Origin: Cordylochernes scorpioides
Lineage: Eukaryota; Arthropoda; Arachnida; Pseudoscorpiones; Chernetidae
Direction of reading: 5' to 3'
Length of the DNA stretch: 64,000 bases
NCBI GenBank assembly: GCA_030710605.1
Contig: CP092881.1
Location: 70,299,118-70,363,117, forward strand
This document shows, in pieces, positions 1-64,000 of this stretch. Position numbers and translations under genes: made by a program. Every line of letters starts with the position of its first letter. Within the stretch, counting starts at the first letter, position 1. The notes under the pieces were generated by a model. That model worked only from the letters and a program-made list of their open reading frames with translations. It ran no database searches and had not been told where the DNA came from.

Positions 1-1861
1 GGGTACGACTCAAATATGAGATCACCTTCTCTTCACCACCGATGGCTTGGACAAGTGTTGCACCTATGCCGATGTTGGACGCATCAGTATGAACATAAGT
101 AGGTGCATTTGGATTGAAGTGACCTAAAATTGGTGGACTTAATAGTGCTGTTTTTAGGGTTTGAAACGCTTCCTCTTGTCTTTCTGTCCAGGTAAATGAT
201 ACACTTTTTTTTATAAGGTTGGTCAAAGGGTCAGCAATTTTTGAGAAGTCTTTGATAAATTTTCTATAATATGAACACATTCCCAAAAAGGATTGTACTT
301 CTTTGACCTTTTTGGGCTGAGGGAAATTTCTGACAGCTTTGATGTTATGTTCCGCGGGTTTTATACCATGTTTGCTCGTTATATAGCCGAGAATCTCCAA
401 TTCTTCAAAAGCAAATCGGCATTTTTTGTCGTTTAACCTTAAATTAGATTCACGAAAACATCTAAAAACAGCTTCAAATCTTTTGAGGTGCGTTGGAAAA
501 TCCGGGCTATATATGATAACATCATCCAGATAACACAAACAAATTTGCCATCTCAGATTTCCAAGCATATTCTCCATATTTCTCTCAAAGGTAGCAGGCG
601 CGTTACAAAGTCCAAAAGGCATCACGTTGAATTCATATAATCCATGTGCTGTAGTGAAAGCTGTTTTCTCTTTGTCTCTTTCTTCGACTTCAACTTGCCA
701 ATATCCAGATCTGAGGTCTATTGCTGAGAAGTGTGTAGATCCTTGGAGAGTATCCATAACTTCGTCTATTCTAGGGATCGGATAGACATCTTTTACTGTC
801 ACATTATTCAGTTTTCTGTAGTCCACACAAAATCTGTATTTACCATCTCGCTTCTTGACCAATATTACTGGAAAAGACCAGGGGCTAGAAGATGGCCTAA
901 TTATGCCTTCTGTAAGCATCTCGTCAATTTGCTCTTTTATAATATCTCGTTCTTTAGCACTTACCCGGTAAGGCTTGTGTTTAATTGGCTTCGCGTCTTC
1001 TGTGTCTATCCGATGTTTTGCCAAATTGGTTCTCCCTAATCTCGACGAAAAAAGATCTCCATACCTTTCTAAAACTTGTTTTAACTCCTTCTGTTCCTTT
1101 GGTGAAAGATTTTCGTTTATTTGGAATCTAGGTTCTTTGTTCTCTTCTACCTCTCTTTCTCGACTCACATTTATTTTCGCTGGACTACTTCCAAAAGCCA
1201 ATGTTTGGTTTTTCATTATTTTTAACGGTCGAGGATACGGATTAGTTATCCAGATGTGTGTTTCCCTATTTATAACATTGATCAAGCTTCTTGCTAGACG
1301 AAGTCCATTTGTTTGAAACATTTTGCTGCTCTCCTCGATAATATATTCTCCATCCTCTGTTTCTACCAATGCCTTGATCAATTTCATGGAACATTCCGGT
1401 ACAATGGAATCCTTGGCACTCTTTATTTTCAACATTTCAAAATTGATTTCGTCATGATTATTCGTCAAATCGTATTTGATAGTTTCTTGCTTACAATCTA
1501 TTTTTGCGTTCATTTTCTTAAGGAAATCTCTCCCAAGAATTAATGTCCGTAAATGCGTTTTCAATATCACAAAGTTGTGTGATAATGTTTCGTCATCAAT
1601 TTTTATATTTAAAAATATACTTCCTACCATGTCCAATTTTTTTCCATCGGGTCCTGCACAAATTTTTGCGAGTTTACCTATACCATGGCCTGTATCGAGG
1701 GCCGTTCTGAGGTCGACCACTGAGAGGTCAGCACCTGTATCAACCAAAGCTTCAAAAGTCCCTATCTTGTCCACGTTAATTTTTAATTTGTATTTAGGGT
1801 CCAACTTCTTGATTCCGTTTATGGTCAACTTGCTTTGATTGACAGATTCAGGCGCGACGCT
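1..1861 (-). CDS. pol: Ty3/gypsy pol (protease, reverse transcriptase, start of RNase H), runs off window edge
   Basis: Polyprotein of an LTR retrotransposon, read right to left. I read the frame codon by codon from 1861 to the window edge and saw no stop. Order: aspartic protease with LVDTGAD (active-site codons near 1730-1741), a linker, then RT with KKRDGKYRFCVDYRKLN, AIDLRSGYWQ, MPFGLCNAPATFE and CYLDDVIIY (the YLDD codons at 521-532), then the connection region and the start of RNase H (TDASNIGIGATL). RNase H end, integrase and 3' LTR lie outside the window. It has no ATG of its own and is reached from gag by a -1 frameshift. The motifs are those of Ty3/gypsy (Metaviridae-like) elements. 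Integrity of the frame suggests a young copy. Confidence 0.94.
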
Positions 1862-3009
1862 TAGTTTAAATCTTCCAACACGGAATATCTATTCCGGGTA
1901 GGAATATTTGTCTGTGTGTTATGACATACATCGGCATAAAGCCGAGGTCCTGATTTCTCTGATATTTCATTCATTTGGCATTTCTCTTCGACCTTCTCTT
2001 GGGTATCTGCTGGATCCTCTTCTAAGATTCTTATAAACTTGACCCTACAATAACGGGCCACGTGCCCTGGCTTGTTACATTTAAAGCAGATTGGTCTTCC
2101 ATCTTCCGTCCTATTTTTGCTCACTTCTTGGCTTTTATTGTAGGTGTTTCTCTGAAGGTTTGGTTTTGGCACAAAGTTAGGATTATAAGGACGTCTTGGG
2201 GTAGAGGGCTGGGGAAAGTTGTTTCGATACTGTCTGGGAGTAGGAGGGGAGTCGTTCTTGTAATTATTGGAAACAGGGGCTTGGGGCCTGGAAGTGGTCT
2301 GGTAGTTTCGTGCGGCAGTCGGCAGCACGTACCTCGATTGTTGTTGGGGTCTAGAATAGCGTGGACCGTTATATAGGTTTCTGGATTTCTCCACACGTTC
2401 CCGATACTTCTTTTCAAAAGAATCCATTTTCTTGCACACGACAAGAAGGTCATCGGTCGTTTTAGGAGGGTTCAGGTAGAGCGCGAATGAGTACTCTTTT
2501 TTCAGTCCTCCAATAACATGTTCAATTTTTGTTTCTTCTTCCATTGCGGGGTCAACCTTGTTGCACAACACTAGAATGTCTTCCGCGAACCTGATTGCTG
2601 GTTCATTCCAGTGTTGCATTCTGTTGAGCTTCATTCTAAGTTCTTCTTTATTCGCGTCCAAAGAAAAATCCTGAATGAGGCGGATTTTAATATTTTCCCA
2701 GCTCGTGAAACTAGTTTTGTGTAAATTCAACCAGGTTTTAGCGCTTCCCGTCATGTTCATGGCGGCATAACGAGAGATAATGTAGTCTGCCCAATGGTAC
2801 AGGAAGCCAATTTCTTCAAGAGATTCAATCCATGGGCGAGGGTCTTCCGTTCCATCATACTTGGGGATGTCGATGTTGGGATTCAGGACAACTGGGTCGG
2901 AACTAGCATCTCTACCAATTGTTGCACCAGGTTGCGGCTTGGCAGACTCTTCAGCCATGATTCTCTCCTGTGCTGGGTCTTGCATCTTACCAGAGCGTGT
3001 TTCAACCAT
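1861..3009 (-). CDS. gag: Ty3/gypsy gag
   Basis: 382-residue Gag of the same element as the adjacent pol. The N-terminal third contains a capsid-like region (PKYDGTEDPRPWIESLE, then FAEDILVLCNKVDP, typical of retrotransposon gag domains). A basic, Pro/Gln/Asn/Arg-rich linker follows, and there is one CCHC zinc knuckle near residues 309-322 (CFKCNKPGHVARYC, spacing CX2CX4HX4C) for nucleic-acid binding. The ORF ends in LEDLN and a TAA that lies directly after the slippery heptamer. The start was taken as the first ATG of the open frame, MVETRSGK. Uninterrupted, hence probably recent. Confidence 0.93.
   Translation of the reverse strand: MVETRSGKMQDPAQERIMAEESAKPQPGATIGRDASSDPVVLNPNIDIPKYDGTEDPRPWIESLEEIGFLYHWADYIISRYAAMNMTGSAKTWLNLHKTSFTSWENIKIRLIQDFSLDANKEELRMKLNRMQHWNEPAIRFAEDILVLCNKVDPAMEEETKIEHVIGGLKKEYSFALYLNPPKTTDDLLVVCKKMDSFEKKYRERVEKSRNLYNGPRYSRPQQQSRYVLPTAARNYQTTSRPQAPVSNNYKNDSPPTPRQYRNNFPQPSTPRRPYNPNFVPKPNLQRNTYNKSQEVSKNRTEDGRPICFKCNKPGHVARYCRVKFIRILEEDPADTQEKVEEKCQMNEISEKSGPRLYADVCHNTQTNIPTRNRYSVLEDLN
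1864..1870 (-). promoter_or_regulatory. -1 ribosomal frameshift slippery site T TTA AAC
   Basis: On the minus strand the last gag codons are GAT TTA AAC TAA. This contains the heptamer TTTAAAC in exactly the phase (X XXY YYZ) needed for tandem -1 slippage, with the gag stop as the next codon. The pol frame is the -1 frame and is open immediately after. TTTAAAC is one of the well-known efficient eukaryotic -1 slippery sequences. No downstream pseudoknot was modelled. Confidence 0.88.
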
Positions 3010-3477
3010 CCTACAAATTTATATAAGGGAATAATGAGATAAGTCTACTTTAAGTAACCTCCAGAATGCTTTATTTATTTTCTCACATCAAAGAGAGCAG
3101 TGAAGTCACACGTGTACCTAAATACAAATGATGATAATCTAATCTGTTTTAAATAAATATCATAGAATATTTTATATAAAAATAAATAAATATATAATTT
3201 AAATTTCAAATATATTAAAAATAATATAAGAAATACGCCATTAATCATGATGTAACAATATAAATATTGGGAATCATTTTATTCTTTCTTTTACTCCCAA
3301 TTTCTCTTTCTTGAAGTGTGTGTGCTTACAAAGTATTTCTTTTTGTTAGTTCCGTTTTTTCATATAACCTCGAATTTCAAGCATCCTCTTGAACATTTAT
3401 AAATCCTGGAGTGAATTTCGTAAATAAACATAAGCATCAACGATGGATTTCATTTGAAATTTGTAAAATATAAATTA
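3010..3477 (-). other. Gypsy leader, possible 5' LTR region
   Basis: No gene. Immediately upstream of gag on the minus strand is an AT-rich leader; at 3062-3080 there is an AATAAA-type signal followed by a TGG-starting segment that could be a primer binding site. No second LTR is in the window, so LTR limits cannot be fixed. Confidence 0.35.
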
Positions 3478-3760
3478 TGGTGGTGGTGTCTTTTCCATGG
3501 AGCAGATCAGATCGGTCCTTGTACACTGATCACAATACCAGCCAACTGAGGTGGTGGTGTCTTGTCCATGGAGCAGATCAGATCGGTCCTTGTACACTGA
3601 TCACAATACCAGTCAACTGAGGTGGTGGTGTCTTGTTCATGGAGCAGATCAGATCGGTCCGTGCACCCTGATCACAATACCGGCCAACTGAGTGGTGGTG
3701 TCTTGTCCGTGAAGCAGATCAGATCGGTTCATGCACCCTGATCACAATACCGGCCAATCG
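3478..3760 (+). repeat. 71-bp tandem repeat, four copies
   Basis: Four copies of a unit beginning TGGTGGTGTCTT at 3481, 3552, 3623 and 3693 (period 71, 71, 70), each with CATGGAGCAGATCAGATC and TGATCACAATACC. A related array of two units lies at 49999-50150, followed by the same downstream sequence as here, so this is a dispersed repeat with an internal tandem part. Confidence 0.9.
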
Positions 3761-3982
3761 AGGTGCCTTGTCCGTATGGATGTCCTCTTCTGGATTGATG
3801 TCTGCCATATAGAGGGCTGCAAGGATGGCCGGGAATATATGGTCCGGAGTGAGTTGGGTGTTGTAACAGTTATTGCGGTTTCTGTAGGATCTAGTCATGT
3901 CTGGGTTTATCTTCATTCCTTTAAAATATCCTGTTATGATTCTATAATATAAATTATATATAGACATTATAGCACACTTCAC
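3761..3982 (-). repeat. Coding-like segment of the 71-bp-repeat element
   Basis: Minus-strand open frame of 87 codons (containing TPDHIFPAILAALYMADINP) that abuts the tandem array. The copy at 50110-50331 keeps the same frame with many conservative changes (TPDHIYPAILVALYMTDINP). I do not recognise the protein. It may be the tail of a transposon ORF. No domain or catalytic motif is visible. Confidence 0.45.
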
Positions 3983-4223
3983 TTACTTGACTCTGCATCA
4001 TTATACACTAGATATAGACAAAGTGTTGGCCAGTTTCTACAGGATAAATTATAATAGATTTGTAACAATTAAGTTTGTTGTGTTAGTGTGGGTGGCAATG
4101 TGTTTCTTATCACATAATTCACATTTTTATCATCGCAGTAAGGTCTGTCGAGATATAATTATTGATATATGTAAAAAGAAACATATTTAAAAAATATTAT
4201 AATTTTATTTCGAGATATATATA

Positions 4224-4400
4224 CAGTTAAACCTGTCTATAGCTCCTCCTCTTGTGACTCACCAAAATAGGGTGCTATAGAGAAAGGGTGCTATATACAG
4301 GTCACTTTTAAAGTAAAATGTTTACATTTTAATGTTTAAAATCGGGCGCTATAGAGAGGAAGGCGCTATTTAGAGGGGGCGTTATAGACAGATTTAACTG
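4224..4400. mobile_element. 177-bp MITE, pogo/Tigger-like, copy 1
   Basis: Terminal inverted repeats CAGTTAAACCTGTCTATAGC at the left and a near-complement at the right, flanked by TA on both sides (4222-4223 and 4401-4402). CAGT-type ends with a TA target duplication are usual for pogo/Tigger (Tc1/mariner superfamily) elements. A second copy of identical length is at 42351-42527. No coding capacity. Confidence 0.87.
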
Positions 4401-4834
4401 TATATAGATTTCCATATCTACTATAAATATATTAAGACTTCCATCTGAACTATACATTTCCCAATTCCGACATTCCAACTTGAATAGAAATTACTGATAG
4501 AATATATTCAAACATCATCATCATATATGGGATTATATAATTATGCGGAAGTAATTCTACCATCTTGTTAATACAAAATTCTGGGGAAGTGGAGCAAGGA
4601 AATGGTAAAACTTGGTAAGAACTAGGGAGCCAATCTCTGGGGAGTGCAGCGTCATATCTCCCCCGTCTCTGGGGAACAGATTGCTCTGTCTATATCACTG
4701 TCTCTCTAAACCCCACAACAGAGGACAGCTGGTTTGGCGATTCGAGCTGCTCGGCTATTCAACTTGTACCTCGGCCAATTTGGACGCACTATGCCATCTC
4801 TGTTGTACAAAAATGTTTAGTTGCCATAATAGCT

Positions 4835-5015
4835 TCATATTCTTCAAATTAAAGATATTTCGGCCAGCAAATATTAATATTGTCTCTATGTTTCGACAAA
4901 AATCTTTTGTCCTCGTCAGGAGCGAACAAAATTAAAACATCTATCTATATTTTTGAGATAAAATAAATTTACTGGCCGTGGTATCTTTAATTTGAAAAAC
5001 TATGAATTCCACCCC
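4835..5015 (-). mobile_element. Foldback element, hammerhead family B (CTGACGAGG)
   Basis: Left arm: AAATTAAAGATATTTCGGCC, then the minus-strand core CTGACGA (4913-4919) and GAAA (4891-4894) separated by a GACAAAA/TTTTGTC hairpin. Right arm (4965-5000) is the inverted tail, TTACTGGCC...TCTTTAATTTG. Related copies lie at 38830, 41350 and 63675. The nucleotides after GAAA have drifted (ACAT instead of ACGT). Confidence 0.75.
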
Positions 5016-5159
5016 CGGCCAGCGAACCTCTATTTTATGATCATTTTTCATCCTTAATTTTAACCTAAAACTGTGTCAACAATAAACCTTTTTTTTTTTT
5101 CATTTTTAAAACTTTCTTATTTTTTATAACATATATATCTTTTTACCATGAAACATACC

Positions 5160-5400
5160 CGTTTTATTATTTTTCATGATGCCTGAATTATTAGTTTTTG
5201 GTCGTTGAGTTACAGCTTGCACCACGCTGATGAGGGTCAACAGCCCGAAATGCGTACATGGTTAGCTTTTATTGATTAATCAAGAATGGGTAATTGGCTA
5301 ATTCTGGAATAATTAAAAATAAATGAATAGTTGATATTTATTCCGATATATCACGCAAGCCATAATCAATTTTCAGTTGCATGATAAGGAGATGCTTTTT
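5160..5400 (+). mobile_element. Hammerhead family A repeat, single copy
   Basis: Shares with 24490-24680 (opposite strand) the hammerhead, then TTGATTAATCAA, an ATTCTGGAAT segment, GAATAGTTGA and a 3' part ending near CAGTTGCATGATAAGGAGA. Non-coding. Probably a non-autonomous retroelement. Confidence 0.7.
5221..5262 (+). ncRNA. Hammerhead ribozyme candidate, family A copy 1
   Basis: Core CTGATGA at 5227-5233 and GAAA at 5247-5250 with stem II GGG...CCC between them (5234-5246). Stem I strands 5221-5226 (ACCACG) and 5257-5262 (CATGGT) pair at 5 of 6 positions. The bases after GAAA (ATGCGT, 5250-5255) can pair with a second molecule as a short dimeric stem III, with A5256 at the cleavage position. 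Type I layout, as reported for Penelope-linked hammerheads. Confidence 0.75.
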
Positions 5401-5823
5401 TCTTAATATATATTTTTTATTTTTCTACAAAAGAACCCGTGTTGACATGTGTCTGCCCTTTTTTAAATGAATTTTATCTTCCCATCTCTACTATCTAACT
5501 CTTATCTTTTCTGGCCTGGTGAATCTCACCTTGTCTAACATATTTGGTGGCATTGTAATTTATTAGATAGTATTATTATTTATTTTTTCACTATTTCTTC
5601 AATTTATGAGAGCAGAAAGTTGAAATTCTTTTCAAGAGGATTTTTATGGCAGATATTTTATATTGAGGGCCGAAGGTGCTAAAATTCAAGTAACCACCCA
5701 TGTGGGTTTACGGTAAATGCCTATTTTTTTTTATTATAGTGATGTTTCTGGTGAGGGTTATGTCTACGAATGATATAATTTTCTTCTATTTCATGTGTAA
5801 ATAATTTACATTGCCCGATAAAA
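5401..5823. other. AT-rich, nothing recognised
   Basis: Low-complexity AT-rich sequence. No open frame, terminal repeat or match to other repeats in this window was seen. Confidence 0.5.
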
Positions 5824-6055
5824 TCAGAATTGGCGGATCAGCAGGAGAGACATTGCTGACAGTGTTGGAAGGAAAGCTCTAGGGGAAGAGATCGAGGGGA
5901 AGGAAACGACAGGGATACACTGACGGTCTGAAACAATGGACTGGACGACACAACAAAGAGAAGGTGAAGAGGATGGCGGAGGAAGTATAGAGAGACCATG
6001 TGGCCAACCCTCAGAAGAAAAAGGCACTGAATGAAGGAAAACCAGAATGTTTGTT
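5824..6055 (+). pseudogene. LINE ORF2 C-terminal remnant
   Basis: Frame-shifted remnant resembling the end of a non-LTR retrotransposon protein (TDGLKQWTGRHNKEKVKRMA, then an EVYRETMWPTL tail). The same sequence is found on the minus strand at 45126-45290, where the tail has expanded into a 54-bp tandem repeat. Here the tail is single copy. Confidence 0.55.
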
Positions 6056-6077
6056 ATATTTGTATTTTCGGTTTGAC

Positions 6078-6274
6078 CAGAGGTCGGCAACCTGCGACTC
6101 GCGAGCCACATGCGGCTCTTTGGATGTGAAGCTGCGTGTAGTACTTGTATAAATAAAAACTTTATTTATGTGAGTACTATATTTTGGAAAAAAAAATTGT
6201 GGCTCTTCAAAAACTTTGAAATTCTGTTAATTGTAATTTTTGACTCTTCTCACTCAAAGGGTTGCCTACCCCTG
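6078..6274. mobile_element. hAT-type MITE, copy 1
   Basis: Starts CAGAGGTCGGCAACCTGCG and ends GGTTGCCTACCCCTG, inverted ends of the widespread hAT short elements that read CAGGGGTCGGCAA. Flanks GGTTTGAC and GGTTAGGC agree at 6 of 8 positions and may be an aged 8-bp target duplication. A second copy is at 33245-33412. Confidence 0.8.
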
Positions 6275-6358
6275 GGTTAGGCTGAGAATGTCATGATACA
6301 AGTAAATTTTATATTTTCCAGAATGTTCTTCAGTTGTGTCTTTTATATAAAAGCTAAA

Positions 6359-6510
6359 GTCGCCTTTCCCGTCATAATAAACGTCAAAACTAGACGTCAT
6401 ATATGTGTGGCATGTGTTGTAGGTTTGTCAACGACCCGAGGCCGCTAGTTTGTGGCGATGGTCAATAGATGGCGTCTAGTTTTGACATTTATATTGACAG
6501 GAGAGGCGAC
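6359..6510. mobile_element. Inverted-repeat element family E, copy 1 (deleted)
   Basis: Ends GTCGCCTTTCCCGTCATAA and GACAGGAGAGGCGAC are inverted repeats also seen at 6650-6832 and 26103-26307. The inner conserved block GACCCGAGGCCGCTAG is present. The hammerhead half of the family is deleted here. Confidence 0.75.
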
Positions 6511-6649
6511 CCTTGTTTTTATATATCAATATCCATCTTGAAGATTTTCTATCTTTGGACATATATTTAGCCTAGTCACTCAGAAGCTAAAACCCTCTTT
6601 GGAAGATTGTCAAGATACCATAAGATCCCTTGTGGATCTCATGGAATGA

Positions 6650-6832
6650 AGTCCGCCCAACAAGGCTGAATATGGCCATTAGCCCATAACAATGGTCTCT
6701 AAGTGGACGCTCTCCAGTTTGCCAAAGCTGGTGTTGTGGCTTTGTCACCGACCCGAGGCCGCTATATTGTGGCGATGGTCAATAGATGTCTAGTTTTGAC
6801 GTCTATTTTGATAGGAGAGGCGTCCTTTGCTT
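6650..6832. mobile_element. Inverted-repeat element family E, copy 2 (left end lost)
   Basis: Contains GGCCATTAGCCC (stem II of the family E hammerhead, with GAAA decayed to ATAA), GTCTCTAAGTGGACG and GACCCGAGGCCGCTA, and ends in the family's right terminal repeat GATAGGAGAGGCG. The left terminal repeat is missing. Confidence 0.7.
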
Positions 6833-7410
6833 TTATAGATTAATTTCCTCCCGTGAAAAAATTCCAACTATAAACGAGTATATATATGATAAAATATTTT
6901 TAAAAATAATCTATTTTTATCCATTTTTGGTTATTAAAATTTTGACCATTATTTTTAAGACGCCATTATCTTATTTCAAATCAAGTTAATTCTTTTTTTA
7001 AAATGTACAAATATATTGTACTTGTATATAATTGATTTTTGTTCCACTAGATGGCGCTCTGCCATCTAAAAAGCTCACGTGAGCGCTGTTGGGATATTTT
7101 TTATTTTTTATACCCCAACACCTGACTATATTATTATTTTTATTATTTTATTTTTATTTCACACACAGGCATATATAAATATATCTTCTTTCGTCAAGCG
7201 ATAAGGGGAAAAAAACTTCTCCTTTCCTTTCGTAGCTTAATTTTAATATTTGGAATTTTTTTTATTATGGTTCTGTCTTTGTACTTTTCTACAAAACTAT
7301 CGCTTCGCTTATTCTTTTTCTACCCAGCCTATGACAGGTATGCTAGTTGGAGTTTCACTTTTTTCTCTCTTTTTTACTATTATATGCTATCTACTTATTT
7401 ATTATATATA
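6833..7410. other. AT-rich, nothing recognised
   Basis: AT-rich with short open frames of biased composition that I regard as chance. A small GC-containing piece at 7045-7090 has a short CTCACGTGAG palindrome. Confidence 0.5.
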
Positions 7411-7807
7411 CAGGGTGATCCAAAAGTCCCGCACAACTTTAAAAATTAATAACTCCGCGAATATTTGCGCTAGAGCAATGCGGTAAACACCATTGTGTTC
7501 AGGATGCAATGGGATTTTTTATGGCAAATAATGAAAAATTCGAAATTGATTTTAGTTACAACTTTATTCGCTAGATGGCGCCCTACCAGAATCAGCGATT
7601 CAGCGGCCAAATTGTTTGATAAATTGAAAAATATAACTGCACGACACGTATTTTTACTTTTTGAATACCAGGAAAGAACCCTAATAATATCAAATGATAA
7701 ATTAATAAAACACCATTTCGCCAAAAGTTAGAAGAAATGGTTAACGATTTTTAAATACAATCTGAGATATGTAAAATAGGTATATGCAAATTAAAACATG
7801 TAGCAAA
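7411..7807 (+). repeat. Left inverted arm of the 9.28-kb block
   Basis: Starts CAGGGTGATCCAAAAGTCCC and ends in AAACATGTAGCAAAAAA. A 78-codon frame (7495-7731, MFRMQWDFLWQIMKNSKL) is kept in the right arm with a handful of substitutions, but general arm identity explains that. Confidence 0.85.
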
Positions 7808-7984
7808 AAAAAAAACCTGATATTTTAGATGCGGTTTGCTGGAATCCTCTCAGCTATTTATATTTCGAAAATAATAATTTTATATATTTTTAAATTCAAC
7901 TCTCTCTCTCAGTATCGATTATATTTATTTTAATTCATTTGAAAAATATTTATCTATCTCTGATGATTTATTTTACTCTGGAAT

Positions 7985-8144
7985 GCCGTTGTTGTTTTGT
8001 TTTTTTTATCGTGTCCAATAAAGAGCCTCAGATTCTTTTCGTTTGGCCAACAAAAAATGTCCAATTTATATACACATATATTCTTACATAATGAGACTTA
8101 AAAGAATGCAAATAATATTCATCTTTTTACATACACAACACATC
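7985..8144 (-). repeat. 3' LTR remnant of gypsy B
   Basis: On the minus strand a purine tract (AAGGGGGGAGATG) is followed by TGTTGTGTATG, which opens ~100 bp matching 10805-10905 (shared AAATTGGACAT and GTTGGCC). This is the expected polypurine tract/LTR junction. The distal LTR part diverges and may be rearranged. Confidence 0.65.
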
Positions 8145-8171
8145 TCCCCCCTTAATAATACTCCAGTCGGT

Positions 8172-9460
8172 CTAGGGGTTTCCTGGCTCTCTGAGGTCTA
8201 GGACTGCGGACGAGCACTTGCACAGCGGTAGCCTCCGGTTTAGGAGTGTAAGAGGGCACGTGCACAGCAACAGGCCCTGGTATAGGAGTGCAAGAGGGTA
8301 CGTGCACAGAAGAAATCTCCTCCTTGTTTCCTGATGTAACCTCTTGAACCTCCTCTTCACTTTATTTCTGACTTCCACCTACAGGCTTCTCTCCTGATGT
8401 TCGAGGAAGTATCAAATTTCTTGTCTCCACTTGTTTTTTTCTCACAGGTCGCAATTGATTGATATGCCTTTTATACACGACGCCCTCGCAACTTATAAGG
8501 TAGTGACGGTAGCTCAATATTTCCAAAATGGTACCTTTTTACCGTTTAGGTCCAGTTGCATAGTTGCGGAAATAAACCTCGCAACCTGTAGTAAACTGCT
8601 CCTGCCTTCTTACGGCCTCATGAAATACCTCTCGCGGATTTCCCATGTTGGTATTAAATTCGAGAATCTTGATCTTAAACTTATCTTCATTAGCAGTTCC
8701 GCCGGGGAATTCCTTTATTACAGTTTGGGGGAATGCTCTATGAGCAAATAGGAAACTTTGTAGATTCGTCTCTAAATCATCCCTCCCATTATTCTTTCTC
8801 AAAAAAGGTTTTTAAACTCTCTTACATATCTCTCAGCTAAACCATTTGTACTATGATTATACGGACTGGTCTTAGTGTGCCGTATACCATTCATTTTGGT
8901 AAATTGCTCGAATTCACCGGTGACAAACTGTCTTCCGTTATCTGTAACAAAAATTAGGGCAATCCAATTCTGGCGAGAATTTCTCTAAGATGACTTATAA
9001 TCGTTTTTCTGGTAATATCTTTGATGATAAAAATTTCTATCCACTTTGAGTATGCGTCCACGAGAACCAAAAACATTCTTCCCATGAACGCACCCGCTAG
9101 ATCAAGATGATGTCGATGCCACGGTTTTTCGGGCCAAGTCCATTCCGAGATGGTAGCCGGGGGCATGCTTGCCGATTCTTGGCATACTCTACATTCTCTA
9201 GTTAACTCCTCGATGTTACTGTCTATGCCTGGCCACCAGAAAATGCCGTCTGGCAATCATCTTCATTTTAACAATCCCCATGTGTATTTCATGCAGGTCA
9301 TTTAAAAGTAAATATCTTAATTTTTGGGGAATTACCACTCTTCCACGCCATTGAAGACAACCAAGCTCCAAACTTAATTCCTCATTGATCTTATAATGAG
9401 GAGCTAGTGGGTTTTCTCTCGGTACCCTTGTGAATTTCCACACACACACACACAGTTGCC
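8172..9460 (-). pseudogene. Gypsy B integrase (broken)
   Basis: Minus-strand fragments in order: an H2C2-side segment with MCVWKFTRVPRENPLAPHYK and LRYLLLNDLHEIHMG, then GIFWWPGIDSNIEELTRECR and CRVCQESASMPP, then the catalytic core start WHRHHLDLAGAFMG and FLVLVDAYSKWIE, then a core end with TKTSPYNHSTNGLAERYV, and a C-terminal piece (YRxTPH-like region decayed to FAHRAFPQTV). Several frameshifts separate the pieces, so it is dead. 3' of this the element reaches its polypurine tract. Confidence 0.85.
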
Positions 9461-9464
9461 TTCT

Positions 9465-9966
9465 CTAACATTCCTTAATACTATAGACAGTATTTTTATC
9501 TTGGGGCGTCTCATTAGCCACCTCTATAAAAGAGAACGGTACCTCATTCGACTTCATAAGAAGAAGTACCTGGTCTTCATCAAAAGACTCCCTGACACTC
9601 GATTCTAAAGGAAGACGTGACAATGCGTCAACATTGGAATTATCACTACTTTTTCGAAATTCCACAGTATAATTAAATGCAGCTAATTTTAAGGACCATC
9701 TTTTAATTCTGGATGATGCACATATGGAATTGGTTTATGAGGTGAAATATATGAATTAAGGGTCGGTTGTCTGTAACCAATACAAATTTTCGGCCCAGTA
9801 TGTATTGTCTGAATTTCTCAACGCCAAAAGTTAGGCTCAACGCTTTCTTTTCTAGTTGAGAGAAACGTTTTTCCGCTTCAGTTAATGTTCTAGAAGCAAA
9901 GGCTATAGGGCATTCTTCCTTTCTATCATTTCTATGACTCAGAATTACGCCTAGTCCATAGTCCAT
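9465..9966 (-). pseudogene. Gypsy B RNase H region (broken)
   Basis: Minus-strand frames with GLGVILSHRNDRKEECPIAF, ASRTLTEAEKRFSQLEKKAL and YILGRKFVLVTDNRPL are characteristic of the gypsy RNase H domain, followed by the connection NVDALSRLPL. Frameshifts between 9665 and 9703 and at both ends. Same element as the flanking RT and integrase remnants. Confidence 0.88.
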
Positions 9967-10084
9967 TAATAATGATTTACATTTTTAAAATAACATTTGA
10001 TATTTTTTCGTCCAATTCCATCTACAATTTTTATTCAAAAGTTGTTAGAATAGCGCTTACATGTTTGCTATATTCTTTATGAAT

Positions 10085-10510
10085 CTATAATAATAAATTA
10101 AGAGTCCTATGAAATATATCAATTGCGAAACATTCTTTAGGTTCAGGCGCCTCTATCACTGCTTTAATTTTATTTTCTAAGGGATGCAGTCCATATTTAT
10201 CCATTTTAAACCCTAAATATTCCACCGATTTCTTTTTAAATTTACATTTATATCTGTTTAACTTTAAACCTTTTTCTAGCAATCATCTAAACAATAGATC
10301 CAACTTTTGTTCATGATCTTCAAAGTCTTTTCCTGCAACCAAAATATCATCTATGTAGCAGGCCACACCTGGCAAATCAGAAAATAGGCTTTCCAAAATC
10401 CTCTGAAATTTATTTGGTGCTACCTCTACGTCATATGGTAGTCTTTTATAAGAAAACATCCTCTTTGTTGTGTTTATATCAACAACAGCTTTGGCTTCTT
10501 CCGCTAACAC
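10085..10510 (-). pseudogene. Gypsy B reverse transcriptase fragment
   Basis: Minus-strand fragments VAPNKFQRILESLFSDLPGV and ACYIDDILVAGKDFEDHEQK (YIDD catalytic box), continuing in another frame as LNRYKCKFKKKSVEYLGFKM, the RT thumb of Ty3/gypsy. Fingers, protease and gag are missing: only about 260 bp separate this fragment from the 5' LTR, so there is a large internal deletion. Confidence 0.88.
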
Positions 10511-10766
10511 ACGTCCTCCACTGGGCTATAGCATCTAAAAGGTACTTATAACTTTGAACTTGTTATGCTGATCTTTTCTACTCCTTTGTTTTCTTCATCC
10601 AGATAGTTTAAAAGATGTAATCTTAACCCATTTTCCTATTTTTCCTCTCCATAATCCGAGAGTCAGATTTGTTTAAAAGATGTAGTTGTTATACTTGCAT
10701 AGACGCCGTTTTCCTCAGCTTTTTACTGGCTCTGTAGATCGCGCATCCTCGTCGCCACTTTTGTTG
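10511..10766 (-). other. Gypsy B leader remnant
   Basis: Non-coding remnant between the RT fragment and LTR. At 10740-10765 the minus strand reads GTGGCGACGAGGATG, matching the primer-binding-site region of the second gypsy in this window (TTGGCGACGAGG at 26901). Confidence 0.6.
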
Positions 10767-10905
10767 TGTCGTAATTAGATGTACAAGAGCTCAAACTTGA
10801 CCATGGCCAACAACAAATGTCCAATTTATATATACATACATTTTTACCTAATGAGGCTTTAAATAATACAAATAATATTAATCTATTTACATAAACAACA
10901 GTTAA
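10767..10905 (-). repeat. 5' LTR remnant of gypsy B
   Basis: Minus strand opens TGTTGTTTATG at 10905 and closes ACGACACAACA just before the primer-binding region. About 100 bp are shared with 8045-8144. LTR ends TGTTGT...ACAACA match those of the gypsy C LTR at 26331-26897. Confidence 0.65.
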
Positions 10906-10909
10906 TATA

Positions 10910-11615
10910 TAGCGAGAAGAGTAGAAGACTGCGCACAGATCCCTGAGGTACACCAGCCCATGTTCTTCGGACCTTGGAAAATGTTCCATTGACCGGAACC
11001 TTTATCCTTCTTCCCCTTAAGAAGTCTGCAATCCAGATTAAGGTTTTTCATCTTACTCCGATGTTGTGCAGCCTTTCAAATAATTTCTACACTCGATCAA
11101 AAGCTAAGGTCATATCCAGGAATACGGCCGTTGTCTTCTTTGGCGGTTTTTCCTAGAAATCTATTATTGGTTAACAGAAGTAGAACATTTTATCAGTTGT
11201 ACAGTGTCAGGACTTTAGGCAGTTTGGTTGAAGTTTATTTTTTTTATTATTAGTGAGCCAGACTATGAGCCTATGTTGATTCATTCTGTTATTTTACAAA
11301 GTATGCTGGTAAGAGCAATTGGCCGATAGTTCTTGCATTCCTTAGCATCTTTGTTTGGTCAGTATTGGCACTATAATTGATATCTTACAATTCTTTGGTA
11401 GTTTACCAGTTTGCCATGAAATGTTCAGTATTCGTAGGAGTTGATTTTCAGCTTCGTCTCCAAAGTGTTTAATCATTTGACCAAAGATTAGAGCATCTCC
11501 AGGTGACATCTTGGATTTAACTTTCCTATTGATGAATTTAGGTCATTCAGTGTGAAGTCTCTCGAGTAAATATCTTGTTGATGGTAATCTCTTGCTTGTT
11601 TAACTAACTTGTTTA
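10910..11615 (-). pseudogene. LINE J reverse transcriptase (broken)
   Basis: Minus-strand fragments in several frames: SPGDALIFGQMIKHFGDEAE, NISWQTGKLPKNCKISIIVP (fingers), FLDMTLAFDRV (motif A-like), IWIADFLRGRRIKVPVNGTF and WAGVPQGSVRSLL (motif B region). These are Jockey/I-group LINE RT signatures. It is the continuation of the endonuclease at 13404-14357, separated from it by an inserted PLE. The end is cut by the gypsy B LTR at 10905. Confidence 0.8.
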
Positions 11616-11910
11616 TTAAACGAAAAACATGGTGAAGGAAGACGAGTTTCTTTTATTTATGCATAGGTGCAAGCTTTCGGGTAAAAACCCTTCAACAGGC
11701 GAGAAATGTAGCGCGACTTATAAGAACTATGGTACAAATGGTAGGACGGAATAAATATATATAAAAATAAAGTTTTTACACTTTTTATATATGTGTTAAT
11801 ATTAATAGAAGACCGATTTTTGAGAAAAGTAAATATTAAATCTGCAGTCTGCAGTCTGAAACCACGAAACGGCGCATGATTAGGGCTATTGAAATAAACA
11901 TGTGGGAGGT

Positions 11911-12396
11911 CTAAATAAAGGACAAGAGAGGATGATAAGCTTCTGGAAGATCTATTTTTCTGTTGATGCTGTTCAGTTTGTGGGATACTATGGATTCTAG
12001 AATAAGTCTTTGGTGTAAGATATGTATGTGCCTGTAATGTATGGTGGGGTTATTGATGTTGAAAGTGTGGCCTGTGCTCTGCATATGTTGATAAATGAGG
12101 GATTTGGTATCTTGCCTGGAAAGATTACGGGAATGTTCAGTCATCCTGATGGCCACAGATCTACCTGTCTCACCAACGTAAGTGGCAGAACACTGTTCAC
12201 ATGAAACGGACTTGACTGCGCCCATAGAACGAAGAGGGTCAGGAGGAGCTGAGGACTTAGTATGAGGATGACGGAGGAATAAAAGAAGATTCGGGGAGTT
12301 TTTATATATGGTACGGATGCCATAGGATTTAAGTTTTCTGGCTATATCTACTGAGGAAAGGGGGTAAGGAAGAAAGCACAATGATCTGTAAGTCAT
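11911..12396 (-). CDS. PLE B GIY-YIG endonuclease domain
   Basis: Open frame of 161 codons with the Penelope-type GIY-YIG nuclease: VKSVSCEQCSATYVGETGRS, VAIRMTEH, then STGHTFNINNPTI and LILESIVSHKLNSINRKIDL. In PLEs this domain lies at the C-terminus after RT and nicks the target DNA. The cysteine pair CEQC before YVG and the E in RLILESI are typical. RT upstream (12397-12836) is only a fragment, so the copy cannot be autonomous. Confidence 0.9.
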   Translation of the reverse strand: MTYRSLCFLPYPLSSVDIARKLKSYGIRTIYKNSPNLLLFLRHPHTKSSAPPDPLRSMGAVKSVSCEQCSATYVGETGRSVAIRMTEHSRNLSRQDTKSLIYQHMQSTGHTFNINNPTIHYRHIHILHQRLILESIVSHKLNSINRKIDLPEAYHPLLSFI

Positions 12397-12836
12397 GGAA
12401 TGATTGGAAATTGTAGGTGTGTAAGTATATTTATTAATGAAAGAGAGCGGAAAAGAAGCTGCGGAGAGCTGGGTTATGATACGATTTCTTCCTATTATTT
12501 TAAAGATGTCTATGGAACAATGGGTGTATATTCTTTTTGTAAGGGTTCTGACAATATTGATTTTATGGGAGATAGGACAGTGAGAATTGTAGTGAGTGTA
12601 ACAGGGGGGGGCATTGTTTTTTATGATAAACTGTAGTGTGAAATGAGGATGGTGTGCTAATAATTAAAATATCAAGGAATGGGATAACATGGTTAGTTTA
12701 TGTTTCTAGAGTAAAGGAAATACCCTGATTGTAATTATTAAGTGTTAGTAGTATGAAGCTCTCTTGATCCTTTTTGCATATACAGAAGATATCATCAATG
12801 TATCTGCGCCATATTATATATTTATTCCGTCCTACC
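12397..12836 (-). pseudogene. PLE B reverse transcriptase fragment
   Basis: The fragment starts at WRRYIDDIFCIC (catalytic YIDD) and continues QESFILLTLNNYNQGISFTL, then decays through frameshifts to the endonuclease. Everything N-terminal of the YIDD box is missing; the truncation point is the junction with the inverted terminal repeat. Confidence 0.82.
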
Positions 12837-12960
12837 ATTTGTACTATAGTTCTTATAAGTCGCGTTTCATTTTTCACCTGTTGAAGGGTTTTTACCCGAA
12901 AGCTTGCACCTATGCATAAATAAAAAAACTCGTCTTCCTTCACCATGTTTTTTCGTTTAA

Positions 12961-13403
12961 TTTCAAATCAGGAAGAATGATTCAACTATATTTAAATTCG
13001 TTATTACTCCATAACTTGTTTATATTATTTTTAGAGTACTGCCTTCATTCGTATAGCTGAGTCTGGAAGTGCTTGAAAGATATTCAGCAATTATGTCAGC
13101 CATCTGTTTGTTCGTTCTCGCTGTTCATATCGGTTAGAGTATCGGAGGATTAGTGTTGGTTTTGATTGTTTTATAACATTAATTATATTCCAATGATGGC
13201 TTTCATTTTTTGGATCCATTTTTTTTTTCGCAGAATTCTGCCCATTTTTCTTGTTTGAATATCCAAATTTCTTGTTCTATTTGTGGACTAATTTCAATGA
13301 GTTCCTTTATGATTTCTTCTGTTTTATTTGTTTTAAGAAGTTCATTTTTATTGTCTCTCTCTGCAATCATTGCCTCGATATTGTGGTCCTTCCAGTAAAG
13401 TAT
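12961..13403 (-). pseudogene. LINE J linker between endonuclease and RT
   Basis: Minus-strand frame continues from the endonuclease with YWKDHNIEAMIAERDNKNEL and KTEEIIKELIEISPQIEQEI, a charged helical linker usual between the nuclease and RT of LINE ORF2. It then shifts frame. It stops at the right border of PLE B (12960). Confidence 0.65.
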
Positions 13404-14357
13404 TCACAGGTCTTTACGTCTACCTCTAGGTATCGATACTTTTGCAGCTTTGGATATGTTCAAAGAGAATTTTTCCAATTTTTTGTCAATCGTTCTGTGA
13501 TTTAATTCTTCGTTGCACAGTTCTTCAAGCTTTTTCTGTAATATTTTTCCCAGTGTTCTTTTATTCTGTTGTATTTTCTCAATTTTGAATTTTAGGGTTG
13601 TTAAAATTGCTCTGTGGTCACTGATTGCACTTTTCAGAATTTTCCATTGTGTTGTGGGTGCGATGTTGTAATTTATCGCTGTGATGTCTATTGCGGATTC
13701 TGTGCCTGTGGACTTGGATAGATAGGTGTTCTTTTCGTTATTTAACGGCGTAAGGTCGAGGTCGGTTAGCATGTCCTCAACCTGCTGACCTTTGTTATCC
13801 TGGACAGGTGATCCCCAAGTTGGTCTTTCGGCGTTAAAATCACCAAGTATTATCGCGATATCCGAAGACGCTTCACTTAATGTCTCTATCAGGCCTGTAT
13901 TGATGCTAGTATTATCGTGGTGATAAACATATATGATTGGAATTGTTTTATCTGTAAGATAGATTTCTATTGCCTGAGCTTCTGTCGTGCTTTCTCTTGG
14001 CTTACTCTGATTATAGGCGCTTTCCTTAAATTTGATTTCTAGAGTTTTAATCAAAACGGCAAGTCCTCCTCCGAATTTTCCCGGTCTGTCCATTCGTAGT
14101 GTTGTATAATCTTTGATATTGAATCTCAAATTCTGATTCAATTTTGTCTCCTGAGGACAATTAATAGGTACATTGTTGTCACAGAGAAGACATGTCAGCT
14201 CTTTATTTATCTCTGGGTACCATTTATACTGAGTTGTAGTAGATTGAATTTGTGTCCTCGTAGTAGATTTCTCATTATGAGCTCGAGCTGCAGCTCCTGA
14301 CGCGGCGGTTACCCCGGACGCGGTAGCATTACTGGAGATATCAGTTTTGCTTCTCAT
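13404..14357 (-). CDS. LINE J ORF2 N-terminal APE-type endonuclease (partial)
   Basis: 317-codon open frame. Nuclease motifs: CPQETKL, GGGLAVLIKT, IAIILGDFNAERPTWGSPVQ, TGTESAIDITAIN, ISDHRAILTTL (catalytic SDH). Matches the apurinic-like endonuclease of Jockey/I-group LINEs; the usual N-terminal NING segment is replaced by an Ala/Ser/Thr-rich leader, so the real start may be lost. The ORF continues into a linker, is then split by PLE B and resumes as RT at 11615. Adjoins the mariner relic on the right. Confidence 0.85.
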   Translation of the reverse strand: MRSKTDISSNATASGVTAASGAAARAHNEKSTTRTQIQSTTTQYKWYPEINKELTCLLCDNNVPINCPQETKLNQNLRFNIKDYTTLRMDRPGKFGGGLAVLIKTLEIKFKESAYNQSKPRESTTEAQAIEIYLTDKTIPIIYVYHHDNTSINTGLIETLSEASSDIAIILGDFNAERPTWGSPVQDNKGQQVEDMLTDLDLTPLNNEKNTYLSKSTGTESAIDITAINYNIAPTTQWKILKSAISDHRAILTTLKFKIEKIQQNKRTLGKILQKKLEELCNEELNHRTIDKKLEKFSLNISKAAKVSIPRGRRKDL

Positions 14358-14480
14358 TTGAAAATGGGTGCCGTTGCAACGTTAGTCATCTTGGAAACGA
14401 ACCAGAATTTGGTCAAATATTCCAATGGTCCAGGAGGGACCGCAAGGAGGTGTGGTCGAACTTCTCCCCTTCCCCCTGGA

Positions 14481-15585
14481 ATGCCGTCACGACAGGATAA
14501 AGCACTCTTGGTGAATTTTTTAAATTGTGATTCAGAATCTGCCACTGAAGCTTTACGAGCGTTTCGTTCCTTTAAAGATATTCGAAGCGATAAAGGACCA
14601 ATGAGTTGTTACTCTCTAAAGCGATTGATTAAAAGTTTTGAGGAAACTGGATCTCTGAAAGCAAAACCTCGGAGTGGAAGACCATCGACATGCAAGTCAG
14701 TGGCTGTTACGGTTTTGCAGAATACTGAAGCTATTGAAACGTTTTCCACGTATGGAGAAATAAGTCCTAAACAAGTTTCTCGAAAACGGGGATTTCGTAT
14801 GGAACAGTTTGGATAGAACACACATTTAGAATTTTTCTATAAAAATATCCTAACAAAATTCAAAGTTTTCACGAGTTGAAAGTCAGTGATTTTGAGAAGC
14901 GTCAAGAATTCGCTGCATGGGTTTTCCAGCAAATTGTTATTGATGAAAACTGGCTGTTAAATGTTCTAAGAACAGATGATGCTCACTTTTATCTAAAGGG
15001 AGAATTTAACATTCAAAACTGCCTCATTTTGGCAACAGAAAACCCTAGGATTTTTACAGAAATACCACTTCATCAGCACAGAGTTACAGTTTTGTGTGGG
15101 TTCACTTCATCTTTTATTATTGGGCCATTTTTCTTTGAAAAAACCAATGGAAGAACTTTTATAACCTTTTTGTAACTGGTGAACATTATGTTCAACTTTT
15201 GAGAGAAAAGGTTATTCCCATATTGCAGGACAGACAAGCACTAAGCGAAATAACATTCATGCAAGATGGAGGACCTCCTCATAACTCCCGCGCTGCCAAA
15301 CAATTGCTGAAGAATACGTTCGATGGAATTCGTTGATAAGTCGCCACTTTATATACCAGTGGCCTCCAATATCACCAGACTTGACGCCTTTCAATTTCGG
15401 TTATGGGGGTACATTAAGTCGCGTTTTTATCGATGCCGGCCTACCACATTGGCCATGTTGAAGGCTTCTATCAGATGGCACGTTTTATAAATTTCAACTA
15501 TTTAATTGTGACCATTGTCCGTGTCATCTATCGTCTGCAGGTGGTGTTTGAGAATGAAGGGCGCCACATTGAGCAAGGATTGTGA
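14481..15585 (+). pseudogene. mariner/IS630-type transposase (broken)
   Basis: About 1.1 kb, the usual ~350-codon size, in at least three frames. N-terminus MPSRQDKALLVNFLNCDSES and FEETGSLKAKPRSGRPST (helix-turn-helix and GRP motif), then the catalytic region RTDDAHFYLKGEFN, FMQDGGPPHNSRAAKQLL, ISPDLTPFNFRLWGYIKSRF and a C-terminus VVFENEGRHIEQGL. The second and third catalytic Asp are about 36-38 residues apart. Frameshifts near 14816, 15175 and 15335. Lies inside the inverted-repeat block 7411-16691 and could be its former transposase. Confidence 0.85.
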
Positions 15586-16289
15586 CCTAATACAAGAGAG
15601 AAGGCAGTTACCTCATGTGTTATATTTTGCAGCTCTTTGTTTTGGGTTATGGGAATAATACATGCTGTCCTCACATCTTGACTCTTTTTTTTTTCTGTAA
15701 ACAGTAATTTTTTTGTTTGTCATTTGCCCACATCTTATATTATGTCGCGCAGGCCAAAGTGTTATAACTTCTCGAATAACACTGGTATACACAATTTTAC
15801 CCCTTATGTTTAGTTTATCACTCTTCGCTCATTAGAAGAAATAGCATAAGGAATATTCTCTGTTCCCCCCCCCAACTTTAGATATTTTGCGCAAAAAATA
15901 ATACAAAATGATTTTACTACCACGTTTTTCAATGCAAAAGGTCGATTTAAAAATGATTTTTTTTGAGGGGATACATTTTCAAAATTATGTACAGTATAAT
16001 AAACAATGATAACATTTGACAAACCCATAGGATATTTGGAATAAAGTACGACAAATATATTTTGTCACTCCCCTCTATATTTCATTTTTAGATCATGACA
16101 AATATCCAGTTAAATAGTCAAGTTTCGCCAATTAGTCAAGAAACTATACATTCCTTATAGCGCGAAATCCTATTAGTAGTGCCATCATAATTTTTGGTAC
16201 TATATTAACATTTCAAAAATCGTGTATTGATATCAGTAGTTATTTTCAAACATTCAATTTATTTCACAAGACTCCATCTAAAATATAAA
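15586..16289. other. Non-coding, nothing recognised
   Basis: Sequence between the transposase relic and the right inverted arm. Short T-, A- and C-runs only. It may be the 3' non-coding part of the mariner element. Confidence 0.45.
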
Positions 16290-16691
16290 TATTTTTTGCT
16301 ACATGTTTTAATTTGCATATACCTATTTTACATATCTCAGATTGTATTTAAAAATCGTCAACCAATTCTTCTAACTTTTGGCGAAATGGTGTTTTATTAA
16401 TTTATCATTTGTAATTATTAGGGTTCTTTCCTGGTATTCAAAAAGGAAAAATACGTGTCGTTCAGTTATATTTTTCAATTTATCAAACAATTTGGCCGCT
16501 GAATCTCTGATTCTGGTAGAGCGCCATCTAGCGAATAAAGTTGTAACTAAAATCAATTTCGAATTTTTCATTATTTGCCATAAAAAATCCCATTGCATCC
16601 TGAACACAATGGTGTTTACCGTATTGCTCTAGCGCAAATATTCGCGGAGTTATTAATTTTTAAAGTTGTGCGGGACTTTTGGATCACCCTG
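16290..16691 (-). repeat. Right inverted arm of the 9.28-kb block
   Basis: Inverted copy of 7411-7807 ending GGGACTTTTGGATCACCCTG followed by TATATA. Differences are scattered substitutions and small A-run changes. Confidence 0.85.
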
Positions 16692-16739
16692 TATATATTG
16701 CTATACATAATTTTTAAATACCCATTCAAATAGTCTATG

Positions 16740-16935
16740 AACAGTATCACTGTAAAAGGAAGTTACAAAAATGCAATATAACAGCGGTATGGTAGCTTAA
16801 ACTGGCGAAACCGCTGAGAGGGTTCACCACTGATGAGCCAGGCCCTCTCATTAATTTTTCCATTGCAGTAAGGGCAGTAGAAATTGTTTAATATCAAAAA
16901 GAATCTTACGCCTTTAAAATAGTTTTGAATTTTTA
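16740..16935 (+). repeat. T2-family foldback repeat, copy 1
   Basis: Contains GAAA (16807-16810), 19 nt, CTGATGA (16830-16836), bracketed by CTGGC (16802-16806) and GCCAG (16837-16841), then CTCTCATTAATTTTTCCATT, GCAGTAAGGGCAGTAGAAAT and a tail AAAGAATCTTACGCC. See findings for the permuted hammerhead idea. Confidence 0.75.
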
Positions 16936-17285
16936 TAAATAATTTGTTTGTTGTTAGATAAAGGGTTGATAAGACAAAAAGGATCGATAAGATAAAGGGT
17001 TGAAGGTGCAGTCATGATAAAAGAAAATATATAATTATTTACCGTCAAGTAACTTTTATTTTCAATTACTTGAGGAGATATTTCAAATTAGTTATTTTCA
17101 CATTATATAGAATTTATAAAGTTAATCCTATATTAGTGATTCAAAAAGATAGCTAGATGCATATTTACAACAAAACTGAAAGTCATTCTAAAAACGATGA
17201 TAACCAAAGTAGAATTATCAATGAATAAAAATAATATATATATTTTTAAAATATAGAAATATTTGAGTTTTTAGATTATATATAT
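16930..17285 (+). repeat. Dispersed ~350-bp repeat, copy 1
   Basis: Contains GTTAGATAAAGGGTTGATAAG, GAAGGTGCAGTC and GAAAGTCATTCTAAAAACG. The same sequence occurs on the opposite strand at 40000-40345. Non-coding; no terminal repeats identified. Confidence 0.75.
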
Positions 17286-17329
17286 ATTTATGTGTATTAT
17301 GTATATATAAGTTTTAACTTTTTCATTTT

Positions 17330-17466
17330 AATTTAGAAACTTTCATTTTTATTTAGACATTTTCAATTTTAATTTAGACATTTTTCATTTTAATTTAGAC
17401 ACATGGACTTTTCTATGAAGTCCATGCGTCTAAATTAAAATGAAAAATGTCTAAATATAAATTAAA
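17330..17466. repeat. AT-rich tandem and palindromic tract
   Basis: Copies of TTTTCATTTTAATTTAGACA about every 20 bp, then an inverted stretch around ACATGGACTT...AAGTCCATG, directly outside the PLE A left end. Confidence 0.7.
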
Positions 17467-17993
17467 ATTGTAAATAGTTATAAAACGAAGAGAAAATTTT
17501 TTATTTTTACTATACATGGGCTACAAGCTTTCGGGCTTCACGCCCTTCGACGGGTACAACATATTGAGAGAAAATAACGCTATATATAGTATCGATATGT
17601 GAGGAATCTGCATACATAACCATATACGAGTTAACTATATCAGATTAAGTTATGGAAATAAGGCTTTTTTTATAGAAATATTTGACGAAAGTAGGATGTG
17701 ATGCTAATTAAAAATTAAAATGAAAAACTAAAAATATTTTGACAGATTTAACATAACTAAGACTATTGCAATTTATAGAAGAACATATGATCATCTATGG
17801 ATGTCAAACAACTTAAACCAATGTGATGTTATATTAAAAAACACCAACAGTGAGGAACTATGGCATGGCCCGCCATCAGCGCGATCATCGGACAAAGGAA
17901 AAAATTTTTTTTATATAGGGGTAGGTTTCTGGGTGGGGGGGTGGTTTGTTTGCGGTGGGATTAACAGTAAGATCAGGGAAAGAAGTGAACGGC

Positions 17994-18505
17994 CTATAGG
18001 TTATTACAAATATCTAAATACTGCGATGGTATGTCGATGTGTCTGTTAATACTATGGTTATTGATGGATAAAATAGCTTCAATGATCAACCTTTGGTACT
18101 TGGTATTGACACCAGAGTACAGGGTGGTAGGGGAGGAAAGGTTGAATGAATGGCCGGTGGTGTTAATATGGTTGTAAATGAGCGACCTGTTGTCTTTGTT
18201 GGCAATGCATCTACCGTGTTCGGTCATTCTGATGGCCACGGACCTACCAGTCTCGCCTATGTAAGATGCACTGCAATCGTTACAAGAGACTGAGTAGACC
18301 GAGCCACCAGAGGACCGAGCAACGGTAGATCTAGGTAATCTGGTGATAGGGTGTCTGAGGATGGCGCCGATACTATTGCTATTAGTAAAATGGGTGTTAA
18401 TTCCGTGCGTTCTGAGGATGCGGGAGATGGCGACTGATTGGGTGGAAAAGGGAAGTAAACAACTGTTTCTGGTAATTGCAGGAGGTCTAACGGAAGAAGG
18501 GTCAA
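17994..18505 (-). CDS. PLE A GIY-YIG endonuclease, left copy
   Basis: Minus-strand frame with SVYSVSCNDCSASYIGETGR, SVAIRMTEHGRCIANKDNRS, LIYNHINTTGHSFNLSS and LIIEAILSINNHSINRHI: the Penelope-type GIY-YIG nuclease with CX2C before YIG. It is downstream of the RT frame but shifted by one base at a 9-nt C run (G run at 18527-18535 on the plus strand); RT stops shortly after the run. Otherwise open. The right arm holds an almost identical copy. Confidence 0.9.
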
Positions 18506-18513
18506 ATTTATAC

Positions 18514-20205
18514 TTATGTATGAAATGGGGGGGGGTATTGGGACCGGGCCAACTGTTTAATGATTAGGGATAATTCAATGGTTCTAAACAGTGGAAGGGA
18601 GCAGTGGGTGAACAATCTCTTGGTAAGAGTACGGACAGTATTTATTTTATGCGATAGGGGACAAGAAGATTTGAAGTCTGTATAAAATGTGGGATTGTTA
18701 ACCTTGTGGTATACGGTGGTGTGGTAATGAGAGGCAGTACGTATGACCAGTATATCAAGATACGGCAATACGGACCTGTTTTCCAATTCTAGGGTGAAAG
18801 AGATCTCGGGATGATAGGAGTTTAGAGAATCTAAAATATTGATTTCTTGTCCGGTATCACATATGCAGAAGATATCATCAATATATCTCCGCCACATGTG
18901 AATGCCCGGTGCAATTTGCTGTTGGACCCAGTGGTCTATGTTGGCCATGACTATTTCTGCAAGTGGGGAGGATAGTGGGCTGCCCATGGGCGAGCCTCTG
19001 ATTTGTTTGAACAACTGGTTGTTAAATGTAAAAGTAGTAAAGTCCAAACACAGTGAGGATAGTGCGACTATGGATTCTGCGGTACGGTGATCTACCTGGT
19101 TATCCTGTAAGAAATTAGTCAAGTGCCTAATGATAAGCTGGTGGGGGAGGGAAAGATACATGGCAACTACATCATAAGACACCATAACGGTGTTGGGGAC
19201 AGGGCAGAGAGAGTTAACGGATTGCACAAATGAAGGGATATCCCTAATGGCAGAGGATTGTGGACTGGCCTTCACCCAAGGTGTGAGAAAGCCAGTCAGA
19301 TATTTGGACAGCTTATAGGCAGGTGAAAGATGGTAGGCTATGATGGGGCGTAGGGGGATGCCAGGCTTATGGGTCTTAGGAAGACCATAGATATAGGGGG
19401 TATTATTAAGGTCGGAGGTGAAAGTACTATATTGATCCGGTGTTATGTGACCCGATTTTTTCAAACGCAATAACCCCAATCTGAAAGATTTAGTTGAGGC
19501 AGATGCGTCAGACTGTGTAATGGGAACAAATGTATTGCGGTCGCTGAGTATCTCCGTCATCTTGGAGGCATAGTCAGCCGTGTCCAAGACGACGGTCTGG
19601 GAACCTTTATCCGATCTGGTGACTATAATGTTAGGGTTTCGCCTTATGGTAGCCAGGGAGCGGTACTTACCAAGAGATTGGGACTGAGAAGGGGATTGGG
19701 ACTGAGAAGGGGTGGGTTTCCGGAGGATATGGGCTATGGAACTCCGTATGTCATATTGGGCTGTGTGGGAAAGGGAGCTGATGGCGGGCTCAACACCAGA
19801 AATAATTCTGGGAATGTCAGGCGTTGTGGGAGGACGGTACTTGAGGCCTAAGGAAAGAACCTCGGTCTGCGAAGGAGACAACACTGTAGATGACAGATTG
19901 AGGAGAGTGGGAACCGGTTGGTTGTCGGGGTGAAATTCCTCTGGGAAGCCATATTTGCTGATCCAAAAGGATAGCTTCTTGTATTGACGCCCTTTAATGA
20001 TGCTGTCCTGCTGTCTGATGTCGGCGGTGAGGAGACCAAGGAGTTCAACCATATTGGATTGGGATATGAGATTGGTGACTTGGGAAATGACGCCTTTAAT
20101 GGTCTTGGACAAGCAGCGTATTCGCGAATAACATCCCTGGGTTCTAGCCCATAGTAATTGGCGTTGGGATCGGAGGATAACCCTGTTCGAATGAGAATTT
20201 CCCAC
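18514..20205 (-). CDS. PLE A reverse transcriptase
   Basis: 563 codons, Penelope-type RT. Motifs in order: GLPKTHKPGIPLRPIIAY, VMVSYDVVAMYLSLPHQ (motif A), FNNQLFKQIRGSPMGSPLSS (motif B), WRRYIDDIFCIC (catalytic YIDD), ISFTLELENRSVLPYLDILV, then SCPLSHKINTVRTLTKRLF. Length fits RT plus the start of the linker; a full PLE protein is usually around 800 residues including the nuclease, here split off by the C-run frameshift. The N-terminus is close to the junction with the inverted copy and is probably truncated. Related telomerase-like RTs share this fold. Confidence 0.93.
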   Translation of the reverse strand: MGNSHSNRVILRSQRQLLWARTQGCYSRIRCLSKTIKGVISQVTNLISQSNMVELLGLLTADIRQQDSIIKGRQYKKLSFWISKYGFPEEFHPDNQPVPTLLNLSSTVLSPSQTEVLSLGLKYRPPTTPDIPRIISGVEPAISSLSHTAQYDIRSSIAHILRKPTPSQSQSPSQSQSLGKYRSLATIRRNPNIIVTRSDKGSQTVVLDTADYASKMTEILSDRNTFVPITQSDASASTKSFRLGLLRLKKSGHITPDQYSTFTSDLNNTPYIYGLPKTHKPGIPLRPIIAYHLSPAYKLSKYLTGFLTPWVKASPQSSAIRDIPSFVQSVNSLCPVPNTVMVSYDVVAMYLSLPHQLIIRHLTNFLQDNQVDHRTAESIVALSSLCLDFTTFTFNNQLFKQIRGSPMGSPLSSPLAEIVMANIDHWVQQQIAPGIHMWRRYIDDIFCICDTGQEINILDSLNSYHPEISFTLELENRSVLPYLDILVIRTASHYHTTVYHKVNNPTFYTDFKSSCPLSHKINTVRTLTKRLFTHCSLPLFRTIELSLIIKQLARSQYPPPFHT

Positions 20206-20329
20206 AGGATCTGCGACTCTGAGAGTTGTTCACCCACTGCTCCCTTCCACTGTTTAGAACCATTGAATTTTACCTAATCATTAAACAGTTGGCCCGGTCC
20301 CAATACCCCCCCCCCCCATTTCATACATA

Positions 20330-20850
20330 AGTATAAATTTGACCCTTCTTCCGTTAGACCTCCTGCAATTACCAGAAACAGTTGTTTACTTCCCTTTTCC
20401 ACCCAATCAGTCGCCATCTCCCGCATCCTCAGAACGCACGGAATTAACACCCATTTTACTAATAGCAATAGTATCGGCGCCATCCTCAGACACCCTATCA
20501 CCAGATTACCTAGATCTACCGTTGCTCGGTCCTCTGGTGGCTCGGTCTACTCAGTCTCTTGTAACGATTGCAGTGCATCTTACATAGGCGAGACTGGTAG
20601 GTCCGTGGCCATCAGAATGACCGAACACGGTAGATGCATTGCCAACAAAGACAACAGGTCGCTCATTTACAACCATATTAACACCACCGGCCATTCATTC
20701 AACCTTTCCTCCCCTACCACCCTGTACTCTGGTGTCAATACCAAGTACCAAAGGTTGATCATTGAAGCTATTTTATCCATCAATAACCATAGTATTAACA
20801 GACACATCGACATACCATCGCAGTATTTAGATATTTGTAATAACCTATAG
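20330..20850 (+). CDS. PLE A GIY-YIG endonuclease, right (inverted) copy
   Basis: Plus-strand copy of the nuclease in the right arm, same sequence motifs as 17994-18505. It is preceded by a short piece of RT end (RTIEF...IKQLARSQYP) and a 12-nt C run (20286-20297), three longer than in the left arm, so the frame relation RT to nuclease is the same in both arms. Lacks RT, hence non-autonomous. Confidence 0.88.
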
Positions 20851-21377
20851 GCCGTTCACTTCTTTCCCTGATCTTACTGTTAATCCCACCGCAAACAAAC
20901 CACCCCCCCACCCAGAAACCTACCCCTATATAAAAAAATTTTTTCCTTTGTCCGATGATCGCGCTGATGGCGGGCCATGCCATAGTTCCTCACTGTTGGT
21001 GTTTTTTTAATATAACATCACATTGGTTTAAGTTGTTTGACATCCATAGATGATCATATGTTCTTCTATAAATTGCAATAGTCTTAGTTATGTTAAATCT
21101 GTCAAAATATTTTTAGTTTTTCATTTTAATTTTTAATTAGCATCACATCCTACTTTCGTCAAATATTTCTATAAAAAAGCCTTATTTCCATAACTTAATC
21201 TGATATAGTTAACTCGTATATGGTTATGTATGCAGATTCCTCACATATCGATACTATATATAGCGTTATTTTCTCTCAATATGTTGTACCCGTCGAAGGG
21301 CGTGAAGCCCGAAAGCTTGTAGCCCATGTATAGTAAAAATAAAAAATTTTCTCTTCGTTTTATAACTATTTACAATT

Positions 21378-22419
21378 CTATAAGAGAAATTTTCATGATT
21401 CATGTAATAAATTAAAATTGTCTAATTAAAAGTTAAAACCTATGTATAATATATATTATATATAACAAACCTCCTATGTTTAAATTAAATTACAAATTCA
21501 TAATTTTTTAAATTATCTTAATGGTATTATTGTATTTAATTATAATTATATTTAATTATAATTGTATTTATTCTCCCGCTATGTGGTGCCAGGCGTGTAG
21601 GCCATGTGTAATTGCGCTCTCCACTACAAAGCGGAACAAAAAGGTATTTTGTTTTAAATTTTTACTACTCACTATTTTTTTGTCTTCTAAATATTATATC
21701 TAGTTATTTAATAATATCTAGCCAAATATATATAGAATTACTGATTATATTTAATTTCATCTATATAGTTACATTTTAGCAATATGCAAAATTTACCGCT
21801 GTTTTGCATAATCTCAAAGTGAATCACGGCTATAAACAAAAGGCCTATTCGATAATTAAAATTTTCAACTTTTAGGAAATTTTGTCGATTAACTTTTATT
21901 TCTTTTGAATTTAACATGGGTTGGAATTATTAAATTTCGGTTTATACAAGGTTTTCCCTAAAGTTCGTAAACACTTGCTGAAAATTGAAATACCAATATT
22001 ATTCGCCATAATATTATTCGCCGTTATGTATAATGTCTTTGTATTATGTATAAAGTAATTGTAATATGTATTCGCCGTAATAATATTATTCGCCGTTATG
22101 TATAATATCTTTGTATTATGTATAAAGTAATTGTATTATGTATTAATTTGTCTTCGCCGTAATAATATTATATTAATTAATAATAGGTTGAATTTTATAT
22201 CCGTTAGATTTTATTATTTTATCGAACCCAATCGGCTGACGTGAGTAGAATTCTCTACAAAGGATTAAAGGAATGTTTTTGAAGGTGGCTATCAAATTTC
22301 TTTAAAATATTGAATGTATGTTATCATATTTATTTGAATAAAGGTAAAGCTTCGATATTATCATGATAGATTTTGGTGTATACATAGAGATTGATGTACA
22401 AAATTAATTTGTGAAATTA
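21378..22419. other. AT-rich with an ~80-bp tandem duplication
   Basis: No gene. At 22005-22165 a unit with ATTCGCCGTTATGTATAAT and TTGTATTATGTATAAAGTAA is repeated in tandem. The rest is AT-rich without recognised features. Confidence 0.6.
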
Positions 22420-23492
22420 TCAAATATTTATTTTGTTGTATTCTGATATGTGAAACTTCACTATGTGTGAGTCCAAATCAAGCAATACCTTTCTATTTAA
22501 TACATATGGCTCTTGCAGAATAAGACTATCTGGGTGATTGTTTCTAATAGAACTTCTAAGTTTATTAGTTGCAAATACCTTTTCTAATATTATGTTGTAG
22601 GCTTTTAAATTTTGCTCTAGGTAATATTTTAATCCTTTCACAGTGTGGACAGCTATTCAAAAGCTTGTGAAAATGGTATATGAAGATATTTAAATTATTA
22701 TTTTTTCCAAAATCTTAGAAATATTGAGTTCCATTTTATGATTGTCAACTTGTAATTTGTAAAGAGGACAATCAGTCCCAATAACTTTGTGGTTTGTCGG
22801 TCCATTTATAAATATAGGGTGTTTAGAACAGTCATGACAACTTAGTTCATTAGATCAAGAATGGGTTCCATGAACCCTACCTATATTATACATTTTTTTC
22901 ATTTGTTTATATGGATAGGATTATATTAAAGCAATTATGACATTGTTTTACAAAGACTTTATCTTTAATACAGCAGCGTTCTGAATCCGTATACAGAGTA
23001 TTGTTTTTTTATTATTTGTGAGATATATGCCTTAGTTAAAAGTCTAAATACGTTATTTTTACAGCTGTATTTGAATTGATGATAAACTACAGATTTATTT
23101 CCATTCCATTTATCTCTGGATTCATGTTACCTCAAGTTTTGACAAATGTTGTTGTATCAGGTATTTAAAAAACAATTTACCCATTACTGTTTGATCTCTT
23201 TTATTAAGAATATATATTTTACTAATTGCTCTAAATTTTTTAGTTTTCCTAATTCCTCCTGTAGAGCATGTAATTCTACTTGCGAAGGTGGTTATATGAC
23301 ATCTGCATTCAAGGTTTTGAATAGTTCATTAATTTTAATCTTTCCACCGTTTTCCTCTATTTTCTTCATCGTTTTAGAGATAGCTTGAGTATATATAACA
23401 TCTGAATTTGATTCGTTGTTGGTTGGTGTAGCAATTGGAGTGCATTCCATGATTGCCCCACAACTTGTAATTTGTTTAAAAATATAATTCAA
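22420..23492 (-). pseudogene. Unrecognised coding relic with paired cysteines
   Basis: Minus-strand reading fragments with a non-random look: ECTPIATPTNNESNSDVIYT, MKKIEENGGKIKINELFKTL, then CHDCSKHPIFINGPTNHKVI, GTDCPLYKLQVDNHKMELNI, NSCPHCERIKYYLEQNLKAY and LRSSIRNNHPDSLILQEPYV. CHDC...H...C and CPHC suggest zinc-binding. Several stops and frameshifts. It may be ORF1 of a LINE or a domesticated/host fragment; I do not recognise it. Confidence 0.45.
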
Positions 23493-23589
23493 GATTTAAT
23501 TACAGACCTAACAACATACCCCTTTCTCATGATGGAATACAGAAAAGGGTTTCAATAACGCTTTTTGTGTTTTTTGCATATATAATTAA

Positions 23590-23770
23590 ATTTACAATAC
23601 ATAATACACACACACACACACAAAGCCTTTATTAAGACGTTAGTCTTATACAGATTCTCCGTACAAGGTGCAATATCAGAAAAAGAGCAGCACAGGAAAC
23701 CAGTAGGTTCGCAACTATATACAATTATTAGTAATAAGGAAAAGTAAGATTTAATATGAAAGGTCGACGC
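23590..23770 (-). mobile_element. LINE/SINE 3' end with hairpin and (TG)n tail
   Basis: On the minus strand: AGAATCTGTATAAGACTAAC, GTCTTAATAAAGGC and then (TG)n. The AAGAC...GTCTT stem-loop before AATAAAG and the microsatellite tail recur at 38490-38590 and 43430-43560 and, with changed stem bases, at the LINE C end (52843-52910). Confidence 0.65.
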
Positions 23771-23837
23771 CATCGCCTCAAGTCTTCAATTCCATAAGCG
23801 CGGAGCAGAAATAGGGATTAAGTTATTAATACACAAT

Positions 23838-24010
23838 ACTATATTTAATTAAAAAGGCATATATTGGATCAAAATATCATTATTTTACCAATATTTCAGT
23901 TGGCTGAATGTCAACCTTTATCAAGGTATTATAACATATTTAATGTGTGTCAACAACAAACTCAGCGCCACATAACATATTTATGGATTGCTCTATTTTC
24001 AAAATAATAC
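23838..24010 (-). mobile_element. Family G terminus, half of a foldback
   Basis: AAAAGGCATATATTGGATC, ACCAATATTTCAGTTGGCTG, TCAACCTTTATCAAGG and ACTCAGCGCCACATAA, then ATGGATTGCTCTATTTTCAA. Same sequence as the left arm of 31085-31495; the inverted arm is absent. Confidence 0.75.
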
Positions 24011-24489
24011 TATATACAGAACTAACTTTACAAATTCTATATTAGCTGTTAGATACTTTGTGTGCATTTCACTCAAAGGTTAAAATAAACTTCCTAAAAA
24101 TGAATATTTTTCGATTTTTTTTTACCAAATGACTACACTTAGTAAAATAAACCTTTCTAAAAATCAGTTATTTTTACAAAAATATCGTAATTCTGAATAA
24201 ATACAAAATTTGTAAATATGTTTTCTTGTGAATTAAAATATTTCCTGACGCTATTTAATTATAAATGTTCCGAAGGGTGGTTCCTGAATTTCGATCTGCA
24301 CGAAATCTTCTTCATTAGGTTTTCTTTATTAAATATTTTAAATCAATAACCGGGGGAGAAGTTGGCGGTACGAACGCTTAATTTCCCAAACATAACCCGG
24401 GATTCAATTTGATAAAAAATGCTGCGTGTTCTTCGACTTGCATAATTCAAACCAACCAAAAGATAAAAATTAAGAAAATTAAAAAAGGC
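24011..24489. other. AT-rich, nothing recognised
   Basis: No frame or repeat recognised. Confidence 0.5.
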
Positions 24490-24760
24490 CTCTCCTTATC
24501 GTGCAACTGAGAGTTACTGATGGCTTGGAGCCTTCTATCGTAATAAATTTCAACTATTCTCGTTGATATTGAATCATTCCAGAATGGCGTCAAAATACCC
24601 ATTATTGATTAATCAAGAAACACTAACCACATATGCGTTTCGGGCTGTTGGCTCTCATCAGTGTAGTGCAAGCTGAATATTAACGAGAATAGCTGAAATA
24701 TATTCCGATTGATGGCGCAAGCCATCAGCAACTTTCACTTGCACGATGTACAAATTCAAT
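24490..24760 (-). mobile_element. Family A foldback with hammerhead
   Basis: Left part is a minus-strand copy of the 5160-5400 repeat with its hammerhead. Right part (24680-24755) is the same 3' region inverted (GAGAATAGCTGAAATATATT, CAAGCCATCAGCAACTTTCA). So two 3' ends face outward, as in the PLEs. Confidence 0.8.
24626..24667 (-). ncRNA. Hammerhead ribozyme candidate, family A copy 2
   Basis: Minus strand: stem I 5' strand ACTACA (24662-24667), core CTGATGA (24655-24661), stem II GAGCCAACAGCCC (24642-24654, one A/C mismatch), GAAA (24638-24641), ACGCAT stem III, cleavage-position A (24632), stem I 3' strand TGTGGT (24626-24631). Stem I pairs at all six positions, including one wobble, with bases different from copy 1. 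That is compensatory change. Confidence 0.8.
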
Positions 24761-25064
24761 GGAGGAATCCCCAATCTCCATTCTGTCACCCCGGAAGCCC
24801 TGAACTGGCTGAAGGCCTTGCCTCTCAGACTTTAATGACCGATATGTCCTCACTTCTTTTTTCTAGATTTAATTCATTTTGTCTCCTCTCTAATTGTAAA
24901 TACGCTGCTGTATCACCTCATAAGCATAAATAAATAACTTGCACGATACGATAATGCCTTTTTCATATTCATAATTTATGCACCTTATCCCAGTACAATA
25001 TCAAAATTTGTACTATATTTCTTCACAATAAGTATAAAGCATTAAAAAACTGGTCTATAATAAA

Positions 25065-25160
25065 TTTAAACTATTAAAACTTCTTTTGCTCTTACTACAT
25101 TGCTAAATGGGATGGCCTGGCTCATCAGTGGGGAACCCTTCCAGCGGTATCGCCACCTCA
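25065..25160 (-). repeat. T2-family repeat, copy 2 (decayed)
   Basis: GGCCTGGCTCATCAGTGGGG and CCAGCGGTATCGCC: minus-strand CTGATGA (25122-25128), 19 nt, then GATA in place of GAAA (25148-25151). Confidence 0.65.
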
Positions 25161-25805
25161 CGGATACCAACTGATGAATTCTACCAATCATCTTCACCTC
25201 TCTATACGATATAACCAGCAATGTATCTCGGATTGATAAAACACATAGCAAACATTCTCGGAACTGGAAACTTTGTATTCCCAATATTGTAATACTGTAC
25301 ACCCTGTATTCCCAACGGAAAATAAATAAAATCCATATAAAAAGAATGAAAATATTTCATTTTATTCGATATAGTTTTCATAAAAACACATGATATATCT
25401 TCAGAATAAATTCCCGGTTGTATTTATTTACAACTTGGCCAGACGACTAAATTTACTCCCCAGAAAACCCTCTTGCAGTTTTAGAATATAATTTCAAGGA
25501 AGTATGGACCGCCTAGAGTTTACAAAACTATTCTAAAAGCAGGACAATACACTGGAGACTTATATTGGATTAATGCAAAAAGAAAACAAATGTTTTTTTC
25601 TGAGAAATATATTTATCTTATTTTGTGTAATTTAGAAAAGAGAATGTTTATTTTAGAGATTTCTTCTCTCCCATTTCCTCCAGCTCGGTAATAAAATGCA
25701 GAGATTTGAGGTAGAGCACGTTTCTCTGCTATGTGATTAGCTTTACTTTCAAAACATGTAGTAGATATTATAAAAATTGATCATATAACTTACCAATATT
25801 ACAAT
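25161..25805. other. Nothing recognised
   Basis: AT-rich intergenic sequence without recognised features. Confidence 0.5.
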
Positions 25806-25950
25806 TGGGGGTCGGTAGAAGGCTGGTTAAACCGTTTGGTTTTCGACTACTACGACCCGGGTTCGATTCCCGCATTGGACACTTTTTTCTGTTAAAAAAT
25901 ATATATACTCCAATGGCCCCCGATTCTTATATATTACTTACATATGATTA
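25806..25950 (+). mobile_element. tRNA-headed SINE, copy 1 (head plus short body)
   Basis: tRNA-like head with a perfect B box context GGGTTCGATTCCCGCATTGG at 25859 onward and anticodon-arm-like GGTTTTCGACTACTACGAC. Followed by the body start CTCCAATGGCCCCCGATTC. Same family as 28786, 29319, 51828 and 62205. Confidence 0.8.
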
Positions 25951-26102
25951 TAAATCTAATATAAACAATATTTTATTTTTTATAATTATAATTTCTAGAA
26001 CAAACTACTATTTTAAGTCGACCGCCAGATGTCGCGACTTTCCTTATATAAACGCATTGTTGGAAAAGTTGCCGGGAGTAAATTAATCCATAGAAACAAT
26101 GT

Positions 26103-26307
26103 GCGCTTCTCCCGTCAAAATAAACGTCAAAATCTGACGCCACCTAGACTGACAAGGGCCATTAGCCCGAAACCATGGTCTCTAGGTGGACGTTATCAGT
26201 TTGCCAAAGTTGGTGTTGTGGCTTTGTCACCGACCCGAGGCCGCTAGTTGCGGCGACGGTCAATAGATGGCGTCAGATTCTGACGTTTATTTTGACGGGA
26301 GAAGCGC
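26103..26307. mobile_element. Inverted-repeat element family E, copy 3 (complete)
   Basis: 205 bp with terminal inverted repeats GCGCTTCTCCCGTCAAAAT and its complement at the right end, extending ~38 bp with few mismatches. It contains a hammerhead-like motif (26141-26188) and GACCCGAGGCCGCTAG. Related copies at 6359, 6650 and a remnant at 36385. Confidence 0.82.
26141..26188 (+). ncRNA. Hammerhead-like motif, family E (G8 changed)
   Basis: Stem I 26141-26148 (CACCTAGA) pairs perfectly over 8 bp with 26181-26188 (TCTAGGTG). Core CTGACAA at 26149-26155 (canonical CTGANGA, so G8 is A). Stem II GGGC/GCCC with loop CATTA. GAAA at 26169-26172, then the self-complementary ACCATGGT (dimer-type stem III) and C26180 at the cleavage position. 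G8 is catalytic, so this copy is probably inactive. Confidence 0.75.
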
Positions 26308-26330
26308 CCATTGCTTCTATGAAACCCATA

Positions 26331-26897
26331 GTTGTTGTTTTCCTTTGGCAGGCTCAAAAATCATTCATTTTGGTTAGCAGCCCCGTAAATAAAGATATTC
26401 CCGTTTTCCTTTAGGCCGATCTGGACTCGAAAATCATAGACTCTGGTTAGTAGCCCGTAAAATCATATTCTCTCTTTCCTGTTGGCCGGCTCATTGTACA
26501 TATGTAAATAAGTCATTCATTTTCTTAATTCTTCGCACCTTAAATAAGGCATTATTTCATCCTCAATTATGTTAGCATATCAATTAAAGTAAATTGGGAT
26601 TCAAAACTCTTTTTATCATTCTGTTCACGACTGATACTAATACTCTATACTGCAAAACAAAGACATAATAATATTCATATATCCAAAACAAAAGCAAAAC
26701 CTTATCTCAACTGTAGAATAGTGTGAAATATATAAGTGATGTGAATTTAAGAAAATGGAATTAAGAACAATACACTGACTGTGTTTTGTAAATATATAAT
26801 TAATCTTTACTAAATTTAAATGTGTGTGATAAATAAATAATTATAATTAAATAATAAATATATAAATTGTAGTTTATAAAAGATAAACAACACAACA
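26331..26897 (+). repeat. Probable 5' LTR of gypsy C
   Basis: Begins TGTTGTTTTCC and ends AAACAACACAACA, directly before the primer-binding region. Ends agree with gypsy B LTR ends. No second LTR in the window, so the left limit is inferred. Confidence 0.6.
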
Positions 26898-26915
26898 TAT
26901 TTGGCGACGAGGATT
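26898..26915 (+). promoter_or_regulatory. Gypsy C primer binding site region
   Basis: TTGGCGACGAGGAT just after the LTR, the standard position for tRNA priming. The same string is at the gypsy B leader. Confidence 0.6.
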
Positions 26916-26951
26916 AAAAAAAAAATAATAATAAAATAAGCGTAACAGAAG

Positions 26952-27857
26952 ATGGCAAATAATTTGACGTCTCCATTACCGTTGAACCTTAATGCTACAG
27001 ATTTGTATTCCGAGTACAAACATTGGATGAATTCATATTTAATTTATGAATTAGCAAGCGGTGTTTCAACAAAGAAAGATGACGTTAAAAGGGCAACACT
27101 TTTGCATTGCCTTGGACCACAAGTCCAAAGAATTTTCTTTAATTTGCCAGAAGAAAAAGATACGTATGAAAAAGCAAAAGAAGCTTTAACTAAATATTTC
27201 ACACCACAAAAAAATATTGTATCAGAACGATTTAAATTTAGGCAAAGAAAACAAAATACAGATGAAAATATTGATTCATATGTCATTGCCCTAAGAGAAT
27301 TAGTCAAATCCTGTGAATTTGGAAATTTAGAAGAAGACATGATCAGAGATCAGATAATAGAAAAATGCTATAATAGGCAATTAAAAGAAAAGTTGTTGCA
27401 ACAAGATAATTTGAATCTTCAAAGAACAATTGAGATATCAAGAATGTTTGAAACAGCCAAAGAAGAATTTAGAGTATTGAAAAATGAAGATATGACCTCA
27501 ATAAATAGAGTAAACTATAAAAATAATTTCCAAGCAGCTAATGAATCAACTGTTAAAGGACCAAAAGCTCATAATGTGTACCATCAAAAAGGAAGCACCT
27601 CCAAGGTAAGTGCACCTAATTTGGAAGAATGCTATAGATGTGGCTTAACTACACATCCTCCATATAAATGTGGAGCTAGAAATATGAAATGCACATTTTG
27701 TAACAAGATGGGTCATCTTAATAGAGTTTGTAGAAATAAAAATAAATATAAAAATATTGAAGGAAAGAAAAGAAATATTCAAAATATTTCAGAAAATAAT
27801 GAAGACTCAGATGAATACACTTTCTTTTTAGGCTCTGATAACAAAGTATATATATAG
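26952..27857 (+). CDS. gag: Gypsy C gag
   Basis: 301 codons. Capsid-like region with SVSTKKDDVKRATLLHCLGP, KEALTKYFTPQKNIVSERFK and NIDSYVIALRELVKSCEFGN, features of the K02A2.6/Mag-like gypsy Gag. Two zinc knuckles near the C-terminus: CYRCGLTTHPPYKC (incomplete type) and CTFCNKMGHLNRVC (CCHC). The first ATG after the primer-binding site is used. Stop TAG at 27855-27857, overlapped by the protease frame. Frame intact. Confidence 0.9.
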   Translation: MANNLTSPLPLNLNATDLYSEYKHWMNSYLIYELASGVSTKKDDVKRATLLHCLGPQVQRIFFNLPEEKDTYEKAKEALTKYFTPQKNIVSERFKFRQRKQNTDENIDSYVIALRELVKSCEFGNLEEDMIRDQIIEKCYNRQLKEKLLQQDNLNLQRTIEISRMFETAKEEFRVLKNEDMTSINRVNYKNNFQAANESTVKGPKAHNVYHQKGSTSKVSAPNLEECYRCGLTTHPPYKCGARNMKCTFCNKMGHLNRVCRNKNKYKNIEGKKRNIQNISENNEDSDEYTFFLGSDNKVYI

Positions 27858-28395
27858 ATGGAAAGGAAATAACAATGACTATTGATACAGGTAGTGATAC
27901 AACATTCATAGGACTTGAAAATTTGAAAAATATTTTTCCTAAATCTCAAATGCCAACTTTAAATGGTACAGAAAGGAAATTTTATGCCTATGGACAAACT
28001 TCACCTCTTCCATGTTGTGGATATTTCTTTGCAGATGTTTCATGGGGTGAAAGGTCTATAAAGGAACATGTATTTGTCTTCCACTTCTAGTGATAACAAA
28101 AGCTACAATAATTTACAACTTATGCCAAACTTGTTCCTAACATTGTTTGCGGAAGAATATTGCTCGATTCAAACATTTAAATGTAATTCTACTGTCCTAT
28201 AAGCTTATGTCCATAGTTTGCTTAAATACCATTTCTAAGATTCCATCCTTCAGTGTAGCATATAAAAGCAAAATGATCCAATACAGTATTATATACAGTA
28301 AAAATAAAATTTGCGTCAATTTTGACTGGAAAAGCAACTATTCTTCATATAAAATATATCTATCAATAACTTCAAAATAGTTCTCTATCTCAAAC
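27845..28395 (+). pseudogene. Gypsy C protease and truncated pol
   Basis: In the -1 frame relative to gag: YIDGKEITMTIDTGSDTTFI, the aspartic protease with DTGS, open to 28090, then frameshifted remnants (CGRILLRFKHLNVILLSYK) up to about 28395. No RT follows, so the copy is 3'-truncated. Confidence 0.8.
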
Positions 28396-28502
28396 CGCCT
28401 ATAACTACTTACCATTTTAATGATTTCAATATTCTATAAGATAACAAAGGAAGAACTGAATATTTTCATAAGTTTTGAAAATAGAGCAATCCATACTTAA
28501 TT

Positions 28503-28721
28503 CATTAGATAATAAAAGGCATATATTGGATTTAATAAAAGATTTATTTTTCCAATATTTCGGCTGGCTGAACGCCAACCTTTATCGAGGCATTACATTA
28601 GGTGTATACAGTTTGTGTATACAAAAATGTAATGCCTCGATAAAGGTTGGCGTTCAGCCAACCGAAATATTGGCAAAATAAATCTTTTATTAAATCCAAT
28701 ATATGCCTTTTATTATCTAAT
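28503..28721. mobile_element. Family G foldback, perfect-looking palindrome
   Basis: Arms 28504-28612 and 28625-28721 are inverted copies (ATTAGATAATAAAAGGCATA, GGATTTAATAAAAGATTTAT, CCAATATTTCGGCTGGCTGA, ACGCCAACCTTTATCGAGGC) around a short spacer. Each arm holds the hammerhead-derived string AAAGGTTGGC, a loop, GCCAACCGAAATATTGG. Confidence 0.88.
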
Positions 28722-28785
28722 TTTCATAAGTTTGAAGATTTATATAGATAAATACATTATTATTAAAGTGCATTCAATTCTATAT

Positions 28786-29105
28786 GGGGATCGGTGGAAG
28801 GATGGTCAAAGGTTTAAACTCTAAACCGTTGGTTTTCGACCGCTACGATCCGGGAGCAAATTTCGCATTGGGAACTTTTTTTTCTAATAAAAAAGAATAA
28901 ATGCTTCAATGACCCTGATTCTTGAAAAAGTCCAACCCCACCAGTGAGTGAAATTAAACAAACGGGGCTCTGGCACATTCGTAAGTGCAAAAGTCGAACT
29001 GTTTTCACATGTGTAGACATGTGTATTTTACGGTTGCTAACTTCTACCCAACATGATTATCATTGCCTGTACCACCTGTATTAGGGATAAATAATAAAAA
29101 AACAA
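28786..29105 (+). mobile_element. tRNA-headed SINE, copy 2
   Basis: Head GATCGGTGGAAGGATGG ... TTTTCGACCGCTACGATCC (B box decayed), body AAAAGTCCAACCCCACCAG, GGGGCTCTGGCACATTC, GTAAGTGCAAAAGTCGAACT, TTCACATGTGTAGACATGTG, CATGATTATCATTGCCTGTA, and tail AGGGATAAATAATAAAAA. Confidence 0.85.
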
Positions 29106-29318
29106 GTCTATTCATTTATTTTTATTGAACTTTTCAACCTGTATTTCACACACAAATAACTTACCTTAATATTTGAATATTGTATTAGTAACTTGTATCT
29201 TGAATAAAATGTTCATTTAGAGTGACAAAATGTTCAAATATATGATAGGAATTCAATATCCAGTTGGTATATGAAGTTCAATCTATTTATCTATGGATTT
29301 TCATGTTTTTTATATATA

Positions 29319-29605
29319 GGGAGTCGCTGGAAGGATGGTCTAAACCGTTGGTTTTTCACCGCTACGACCCGGGTTCGATTCCCGTATTGGGCACTTTTTT
29401 TCTGATATAAAAAAATGCTCCAATGGCCCCCGATTCTTACAAAAGTCCAACCCCACCAGCGATTGCAAGTAACCAAACGGGGCTCTTACATATTTGTAAG
29501 TGCAAAATCAAACTGATTTTCACATTTGTAGACATGTGGCGCACTTGCAGTAAAGGCAGTTGCCTTCTTCTACCCACCATGATTATCATGACCTGTAAAA
29601 TGACC
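29319..29605 (+). mobile_element. tRNA-headed SINE, copy 3
   Basis: Head with intact B box (GGGTTCGATTCCCGTATTGG), body as in copy 2 and ending at ATGATTATCATGACCTGTA. Pol III control regions look best preserved here and at 25806. Confidence 0.85.
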
Positions 29606-30043
29606 AAAAAATATTTTTAAAAAATTTATAACTAACATATGCCCTCGTTAAATTTGAACCAATTATAGTATCTATAGAGCTGAAGATATTTATCGTCAAC
29701 ATTGTAATAGTCTCTTACTGATTGCTTCCACACAACGCGCGCGTGTATGGTATTAATATAAAATAAAGTAATTGAATTAATAAAGATAGTTGGTTTGTAA
29801 CTTAAACCTCTTAGAACACAACTAAATGGTATTAGAGGCATGTGGATTGAACGACGCTCTGCTACTATTTTTGGGGGTTTTGAGATTTAAGATACAAAAA
29901 CCAACTCCTTTTATTATTTAAATTAATTTATTATAAAATTGATAACAAACACATTATGTAGCAATCAGTAAGAGAACAGTTACAATGATGATGATAAAAA
30001 TCTGCAGTTTTATTGATAAAATATTTATCTATGAATTTTATAA
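29606..30043. other. Nothing recognised
   Basis: Non-coding. TGATAACAAACACATTATGTAGCAATCAGTAAGAGAAC near 29940 recurs at about 31030, so it is part of a longer dispersed repeat. Confidence 0.5.
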
Positions 30044-30890
30044 CTAACATTTATCGTTATTTTTCATGTTAAATCTACATGTACATATAAGGTAATATAT
30101 TGTGATAATATAAAAGAACAAAAAGGAGATTATTGTGTAGAACAATCCGCTAGTTTTCGAATGGCATCCTTCTTCAACGGGCGTGAAGATAAAGCATAAC
30201 AATATGTAGAAGTATAATGAGAGACAAGTAATATGCAAATATGTAACTAACATAATGGCAGATAGAATTACGTAGTGAGAAATTAAACCAGTTATGTAAA
30301 TCTATTTATTTAGATTGAAAACTCTAGCTGTCATTGTGGCAGCGAATATCAGGATTCAAGACACCTACTGCTGGAATGCCCACTCTTCTTCACCGCTAGA
30401 CAACAGACAATAAATAATGTTGTAGATCTATATCAATTTGTAAATAGCAGAGAGAATTATCATAGATTTAGCTATTTTTGAAAATATATTTATGATTTTC
30501 TTTCAAATCTGAAAGGCTCAGGTTCCTAATATATATTATTGTTTCTCTTTTTATTTCGATTACTTTTTCTTGTATAATATGTTTATAACTGTTTCTGTTT
30601 AAAAAAATGTAAATCGGCGCAATTATCCCTAGCCGGGATATCGCGTATTGTGTGTTGAAATAAAATAAATCGATTTATTTGGGTAAGAAAACATTACTTT
30701 ATGATTATTTCTGCCATCATGTAAGTTACAAATTTGCATATAAATTGTCTATCATTGTACTTTTACATATATTTATGCTTTATCATCACGCCCGTTGAAG
30801 AAAGATGTCGTTCGAAAGTTATCGGAATGTGCTACACAAGAATCTCCTTTTTGTTCTTTCCTATTATGGCAATATAATAATGGTAAAAGT
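30044..30890. mobile_element. PLE-type inverted termini enclosing a LINE 3' fragment
   Basis: Left terminus (minus strand) with CTTCACGCCCGTTGAAGAAG and ATTCGAAAACTAGCGG at 30140-30200, and an inverted relative at 30770-30860 (ATCACGCCCGTTGAAGAAAG, TTCGAAAGTTATCGG). Both are followed outward by related AT-rich sequence. The centre is a LINE 3' end. Confidence 0.65.
30310..30665 (+). pseudogene. LINE ORF2 C-terminus and 3' UTR, copy 1
   Basis: Codes for SCHCGSEYQDSRHLLLECPL and VVDLYQFVNSRENYHRFSYF, the CX1CX8-9HX4C zinc motif at the end of Jockey/I-group LINE proteins. 3' UTR contains TTATCCCTAGCCGGGATATC and ends in AATAAAATAAAT. A related fragment is at 34620-34880 on the other strand. Confidence 0.72.
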
Positions 30891-31084
30891 TATTCTCTAC
30901 ATCCATCAAAATATAAGACAAAGCGTAGTTCAATCCACTGATCTCTAATACTATTTTGATGTCCTTTTTAAAGGTTTAATTTACAAACAATCTCCTTTTA
31001 TTATTTGAATTTACTTATTTGATATTGATAACAAACACATTGTAGCAATCAGTAAGAGAACAATCACAATGATGGTAAAAAATC

Positions 31085-31495
31085 TTTAATTAAAAAGGCA
31101 TATATTGGATCAAAATATCATTTATTTTACCAATATTTCAGTTGGCTAAACGCCAACGTTTATCAAGGTGTTATAACATTTTAAAGTGTGTCAACAACAA
31201 ACTCAGCGCCACATAATGTCAACAGCATTAAGGTTTTAAAAATATTTTGTTATATTCAATGGGGAGAAAATATACATAACATAATATAAATATATATATC
31301 AAAATATTTCTTCCCATTGAATATAACAAAATATTTTTAAAAACTCAATGCTGTTGACGTTATGTGGCGTTGAGTTTGTTGTTGACACACTTTAAAATGT
31401 TATAGCACCTTGATAAAGGTTGTCGTTCAGCCAACTGAAATATTAGTAAAATAAATGATATTTTGATCCAATATATGCCTTTTTAATTAAATATT
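31085..31495. mobile_element. Family G foldback, long arms
   Basis: Arms 31085-31270 and 31295-31495 are inverted: AAAAAGGCATATATTGGATC, CAATATTTCAGTTGGCTAAA, TTTATCAAGGTGTTATAAC, GTCAACAACAAACTCAGCGC, then a shared TTATATTCAATGGG. Flanked right by ATGGATTACTCTATTTTCAA. Confidence 0.88.
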
Positions 31496-31821
31496 TATCT
31501 ATGGATTACTCTATTTTCAAGATGATAAAAATATACAGTTCAATTGATAACGAATTTACCTATGAATGTTATAGCTAACAATTATTACTATTTTTCATGT
31601 TAAATCTACATGTACATATAAGGTAATATAGTTAGGAAGAATATTGATCCATATTAATCTTATTGTATATAGGAAATATTAAGGAGGAAGATAACTGACA
31701 AAAGTTGTAAGGGCGGTAGTTGCTATCGGACTTCTCAACTCCAACTGTCTCGGCGCACGCCAAAGTTGGAGAGCGGCGCATGCGTACAGTCCTGTGGGGT
31801 CCGGAATGAGTCCGGAGTGCG

Positions 31822-31885
31822 ATGGATCGGGTCCGTGACGTGTGGCTGTTGGCGGTGGCGGCGCTGGGACTGCTGGCTCCAGCGG
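31822..31885 (+). CDS. Candidate first coding exon: signal peptide
   Basis: In a GC-rich island (about 31725-31900) within AT-rich DNA, ATG at 31822 (G at -3 and +4) opens MDRVRDVWLLAVAALGLLAP followed by A and G. This has the n-, h- and c-region of a secretory signal peptide. At 31886 GTAGGT makes a 5' splice donor in phase 1, the usual intron phase next to signal peptides. No downstream exon was recognised. A 10-codon upstream ORF (31806-31838) overlaps the start. An alternative longer frame from 31766 has no protein-like features. Product unknown; presumably secreted or membrane-bound. Confidence 0.55.
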
Positions 31886-31910
31886 GTAGGTCCTTTCTTC
31901 TCCAACACCT

Positions 31911-32854
31911 GTTCTGTGTCGACTTTACAACACTCACTGAAAGTCCGAGCTAGATATCTAACTAGAATATTGGAAACTTATAGAATATCTTTTATAAAAT
32001 TAATGAAAAGATAATCATTTTTAATCCACTATAATACTTTTTGAATGAAGAGGTATATTCCAAAACACTAAAAAATATCTGTAAAAAGTTATTTGATCCA
32101 CGTTACGAAGGATAGGAAGGTGCTTAGAGAATTACTCTGTAAATACCATGATAGTTGAGTTTCTTTATTTCGTTCTTTAGAGTAATCTCCTTTGGGTACA
32201 AATACAAATAATAGTATATCTAATTAACACATTGTGTTCAAATAATCGAAGCATTAGTTATGTCTTTTGACCCAAGTTTTGACATGTTCATTTATTGTCT
32301 CGTACTTTGGTTAATTGAGGCAGATTTTATCTGGTACACTTGAGAGAAAAGAGTATGCAAATACGGAAGTTGCAATCGCACCCTTGCGCAAAACTTTATT
32401 TGTGGTTAATATATATATCATAGTTTGTTGTATTTTAAAAGTTGCCTCACACAGCCGGTGTATACCTGTCACGCGATATGACCATCTTTTGTATTATAGC
32501 GAGCAATGTGAATTGATCTTACAAGTAAATATTGAGTATGGACTGATACAGAAGAATTTATAGACTCGGGTGTTCCCTAGACGATCCTGTGTAGTCTCTG
32601 AAATAAAAGTAAATATTTAAACAGGAAAGGATTAAGGTAGAGTTTATATAAACACGCTTTGTTTTCCTTACATTACCTTAATCACTTATTACAAACTCTC
32701 TCGCAATCTTTTAGAAAATACTAAATGACAAATGAAATAAAAATAGCGGAATATAACGTTCAGGTATGTTTTTATAAATACCAAATGTATTTTAACATTG
32801 GTTACCTTTACATATCCACCTTTAAAAGAAAAATATTTATACAATATAATGCGG
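31911..32854. other. Presumed intron or intergenic sequence
   Basis: AT-rich; no further exon, repeat or RNA recognised. If 31822-31885 is an exon this would be its first intron. Confidence 0.4.
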
Positions 32855-33230
32855 TTTATGATTGTAAAACGACATTTTAAAATATCCCGCATGTGTTTCT
32901 TTTAAAGGAAAAATCGAAACTTATTTAAAGGAGAAATAACGACTATTTCCAACCTTAGGGATGAGGTATGAAATATTTAATTGTGAAGAGTGATGCCTAT
33001 TGTGAAGGGTAGCCTAGTGGACATGGCATCTACCCGGTAAACTAAACACTGTGGGTTCGAATCCCATCCCTGGACACTTTTATTTTTCTGTTTATCATTA
33101 CTCTTCTCACAATTCATCCTTTCATACTTCATCTCTAAGGTTGGAAATGGTCGTTATTTCTCCTTAAAATAAATTTCGATTTTTCGTTCAAAAGAAACAC
33201 ATGCGGGATAATTTTCAAATGTCGTTCTAC
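32855..33230. mobile_element. Foldback SINE pair with tRNA-like centre
   Basis: Arms 32861-32990 and 33105-33230 are inverted: AACGACATTTTAAAATATCC, CGCATGTGTTTCTTTTAAAG, AGAAATAACGACTATTTCCA, ACCTTAGGGATGA. Between them sits the tRNA-like 33005-33073. Single arms also occur at 40880-41035 and 60755-60920. Confidence 0.8.
33005..33073 (+). other. tRNA-like SINE head (not a functional tRNA)
   Basis: GGGTAGCCTAGTGGACATGG resembles an A box (TAGCCTAGTGG) and GTGGGTTCGAATCCCATCCC a B box with T-arm pairing. The acceptor and anticodon arms do not close properly, and the body belongs to a repeat family, so it is a pol III SINE head. Confidence 0.65.
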
Positions 33231-33244
33231 ATATTCATCTATGG

Positions 33245-33412
33245 CTGGGGTTGGCAAACTGCGGCTCGTGAGCCATATGCGACTCTTTATATAGTTCCAT
33301 TCCCATTATTTATCCGAGTACTATAAATTGTTGGCAAGAAAAAAAATGTTATGGCTTTTAAAAAACTTTGTAAATTGTAATTTTTGACTCTTCCGAGTTT
33401 ACCTAGCCCTGA
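33245..33412. mobile_element. hAT-type MITE, copy 2 (decayed)
   Basis: CTGGGGTTGGCAAACTGCGG, GCTCGTGAGCCATATGCGAC, TCTTT... to GTAATTTTTGACTCTTCCGA and TACCTAGCCCTG. Same family as 6078-6274, with terminal substitutions. Confidence 0.75.
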
Positions 33413-33599
33413 TCTAGGGCACAAATAACATCACCGCTGTTCAAAGAATACGAACTTATACGGTATTCAATTATTGAACTTTCTAGGAAAGTTGGTAGAA
33501 TTCCAAATATACCTCAGGTACACAAGTTTTCACTCTACAAGATATTAGTGATGTTTATTTCAGTGAAGACATCCTCACAAGGGAAGTAACATCAATCTA

Positions 33600-33790
33600 A
33601 ATTGCATAACGCATATTGGTATATTTACATATTTACACAATAATATATGTTCTTCTTCTTCAGACAAAAGTGATGAATGCATTCACTTGAAATCAGCACT
33701 TTTGTCTGAAGATGGTAACAACTCTGTTACTGAAACGTCCCACACTATTTATTTATTTTGTATTTGGTCTTATTAACTTGTGTATATTTG
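33600..33790 (+). mobile_element. Family C terminus with hammerhead-like motif
   Basis: CTGAAGA at 33706-33712, GGTAACA/TGTTAC hairpin, GAAA at 33732-33735 and CGTC; tail TTTATTTTGTATTTGGTCTT ATTAACTTGTG shared with 39060-39345. A partial inverted CAGACAAAAGTG at 33661 marks the other arm. Confidence 0.7.
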
Positions 33791-34119
33791 GGTATATGGC
33801 TAGATAAAAATAAATAACTTTGCCATATTCTCTCATGTTTGTATTCTCACCTTAATTTGTCTACATGATAATATAAAGAGTTGGTCTCCAGATATTTCCC
33901 CTCAAATAAAGAGAGATTGAATAAATCTACTTTTATCTTACTCTCTAAGTTCCATTTTCAACAATAAAGGTTATTACAAAAAAAGTACAAAACGCTCCGC
34001 AATTCCTTTTATTTGCTTGGTAAAAAAACATCTGTGCAAGTCCTTCTTCAGCCAACTAAAACGTATCAACAAATCAATGAATACAAGATAAAGGTAAACA
34101 AAGTATAAACAAATATTAT

Positions 34120-34440
34120 ATCTTATGATGCATTAGCGCGCCATCTGTTATCAAAATTCGAAACTATTATAGACGTGTATGATTCTTTTTAAAAACGAAT
34201 ATTTCTTTTCATAAATAAATCAAACTCTACTGTCCTTACCGTGATGACAATATAGTTTGATGGCTACCGAAAATCAAGTTCCTTACATGGTAGTCCCAGC
34301 TATATTCGCCTGGAGTTCTGAAGTAGTATTGAAGATAGCAATAATCGAAATAACCATTACAGTAAGGACAGTAGAAATTGTTTATTTTTTAAAAGAATCA
34401 TACGAGTCTATAATAGTTTCGAATTTTTTTTTTTTATTCA
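34120..34440. mobile_element. T2-family foldback with long inverted ends
   Basis: Left ATTCGAAACTATTATAGACG, TGTATGATTCTTTTT and right inverted AAAAGAATCATACGAGTCTA, TAATAGTTTCGAAT; inner inverted TCTACTGTCCTTAC/GTAAGGACAGTAGA. The centre (GGTAGTCCCAGCTATATTCG) differs from T2 copies with the CTGATGA motif but is shared with 35215-35300. The family extends outward through GCGCGCCATCTGTTAT. Confidence 0.75.
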
Positions 34441-34619
34441 ACTGTAAATACAAAGCGCGATGTCCCGCCAAGGACACTGGCGCCCAAAGGAAAGCAATAC
34501 AAGAGAGAGAGAGGGAGAATCTATTTATATATCCAAAAACATATGCACAAGGCATTTACATATTTTTGAAATTGGTTTCAAACAAGCATACTATATACAT
34601 AGGTAATTTAATTTAAACA

Positions 34620-34880
34620 CACCTCAAAATAAAGAAAAAATGAAAAAAAAATCATATATACAGCACATAGTTACAATTATACCTAACACTTGAGATTATT
34701 TAAAAACTTTGATATAAATTTACAAAATCTATTGAATTCAATGTATGAATCCCTGCTGTATATCAGTTCTCTTGGATCGATACAGAGAATACCGTTATTG
34801 AGTCTGTAGTCTTGAAATGCTGGGCACTTAAGTAAAAGATGAGTAGAATCTTGAATGCGGCATCCAATTTTGGAATATAA
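34620..34880 (-). pseudogene. LINE ORF2 C-terminus, copy 2
   Basis: Minus strand codes for KIGCRIQDSTHLLLKCPAFQ, DYRLNNGILCIDPRELIYSR and FNRFCKFISKFLNNLK, aligned with 30310-30530. One cysteine of the zinc motif is replaced. Inserted next to a T2 foldback. Confidence 0.65.
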
Positions 34881-35099
34881 TATCTCTTCAGCACCTTGTT
34901 TATACTTTTTAGTTAACTAAAGAAGGACTTGCCAAAACATATTTTACCCAGCAAATAAAGAAAGTTGCATCGTCTTATGTTTTATTGGAATTTGTCGAAA
35001 TCTAAAATTCTGTTATAATGAATAAGGGTTATGCCGATCTTTAACGTATTTGTTCAAATGTCCTACAAGGTATAGGTGATGTTGGTAGAATGAGAACAT

Positions 35100-35300
35100 A
35101 CAAAGCAATAACGCGCCATCTATATATAACGAATTAAGACATTAAGACGCGAATGTTTCTTTTCACAAATAAATCAAACTTTTACTTTCTTACTGGGATA
35201 ACAATATATTTTGATGGCTGTCGAAAATCAAGTCCACTTCATGGTAGTCCCAGCTATATTCATCTGGAGTTCTGAAGTAGTTCAGAAGATGGCAGTAATT
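35100..35300 (+). repeat. T2-family fragment
   Basis: CAAAGCAATAACGCGCCATC, ATCAAACTTTTACTTTCTTA and GGTAGTCCCAGCTATATTCA, related to 34120-34440; the right end is missing. Confidence 0.65.
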
Positions 35301-35457
35301 GATATAAATGATATATCTTACTGTGAGCTAAATGCAAACTTTGTGAAAATATTCATATTTGGTTATTGATAAATGTATTAACGACACAATTAAAAATAAT
35401 TTATAAGATATTGGTAACAATAGGAATATAGAAAGGAAGACACACATATATGTAATA

Positions 35458-35830
35458 TTGTTGCAAATGTGATCCTACCGACGTATGGATGAACTGGCAG
35501 TCGTGTACGTGAGGCGAGTGTTGAAGTTCTTCCCACACACGGACAACAAGAAGCAGAGGCAGGGCTAGATGTTAGCACCGAGAGTGATCGGGGACAGCCC
35601 ACGGGACAGAGGTAGAGGCCATGACACAAACTTGGATGCCTATCACCGAGACTTGGAGAGAGAGAGAGAGACTGCGAGAGACCGAAGCCGTCTGTAGATG
35701 GCCACACCCTAGAACATCTGCTGACCCCCTACCAAAACCTGTCCTGTTTTCAAGGGTCGTCTATAAAGAGTCCCTGGGGGCCCCACATGGGCTGGGCGTT
35801 GGCTTTTTCCTCCACTCTGTCCCCAGCTGA
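35458..35830. other. GC-rich island, possible promoter or LTR
   Basis: About 370 bp much richer in G+C than its surroundings, with a (GA)n run and TCTATAAAGAGTCCC (TATA-box-like) followed by GGGGGCCCC. No convincing coding frame. It could be a solo LTR or a host regulatory region. Confidence 0.35.
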
Positions 35831-36069
35831 CCGTTCTTTGGATATTTATTTTGACGTCACCAATTTTAGTTTGAATACAAATAGGGGTTTGCAGGTATTA
35901 TTAATAAAGATATAGCATATATACAAAATATGGGGTGGTAGCAAATAGAAACGGTGTACATTTTAATAGAAGGGTAGGATCTTATAAGGTATCGGCTCTA
36001 ACTAATTAGAATATTTGTAACATATACTAAAAGTGTCATTATTATACAGTTTAAAATATACGATATATA

Positions 36070-36245
36070 TATGTAAATTCGAAACTATTATAGACGCGTA
36101 TGATTCCTTTGAAAATTAAACAATTTCTACTGCCCTTACTGCAATGCAAAAATTAATGGGAGGGCCTGGCTCATCAGTGGTGAACCTTACCAGCGGTTTC
36201 GCCAGTTTAATTTACCATAACAGATGGCGCGCTAATGCATCATAA
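36070..36245 (-). repeat. T2-family repeat, copy 3 (best motif)
   Basis: Minus strand CTGGC (36201-36205), GAAA (36197-36200), 19 nt, CTGATGA (36171-36177), GCCAG (36166-36170). Followed outward by the family's terminal sequence at both sides. Confidence 0.78.
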
Positions 36246-36384
36246 CATATGTTTATTATATGTGTGTTGAATAATAAAACACCATTAAATTTTTTATCAA
36301 TACATCAACGTGTTTGGGATATAAAATGAGTGTATGAAACACAAAATATGCAAATATGTTTTCCGAGAGAAAAGCAATCATTAA

Positions 36385-36560
36385 AAATAAAGAGCATTTC
36401 CCCGTCAAAAAAGACAAAAAACCAATATCCCACCTATTGACCGTTTTATCATTCTACCAGGCTCTCTCGGGATGTTGACAAGGCTATAACACCAGCTTCA
36501 GACAAAATCAGATCGCCGACAATGGTTTCATACTATGACCCTGGGTGGCTTTGATTACAT
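36385..36560. repeat. Family E remnant
   Basis: GCATTTCCCCGTCAAAAAAG and later GGCTATAACACCAGCTTCAG, GATCGCCGACAATGGTTTC resemble the ends and interior of family E on the reverse strand, much decayed. Confidence 0.4.
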
Positions 36561-37979
36561 TATATCTACCTGGGAGTCATGGAATCTACTGAATTTACCA
36601 AATATGTATTTAGTGGACAAAGTGGCTGTATAATCTCTAGGGCTAGAACATTAAAGCTTTGCCATCAAGAGGATTATGGTGCTTCTGAGTTTCTAAAAAT
36701 GTACCTCTACAAGGAATTTTAAAGCTACAAAACTATAGATCTAGGACGTCTGCCTTAGATGTATGGCAAGAATTCTTCTTTACCGTCTTCTATAGAAGTT
36801 GGCCACAGTGGATACCGAAGTGTAGGACTATTTTATATAACTGCGTCACAATACACTCGTATATATAAGTTAGTGTATGTATATATGTTTGTCGGCTATA
36901 CACGTCCACAATAATGTAACTAATCTGGCTGATATTTTAAAAGTATAAAGAGTTGAAACTGAAAAAGGTTGCCCGGGTCATTCCGCTAGTAGAACATAAA
37001 ATTGGTGGTTTAATGGTATTAAATAAATACAAATCAATTTTTATATCATTGAGTGTAATCTTTTTCTCAATGTTCTGTGCACGGATTTTGCGTTAATATT
37101 ACGGTGAAATTGTGTTTTTTTGTTGTTGTTGTTAATGATTTTTTACACACTGATTATTTTAATAAAATCCTTGTTAAGCCACAAATGGCTTCAATGGCTA
37201 TAAAAAAATAATTTTTATTAGCGATCGAACGTTGTGGCCCACTGTACATATTACATTCCGAACACGATACAACGCCAACGATCTCTTTAACTATACGAGT
37301 GAGACAATACAGAATTTATATCAAGATGGTGTGGGAAGGTGGAAGGAAGAAGAAGAGGTTTGACCAGACACATGTGGGGTGGATGAACAAGAGAATTGAA
37401 GAAAGATCGATGGCAGGAAGATAGATTTTGCCTTCAAACACGTCAACATCTTCCAGTTAGAATTTTCCCGAGATATCCTAGGATAATGGATGATCCAAAT
37501 AATAGGAAATTAAATATAATACATTACCTCTCTCTCTTCTTTTATAGAAATTTACTATCTTGTTGCTAATTAATGTCAATTATTAATGTAATGTATTTAT
37601 AATTGTGTGTGTGTGTTGGATTAAGTTATCACATATATATATACACATAGATGCAATTTCAGTATCATTATTAATGGTTATTGAAGTGTTGGAGACTTTC
37701 AATTATATAAATTATAATCCCAAGTTTGAAAAATATCAGAATTAATGAAAGCGAATCTATTATTTTTAAATAGGTTTCACAGCTGTGTGTGTGTGTGTAA
37801 CTGTTTTCTCTTTCATTATATTTTACGTAAAGTTACTTATTCACTTCAAAGCTTAAGATGAAATATGATCTACAAGGTAGACGTGACGTTTGACCTATGT
37901 ACAAATCTACCCAGCCTTCTCTCTCTCTCTTAAAGAAGTATTGATTTAAATATATATTTTGTAAAAATGTAAATTATAT
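36561..37979. other. Nothing recognised
   Basis: Intergenic. Short GT and CT microsatellites at about 37605 and 37785 only. Confidence 0.5.
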
Positions 37980-38420
37980 ATAAAAGTTTGGATTGAAAGA
38001 ATCGCTAAATAGATCTTAAATTAGAATAGTACAGCAATGATCAACGATACAATTTTATTAAGCCGTGTATAAAGGCAGAGTTTCGATCGAAAAGGCTTCT
38101 CAGTCTTTCTAATGAAAATATATAATATATATATAGAAGTTTGGCTTTGGGGAATCTCTAAACTAGCTTTAAACTGTAATAGTACACCAATGATCAACGA
38201 TACAATTTTATTAAGCCGTGTATAAAGGCAGAGTTTCGATCGAAAAGGCTTCTCAGTCTTTCTAATGAAAATGTATAATATATATATAGAAGTTTGGCTT
38301 TGGGGAATCTCTAAATTAGCTTTGAACTGTGATAGTACACCAATGAAAAACGATACAATTTATTAAGCCGTGTAAAAAAGGCGGATTTTCGAGCAAAAAG
38401 GTTTCTCAGTCTTTATTGTA
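37980..38420 (+). repeat. ~152-bp tandem repeat, three copies
   Basis: Units start AGAAGTTTGGCTTTGGGGAA at about 37983, 38135 and 38288 and contain CAATTTTATTAAGCCGTGTA, TAAAGGCAGAGTTTCGATCG and AAAAGGCTTCTCAGTCTTTC. Confidence 0.85.
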
Positions 38421-38489
38421 TGCACGAAAGAACGTGTGGCTGGAACTGAACATGACGTCGGATCTATAGGCTGTTGTTGGGTGCTGTGC

Positions 38490-38590
38490 TGTTTGGAGTA
38501 TAGGAGCTCCATCTATGCTTTCTTTCTTCCTGTGGGGAATCTGTATAAGACCGGTGGTCTTAATAAAGCTGTGTGTGTTCTTCTCAGTCT
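38490..38590 (+). mobile_element. LINE/SINE 3' end with hairpin and TG tail
   Basis: GTATAGGAGCTCCATCTATG, GGGGAATCTGTATAAGACCG, GTGGTCTTAATAAAGC, then TGTGTGTG. AAGACC/GGTCTT stem-loop and AATAAAG as in the copy at 43430-43560 (opposite strand). Confidence 0.65.
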
Positions 38591-38829
38591 TTATCAGGCC
38601 CGTCTTTGAGCCTTAGCTCGCCTATTTAAATCACACTTTTTCCAATCTGTATGATTAAACGGAAGCTTACAAAATAAGAAAGTATTAATTAATTTTATAA
38701 GGTTTGTCACACAAAATCGATAGATTTCTAGGTGTATACACAAGTCACATAATTGATATGGTGGTTAATTGAAACATATTACAAATAGTAAAGATAGAGG
38801 CTGCCTGGCCATCATTCATAGTTATTCAA

Positions 38830-39045
38830 ATTAAAGATAATTCGGCCAGTAAATCTTTTTTATTGTCTCGACGTTTCGACAAAATTCTTTTGTCCTCGTC
38901 AGGAGAGAACAAACGCCCTTACAACCTTAGAATATTTTTTAACGCTTTGCCAAATATACTCATTTTTGTTCGCTCCTTTTTGTCGTATCGTCGAGATAAT
39001 AAAAAAGACTTACTGGCCGAAGTATTTTTAATTTGAAGAACATAT
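38830..39045. mobile_element. Family B foldback with hammerhead
   Basis: Left arm CGGCCAGTAAATCTTTTTTA and the minus-strand hammerhead; right arm GTCGAGATAATAAAAAAGAC, TTACTGGCCGAAGTATTTTT in the plus direction. Two outward 3' ends around a short unique centre. Confidence 0.85.
38862..38910 (-). ncRNA. Hammerhead ribozyme candidate, family B
   Basis: Minus strand: stem I GTTCTCTC (38903-38910) against GAGACAAT (38862-38869): 4 bp, one C/C mismatch, 3 bp. Core CTGACGA (38896-38902), a 7-bp GACAAAA/TTTTGTC stem II with loop GAA, GAAA (38874-38877), self-complementary ACGT and C38870 at the cleavage position. One extra G precedes stem II compared with the textbook core. Confidence 0.75.
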
Positions 39046-39059
39046 TACAAAGTTATTAT

Positions 39060-39345
39060 AAATAATTTTAAACACAAGGTAATAAGACCAAATCCAAATA
39101 ATTAAATAGTGTGTGACGTTTCGGTAACAGCGTTGTTACCATCTTCAGACAAAAGTACTGAATGAGAAATTTTACCACAGCATGTTTTAAATAGTTACTG
39201 TTATCAAGTGTGTAAACAAGATAGCAGATAAGAAGAAGATAATTTTCTGAGAAACACTAGAATATTATTCTTAAATGGTAACAACGCTGTTACAGAAATG
39301 TCATACTATTTATTTATTTGGATTTGGTCTTATTGACTTGTGTTT
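39060..39345. mobile_element. Family C foldback with hammerhead
   Basis: Left arm ACAAGGTAATAAGACCAAAT, GTGTGTGACGTTTCGG and right arm AACGCTGTTACAGAAATGTC, ATACTATTTATTTATTTGGA, TTTGGTCTTATTGACTTGTG in inverted orientation. Confidence 0.85.
39112..39151 (-). ncRNA. Hammerhead ribozyme candidate, family C
   Basis: Minus strand: core CTGAAGA (39142-39148; CTGANGA with N=A), a 7-bp GGTAACA/TGTTACC stem II, GAAA (39119-39122), ACGT, C39115 at the cleavage site, and a 3-bp stem I (TGT 39149-39151 with ACA 39112-39114). One extra T precedes stem II. Confidence 0.68.
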
Positions 39346-39405
39346 ACAATCTATAATTCAAATTGTGCTTTATGAAATAATTATAATATTAATATATTTT
39401 CATCA

Positions 39406-39605
39406 TTGAGCATGTGGCGACCACACTTTGCCTCAGCGAGCGCGAACTGGAACAACGCTTCACTACCCATACAGGCAGTAGTGTGGCGGCCTCACTACTC
39501 ATGCGCGGGCGGCATCCGGGACTCTGGCCACGCGCGTCGTTCAACAACAAGGCTTGTTTCCAGCGGCCGTTACTTCTTTCCTCTCTATATATTTCGGGGC
39601 TTTAA
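39406..39605. other. GC-rich island, possible solo LTR or promoter
   Basis: TGTGGCGACCACACTTTG start, CATGCGCGGGCGGCATCC centre, then CTCTCTATATATTTCGGGGC. Open frames exist in two phases but show no protein-like features. Confidence 0.35.
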
Positions 39606-39757
39606 ATAAATTAATTTATTTTATAAAAATAATTATAATTTTATCAGCGGCCTTTCCACAAGCCACACCAGCACGCACGTAACCATCCCACAAGCACCTT
39701 TTCTGAAATATTTCTCAAGCATCTACGATATTTGGGCAAGTCTATCCACAATAGTGA

Positions 39758-39850
39758 CTGTAAGTAACCAAACTGGTCTGTGACACATTGTGTGTGCAAA
39801 TTTGGATCTCTTTCAGCGTGTGTAGACATGTGGTGCTCTCACAGTAAGGG
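39758..39850 (+). mobile_element. tRNA-headed SINE body fragment
   Basis: GTAAGTAACCAAACTGGTCT, TTTCAGCGTGTGTAGACATG and GTGGTGCTCTCACAGTAAGG align with the SINE body at 29480-29555. Confidence 0.65.
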
Positions 39851-39999
39851 ATATCGTGAACTACACTCTTTAGAAATGAATAAAATGTTATTAATCATAA
39901 ATCTAGTAGAAGAAAGATATCAAAATAATATATATTTTGAGATTTTTATTATATATTAATTAATTTTTATATGTTTGTTATATTTGATATTTTGAATAT

Positions 40000-40345
40000 A
40001 TATTATATAATCTAAAAACTCAAATATACTCTCTATATTTAAAAAATATATATATTTTTTTTTTATTCATTGATAATTCTACTTTTTTATTCATCGTTTT
40101 TAGAATAACTTTCAGTTTTGTTGTAAATATGTGTAGTTAACATACCTATCTTTTTGAATCACTAATAAAGGATAAACTTCATAAATTCTATATAAATGTG
40201 AAAATAAATAATGTGGAATATTTCATTAAGTAATTATAAATAAAAAAACTACTTGATGGTAAATAATTATCTTTTTTTAATACGACTGCACCTTCGACCC
40301 TTTATCTTATCAATCCTTTATCTAACAACAAACAAATTATTCATA
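40000..40345 (-). repeat. Dispersed ~350-bp repeat, copy 2
   Basis: Reverse-strand counterpart of 16930-17285 (GACTGCACCTTCGACCCTTT, ATCTTATCAATCCTTTATCT). Confidence 0.75.
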
Positions 40346-40439
40346 ACATACATAAATTGTGAATTTATTAGGTTTGTATTATAAACGTACGAAATTATAT
40401 AAAAATCTAAAATGTTTTCTGTAAACATAATTTTGAAGC

Positions 40440-40850
40440 CAAAGACTGTGTGAAAAAGCAACAAACCTTGTATGAAATTCTGTTTTCTTTCTCAGTTTAT
40501 AAATCTTTGTTTCTCTAATCATTATAAAATTGCGAAAAACCTTTGTAAAATACAAAATTATTTTCTCACAATGAGTTACTTTTTATTTTAAAATGCAAGT
40601 GTTTCTCAAGCGATAATCGCTCTTTAACGGGTTTTATAAAAACATCGTCTATATCTTACAATTCATAATAGAATTGTGAAAAACGTTTGAAAAATACAAA
40701 AATATTTTCTCACTTGTAATATATAGTCGATGTGTTCATTAAGCCTGTTGATGAGCGAATTTCTCTTGAAAGTTTGTCTTTTATAATTTAAAAAAAATCT
40801 TATTTTGAGAAAATATTATTGTATTTTTCAAATATCTTTGTTTTTTTTAA
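40440..40850. repeat. Decayed foldback, hammerhead-derived
   Basis: TCTCAAGCGATAATCGCTCT, TTAACGGG and, inverted, CCTGTTGATGAGCGAATTTC, TCTTGAAAGTTTG. Flanks repeat GAAAAACCTTTGTAAAATAC and GAAAAACGTTTGAAAAATAC. Core decayed. Confidence 0.5.
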
Positions 40851-40879
40851 CTTTAATATTTATTTTATTATTTTAATTA

Positions 40880-41035
40880 TTAATTTAAATTCATCCTTTC
40901 ATACTTCATCCCTAAGGATAGGAAATAGTTGTTATATCTCCTTAATATAATTGAAATTACTATTTTTCGTTCTGTAAAAAGAAATATTTGCGGTAAAACC
41001 TTTTAAACGTCGTTCTATAATCATAGACGCATTTT
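40880..41035 (+). repeat. Single arm of the 32855-33230 SINE family
   Basis: ATTCATCCTTTCATACTTCA, TCCCTAAGGATAGGAAATAG, AAACGTCGTTCTATAATCAT. Confidence 0.7.
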
Positions 41036-41349
41036 ATTATGTTATATAGAAGAATACGTATCTCCTATACAGATGGGACCTTGAATAGGCGTTAGTTATA
41101 TATAAATATAACTTAAGATTACATTAATTAAAGGGGCTAAGTGAGGAGCCAATCGAGTTCAGTCCAACAGAGAAACAGATAAAAGAAGATACAAAAAACT
41201 AACCTCGCTGAGTTCTTTCCACTCTGGCTAATGACCCACATCTGAGAAGTTCGGTTTACAGAAAGTTAAAACAATCCTGTGATTTTTAAAGTCAGTAAAT
41301 TTATCTAAATTTTTATTTTGACGATAACCTTTTAAACTTATAAAATTAT

Positions 41350-41610
41350 CTTAAAATCAAAGATACTTCAGCCAGTAAATCTTTTTATTATCTCGATGTT
41401 TCTACAAAAATATTTTGTCTTCGTAAGGAATAAATAAAAATTAAAGAAGTTGGCAAGACGTTAAAATTATTCTAACTTTAGAAAAATTATTAACGTCTTG
41501 CCAAATGTTTTAATTCTTTTTTCTTTTTGATCCTCACGAGGACAAATGATGTTTGTCGAAACGTCGAGATAATAAAAAGATTTACTGGCTGAAGTATCTT
41601 TAATTATAAG
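41350..41610. mobile_element. Family B foldback, decayed hammerheads
   Basis: Left arm TCAAAGATACTTCAGCCAGT; right arm CGAAACGTCGAGATAATAAA, AAGATTTACTGGCTGAAGTA. Left core reads TTACGAA, right core CTCACGA, so both are mutated. Centre contains an inverted TTGGCAAGACGTTAA/TTAACGTCTTGCCAA. Confidence 0.8.
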
Positions 41611-42289
41611 AATTATAATTAAACGATTATTAAAAAAAATGCTAAAAGTCTGTCAGTTGGCATGTTAATGAGAGGGTCTAGCTCACCAATGGTGAACGTT
41701 CTCAACGGATTATCCTGTTCAATCTTCCAGACTTCTAAACATGTTTCAGAAATTATTCCACTTGTATGGCGAGTATTTGAGAAGCTACATTCTAACGATA
41801 AGACCATCATCTATTAGATGCAAGTATAGAATATCCATGTGTATCCATTTATAGCTTTGGTCAGCTTACTTAAACCTAGAAAGCGTCAAGCAAGGCAATC
41901 AGAATGAGATAGTTAAAGTGTACTAAGGTTAGTTAACGACACTAATCCAGGCCTCTGTTTTAACTTCTTTAATATTTTTTTTTCTTATTTGCAGAGACAA
42001 ATTCCTGTGTGTATTTGTGGAAATTTAAGTGAAAATTAATATGTAAAAATAGCGTGAATGTTATACTCACCCTCTGAAATAAACTTCTGTTTTAGAAGGG
42101 AGGAGGTGTTTGAAATATAACATCAATCATGTAATTTAAGCTTGAAGTTTAGAATGTTGAAGCACATCGATAAATTACCATTTCTGCTGTAATATTATTA
42201 TAAGGGCCTCTCTCATCATTTCTGAACAATCACAGGAGGTATTTTACTATCGTATTTGAATGTTAACACCCTAAGATATTCATTTTAGA
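41611..42289. other. Nothing recognised
   Basis: A T2-like GGGTCTAGCTCACCAATGGT at about 41675 is too decayed to call. Otherwise unremarkable. Confidence 0.45.
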
Positions 42290-42800
42290 ACATATCTTGT
42301 TCAAAAATTCGAAACTATTATAGACGCGTATGATTCTTTAATATTATATACAGTTAAACCTGTCTATAGCGTCCCCTCTTGGAACTCACCAAATTAGGGT
42401 GCTATAGAGAGAGGGTGCTAAAGACAGGTCACTTTCAATCTAAAATGTTTACATTTTAATGTTTAAAATCGGGCGCTATAGAGAGGAAGGCGCTATTTAG
42501 AGGAGGCGCTATAGACAGGTTTAACTGTATATATAAACACATTATACTGCCCTTACTGTAATGGAAACATTAATGGGAGGGCCTGGCTTATCAGTGGTGA
42601 ATCCTCCCAGGGGTTTCGCCAGTTTAATCTACCATTTGGGTTTACCATTGATGAGCCAGGCCCTCCCATTATTTTTTCCATTGCAGTAAGGGCAGTAGAA
42701 ATTGTTTAATTATTTAAAAGAATCTTACGCGTTTACAATAGTTTCAAATTTTCATAACAGATGGCACGCTGATTCATCATAATTTCTTGTTTGGTTTGTT
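42290..42800. mobile_element. T2-family foldback with nested MITE
   Basis: Outer inverted ends ATTCGAAACTATTATAGACG (42308) and CAATAGTTTCAAATTTTCAT (42737). Left inner arm has the minus-strand motif CTGATAA (42588-42594), 19 nt, GAAA (42614-42617), with CTGGC/GCCAG brackets; the right arm has TTGATGAGCCAGGCCC. The pogo-like MITE copy 2 sits in the left arm. Confidence 0.8.
42351..42527. mobile_element. 177-bp MITE, pogo/Tigger-like, copy 2
   Basis: CAGTTAAACCTGTCTATAGC ... GCTATAGACAGGTTTAACTG, TA on both sides (42349-42350, 42528-42529). Same length as copy 1; better preserved ends. Inserted into the T2 foldback, so younger than it. Confidence 0.9.
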
Positions 42801-42864
42801 TAAAAAAATATGACGTAGCGATTATAAACTGTAAGAGTGCCGGCGTATAGGTTAAATCGACATT

Positions 42865-43061
42865 CATGGACAAAACTTAAGGAAGTTTTACCTTTTAGCA
42901 TGTATATCGAGATTCAGATAATAACTGAAATATATTACAGTGACCTTTATTGAAGACACACGAGATAACCAAATGAAAACAAAATGTACCTGTCTCTTAG
43001 AAATAAAAAAAGACTACAGGTAATATTAAAGACTTTACACTTCCTTAAGTTTTGTCCATTA
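42865..43061. mobile_element. Short inverted-repeat element, Tc1/mariner-like
   Basis: Ends ATGGACAAAACTTAAGGAAG and CTTCCTTAAGTTTTGTCCAT are inverted repeats enclosing ~150 bp without coding sequence. Target duplication not clear. Confidence 0.65.
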
Positions 43062-43429
43062 GAGCATTGTTTATATCTGCAACAGATTCCAATCTATTAT
43101 TTTATCTATTTATTTACCAATAATATAGTGTAACATATTTATTTGTCAAATATACAATCAACAGCACTAGGTATTGTTATTTGAAGGCCGTTGACTTTTT
43201 TTTTAGAATTTTCTCAATTAGAGGTTATTTTGACAGGATTGTTGATTCTTCACTCCGATTCACGGCTAATTCGAAATTATTCCGTTTGCTTCTAGGCCAA
43301 CTCCATGGAGGATTTTAATGATTTGGTTTAAATTAGCAACATGAAAAACGCAACAATTCCAGGTTATAGTTACATTGTCGTAAAGCACCATTGTCAGTGA
43401 AACGCTATATTTTGGGTGCAAGAAATATA
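43062..43429. other. Nothing recognised
   Basis: AT-rich, one T run at 43197. No feature supported. Confidence 0.45.
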
Positions 43430-43560
43430 CACACACAAATTCAGACTGTATTAAGACCATCGGTCTTATACAGATTCACCACAGGAAGAAAGGAAGCATA
43501 GATGGAGCTCATATACTCCAGGCAACACAGCACCTATTAACAGCCTACAAGTCCGACGCA
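43430..43560 (-). mobile_element. LINE/SINE 3' end with hairpin and TG tail
   Basis: Reverse strand of the 38490-38590 sequence: AAGACCATCGGTCTT stem-loop region, TGTATAAG reversed, and GAAAGGAAGCATAGATGGAG, CTCATATACTCCAGGCAACA. Confidence 0.65.
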
Positions 43561-44805
43561 TGTCCACGTTACTTCGTGCATACCTCAAGGTTATCGTATC
43601 ACTAAAAAAGCTTGTATGGAATCAGCCGCGTTCTAGTATTCTCTTTCCTCATCCAAATGGACCACGACATTCGGCAATTCTATTAATCTCCTCCTAACGG
43701 TGACTGCGGTCTTGTAGAATTTATATAAACCAAATAGAAGACCTTGATCAAACATTATTTCATTCATCCAGTTATATATTTGTTGATTATCGGATTAAGA
43801 CAAGGATAAGTCACCCAAGAGTTTCCCCTCTCTGTTTCTACAAGCAAAAGCAACCAAATATTATATACATGATTTCATCTTGTATTCTTCTATTACATAG
43901 AATGCTAGAAATATACAACTTAGCGAGGTGAAGTGTAGGAACAATAGTGGCAGAGAGAAAACAAAGTTTTGAGTTAGAGAAGTAATGATTATCTCCAAAG
44001 CAACACAGATGGTTAGCTGACCTAATACCGAGAAATATCCAACACACCCTACTGACAAGGAATAGATTGAACAGAACATTCCAATTCTATTTTAAAACCG
44101 ACTCGATATTTTTCCCTAAGATTTTCTTTTTAAAAACTTATCTCAAACAAAATTTTTCTTTACCATTTGTGAGAGTAATAGTCGATATAACTTCTCCCTT
44201 ATTTCAATCCCAGTGTATTACACTAATGAACCATTTATATTCAGGATGCCATTACAAATTATATAGCGATGCATTAATAATGATTACTTTAAACCAAATG
44301 TATCGTGGATCCTTCTTAATAAAACCTCTCTCTTATATACAAAATATTTCCTATTTTTCAAAGGTAGAGGATAAAAACAATAGAAAATATTTTTTATGAT
44401 CGCAAGGGTAAAAAAATAATCATATGTTATTTATATAAAAAGAAGAGAAAGAAAGGGAAAACAACGAAATGATTTAATATAAAACATTTTTGGCAAATAT
44501 GGTGACTTTACCTTTTTTTCCTGGGAGGAAAAACTCTAATTTATTTTTGGTATCCGTTCTCTATTTTTTGAGTACAACTGGTTTTGGCATTATTCCCATT
44601 GTAGGATCAATATTGTGTTGTTTCCCTTTTACTGCGGCCATTCAGATTGGCTTCCTGCTACACCCATATTTATATACTTGCTGGAGTACTTTAATGGAAG
44701 ACTCACACAACAATGTTGAAGGTTAGACTTATTTTTGAAGCAAATATATATAACTTGATGTAGGTACTATGGAACAGTTGAAATATTTGATATATATTCT
44801 CCTTC
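43561..44805. other. Nothing recognised
   Basis: Short open frames at 44067-44399 and 44490-44726 lack motifs, and I see no splice context that would make them genes. Confidence 0.45.
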
Positions 44806-45125
44806 CTCCTTTAATGTCTTCCTCTACTGAGGGTGGGACACATGGTCTCCCCATATCTCCCTCCTTCAGTGCCTTCCTCTAATGAAGGTGAGCCACATGG
44901 TCTCTCCATATCTCCCTCCTTCAATGTCTCCCTCTACTGAGGGTGGACCCCATGGTCTCTCCATATCTCCTTCTTCAGTGCATTCCTCTAGTGAGGGTGG
45001 GCCACATTGTCTCTCCATATCTCCTTCTTCAGTGCCTTCCTCTACTGAGAGTGGGACACATGGCCTCTCAATATCTCCTTCTTCAGTTCCTTCCTCTACT
45101 GAGGGTGGACCACATGGTCTCTCCA
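44806..45125 (-). repeat. 54/55-bp tandem repeat grown from a LINE coding tail
   Basis: Six units, with CTACTGAGGGTGG-type starts at 44824, 44879, 44934, 44988, 45042 and 45096. On the minus strand the 18-residue unit reads GPPSVEEGTEEGDIERP with variants, continuous with the LINE remnant at 45126-45290. The homologous locus at 5985-6030 has only one unit. Confidence 0.85.
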
Positions 45126-45290
45126 TACTTCATCCGCTATCCTCTTCATCTCTTCGTAGGTGTGTCATCCAGTCCATTGTTTTAGAACGTCTGTGTATCC
45201 CTGTCGCCTCCCCCTCGACCTTTTCCCCTGGAGCTGTCCTTCTAACACTGTCAACAATGTCTCTATCGCTGATCCGCGCATCAAAATATC
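45126..45290 (-). pseudogene. LINE ORF2 C-terminal remnant, copy 2
   Basis: Minus-strand counterpart of 5824-5985: GCGGATCAGCGATAGAGACA, GTTGACAGTGTTAGAAGGAC, TACACAGACG and ACTGGATGACACACC. Frame broken. Confidence 0.55.
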
Positions 45291-46429
45291 AATATATATT
45301 CAAGTAGATCTTACTGTTAACAACATAAGAACGGAAGAGAACACAGGTCTTGGCTACGATGATCTTGTCTGCTTATGAACCGTTTCCTTTGAAATTTGGA
45401 TGGTGTAGTGGAGGAATTTCTTTAAATATCAACCCTATACTTATTGGTCGACGTGGTTACAGTTCGTAGAGCCAGGAAGGCAAATATAAGAAGTACTCCA
45501 GTGTGTAGAGACATTAAGCGTTTAGCCATTCCTATGTCTTCTCTGCCTTATGGGCTAAGATTGAATATTTTTGGAAGACTGGTTCATACCTACAGTCAAC
45601 TTGTCCATTAAAGACTTCAGAACGCTCTAAAGGCAATCATGTATATTTTGGCGTCCATCCTGTTGCCGGACTCGAAGAAGTGGGGTGAAATGAAATCCAC
45701 CTAACTGCTGATGATGCTAAAGACCATCCGGGGGGTGGTAACAGACCATCAGGACTGTAATTTATAATGAATCTGTAAAGATCATTTATAGGTTGACCAT
45801 TTGGTCCTGGTCAAATTTTCCTTTCATCAGGGAAAACTTCAGCATGCCACACATTCCATTCTTCAGGGGTGTACGAGGAAAGTAGCCTTCCATCTGCTGT
45901 TATTATTCATATCATCAGTTCCCAGCTAGCCATTCTGAAGGACATAGGAATTGTAAGTCCAAGTTACTGAGTTTTAGCTAACGTCAAATTTCTTAGTGAT
46001 GGTCTTCATACTCTTTACAGTTATTCGATCAATTTTTCTCCTCTCTTCATTTTTTTTTTTGACAAATCACTCGTTTCATAACTCTGTTAAATAATTAAAA
46101 TGTGTTTTTCTTGAAGGAATCCTCCCCCCGCCCTCCTTAACTTCTGTACCGTCAGCCTCATTAAACTCTATAATACGATAAACTTGGGAAGTCCTAATGG
46201 TGTTGGAAGGTGTAGCTACGTCTACAGGCGTTCGACCTTTGAGATTGGGTAGCCCACTATTCATCGGTTTTCCTTTTAGGTCTCCGAATCGCAAAACAAC
46301 TATGACGGCTTCTCGATTATAGTATTAAGGATTCGTAGTTATCTATACACATTAGACCTTTTAGATATAAGTATTGGATAGAGAGAAGCAATTATAACAC
46401 TAATTATAACAACAAATGAAGACATTAAA
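45291..46429. other. Nothing recognised
   Basis: No supported gene. A 72-codon minus frame at 46076-46294 (GKPMNSGLPNLKGRTPVDVA) looks less random than its neighbours but matches nothing I recognise. Confidence 0.4.
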
Positions 46430-46545
46430 ACGCAAATGTTTATTTTTACAAATAAATAAAACTTCTACTGTACATACTGCGATGACAAAAATATTGGGAG
46501 GGCTTGACTCATCAGTTGTGAATCCTCTCTAACGCTCTGCGTACA
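46430..46545 (+). repeat. T2-family fragment, decayed
   Basis: ACTTCTACTGTACATACTGC, ATATTGGGAGGGCTTGACTC, ATCAGTTGTGAATCCTCTC. GAAA lost. Confidence 0.55.
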
Positions 46546-46924
46546 ATCTTGGGCTTCCTTCAGTTATCTTGATATAGTTTGTGTTCCTTTTATAACTTCA
46601 GTTCCCTGTTTATAGATACGAGGATATAAAGGCTGATATAACATCCTTGCATTAAATCACTAGAGTCTGCCTTTGTGAGAAAGTCATTACATTGCCTCAG
46701 TTCTTCCTTCCAATGATTTGGTGTGCGATATATCGTTTACTCTGAATGTTCGAACGTTGACACCAGCTCGTCATTACTTTGAAAGAACACATATACTGAA
46801 ATACCTAACGTTACTTTATTATCAATGCCTTATTACATTACTTTAATGTGTCCTCATATTAACGCACTACGTCCCAACGTTGACATTGGCACATAGTCTA
46901 CAGTCCTAAACATCATGGGACACG

Positions 46925-49240
46925 TCATGACGTGAACCCGACAGCTCATATGGAGGACTTAGCAAGGATTCTACTAACAGAACGACAACTCTTGAGGTCG
47001 ACTTAGCAGGGGTAATATTGACAGTAAACAGCTTTTGTGTTTGACTTAGCAGAGATCTTAGTGACAGAACGACAGCTCTTGTGGTCAACTTGACAGGAAT
47101 CCTACTGACAGAACGACAACTTTTATGGTCGACTTAGCAGGGATACTATTGACAGTAAACAGCTTTTGTGCTCGACTTAACAGGGATCTAACTAACAGAA
47201 CGACAACTCTTGAGGTCGACTTAGCAGGGATACTATTGACAGTCAACAGCTTTTGTGGTCGACTTAACAGGGATCTAACTGACAGAACGACAACTCTTAA
47301 GGTCGACTTAGCAGGGATACTATTGACAGTAAACAGCTTTTGTGGTCGACTTAACAGGGATCTAACTAACAGAACGACAACTCTTGAGGTCGACTTAGCA
47401 GGGATACTATTGACAGTAAACAGCTTTTGTGGTCGACTTAACAGGGATCTAACTGACAGAACGACAACTCTTGAGGTCGACTTAGCAGGGATACTATTGA
47501 CAGTAAACAAATTTTGTGGTCGACTTAACAGGGATCTAACTAACAGAACGACAACTCTTGAGGTCGACTTAGCAGGGATACTATTGACAGTAAACAGCTT
47601 TTGAGGTCGACTTAGCAGGGATATTATTGACAGTAAACAGCTTTTGAGGTCGACTTAACAGGGATCTAACTGACAAAACGACAAGTCTTGAGGTCGACTT
47701 AGCAGGGATACTATTGACAGTAAACAGCTTTTGTGGTCGACTTAACAGGGATCTAACTGACAGAACGACAACTCTTATGGTCGACTTAGCAGGGATACTA
47801 TTGACAGTAAACAGCTTTTGTGGTCGACTTAACAGAGATCTAACTGACAGAACGACAACTCTTGAGGTCGACTTAGCAGGGATACTATTGACAGTAAACA
47901 GCTTTTGTGGTCGACTTAACAGGGATCTAACTGACAGAACGACAACTCTTATGGTCGACTTAGCAGGGATACTATTGACAGTAAACAGCTTTTGTGCTCG
48001 ACTTAACAGGGATCTAACTGACAGAACGACAACTCTTGAGGTCGACTTAGCAGGGATACTATTGACAGTAAACAGCTTTTGTGGTCGACTTAACAGAGAT
48101 ATAACTGACAGAACGACAACTCTTGAGGTCGACTTAGCAGGGATACTATTGACAGTAAACAGCTTTTGTGGTCGACTTAACAGGGATCTAACTAACAGAA
48201 CGAAAACTCTTGAGGTCGACTTAGCAGGGATACTATTGACAGTAAACAGCTTTTGTGGTCGACTTAACAGGGATCTAACTGACAGAACGACAACTCTTGA
48301 GGTCGACTTAGCAGGGATACTATTGACAGTAAACAGCTTTTGTGGTCGACTTAACAGGGATCTAACTGACAGAACGACAACTCTTATGGTCGACTTAGCA
48401 GGGATACTATTGACAGTAAACAGCTTTTGTGGTCGACTTAACAGGGATCTAACTAACAGAACGACAACTCTTGAGGTCGACTTAGCAGGGATACTATTGA
48501 CAGTAAACAGCTTTTGTGGTCGACTTAACAGGGATCTAACTGACAGAACGACAACTCTTATGGTCGACTTAGCAGGGATACTATTGACAGTAAACAGCTT
48601 TTGTGGTCGACTTAACAGGGATCTAACAGAACGACAACTCTTGTGGTCGACACTACCGGAATCGTACTGACAGAACGACAGTTCCTGAGATTGACCTAAC
48701 AGGGATTCTACTAACTGAACGACAGCTTTTGTAGTTGATTTAGCAGCGATCTTACTGACACCACGACAGGTCCTGTGGTCTCCTTAACATGAATTCTACT
48801 GCCAGCACATCAGAACTTGTGGTCGACTTTGCAAGGATCTAATGGACAGAACGACAGCTCCTATGGTCGAATTAGCAGCGATCCTACTGACACCAGGTTA
48901 GCTCCTGTTGTCGACTTATAAGCGATCTTACTGACAGAACTACAGCTCCTGAGGTCGACTCAACAGGAATTCTACTGCCAGCACATCAGAACTTGTGGTC
49001 GACTTAGCAAGGATCTTACGGACAGAACGACAGCTCCTATCGTCGAATTAGCAGCGATCTTACTGACACCAGGTTAGCTCCTGTTGTCGACTTATCAGCG
49101 ATCTTACTGACAGAACTACAGCTCCTGAGGTCGATTTAACAGGAATTCTACTAACTAAAGGACAGCTACTGAGGCCAACTTAGCAGGGATCTTACTGACA
49201 GAACTACAGATCCTGTGGTCGATTTAACAAGGACTGCACG
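46925..49240. repeat. 87-bp minisatellite with dimeric units and degenerate flanks
   Basis: Core about 47115-48655, 17-18 units of 87 bp. Each is two diverged halves: GGTCGACTTAGCAGGGATAC (43 bp) and GGTCGACTTAACAGGGATCT (44 bp). At 47605-47690 an extra 43-bp half shifts the frame. Flanks (46925-47115 and 48655-49240) are monomeric ~44-bp units with more divergence. Because 87 is a multiple of three the array reads open on both strands; no sign that it is translated. Confidence 0.93.
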
Positions 49241-49998
49241 ACACTCCTAGAAGTGAAGCTAATTGTTTGAATCAACTAGTTAAAATTCCGAGTGGGGTGT
49301 CCGCCTCATTAGAGAATCCAACAGTTGTGTTTGACCTGGTGTGTGGAACTTTTGTTAATTCTTCTAATTGAACGTATCGACTTGGGTCTATTGATCAACT
49401 GGTGTTTCACAAGTAATGGGTTATACGATATATATTTGTCATTCTCTTGCTGTGACTACGTCAGGGCTGAATATATGTGATTTTGGAATAAGTTAAATTA
49501 TATTCAGTATGCACTAGATTGCCGGCCTAAGTCCTAGCATACTTGCGTAATTTATTATATGTCTGCAATAATAGAGTTGAGTTATATGTGGGGGGAGATC
49601 AATACTTTTTTTTATTATCCCATGGGTAAGATTACACCAGGTCATGAATGTTGAAAGCAATATTTTATCTGCACGATGCAGCATGATCTTAAGGCAATTC
49701 AACCTCATGGTGGGTTAGGACTGGTGTTGGCTATAAAAAGCTGGAGGTACTCACTATAGCAGTTCTGACGGAGACCGCTCTTGACATGGAGGCTGACATC
49801 AATACTAAATTTTCAAACTTAACTCCTTCTATGTTTTTATTCTATTAATGATAACAATTGGAGCAAAGTGTGTGTGTTTGTTAACACAAAATTAGCTATA
49901 TTATTTTTTGTATTGTCATATGTTTGTGGAGAAATCCCTATTGTGTTCAATATAATTATATTATGATTTTTTCTAGCTTAGAAAAAAATTGTTTATTA
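49241..49998. other. Nothing recognised
   Basis: Intergenic sequence after the minisatellite. Confidence 0.45.
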
Positions 49999-50335
49999 CG
50001 AGTTATGTTGGTGGTGGTCTTGTCCATGGAACAGATCAGATCTGTCCATGTACCCTGATCACAATACCGGCCAACTGAGGTGGTGGTGGTATCTTGTCCA
50101 TGGAGCAGATCAGATCTGTCCATGCACCCTGATCACAATACCGGCCAACTGAGGTACCTTGTCCGTATAGATGTCTTCTTCTGGATTGATGTCTGTCATA
50201 TAGAGGGCTACAAGGATGGCCGGGTATATATGGTCCGGAGTGAATTGGATGTTGTAAAAGTTATTGCAGTTCCTGTAGAATCTAGTCATGTCTGGGTTTA
50301 CCTTAATTTCTTTAAAATGTCCTGTTATCATTCTT
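49999..50335 (+). repeat. 71-bp-repeat element, copy 2
   Basis: Two tandem units (CATGGAACAGATCAGATC, CATGGAGCAGATCAGATC) and the same downstream part as 3761-3945 (GATGTCTTCTTCTGGATTGA, GGATGGCCGGGTATATATGG). Confidence 0.85.
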
Positions 50336-50454
50336 GATACTGTTGCCGTTAATTCTCAACAATAGCAAGAATCAAAAAAGGACATTTTCCTACGAGTTAT
50401 AATATAATCAATTATGAATTTTAACTCTTATTCTATTGGCGATATTTATTTTAT

Positions 50455-50780
50455 AGTGTTTTCTCCTATAGAAGGGCTTTAATGCCCGAAAGCTATAGAT
50501 TTGTGAATTATAAATTTCAAAAGAATCCTTTCCTCTTGAAACCTGATATTTCCCCATATGATTATATTCATACATATTTAAAATACGACAGCGCTATAAG
50601 TCGTGTATTAAAAATATAATTAGAAAAACTCCGCGAATATAAAAACCTACTTTCAAAAAAGCCATATTATAAGCCATAATTTTAATAGAAAAATTGTATT
50701 TATCATCAATTTATTAATGTGATACTCCTGTTGAAGGACTGACAAATCTGAAAGCTTGAAAATAACAAGTTGAACAAGAA
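50455..50780 (+). repeat. PLE-type 3' termini fragments
   Basis: TCCTATAGAAGGGC, TTTAATGCCCGAAAGCTATAG (50470-50497) and CTCCTGTTGAAGGACTGACA, AATCTGAAAGCTTG (50726-50758) are two versions of the PLE terminal motif in the same direction. Confidence 0.6.
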
Positions 50781-50789
50781 ACTTAGCCC

Positions 50790-51120
50790 TGAAAGCTTTA
50801 TTTATTTTATGAAAATGCCATTTTATATAAAAACTGGTTTGAAAATGTGGCTTTTTTTTTGGATTGTAATAAGATTATTTATTAATCCAATATTTGGATG
50901 GACCAATCGTCTATCTTTTACGAGGGTATTTGTTATGAAGCACACAGCAGGTCGCGTGCTTCAGGTGAGCCACGGACGTCTTACAACCTGCTGTGTGTTT
51001 CATAACAAAAGAACCTCGTAAAAGATGAACGATTGGTCCATCGAAATATTGGATTAATAAATAATCTTATTAAAATCCAAAATAAGCCATATTTAAAAAT
51101 ATATATATAGTATGGATTGC
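50790..51120. mobile_element. Foldback element, family H
   Basis: Arms from about 50845-50950 and 50985-51095 are inverted: TCCAATATTTGGATGGACCA, ATCGTCTATCTTTTACGAGG, TTATGAAGCACACAGCAGGT against ACCTGCTGTGTGTTTCATAA, CCTCGTAAAAGATGAACGAT, TGGTCCATCGAAATATTGGA. Flank TATGGATTGCTCTATATTCA as in family G. Confidence 0.85.
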
Positions 51121-51189
51121 TCTATATTCAGAATATAAACTAGTGTGTGTATGTTATATATAATCATTTAGAGAATGTGGTAAATAATT

Positions 51190-51380
51190 GCGCCCATGTC
51201 CACATTCTCCCCGTGTCCACACCAATTACATGTCCGAGTGACTTCTATACGCAGCCGTCGCAGTGTTTCAGCTTCCGCTCGGCTGGTGGCACGCTCGGCT
51301 GCTGCGTCAAATATCATCGTCTGCTACACGACGCCACATTATTAGAACTTCCCGACACACCCTCTCTCTATATATAGTTG
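51190..51380. other. GC-rich island
   Basis: CATGTCCACATTCTCCCCGT, GCAGCCGTCGCAGTGTTTCA, CGGCTGGTGGCACGCTCGGC, ending near CTCTCTATATATAG (TATA-like). Could be an LTR or promoter; no protein recognised. Confidence 0.3.
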
Positions 51381-51454
51381 TACTGGAAGTTCAATAGTAT
51401 ATTGTTTCTGGAGCTTTATTCTCTTATCATAAGTTAGATTGTGAAATAATTGCA

Positions 51455-51735
51455 AATAATTTAAACGATATATCAATCGAAATAATTGCATAAAGTTTCT
51501 TTATTGGATAAAAGCGGCAAGCTTTCAAGCGTTAGCTCATCATCAGGCCAATTGTTTCGTAAATTCCTACAATATATATATATGTGGTGTAGGAGGTATT
51601 TACATATGTAAACCTCTATCTACATATTGTAGGAATTTGCGAAACAATTGGCCTGATGATGAGCTAACGCTTGAGAGCTTGCCATTTTTATTGAATAAAG
51701 AAACTTTTGCAATTATTTCGATTGGTATATATCGT
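51455..51735. mobile_element. Family D foldback with hammerhead
   Basis: Arms 51465-51580 and 51620-51735 are inverted: CAATCGAAATAATTGCATAA, AGTTTCTTTATTGGATAAAA, GCGGCAAGCTTTCAAGCG against TTGAGAGCTTGCCATTTTTA, TTGAATAAAGAAACTTTTGC. Confidence 0.87.
51515..51551 (-). ncRNA. Hammerhead ribozyme candidate, family D
   Basis: Minus strand: TGGC (51547-51550) pairs with GCCG (51515-51518) as a 4-bp stem I; core CTGATGA (51540-51546), stem II GAGC/GCTT with loop TAAC and one extra T, GAAA (51523-51526), self-complementary AGCT and T51519 at the cleavage position. The inverted arm at 51653-51680 has GAGA in place of GAAA. Confidence 0.68.
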
Positions 51736-51827
51736 TTATTCTCTTATCAATTTGTCGTTAAAACAAATTCCGATTCAAAGTGTCTCTTTAAAACTTGGCA
51801 TTTATTAAAATCAATAAGCAATAAGAA

Positions 51828-52260
51828 GGTCAGTGGAAGGATGGTCTAAACCATTGGTATTCGACCGCTACGACCCGGGATCGAATCCTGCATTGGACAC
51901 TTTTTCTAATAAGGAAAAGGCTCCAATGGCTCCCCGATTATTAAAAAAGTCCAACCGCACCAGCAAGTGCAAGTAGCCAAATGGTGCTCTGGCCCATTTG
52001 TAAGTGCAAAAGTCGAACTGCTTTTCACATATGTAGACATGTGGTGTACTTACAGTAAAAGCAGTCGCCTATCTCTACCCACTATGATTATCATGGCCTG
52101 TACCACGAGTACTAAAGATAGATAAATAAAATAAAAAACAATCCAGGGCCAGGTTTCTTTAACTAATTTATTTTTTATTTTTCTATCTCTCTGGGCGACA
52201 TGCCTCTCAACAAGATAACTAGAAGCATGACTTCCAGCTAAATATACCCGCCGAATTGAA
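51828..52260 (+). mobile_element. tRNA-headed SINE copy 4 plus shared 3' sequence
   Basis: Head GGTCAGTGGAAGGATGG ... CGACCCGGGATCGAATCCTG, the family body, tail TAAAGATAGATAAATAAAAT. It is followed by CAATCCAGGGCCAGGTTTCT, CATGCCTCTCAACAAGATAA and CTAGAAGCATGACTTCCAGC, which also follow the copy at 62205, so either the element is longer or the two loci were duplicated. Confidence 0.8.
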
Positions 52261-52442
52261 AAATTAAGCGATTTATGGTTCCAGTTATTGGATGGAAGAT
52301 GGTAACTATTTGGTAGAATGAATCCCGGTTCACCCCAAGTATTTGTTATAATAAATCATTTAACTCTCTTAAATCAGTTACTTTGTCTATATATTTATGA
52401 ACTATGTCGATTAATACATGTAAATTTGTAAATATTTAATTA

Positions 52443-52722
52443 CACCAATACCTCGCTTTGCATCGGTTCGTTTAGCGTGTTTGTCGAAGTTGTGTCGCTG
52501 CTTAATTTTTACTGATTTTCACTGTGCTTCGTTAGATTTTCGAAGTTGCGTTGTTTTGGATTCGAGTCTTTAATTTTTTTTTTTTTTTTTTGAATTTTTT
52601 TTCCTAAAATATGGCAACACCTTTGTTTTTGATTGCGCCTTCACATATTTTCACTTTGCGTCGTTTCAATTTGCGTCGTGTTTTTTTGGAACGTATCCCC
52701 GACGCAAAGCGAGGTATGGGTG
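52443..52722. mobile_element. 280-bp MITE, Tigger/pogo-like
   Basis: Ends CACCAATACCTCGCTTTGCA and CGCAAAGCGAGGTATGGGTG, flanked by TA on both sides. Internally T-rich with repeated TTTGCGTCG/CTTCGTTAG motifs. No coding capacity. Confidence 0.85.
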
Positions 52723-52842
52723 TAGTAGTTTTAATTTGCTTGTTGTTTTGTTTCCTTTGTATCAGGCGCAAATATTTCAATATCACGCCTGGTTGATTAA
52801 AAAAGTAAAATTAAAGGTATTTGTTATAATAAAATTAACACA

Positions 52843-53080
52843 ACACAACAACAACAAAAGCCTTTATTGGGCACACGTGCCATACAGGATTCTCCCGGTA
52901 GGACAAAATAAATAAATAACAAATTAGCATCATAGTTATATACAAATATTGGGCATTGACCTCGACCAATTATCGAGTTGGATCCGGTGTCTGTGCTAAA
53001 TATTTTGATTGAGCTGATTTCCAGTATTTATAAAAAGCGAATGTAAAGGGTCTGGATTTTACGACTTTTGCCATTAAAAC
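52843..53080 (-). mobile_element. LINE C 3' UTR and TTG-rich tail
   Basis: On the minus strand: AGAATCCTGTATGGCACGTG, TGCCCAATAAAGGC and (TTG)-rich tail. GGCAC/GTGCC stem-loop before AATAAAGG parallels the AAGAC/GTCTT stem-loops of three other 3' ends in this window. Confidence 0.7.
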
Positions 53081-54052
53081 CTAAGGCGAATTGCTATTAT
53101 AGCGGGTCTCTTGACGAAGAATTTCTCTCTCTTCTTCCATTGCCGTACAGTAGAACATGTAGTGTGGAAAATCGAGACTAAATTCACCGTTGCATAAGGT
53201 GCATTTTATGGTCTTAGTTTTCAAAAGTGAAACATGATTAATTCTCTGTACTGCAAAAAGGCTTCTTACTTGTGCAATGATTTTCTTTAAGGTTAGGGGG
53301 ATATTGTCATTTAGATAGCATTCCATTGTAGGTGATGAATGAAAGTATTTATAGTGAGAGTAGAGTACTGATTTTCTTATTCTTACATAATCCAGCTGCA
53401 AGGACTGATCGGTTGCCGTTCTAATAATTAGGGGGATGTATCTTTGTAGAATATTGAAGTCTGTACATCCAACAAGCCATGAGAAGCCGGTGTTATTAAG
53501 TAGCTCTGTTATACTTTTTACCAGTCCGATATTCTGTTTTGAAGAAATTGAAATGTCCCACAAATGTGCCAAACAAATTGAAGGTAGCCTGCTGCCGTCA
53601 ATTTTCAGAATTCTAGTCAAGAATTTTAAAGTTAGTTTTTTCACTGTGATATCAAGAGAGTTTCTTCCTGTTTCGGCCCTCAAATTATAACCCGGAGTAT
53701 AGCTTGGAAGGCACAGAAAACGTCTGAGAAAGGTATCCTGGATTCTATCTAAGATTAAGGCTTGATCATATGCCTAGATTGGAGCCGCATAGAGTAGGAC
53801 TGTCAAGATCATAGAATCCAACAATCTCATACTTGCATGGAAGGATTTGAGCTTGGACTTCAGAATAATCTCCCCCACAGCACCCATCGCGGCCATGGTC
53901 TTGCCTCTATAATTTAAGGCAACTTGAGTGAAAGAAATCGAAGGGGTGAGCGGGTAGCCCAGGTAGGTATATTTTGATGTAACACTTAAAGGACTTTGAC
54001 CCCAATACCATCTTTCTGAACGCGCCACCTTTCCTCCATTACGGAAAACCAT
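53081..54052 (-). pseudogene. LINE C ORF2 C-terminal part
   Basis: RT thumb and tail: YTYLGYPLTPSISFTQVALN, LLDSMILTVLLYAAPI, then LDITVKKLTLKFLTRILKID, ending with zinc motif CTLCNGEFSLDFPHYMFYCT. One stop near 53774 and a break around 53684-53770. Same frame as the RT piece upstream. Confidence 0.82.
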
Positions 54053-54118
54053 TATTCTTGACTTGTTTTCGTTCAGAGTTAGTAAGTTATTTTCTCGAGA
54101 GGTTTTCAGTATATTGAT

Positions 54119-55341
54119 TTACAATTGATGGTTTATTTTAGAATCACCGATCAAAACAATATCGTCGGCATATAGGAGGAGGTGTATGTTTCCGAAATTG
54201 GGTAAGTATATTCCTGACAACACCGAGTCATCAAAAATTTTAAACAAATCATTAATAAAGAGTAGGAATAGGCATGGGGATAGTGGGTCACCTTGGAGCA
54301 CCCCCGAACGAATTTCAATGAATTCAGTGATAGAATTGTTCCAACGAACCGCAGCGGTCATGTCTTCGTAATAACATTTAATTAAGTTGACAAATCGGTA
54401 ATTCAGTCCTATTTTAACTAGTTTTGTCCATAGCAATGCGTGAGGAACCGTGTCAAAAGCTTTTTTTAAGTATACGATGAAGGAGTAACATTTACCTCTT
54501 TTCTTCCTTAGGGCAAGTTGGATTACAGATGTCAATATGAAAATGTGATCTTGACATGAGTGAGCAGATCTAAAGCCCGCTTGATTCTCTGGGATAATAT
54601 CATTAGTTTCAATCCATTTGACTAGGCGGGACCTAAGTATTGCTATAAATAGTTTCGCGAAATTGCTCAGCAGTGATATATTCCGCGGTAGTTGGATGGA
54701 TTATCAGAATCGCCATTTTTGAATATCGGATGAATAATAGACTTCGAGAAGGAGGATGGGAATACAGCTCATCTTAGTATTCTGCTGTATAGATCCTTGA
54801 GTAACAGCAAGTAACTGTGGGGAAGGAGCTTGATTGCTTCGTTCGGTACCTCGTCGATTCCAGCTGCTTTACACTTCTTTAAACGCGAGATTTCTTCTGT
54901 TATCTCCCTCATTATAATTTCCGCCAATAAGCCTGTATCCACTGAAAGCGTGTTTAGTATAGGAAGGATATATTCTGTTGATGTTTCGGATGAGAGTAGT
55001 TTGTCGTAAAATTGGTGCCATTCTTGAAGCGATATGTTTCCTTGAATGAAACTTCTTTTTTTTTATAAATGCTTATTGTTTTCCAAAGGTTTTTAGAGTC
55101 ATGAGTATTGCTTGATAAATTTACATGCAATGATTGGTAGTATTTTTCTTTTTATCTCTAATTAATGCAGCATAGAATTTCTTTTTTGAAATATAGTTAA
55201 CACGGTCTGTTTCTTTTTTTTATTTCATGTAGATTTTGAGATGGGATTTAGTATTCTCTTTTGTTAGATAACATTCTCGATCAAACCAGGGCTTTGAATT
55301 TGGGTTCAATGTTTTGGGTCTTCTCTGCATCCCCGCTTTGC
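54119..55341 (-). pseudogene. LINE C reverse transcriptase
   Basis: Best part 54535-54119: SFIVYLKKAFDTVPHALLWT (motif A), RSGVLQGDPLSPCLFLLFIN (motif B), HLLLYADDIVLIGDSK (catalytic YADD). Upstream to 55341 the fingers region is present in several frames (e.g. the AGIDEVPNEAIKLLPHSYLL stretch near 54790-54860). Two or more frameshifts. Confidence 0.88.
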
Positions 55342-56340
55342 TCATAGTTTATCAGTTAAAAGCCTCATTGTACTATCTATTGAGTGATTCCAATTCAAGT
55401 GTATTCCATTTAGTGCCTGCGAGAAAAACTGTGAGTTATCATGTGTCCATCTATAACTTGTTAAAGGTGTTGGATTTGTATGTCTCGAGTAATTCACCAT
55501 CGACTGTAATGAAGTAATTCTGCGATCAGAACCGGGCACTATAAGGGCAGACAAGGTGATAGGGAGATGGTCCGAATATGGAGAACATTCAACTTGGAAG
55601 TTCTCAATTAGATCCAAAAGCAAGGGGGTCACCACAAAGTAATCCAAGACCGAAGAGCCACGGTCTGAGATGTAAGTAAAATTGTCATTTTGATCTGCCA
55701 TCGATCTGCCATTTAAAATAGTCAGTAAACTATTGTCGAGGAACTCAACAAAATGGGTTGCATTTGGAGAGATCATCTTATCACTGGAATTACGCAGTGA
55801 GAAAATATTTGAAGAGAGCGCAAATACATTGTGAAAACCGCCCATAGATCCCGTTCGAATGTTAAGGTCACCCGCCAGCATTATTTCATAGCCACATAAT
55901 AATCTTTCCTCAATAAACCTAAATAGTTTGTTTAGGTTGAGTTTAAAAGTATCACCAGGTGGTAAATATGCGACTAGTATACATAGTTTACATATAGAGG
56001 TTTGTTTAAAACAAATTGAAATCCAGTTAGGCTCAATTTCTATTTTGTAAATATAATTTGCAAGCATTTTACTGATTCCGACCAGTATTCCACCAGACGG
56101 TTTTCAGGTCTTGCAACATCTTGTAGCCAGCGATTCATAAATAGTAAATTCATGTATGTCAACTTGTATATTGCGATCGAGCCAGGTTTCTGCAAGTGCA
56201 AAAATATGATAATGTTTTATATAATCGAGAAGATCAAACAATGAACTAGCTCTCATGTATCCATTTATGTTCCAGTATAAAATGTCAATAGAATTTTCAC
56301 ATTTAGTAGGTTTCAATTGTAGGTCTGGTGATATTACCAA
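55342..56340 (-). pseudogene. LINE C ORF2 endonuclease domain
   Basis: APE-type nuclease: SIDILYWNINGYMRASSLFD, IFALAETWLDRNIQVDIHEF, IMLAGDLNIRTGSMGGFHNV, ISDRGSSVLDYFVVTPLLLD, CSPYSDHLPITLSALIVPGS. A single in-frame TGA at 56104-56106 breaks it; the flanking codons stay in the same frame. ORF2 starts 27 nt after the ORF1 stop, in the same frame. Confidence 0.88.
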
Positions 56341-56370
56341 TTCTCTTCTGTTTGTATTTACATCCAGTTA

Positions 56371-57312
56371 CTATAACTCCGCACCTTCCTTGGTGGTAAT
56401 TTTACCATTAAAAACCCGATAAACTGTTCCATTAACAATCAGTTTAACATCCCTAAGTTTTGCCGTGATTCCTTTGTTTAAGAATGCTTTCCATTTAGGA
56501 ATCAACAGTCGGCGTTGTTTTCTGGTACTAGGAGAGTAGTCCTTGCATACAAATATCTTCAAGTCCCTTAATTTAAATTAATTTTTAAATATCTTTATTC
56601 TCTCGCTGTGTTCTGGAACCTCTACCAGCATTGGGGCTTTATCCTTTTTGGATAACCTCCTGCACCTGGAAATAGCGATCTCATCCGAGATCTGCATCTT
56701 GTCCTTTATCAAACCTTTCATTTTGGCGCGGGATTCATCAGGATTTTCACTTCCATTACTTTCCATACCGTAAAAAATCAAATTCTTCTCTAGGTTTTTC
56801 ATCTCCATAAAACTAACTCGACTCTCAAGTTCTCTAATCTTTTTGACATTCACTTCAACGGCGCTCGTAGTTAATTCCAGAGAAGATTCAAGCTGCTGTA
56901 CACGGGTGTCAAATTTCTGCATCCCTAGTTCTATCGCAGATAGCCTAGATTCGAGTTTTGAGCCCCAATCATCCATTTTAGTAGAGAGTGCCGCAATCAG
57001 TTATTTTAAGTCTTTCTCCATAGGCGTTTCTAGAGTTGTTTGTCTGGTAACTTTAGGGCCTGGGTTACTCTCGATACCCGAGATCAATAACAATGCTAGT
57101 ATTATAATTCTCAAATTTGATTTACTATAACGAAAACGTGTAGAGAGCCCACATTTTTTCACTTGATCTAAAGCAGTCAGCCTTTCGCAATTTACATCAT
57201 TTTCATCGATAAAATCATAATTTGCATAACCCAGCAACCAGCCAACGCGCTCATTTACATGATGAGTGATGCATAAAAACAAGATACATGTATATATTAG
57301 GCCTATATTCAT
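56371..57312 (-). pseudogene. LINE C ORF1 with 2A-like motif
   Basis: One reading frame of ~313 codons with two stops (57001-57003 and 56578-56580). N-terminus MNIGLIYTCILFLCITHH is hydrophobic and signal-like; then LRIIILALLLISGIESNPGP, a 2A-like ribosome-skipping motif (57055-57080). Next a coiled coil (MDDWGSKLESRLSAIELGMQ, VKKIRELESRVSFMEMKNLE), an RRM-like piece (NLIFYGMESNGSENPDESRA, ISRCRRLSKKDKAPMLVEVP) and a basic C-terminal domain (PKWKAFLNKGITAKLRDVKL). This is the order of ORF1p in CR1/L1-like LINEs. Confidence 0.85.
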
Positions 57313-57539
57313 TTTTCCTTTTCTACACTCTTTTCTTCCGAGAAATAAAAGATAAATATTTCCTCTTTCCCTTTACAAGAATTAGAGTAACTCAGCAGAA
57401 AGGCAAAAACTAAAAATATCAAGAAAAATGAAATACTTAACGGGAGCTGTAGTTACCTGCTGCCTCTTCGGTTGGCCACCTAGCGGGGAATCCTGATATA
57501 ATTAAACTAAACAAACATACTGGCAATTCTGTTCTTATA

Positions 57540-57995
57540 TAATACTAGCGGATGTACCCGGCTTCGCCCGAGGTTTTACCCGAGTAAAGGTTTGTCTAAC
57601 GAACATTTGTTAAAACAATTCTCTATAAACTTATTAAAAAAAAAGAAGATATATTTTGATAATTTGGAACTCGTAAATTTGAATCTCTCGATAAAGTGAA
57701 CATTTTTTCCCGGTCCCTGTGTGCCGTGCCATCCTGAATTTTGTCTTTCCTGATTTTCTACATTCCAAAATCATCGTTTTATCTAGTGAACATTTTTTCC
57801 CGGTCCCTTGAACATTTGTTAAAACAATTCTCTATAAACTTAAAAAAAAAGATATATTTTGATATTTTGAAACTCGTAAATTTGAATCTCTCGATAAAGT
57901 GCTCATTTTTTTCCCGGTCCCTGTGTGCCGTGTCATCCTGAATTTTGTCTTTCCTAATTTTCTACGTTACAAAATCATCGTTTTAGCTAGTGAAT
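57540..57995. repeat. ~200-bp direct duplication beside a common short repeat
   Basis: 57540-57575 has ACTAGCGGATGTACCCGGCT, a string common in arthropod repeats. Then GAACATTTGTTAAAACAATT ... CCCGGTCCCTGTGTGCCGTG ... ATTTTCTACATTCCAAAATC occurs twice (about 57600-57780 and 57808-57990). Confidence 0.75.
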
Positions 57996-58009
57996 TTTAT
58001 ATTTAAACG

Positions 58010-58230
58010 ATATTCAGTATTTATTTTGATTTTTATATATCATATATATCGTTTTGCACAATTATTTAAACTTTTTTAATTTAATTCATTGAATAGAAAT
58101 TTAATTTTTAGTATCGCATTTATATTTATTCGAATTTTATATTTAAACGATACTCATTATTTCTTTTGATTTTTATATATCATATATATCCTCTTGCACA
58201 ATTATTTAAACTTTTTAAAATAAAGTACAA
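58010..58230. repeat. ~125-bp tandem duplication
   Basis: GAATTTTATATTTAAACGAT ... TTTTTATATATCATATATAT ... TTGCACAATTATTTAAAC occurs at 58003 and 58130. Confidence 0.8.
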
Positions 58231-58980
58231 TACTTAAAAAAAATATGTTTCTTATATAATCTAAAATTAGAAAATAAAATTTTAAATCGGTATATATATA
58301 TACCGTATATATATATATATATACGGTATATAATATAGTGTATTTAAATATATATAATTAAATATATTAATAGTAATTGTTTTTATATTTGGAAAATAGA
58401 GGAAAAGTAAACTATTAAGAACAACAGATTTTGAATTAATTTTGGGTCAGAACAGCAAGCTAATTCTGTATCAAATAGTATAGTTATGAAAAATTTTAAG
58501 ATTAATAATTTTTTTAATTTAATTTAAATGTGTGAGGTTTGTTTTTTATTTTTTTTTTTGTAATACATAATTAGTTAGATTATATTTAAAATAAAAAAAG
58601 AAAAAAAAAGTAACACCAGCAAAGCATCGGCAGTTACGCGTCATAGGCTGGGTGAAAAAAGGAATAAGCGAAGAGAAAGTTTTAAAGAGAAGAACAAAGA
58701 CAGAACCATGATAATAATTTTCCAAATATAAAATAAAGCTAATTAGAGAGAGAGAAAGGTATTTTTTTGCTCTATTTTCTCTCTTGATGAGAGAAGTTAG
58801 ATTTTTGTAAATTTTTTTTTTTTTGGGAATTTTTTTTTTTTTATATATAAGCTTATTTTAAAGACAATCTAGTGTAAAAGTGGAGGACACGATATAAGAT
58901 AATATATTAAATTAGGAAGGATGAAAACCTTAAGGGTTAGAACAATTGAAAACCATAAAGGTTAGACCAGATGGAAAGAA
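58231..58980. other. AT-rich with a (TA)n palindrome
   Basis: (TA)n interrupted by symmetric ACCGT/ACGGT at 58288-58335. Otherwise low complexity. Confidence 0.6.
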
Positions 58981-59040
58981 GTTGGTACTCAGGTGGGCCT
59001 CTTCAGATGAAGACCTGAGCAGCAGTTTCGGCCCTTACTC
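58981..59040 (-). ncRNA. Permuted hammerhead-like motif, divergent T2 copy
   Basis: Minus strand GGGCC (59030-59034), GAAA (59026-59029), 19 nt (59007-59025), CTGAAGA (59000-59006), GGCCC (58995-58999). GGGCC and GGCCC are complementary. Different sequence from the other T2 copies but the same core, spacing and bracket. A second complement, CTCAGGT/ACCTGAG, overlaps it. Confidence 0.5.
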
Positions 59041-60689
59041 CATTACTGCCAAACCATACCTCTTCGACCAAATAGAAAGCAATTTTAGGTTGGAACGGAT
59101 ATAGGGTAATAGCTGAACCTTAGATATACTACAAAAATCAACTAATGAACTAAGACATTGTCATCTTCTGCACTTTCAAACCTAACTCAAAACATGTTTT
59201 TTCAGTTCAGAAGTTAAATTGATTCGGTTCCCTAGACTTAATCAGATTGATATATACTTATCCTTTAGTGTTAAACTTTAAATCAAATTGTGTTTATTCT
59301 TTTTGGGTATAAGGACTGTAAGAGACTGATAAGAAATTAGTAATACAGTTAAATGATTATTATAAATATAGGAAAAATTGATCATATCCCAAGCCTTTAA
59401 CAATGTGCGTCGACAAGGGAACAGGAAATCTAACATTAAAGAACATAGAAAAATAAACTTTGCCTGATGTTAGTAGGTTCAGATTATAGTCCAAATTGTG
59501 TTCATACACTCTAAATAATAGGACTGCAGGAAAATAATCAGATATTAGTAGTAGGAGAGGATAAGGATTAATTGGAACTACAAGAAAGTATGATTAAATT
59601 CAAACAAGTTAAGAATGTGCGTCTTACCATAAATGGAAAAATCAGCTTCATCAGACAAAGACATAAGTCCCTTGTCTGAAGATGGTGAAAATGCTTTCCC
59701 ATAATAACTCACATCATCAATTTATTTGAACTGGTCCTAACGGAACCGTATATTCTATATATAGTCGTATCTATACTTTTTTTTTAAATATAATATATGA
59801 GGACCATTACCTGTAATTTCTGCTAAATAAGGAAGTTTAGGAATTTAAGTTTTAATGCTTCATATCAATTAGATTGAATGTTCATATTATAATTATTTAA
59901 ACTTTTAAATCGGTAACCTCAAGGAGATAGCACTAAAGCACTAATATTTGAATTAGTTTTACTTAATATATTAGCCCTGAAAGACCCAAGGTCATCAGGT
60001 GTAGACCAAAACCTAAGCCTATCTCGGTCTCAATGGTGGCGCTGCTTGCGAGTTAAAGCTACAAATCTGTAAATAACTCTAAGGATATTAAAGATATTCA
60101 AGAAATTATTTTTCGTAAACCTTTCCGGGGATATACCTAAACATATCCCAAAATTTCACGGCGATTGGATGTACGGTTTTTGAATCCATAGAGTACACAC
60201 AGACATTCATATATATATATATATGTATACCAAACACTGCAGCGCTGGCAGAGGCGTCATATTCATTATACATAGTTAATATAATCCATATTATCTTTTT
60301 TTTAAATAGTGCAGACTGTGCACTTTGTATGTATTGACAAGATGTCAATAAAATTATTTTAATTGTCAATTGTCTATATAGGAATTTCCTGACGAAAGAA
60401 TCTTATGGGGGTCAAATTAAGTCCTTGAAGGTGTTCCAAAGGATCATCGAAAGCTCTTCAAGACAATGAATCAAGATTGATTGAATTTGTCTTAATCGAA
60501 ACGACGGCAATAAATAAATATAAGGATAAGTATTTAAGTCAGCCGAGCTACTAGATTGCTATGTAGGTGAATGCATACAGTACCTATACATATTTAGTGT
60601 GAACACAAAGTATACTTATAAGTCTAATATAAAACCAGAAAGACACTAAATATAAAGTATATTTTCAAGGAGTATAAAATGTTTAAATA
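59041..60689. other. Nothing firm recognised
   Basis: A decayed family C motif (TTGTCTGAAGATGGTGAAAA) lies at 59678. (TA)n at 60212. No coding sequence supported. Confidence 0.45.
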
Positions 60690-61035
60690 AAATACTCTTG
60701 TGCCAATATTGAGTAAATATATATCAGGTCTTCAGTGAAAAGTGTCCAGGGATGTGTCACTTTATTTTCCTGTTTATCATTACTCTTCACAATTCATCCT
60801 TACATACTTCATCCCTATGGTTGGAAATAATCGTTATTTCTCCTCAAAATAAATTTAGTTTTTTCGTTCAAAATAAACACATACGGGATAATTTTCAAAT
60901 GTTGTTTTACAATGGTAGTACCAGGTTTTCTCCTGTAGAAGGATGTCCGTACCTGAAAGCTAGAGATTAAAAATGTTTTGAAAAGATACTTTTCCCTGGA
61001 GGCCTGATATATTTTTACTTAGTATAAAATATTTG
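60690..61035. mobile_element. PLE-type termini around a SINE arm
   Basis: AGTAAATATATATCAGGTCT at 60713 and inverted GAGGCCTGATATATTTTTAC at 60997, with the terminal motif TCTCCTGTAGAAGGATGTCC, GTACCTGAAAGCTAGAG at 60923-60965. A 33-kb-family SINE arm (60755-60920) lies inside. Confidence 0.55.
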
Positions 61036-61989
61036 TTGACTCTTGTAGAGTCCTAATATCTATTTATATATCCCTCTTATTTTGGTAGGACGGGCCCTGT
61101 CTTAAGTTATAGCACTCGGCAGAAGCTTGTATCTAGACATGCTGACCTGGCTTCAAACCCATCATATATTATCATTGTTCGACTTGTCAACCGAAGTCTC
61201 CTAGTCCTAGGACCATATTATAGAATCATGGCCAGCAGTTGAGCTTCCAGAGAAATACAAACTTAGGATTTGCACAATGTGTTTATGACTAGAGGCATAC
61301 CTGATGGAATAAACCACTTGTTCCTATCTAGTAGAGATAAAATATCTTGGTATGATGGCATTCATCTGCGAACACATCTCCCTTAAAATGATATAAAACA
61401 AGGAATTTGGTTCATTTTCTCTGCCAAGAATGAACAGATCAGTAGTGCAGCAAAACTTCGCTCTTTCTTTGTAAAATGTATGCACTAAAACCAACCTATT
61501 CACCATTGCATACAATGACCATCAAAAAGTGAGGCTGCGATATCGACACGTTCTGAAAAAAAAAAACAATAATAAAACAACACTCGTTCTTATCTATGTG
61601 AAACACCTTTTGATTATTTATTTCTTAGAACTGAAGAAATGTCTTGGGTCTATCGACGTTAAAACCCCACACATTTACATGCTGAAAAAAATATATTTCA
61701 AGAGTAACAATGGTTTTTAATAATTAAATGTTTGCTTTTATTGAGAATAAAAGTTTCAACAATTTTTTATAATATATCTCTCACACGCTTTGTGGACCAA
61801 TTGAAGGAACTCAAGACGGTCGCCAAAATGGTACACTGAGCTCAAGACAGAGATGGCTGGTGTCTCATCGTGTTTGGGATGTGATACGTACAGTTGGCCA
61901 CAAAGTTTGATCGCGAATATAATGATTGTAATGTAATAATCTCTTTTCTCCCTCTTCTAGGAATGCCACATATATAACCATTTATCTTC
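61036..61989. other. Nothing recognised
   Basis: No feature supported. Confidence 0.45.
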
Positions 61990-62110
61990 ATTTAAAAATC
62001 ATATATTGGATCAAAATATCATTTATTTTGCCAATATTGGTAAAAGAAATGGTATTTTGATCCAATATATGCCTTTTTAATTGAGGATTCATGGATTGCT
62101 CTATTTTCAA
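61990..62110. mobile_element. Family G minimal foldback
   Basis: CATATATTGGATCAAAATAT, CATTTATTTTGCCAATATTG then inverted ATTTTGATCCAATATATGCC and ATGGATTGCTCTATTTTCAA. The motif-containing part is deleted. Confidence 0.75.
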
Positions 62111-62204
62111 AAATATATAACCATTAGTTAGACAGCATCACTAATTTTTTAAGGCGACGATGGAATTAACTCTGTCCACTGGGCAGAGAGAACCTGGTGT
62201 CTGA

Positions 62205-62550
62205 GCTGGCGAGATGCTCCAAAGGCACCCCGAATCTTGAAAAAGTCCAACCCCACCAGTGAGTTCAAGTGCCAAACGGGGCTCTGGCACATTTGTAAGT
62301 GCAAAAGTCGAACTGATTTTCACATGTGTAGACATGTGGTGCACTTACAGTAAAAGAAGTCGCCTATCTCTGCCCACCTTGATTATCGTGGCCTGTTCCA
62401 TGTGTACTAAGGATAGATAAATAAAAGAAACAATCCAGGGCCATGTTTCTTTAACTACTTTTTTATTTATCTAGCTCTCAGGCCAACATGCCTCTCAACA
62501 AGATAACTAGAAGTATGACTTCCAGCTAACTATGCAGGCCTAATTGAAAT
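62205..62550 (+). mobile_element. tRNA-headed SINE copy 5 (head lost) plus shared 3' sequence
   Basis: Body from AAAAAGTCCAACCCCACCAG to GATAGATAAATAAAAGAAAC, then CAATCCAGGGCCATGTTTCT, ATGCCTCTCAACAAGATAAC, TAGAAGTATGACTTCCAGC, as at 52140-52240. Confidence 0.8.
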
Positions 62551-63364
62551 AAACGAATTGGCACCATGATTATCATGGCTTGTACCAGGTGTACTAGGGA
62601 TAAATAAAGAAAATTCAATCCAGCAATAATTGCTGAACTAGATTTCTCTCAACATTTGGCAAGACAAATAGAGAATGAACTGTTTAAAAAATAAATAGAT
62701 GCCTTAATGAAGTATTCAGATTCAAAATTGTGCTCATTCCCCAGACATGGCATAATAGGAAAGACGGCAGCTGTATCGACCAGTCAACACACCTCACTGC
62801 CTCCCAATACACCGGCTCTTTGTGCCTGGAAGTTCTTTATTTGCCAAGTTCCGGCAGATAGCATAGAATGGAGAAATGTTTTTTCTTCTTCTTCTTTAAA
62901 ACTAGGGTGTTGAATAAAATGTGGGTGGAATTGGATTTTACTTCTTTTAATATACTGACGTGTCAACAATACGTATCGTTTAGGTGTCACTTTATATTTG
63001 AATATGGTACATTGGGGTAAATTTGTTACAATTGTCTTTAGAGAAAATATTTCAAATTTTGAAGATTTGGTGCGTCATCATGTTGGATTCTATTTTTCTA
63101 CACTGTTCCTTGATGAAAGAGGAAACTTGTTCTTCAAAATCTCTTAGGTTATTGTTATCTATGACTGCCATTTTTTACCAAATTTTCATCGTATTTTCTC
63201 GTTAAAAAGGTTTAATTGTGAAATTCGAAAGAATTTATACAGTTCCTTTAGCGAGGGAAGAGTAATTTACTGATATTTGGAAAGATCCATATTGTACAAG
63301 TGTGTTTTAACCGCAATGCTTAAATCTACATGCGCTTCGTCGAACCATTCTTTTTTTATAATAA
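62551..63364. other. SINE tail duplicate, otherwise nothing recognised
   Basis: ATGATTATCATGGCTTGTAC and TAGGGATAAATAAAG at 62567-62612 repeat the SINE end. No coding sequence supported. Confidence 0.5.
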
Positions 63365-63555
63365 GAAATTTAAACTAATTTTGACGTGTATGATTCTTTT
63401 CAAAATAAAACAATTTTCTACTATCTTGACTACAATGATGAATATGATTATTCATTATAATCAGTAATATTTTTCATGACAGTAAGGGGACAGTAGAAAA
63501 TTTTTCTATTTAAAAAAGAATCATACGTATCAAAATAGTTTCAATTTATTATAAA
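63365..63555. mobile_element. T2-family foldback, short
   Basis: TTTAAACTAATTTTGACGTG, TATGATTCTTTTCAAAATAA, TTTTCTACTATCTTGACTAC and inverted CAGTAAGGGGACAGTAGAAA, AAAGAATCATACGTATCAAA, ATAGTTTCAATT. The inner CTGATGA part is missing. Confidence 0.75.
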
Positions 63556-63674
63556 AGATGATGCAATATATCATATTTTCATTGCCAATTTTCTTCAAAG
63601 TGCGTATTTAAAAAGAATGAACGGAATGTAGTTTATTTGGAGGATCATCGGAGAATAATACCATGAACACTTGA

Positions 63675-63835
63675 TGTTTTTCAAATTAAAGATACTTCGG
63701 TCAATAAATCTTTTTTATTGTCTTGACGTTTTGACAAAAATCTTTTATCCTCGTCAGGAGCGAATGAAAATTAAAACATTTGGCAAAGCGTTAAAATAAA
63801 AAATATTTACTGGCCGAAGTATATTTAATTTGAAT
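63675..63835. mobile_element. Family B foldback, right arm truncated
   Basis: CAAATTAAAGATACTTCGGT, CTGACGA on the minus strand (63751-63757) with GAAA decayed to AAAA, and the inverted tail ATTTACTGGCCGAAGTATAT, TTAATTTGAA. Confidence 0.8.
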
Positions 63836-64000
63836 AACAATGAATGCCGGCCAGGCAGCCTCTAGCTTTAGGAACATTTGAGTTCTTAGAGAATATAGCT
63901 TCATGATGAACTGCGGTTTACTGGTGATTCAGTTAGCCATCTTGAAACATAATGAACGCTGTGAAGTTCAGTTTCCAGAAGCCGATGATCTCCTCGGTTT

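Follow-up and report, generated by a model that had tools for sequence, protein, structure and literature searches.

One-tailed, head-to-head palindromes of Cordylochernes scorpioides as probable two-ended insertions by the Penelope machinery

The palindromes present in a 64-kb stretch of the C. scorpioides genome (hereafter the window) are probably retrotransposon insertions made by the Penelope machinery via asymmetric two-ended target-primed reverse transcription. Their two units lie head-to-head, and each insertion with a clear target duplication has exactly one tail. One tail per pair is a stronger rule than the orientation of the units and was missed by the sequence-only reading of this DNA. 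Together with the mutual overhang of the arms, it provides a concrete, testable answer to the question of how Penelope elements (PLEs) insert and disfavours self-priming. According to a 2024 in vitro study, second-strand synthesis and later PLE steps are still to be validated (PMC11167929). The findings suggest an insertion mode for these poorly understood elements and indicate that other small elements insert likewise.

Two coding PLEs are located in the window. PLE A is composed of:

17457..17470: left target duplication ATAAATTAAAATTG, 14 bp, adjoining the tail-less arm
17471..20225, minus strand: long tail-less unit, ORFs for reverse transcriptase and endonuclease
20226..21376, plus strand: tailed arm, 5'-truncated, repeats the 3' 1.15 kb in inverted orientation
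21377..21406, plus strand: one-sided tail, 30 nt
21407..21420: right target duplication ATAAATTAAAATTG

PLE B is composed of:

11605..11616: left target duplication TAACTTGTTTAT
11617..12814 (inner limit approximate), minus strand: longer tail-less unit, endonuclease-end coding remnant with broken frames
12815..12961, plus strand: short tailed arm
12962..13011, plus strand: tail, about 50 nt
13012..13023: right target duplication

Inverted 3' ends, a single tail and a target duplication are present in both and in the PLE A copies L076 and L078. The tail-less arm of L076 exceeds one unit in length. The arms of PLE A differ by 2 substitutions in 1145 positions compared, plus small indels. Its reverse transcriptase matches RVT_1 (E=2.3e-10), a relative at 96% exists in C. 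scorpioides, and the best protein relatives are C. scorpioides proteins, several of them carrying PF01541 (GIY-YIG). The endonuclease ORFs of the window gave no Pfam match at 1e-3; a YIGETGR motif was recognised by eye, and PF01541 is present in the relatives P0005 and P0015.

Head-to-head pairs could also result from two successive ordinary insertions, the second into or beside the head of a first PLE-type insertion. AT-rich and element-like targets are indeed preferred by PLE nucleases (PMC11167929), and at L062/L014 a PLE fragment lies head-to-head with a unit of the small F2 family. However, the whole pair is bracketed by one duplication with a single tail in every clear case, and between the two arms of a given PLE A insertion 1-5 substitutions were counted over 708-1588 sites, whereas other scored PLE A places match the query at 96-99%. 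Successive insertions are hence quite unlikely. L014/L062 is not claimed as a mixed PLE-F2 insertion, as its only duplication sits in simple TA sequence. Three of seven judged PLE A loci (L069, L075, L077) are single-orientation tailed copies, two of them long, which counts against the two-ended model; no duplication was found at those ends checked. The count of seven leaves out L064, L065, L067, L068 and L070, where the end lies within the element or in tandem. In tandem copies, the PLE A tail sequence continues into the next unit. On C24 and C2, PLE A pairs that seem to have two tails are not clear counterexamples: one end of each (L072, L073) continues, by eye, into the next tandem unit. 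That the termini are always paired was overstated by the sequence-only reading, since direct tandems and single-orientation units, including copies devoid of a duplication, are found as well.

The one-tail rule is based on 56 palindromes with full flanks, 14 of which have a target duplication score of at least 12. All 14 clear duplications adjoin one end and sit 18-50 nt, the Penelope 'tail', past the other: 14 insertions are one-tailed, none is tail-less and none is tailed at both ends. Among 160 mismatched flank pairs used as control, one was one-tailed and one had no tail. The remaining 42 palindromes do not reach a score of 12, which counts against the two-ended model. At L026, an alternative duplication is located farther out. 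A ready-made palindrome copied whole, either as a foldback DNA transposon or MITE or as a palindromic RNA, would account for the termini and arms that F2 copies have in common and for similar centres at different sites (L031 and L042, L004 and L005). This explanation is very unlikely, as a duplication adjoining both terminal repeats, the MITE/foldback criterion, is present in 0 of the 14, centres are variable and truncation is mostly central rather than at the outer end. Small palindromes that are easily annotated as MITEs become tied to the PLE machinery. The proposed class of 'foldback ribozyme elements' is drawn too narrowly and is in part mistaken: the palindrome arises at insertion, with centres differing between copies, and some inserts are without a recognisable ribozyme.

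Further palindromic insertions of the window are:

24498..24747: F3 palindrome, degenerate hammerhead on the minus strand near 24635, duplication not found
26089..26321: retrozyme-like element, short tailed left arm, long right arm, fuller hammerhead at 26147-26180 on the plus strand, no duplication found by script
29622..30050: palindrome lacking a strict hammerhead, tail on the left, imperfect 17-bp duplication (1 mismatch)
30093..30879: palindrome of PLE type with degenerate motifs, judged tail-out by eye, duplication not found
32863..33231: tRNA-like SINE, head-to-head insertion, left arm tailed, tRNA-like head at 33006-33071, duplication not detected
38773..39051: F1 palindrome, left tail, 13-bp duplication AACATATTACAAA at either end
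39060..39386: F4 palindrome, right tail, weak 12-bp duplication with 1 mismatch
41324..41630: F1 palindrome, one-core-mismatch hammerhead on the plus strand in the right arm, duplication not found
51415..51749: F5 palindrome, left tail, 15-bp duplication TTTATTCTCTTATCA at either end

When asymmetric insertions were read singly, the tailed arm was the shorter one in 9/9 (PLE A, PLE B, 26.1k, 23.8k, L015, L024, L066, L076 and L078; not a blind sample). In several insertions, the tailed arm has 3' sequence missing from its partner, which in turn has 5' sequence of its own. Neither arm can therefore have been copied from the other as DNA. Self-priming (snap-back), where a cDNA or an antisense RNA folds at the head and copies itself into a head-to-head inverted repeat, has already been proposed for Adineta PLEs (PMC3846280). 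It would agree with the head-to-head arrangement, the palindromic centres, the similarity of the arms within an insertion and the position of some dyads in natural palindromes, e.g. TTTGTATACAAA (L045). However, it provides no source for the 3' sequence confined to the tailed arm, for the 5' sequence present only in the tail-less arm of PLE A, L076 and 23.8k, or for the filler at some centres that is absent from the unit, and is therefore considered unlikely. Template switching, as put forward before, or single-cDNA self-copying is likewise not supported by these arms; a single integration mechanism of the twin-primed type for coding PLEs and several small families is upheld. Coding PLEs, mini-hammerheads, the retrozyme-like element and the tRNA-like SINE have the signature in common.

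The best sampled small family is F2, a mini-hammerhead family. Its members and relatives in the window are:

28462..28475: left target duplication ATTTTCATAAGTTT
28476..28503, minus strand: tail, on the left arm
28504..28721: mini-hammerhead palindrome, two arms head-to-head
28720..28733: right target duplication, adjoining the tail-less arm
23834..24015, minus strand: F2-type insertion, tailed arm consisting of the tail only (23979-24005) joined to the tail-less arm, flanking duplication ATATAGTATT by eye
31080..31496: F2-type palindrome with longer arms, right tail, weak duplication (score 8)
50843..51094: F2-related palindrome, F2-like tail sequence on its right, duplication not found
61970..62125: F2-type palindrome cut off ahead of the hammerhead, tail on the right, 13-bp duplication ATATATAACCATT

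F2 copies were retrieved by a palindrome query without tail; as the palindrome served as query, the palindromic form was selected for. A short single-arm query (82 bp) yielded no matches. One tail was scored in 39 of 40 copies (37 clear), two tails in none. The tailed arm ends at 243-245 in 39/39, the tail-less one at 213-215 in 24/39 and otherwise at 202 or 218-228, where, in our reading, the alignment halted early or entered the flank. A duplication score of at least 9 was found for 21/40 copies compared to 8.75% of 800 controls. The flanks contain about 85% AT versus 68% farther out. Centres vary from copy to copy, and 9 of 35 non-duplicate copies have a filler of at least 6 nt, for which the flanks offered a 10-nt match in one case and 8 nt or less in the other eight. 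At position 167, the arms are unlike in 17/30 scorable copies, in both directions. Where arm lengths differ by at least 8 nt, the tailed arm is shorter in 10/12 copies; overall, it is shorter in 20, longer in 13 and equal in 6, a bias that is not significant (p=0.30) and counts against the two-ended model. Marker positions are often common to both arms (119: 7 both, 0 one; 131 and 154: each 5 both, 2 one; 177: 6 both, 9 one). Hence, templates were not random draws, which, like the similar centres in the two pairs of F2 copies named above, also counts against this model. So do L008, a lone unit without tail, and L014, a long tailed unit whose F2 partner was not clearly found. A nearest-neighbour test was uninformative: the partner arm was the unique nearest in 3/70, with 3.6% divergence within and 5.1% between copies.

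Long reads do contain foldback artefacts. An assembly or read artefact is extremely improbable here, as the arms have diverged from one another, duplications occur in the flanks, the tail is one-sided and the structure recurs at 35 F2 loci whose flanks differ; a tail was scored at 34 of these.

The orientation rule itself, head-to-head with the tails outward, is confirmed. Of 13 loci for which it had been claimed, 12 are head-to-head with the 3' side outward (24.5k and 30.1k, with degenerate hammerhead motifs, by eye only). At 42290-42800, which is without a motif and groups with a MITE-like repeat present also at 34153 and 63360, polarity is undefined and unusable. The 62.0k palindrome is truncated ahead of the motif, and its orientation was taken from tail and relatives. 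Both strands of 264 kb, i.e. the window and 20 arbitrary 10-kb stretches of the C. scorpioides genome, were searched for a hammerhead motif, with minus in the left arm and/or plus in the right arm scored as outward. The strict motif was outward in 10 palindromes, which represent about seven families in our grouping and are thus not 10 independent cases, and inward in none; PLE A, in addition to these 10, is likewise head-to-head with tails outward. When one core mismatch was allowed, the motif was outward in 15 palindromes and inward in 2. Strict motifs at the claimed loci were located at:

11671, minus strand, and 12878, plus strand: PLE B
17525, minus strand, and 21290, plus strand: PLE A
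28554, minus strand, and 28637, plus strand: 28.5k
31132, minus strand, and 31410, plus strand: 31.1k
38870, minus strand: 38.8k
39115, minus strand: 39.1k
51016, plus strand: 50.8k
51519, minus strand: 51.5k

The window contains 17 strict motifs compared to an average of 0.6 in first-order resamples (n=20). Since the pattern was composed after the palindromes of the window had been read, the count in the 20 other stretches is fairer: 9 per 200 kb versus about 2 expected at the resample rate. The hammerhead core and stems I-III are putative assignments by motif search. Rfam hammerhead models gave no match at the gathering cut-off or at E<=10; weak Rfam microRNA matches were ascribed to long hairpins. 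Lunse et al. reportedly described in 2017 PLE-associated, dimer-acting small hammerheads with a very short stem III and a self-complementary tetranucleotide. By this description the F2 motif would resemble them; it has U3/A8 instead of C3/G8 in 65/70 arms.

The following route of asymmetric two-ended priming is proposed. The PLE endonuclease would cut AT-rich DNA with a stagger, resulting in a target duplication of about 10-18 bp, and both 3' ends at the cut would prime reverse transcription. Use of the distal RNA start site would yield a cDNA tailed by 20-50 nt, use of the proximal one a tail-less and often longer cDNA. The two cDNAs would extend toward one another and their heads, the 5' side of the RNA, may be joined via short homology or a few filler bases. 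With priming from both sides and joining at the heads, head-to-head, tail-out order necessarily follows. The orientation, the single tail, the duplications, the fixed outer ends and the variable centres are observations, whereas the enzyme, the way the heads join and the employment of both target strands within one event are inferred. The same machinery may insert RNA of coding PLEs and of mini-hammerheads as well as a tRNA-like SINE and a retrozyme-like RNA; the small families would be linked to the PLE enzyme by their signature. With about even chances, PLE integration is intrinsically two-ended: every complete insertion would draw on the two RNA start sites, a different one for each target strand, and would thus be a head-to-head pair with a single tail. 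PLE enzymes would then be general mobilisers of small RNAs (mini-hammerheads, retrozyme-like RNAs and tRNA-headed SINEs), and in animals rich in PLEs many palindromes termed 'MITE-like' would be retro-insertions of this sort.

In L1 twin priming, both target strands also prime and the heads meet mid-insert, but the arms represent two portions of a single RNA, whereas here both begin at RNA 3' ends and overlap. Pen2a of Adineta vaga and its relatives have inverted pLTRs, a 31-bp tail at one inverted end and a short target duplication, and have a reverse transcriptase and head-to-head inverted 3' ends, as do the elements described here, together with a GIY-YIG endonuclease, which is putative here (PMC3846280). 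In that account the tail is termed optional and self-priming is invoked (PMC3846280), whereas here one tail is found in every clear case, the arms of several insertions cannot be mutual copies, and small non-coding families are included. The targets of Poseidon of Anolis carolinensis (PAc) are AT-rich, as here. PAc cuts and extends both target strands in vitro and starts, as proposed here, at two adjacent internal sites that enclose the tail; the data are in vitro alone and head-to-head products are not described in that account (PMC11167929). No start-site preference was seen for either strand in vitro (PMC11167929), which leaves one tail per insertion unexplained and counts against the two-ended model. 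Searches of the open full text in PMC listed no account recognised as covering two-ended PLE priming or non-coding palindromes inserted in the PLE manner.

Metazoan retrozymes, which are small and non-autonomous, carry type I hammerheads in tandem repeats (PMC7229834) and 'may rely on PLEs' (PMC8969392). Such a hammerhead was seen, by eye only, in 26.1k and L024, but these are inverted pairs with a PLE-type tail, that of 26.1k assigned by eye from its match to L024, whereas retrozymes are tandem direct repeats (PMC7229834). Since both copies seen are inverted rather than direct tandem repeats, they are not filed as retrozymes. In the tRNA-like SINE at 32863-33231 and in L025, no ribozyme is recognisable within the inserted part. 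The putative Pol III head of this SINE scores 26.1 bits with the Rfam tRNA model, under the cut-off of 29, and ARAGORN gives no tRNA. From 3314 first-look candidates genome-wide, 40 were scored; 8 of them have an inverted partner, and in 8/8 the minus copy lies left of the plus copy, i.e. tail-out.

The ends of the insertions are marked by target duplications, a point overlooked in the sequence-only reading. In the first scan, 8 of 15 hammerhead-type palindromes had a duplication score of at least 12, the 99th percentile of the control:

Hammerhead-type palindromes with a duplication score of at least 12 (first scan)
17471-21406, PLE A, coding Penelope-like element (PLE)
11617-13011, PLE B, remnant of a coding PLE
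28504-28721 (28.5 kb), type copy of the mini-hammerhead palindrome family F2
38.8 kb, 51.5 kb and 62.0 kb, palindromes in the window
L009 and L026, loci elsewhere in the genome

Among the other palindromes, one of nine reached this score (29.7 kb). All nine duplications adjoin the element at one end and lie 18-50 nt past its other end, the intervening extension being the tail. The full-flank set comprised 56 palindromes, i.e. those found in 264 kb (the window and 20 other stretches) plus PLE A, minus one clipped at a locus end. Here, 14 scored at least 12, and 14 of 14 were one-tailed; the remaining 42 had no clear target duplication. Among 160 mismatched flank pairs serving as control, one 'one-tailed' and one 'none' case scored at least 12. 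The L024 insertion sits inside a MITE-like repeat, and the repeat copies at window positions 34140 and 42295, which have the target word once, are its paralogous empty site. This MITE-like family has palindromic arms and no hammerhead (34153-34427, 42290-42800 and 63354-63556; L010 near 330-400).

By self-comparison, the window (C19:70299118-70363117; genome 2.62 Gb, 24 contigs) contains over 20 inverted pairs or palindromes. It had been claimed that at 13 loci the 3' sides of the paired termini always point outward (tail-out). This holds for 12 of them, two by eye only; 42290-42800, which has no usable polarity, is the exception. A strict hammerhead pattern (core, stem II, GAA and a self-complementary tetranucleotide, then not G) occurs 17 times in the window, where resampled sequence gave 0.6 on average, a count not independent of the pattern, which was composed after inspecting the window palindromes. 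The 20 other stretches (10 kb each, placed arbitrarily at round coordinates; 200 kb in total) contain 9 strict motifs versus about 2 at the resampling chance rate. Among the 56 palindromes spanning up to 1.5 kb in the 264 kb, 10 carry the strict motif, all 10 tail-out; with one core mismatch allowed, the motif is outward in 15 and inward in 2. PLE A exceeds this span and was separately found tail-out by strict motif search. Rfam did not call these hammerhead-like motifs. In F2, 65 of 70 arms have U3/A8 instead of C3/G8, a Watson-Crick exchange within the predicted catalytic core.

F2 was gathered with the palindromic query 28504-28721, and 40 places among 835 candidates were scored (34 retrieved by position, 6 from the search itself). 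By eye, five loci share another's flanks (L007, L033, L038, L047, L056), so that 35 remain. Alignment yielded one tail in 39 of 40 places, two in none and no tail in one (L057); tails are doubtful at L004 and L007 and clear in 37. The tail ends at unit position 243-245 in 39/39. The tail-less end lies at 213-215 in 24/39; of the other 15, 14 end at 218-228 and one at 202, and the flank sequences suggest that the longer ends are alignments continuing into the flank. A duplication score of at least 9 was found at 21 of 40 places versus 8.75% of 800 mismatched pairs. The AT content is about 85% in the immediate flanks versus 68% farther out. The centres vary: the 5' ends are unequal between the sides, and overlaps or filler occur (filler of at least 6 nt in 9 of 35 copies); similar centres were seen at two pairs of sites (L031/L042, L004/L005). 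Because of this variability, the palindrome seems to have been formed at insertion in most copies.

The two arms differ in extent. In PLE A, the start of the tailed arm corresponds to a point 1.6 kb into the reference unit; its tail-less partner extends some 1.6 kb more toward the 5' end. At L076, the tail-less arm is longer than one full unit, crossing from one tandem unit into the next, and its tailed partner is truncated; the asymmetry of L078 and L066 agrees with this, the far end of L066 lying outside the sequence seen. At 23.8 kb and L015, the inverted piece is the tail alone; no target duplication was found at L015. At 26.1 kb and L024, the hammerhead is present in the tail-less arm and absent from the tailed one. 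In asymmetric insertions read singly, the tailed arm was the shorter in 9/9 cases; this sample was not blind and excluded single-orientation copies as well as L014, where a long tailed F2 unit lacks a clear partner. In F2 copies whose arms differ by at least 8 nt, the tailed arm is shorter in 10/12; over all copies it is shorter in 20, longer in 13 and equal in 6 (p=0.30). At L014 (660-900), together with L062, a decayed fragment of a PLE reverse transcriptase-endonuclease and a tailed F2 unit are arranged head-to-head, a possible mixed insertion. L062 also has, by eye, a long ORF resembling a mariner-type transposase (1449-2423, minus strand).

In insertions where both arms contain sequence missing from the partner, neither arm was copied from the other as DNA. 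Such mutual overhang is left unexplained by the alternative put forward in PMC3846280, namely self-priming on an antisense template. At F2 unit position 167 (C or A), 3 nt past the predicted cleavage site, 17 of the 30 scorable copies have unlike bases in the two arms, and the difference goes both ways. This would be expected from two templates; a mutation hot spot would also fit. At position 119, both arms agree in 7/7 copies carrying the minor allele, and at 131 and 154 they mostly agree; between the arms of PLE A insertions, 1-5 substitutions were counted over 708-1588 compared sites. The usual case is therefore two templates from one source copy, or a single RNA used twice.

The signature is common to coding PLEs, the mini-hammerhead families F1, F2, F4 (included on weaker duplications) and F5 and small PLE-type elements. 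To judge from L024 and, by eye, 26.1 kb, it also appears in an element whose hammerhead is fuller and retrozyme-like. A tRNA-like SINE (L025 and 32863-33231) has it as well; its tail is similar in both copies and on opposite sides, and an inverted partner is present at 8 of 40 scored places, tail-out in 8/8. From this signature we infer that the PLE enzyme probably does the inserting. According to PMC11167929, the Anolis PLE protein cuts and extends both target strands, and reverse transcription has two adjacent internal start sites, between which the 'tail' lies. Where PLE A copies stand in tandem, their tail sequence runs on into the following unit. A typical insertion would use both RNA start sites, one per target end, an assignment newly proposed here. 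Outside the rule, three of the seven PLE A loci judged, five more fetched ones being left aside, are single-orientation, with no duplication at the ends checked, and direct tandems are present, e.g. on C8 and C1.

The PLE A reverse transcriptase has its best protein relatives among sequences annotated as Cordylochernes scorpioides. The window also contains a Gag-like retroelement ORF (26946-27857; PNMA above cut-off, Retrotrans_gag below), an 87-bp minisatellite with 26 copies (46956-49233) and non-LTR retrotransposon remnants (53081-57372) with a reverse transcriptase at 54122-54700.
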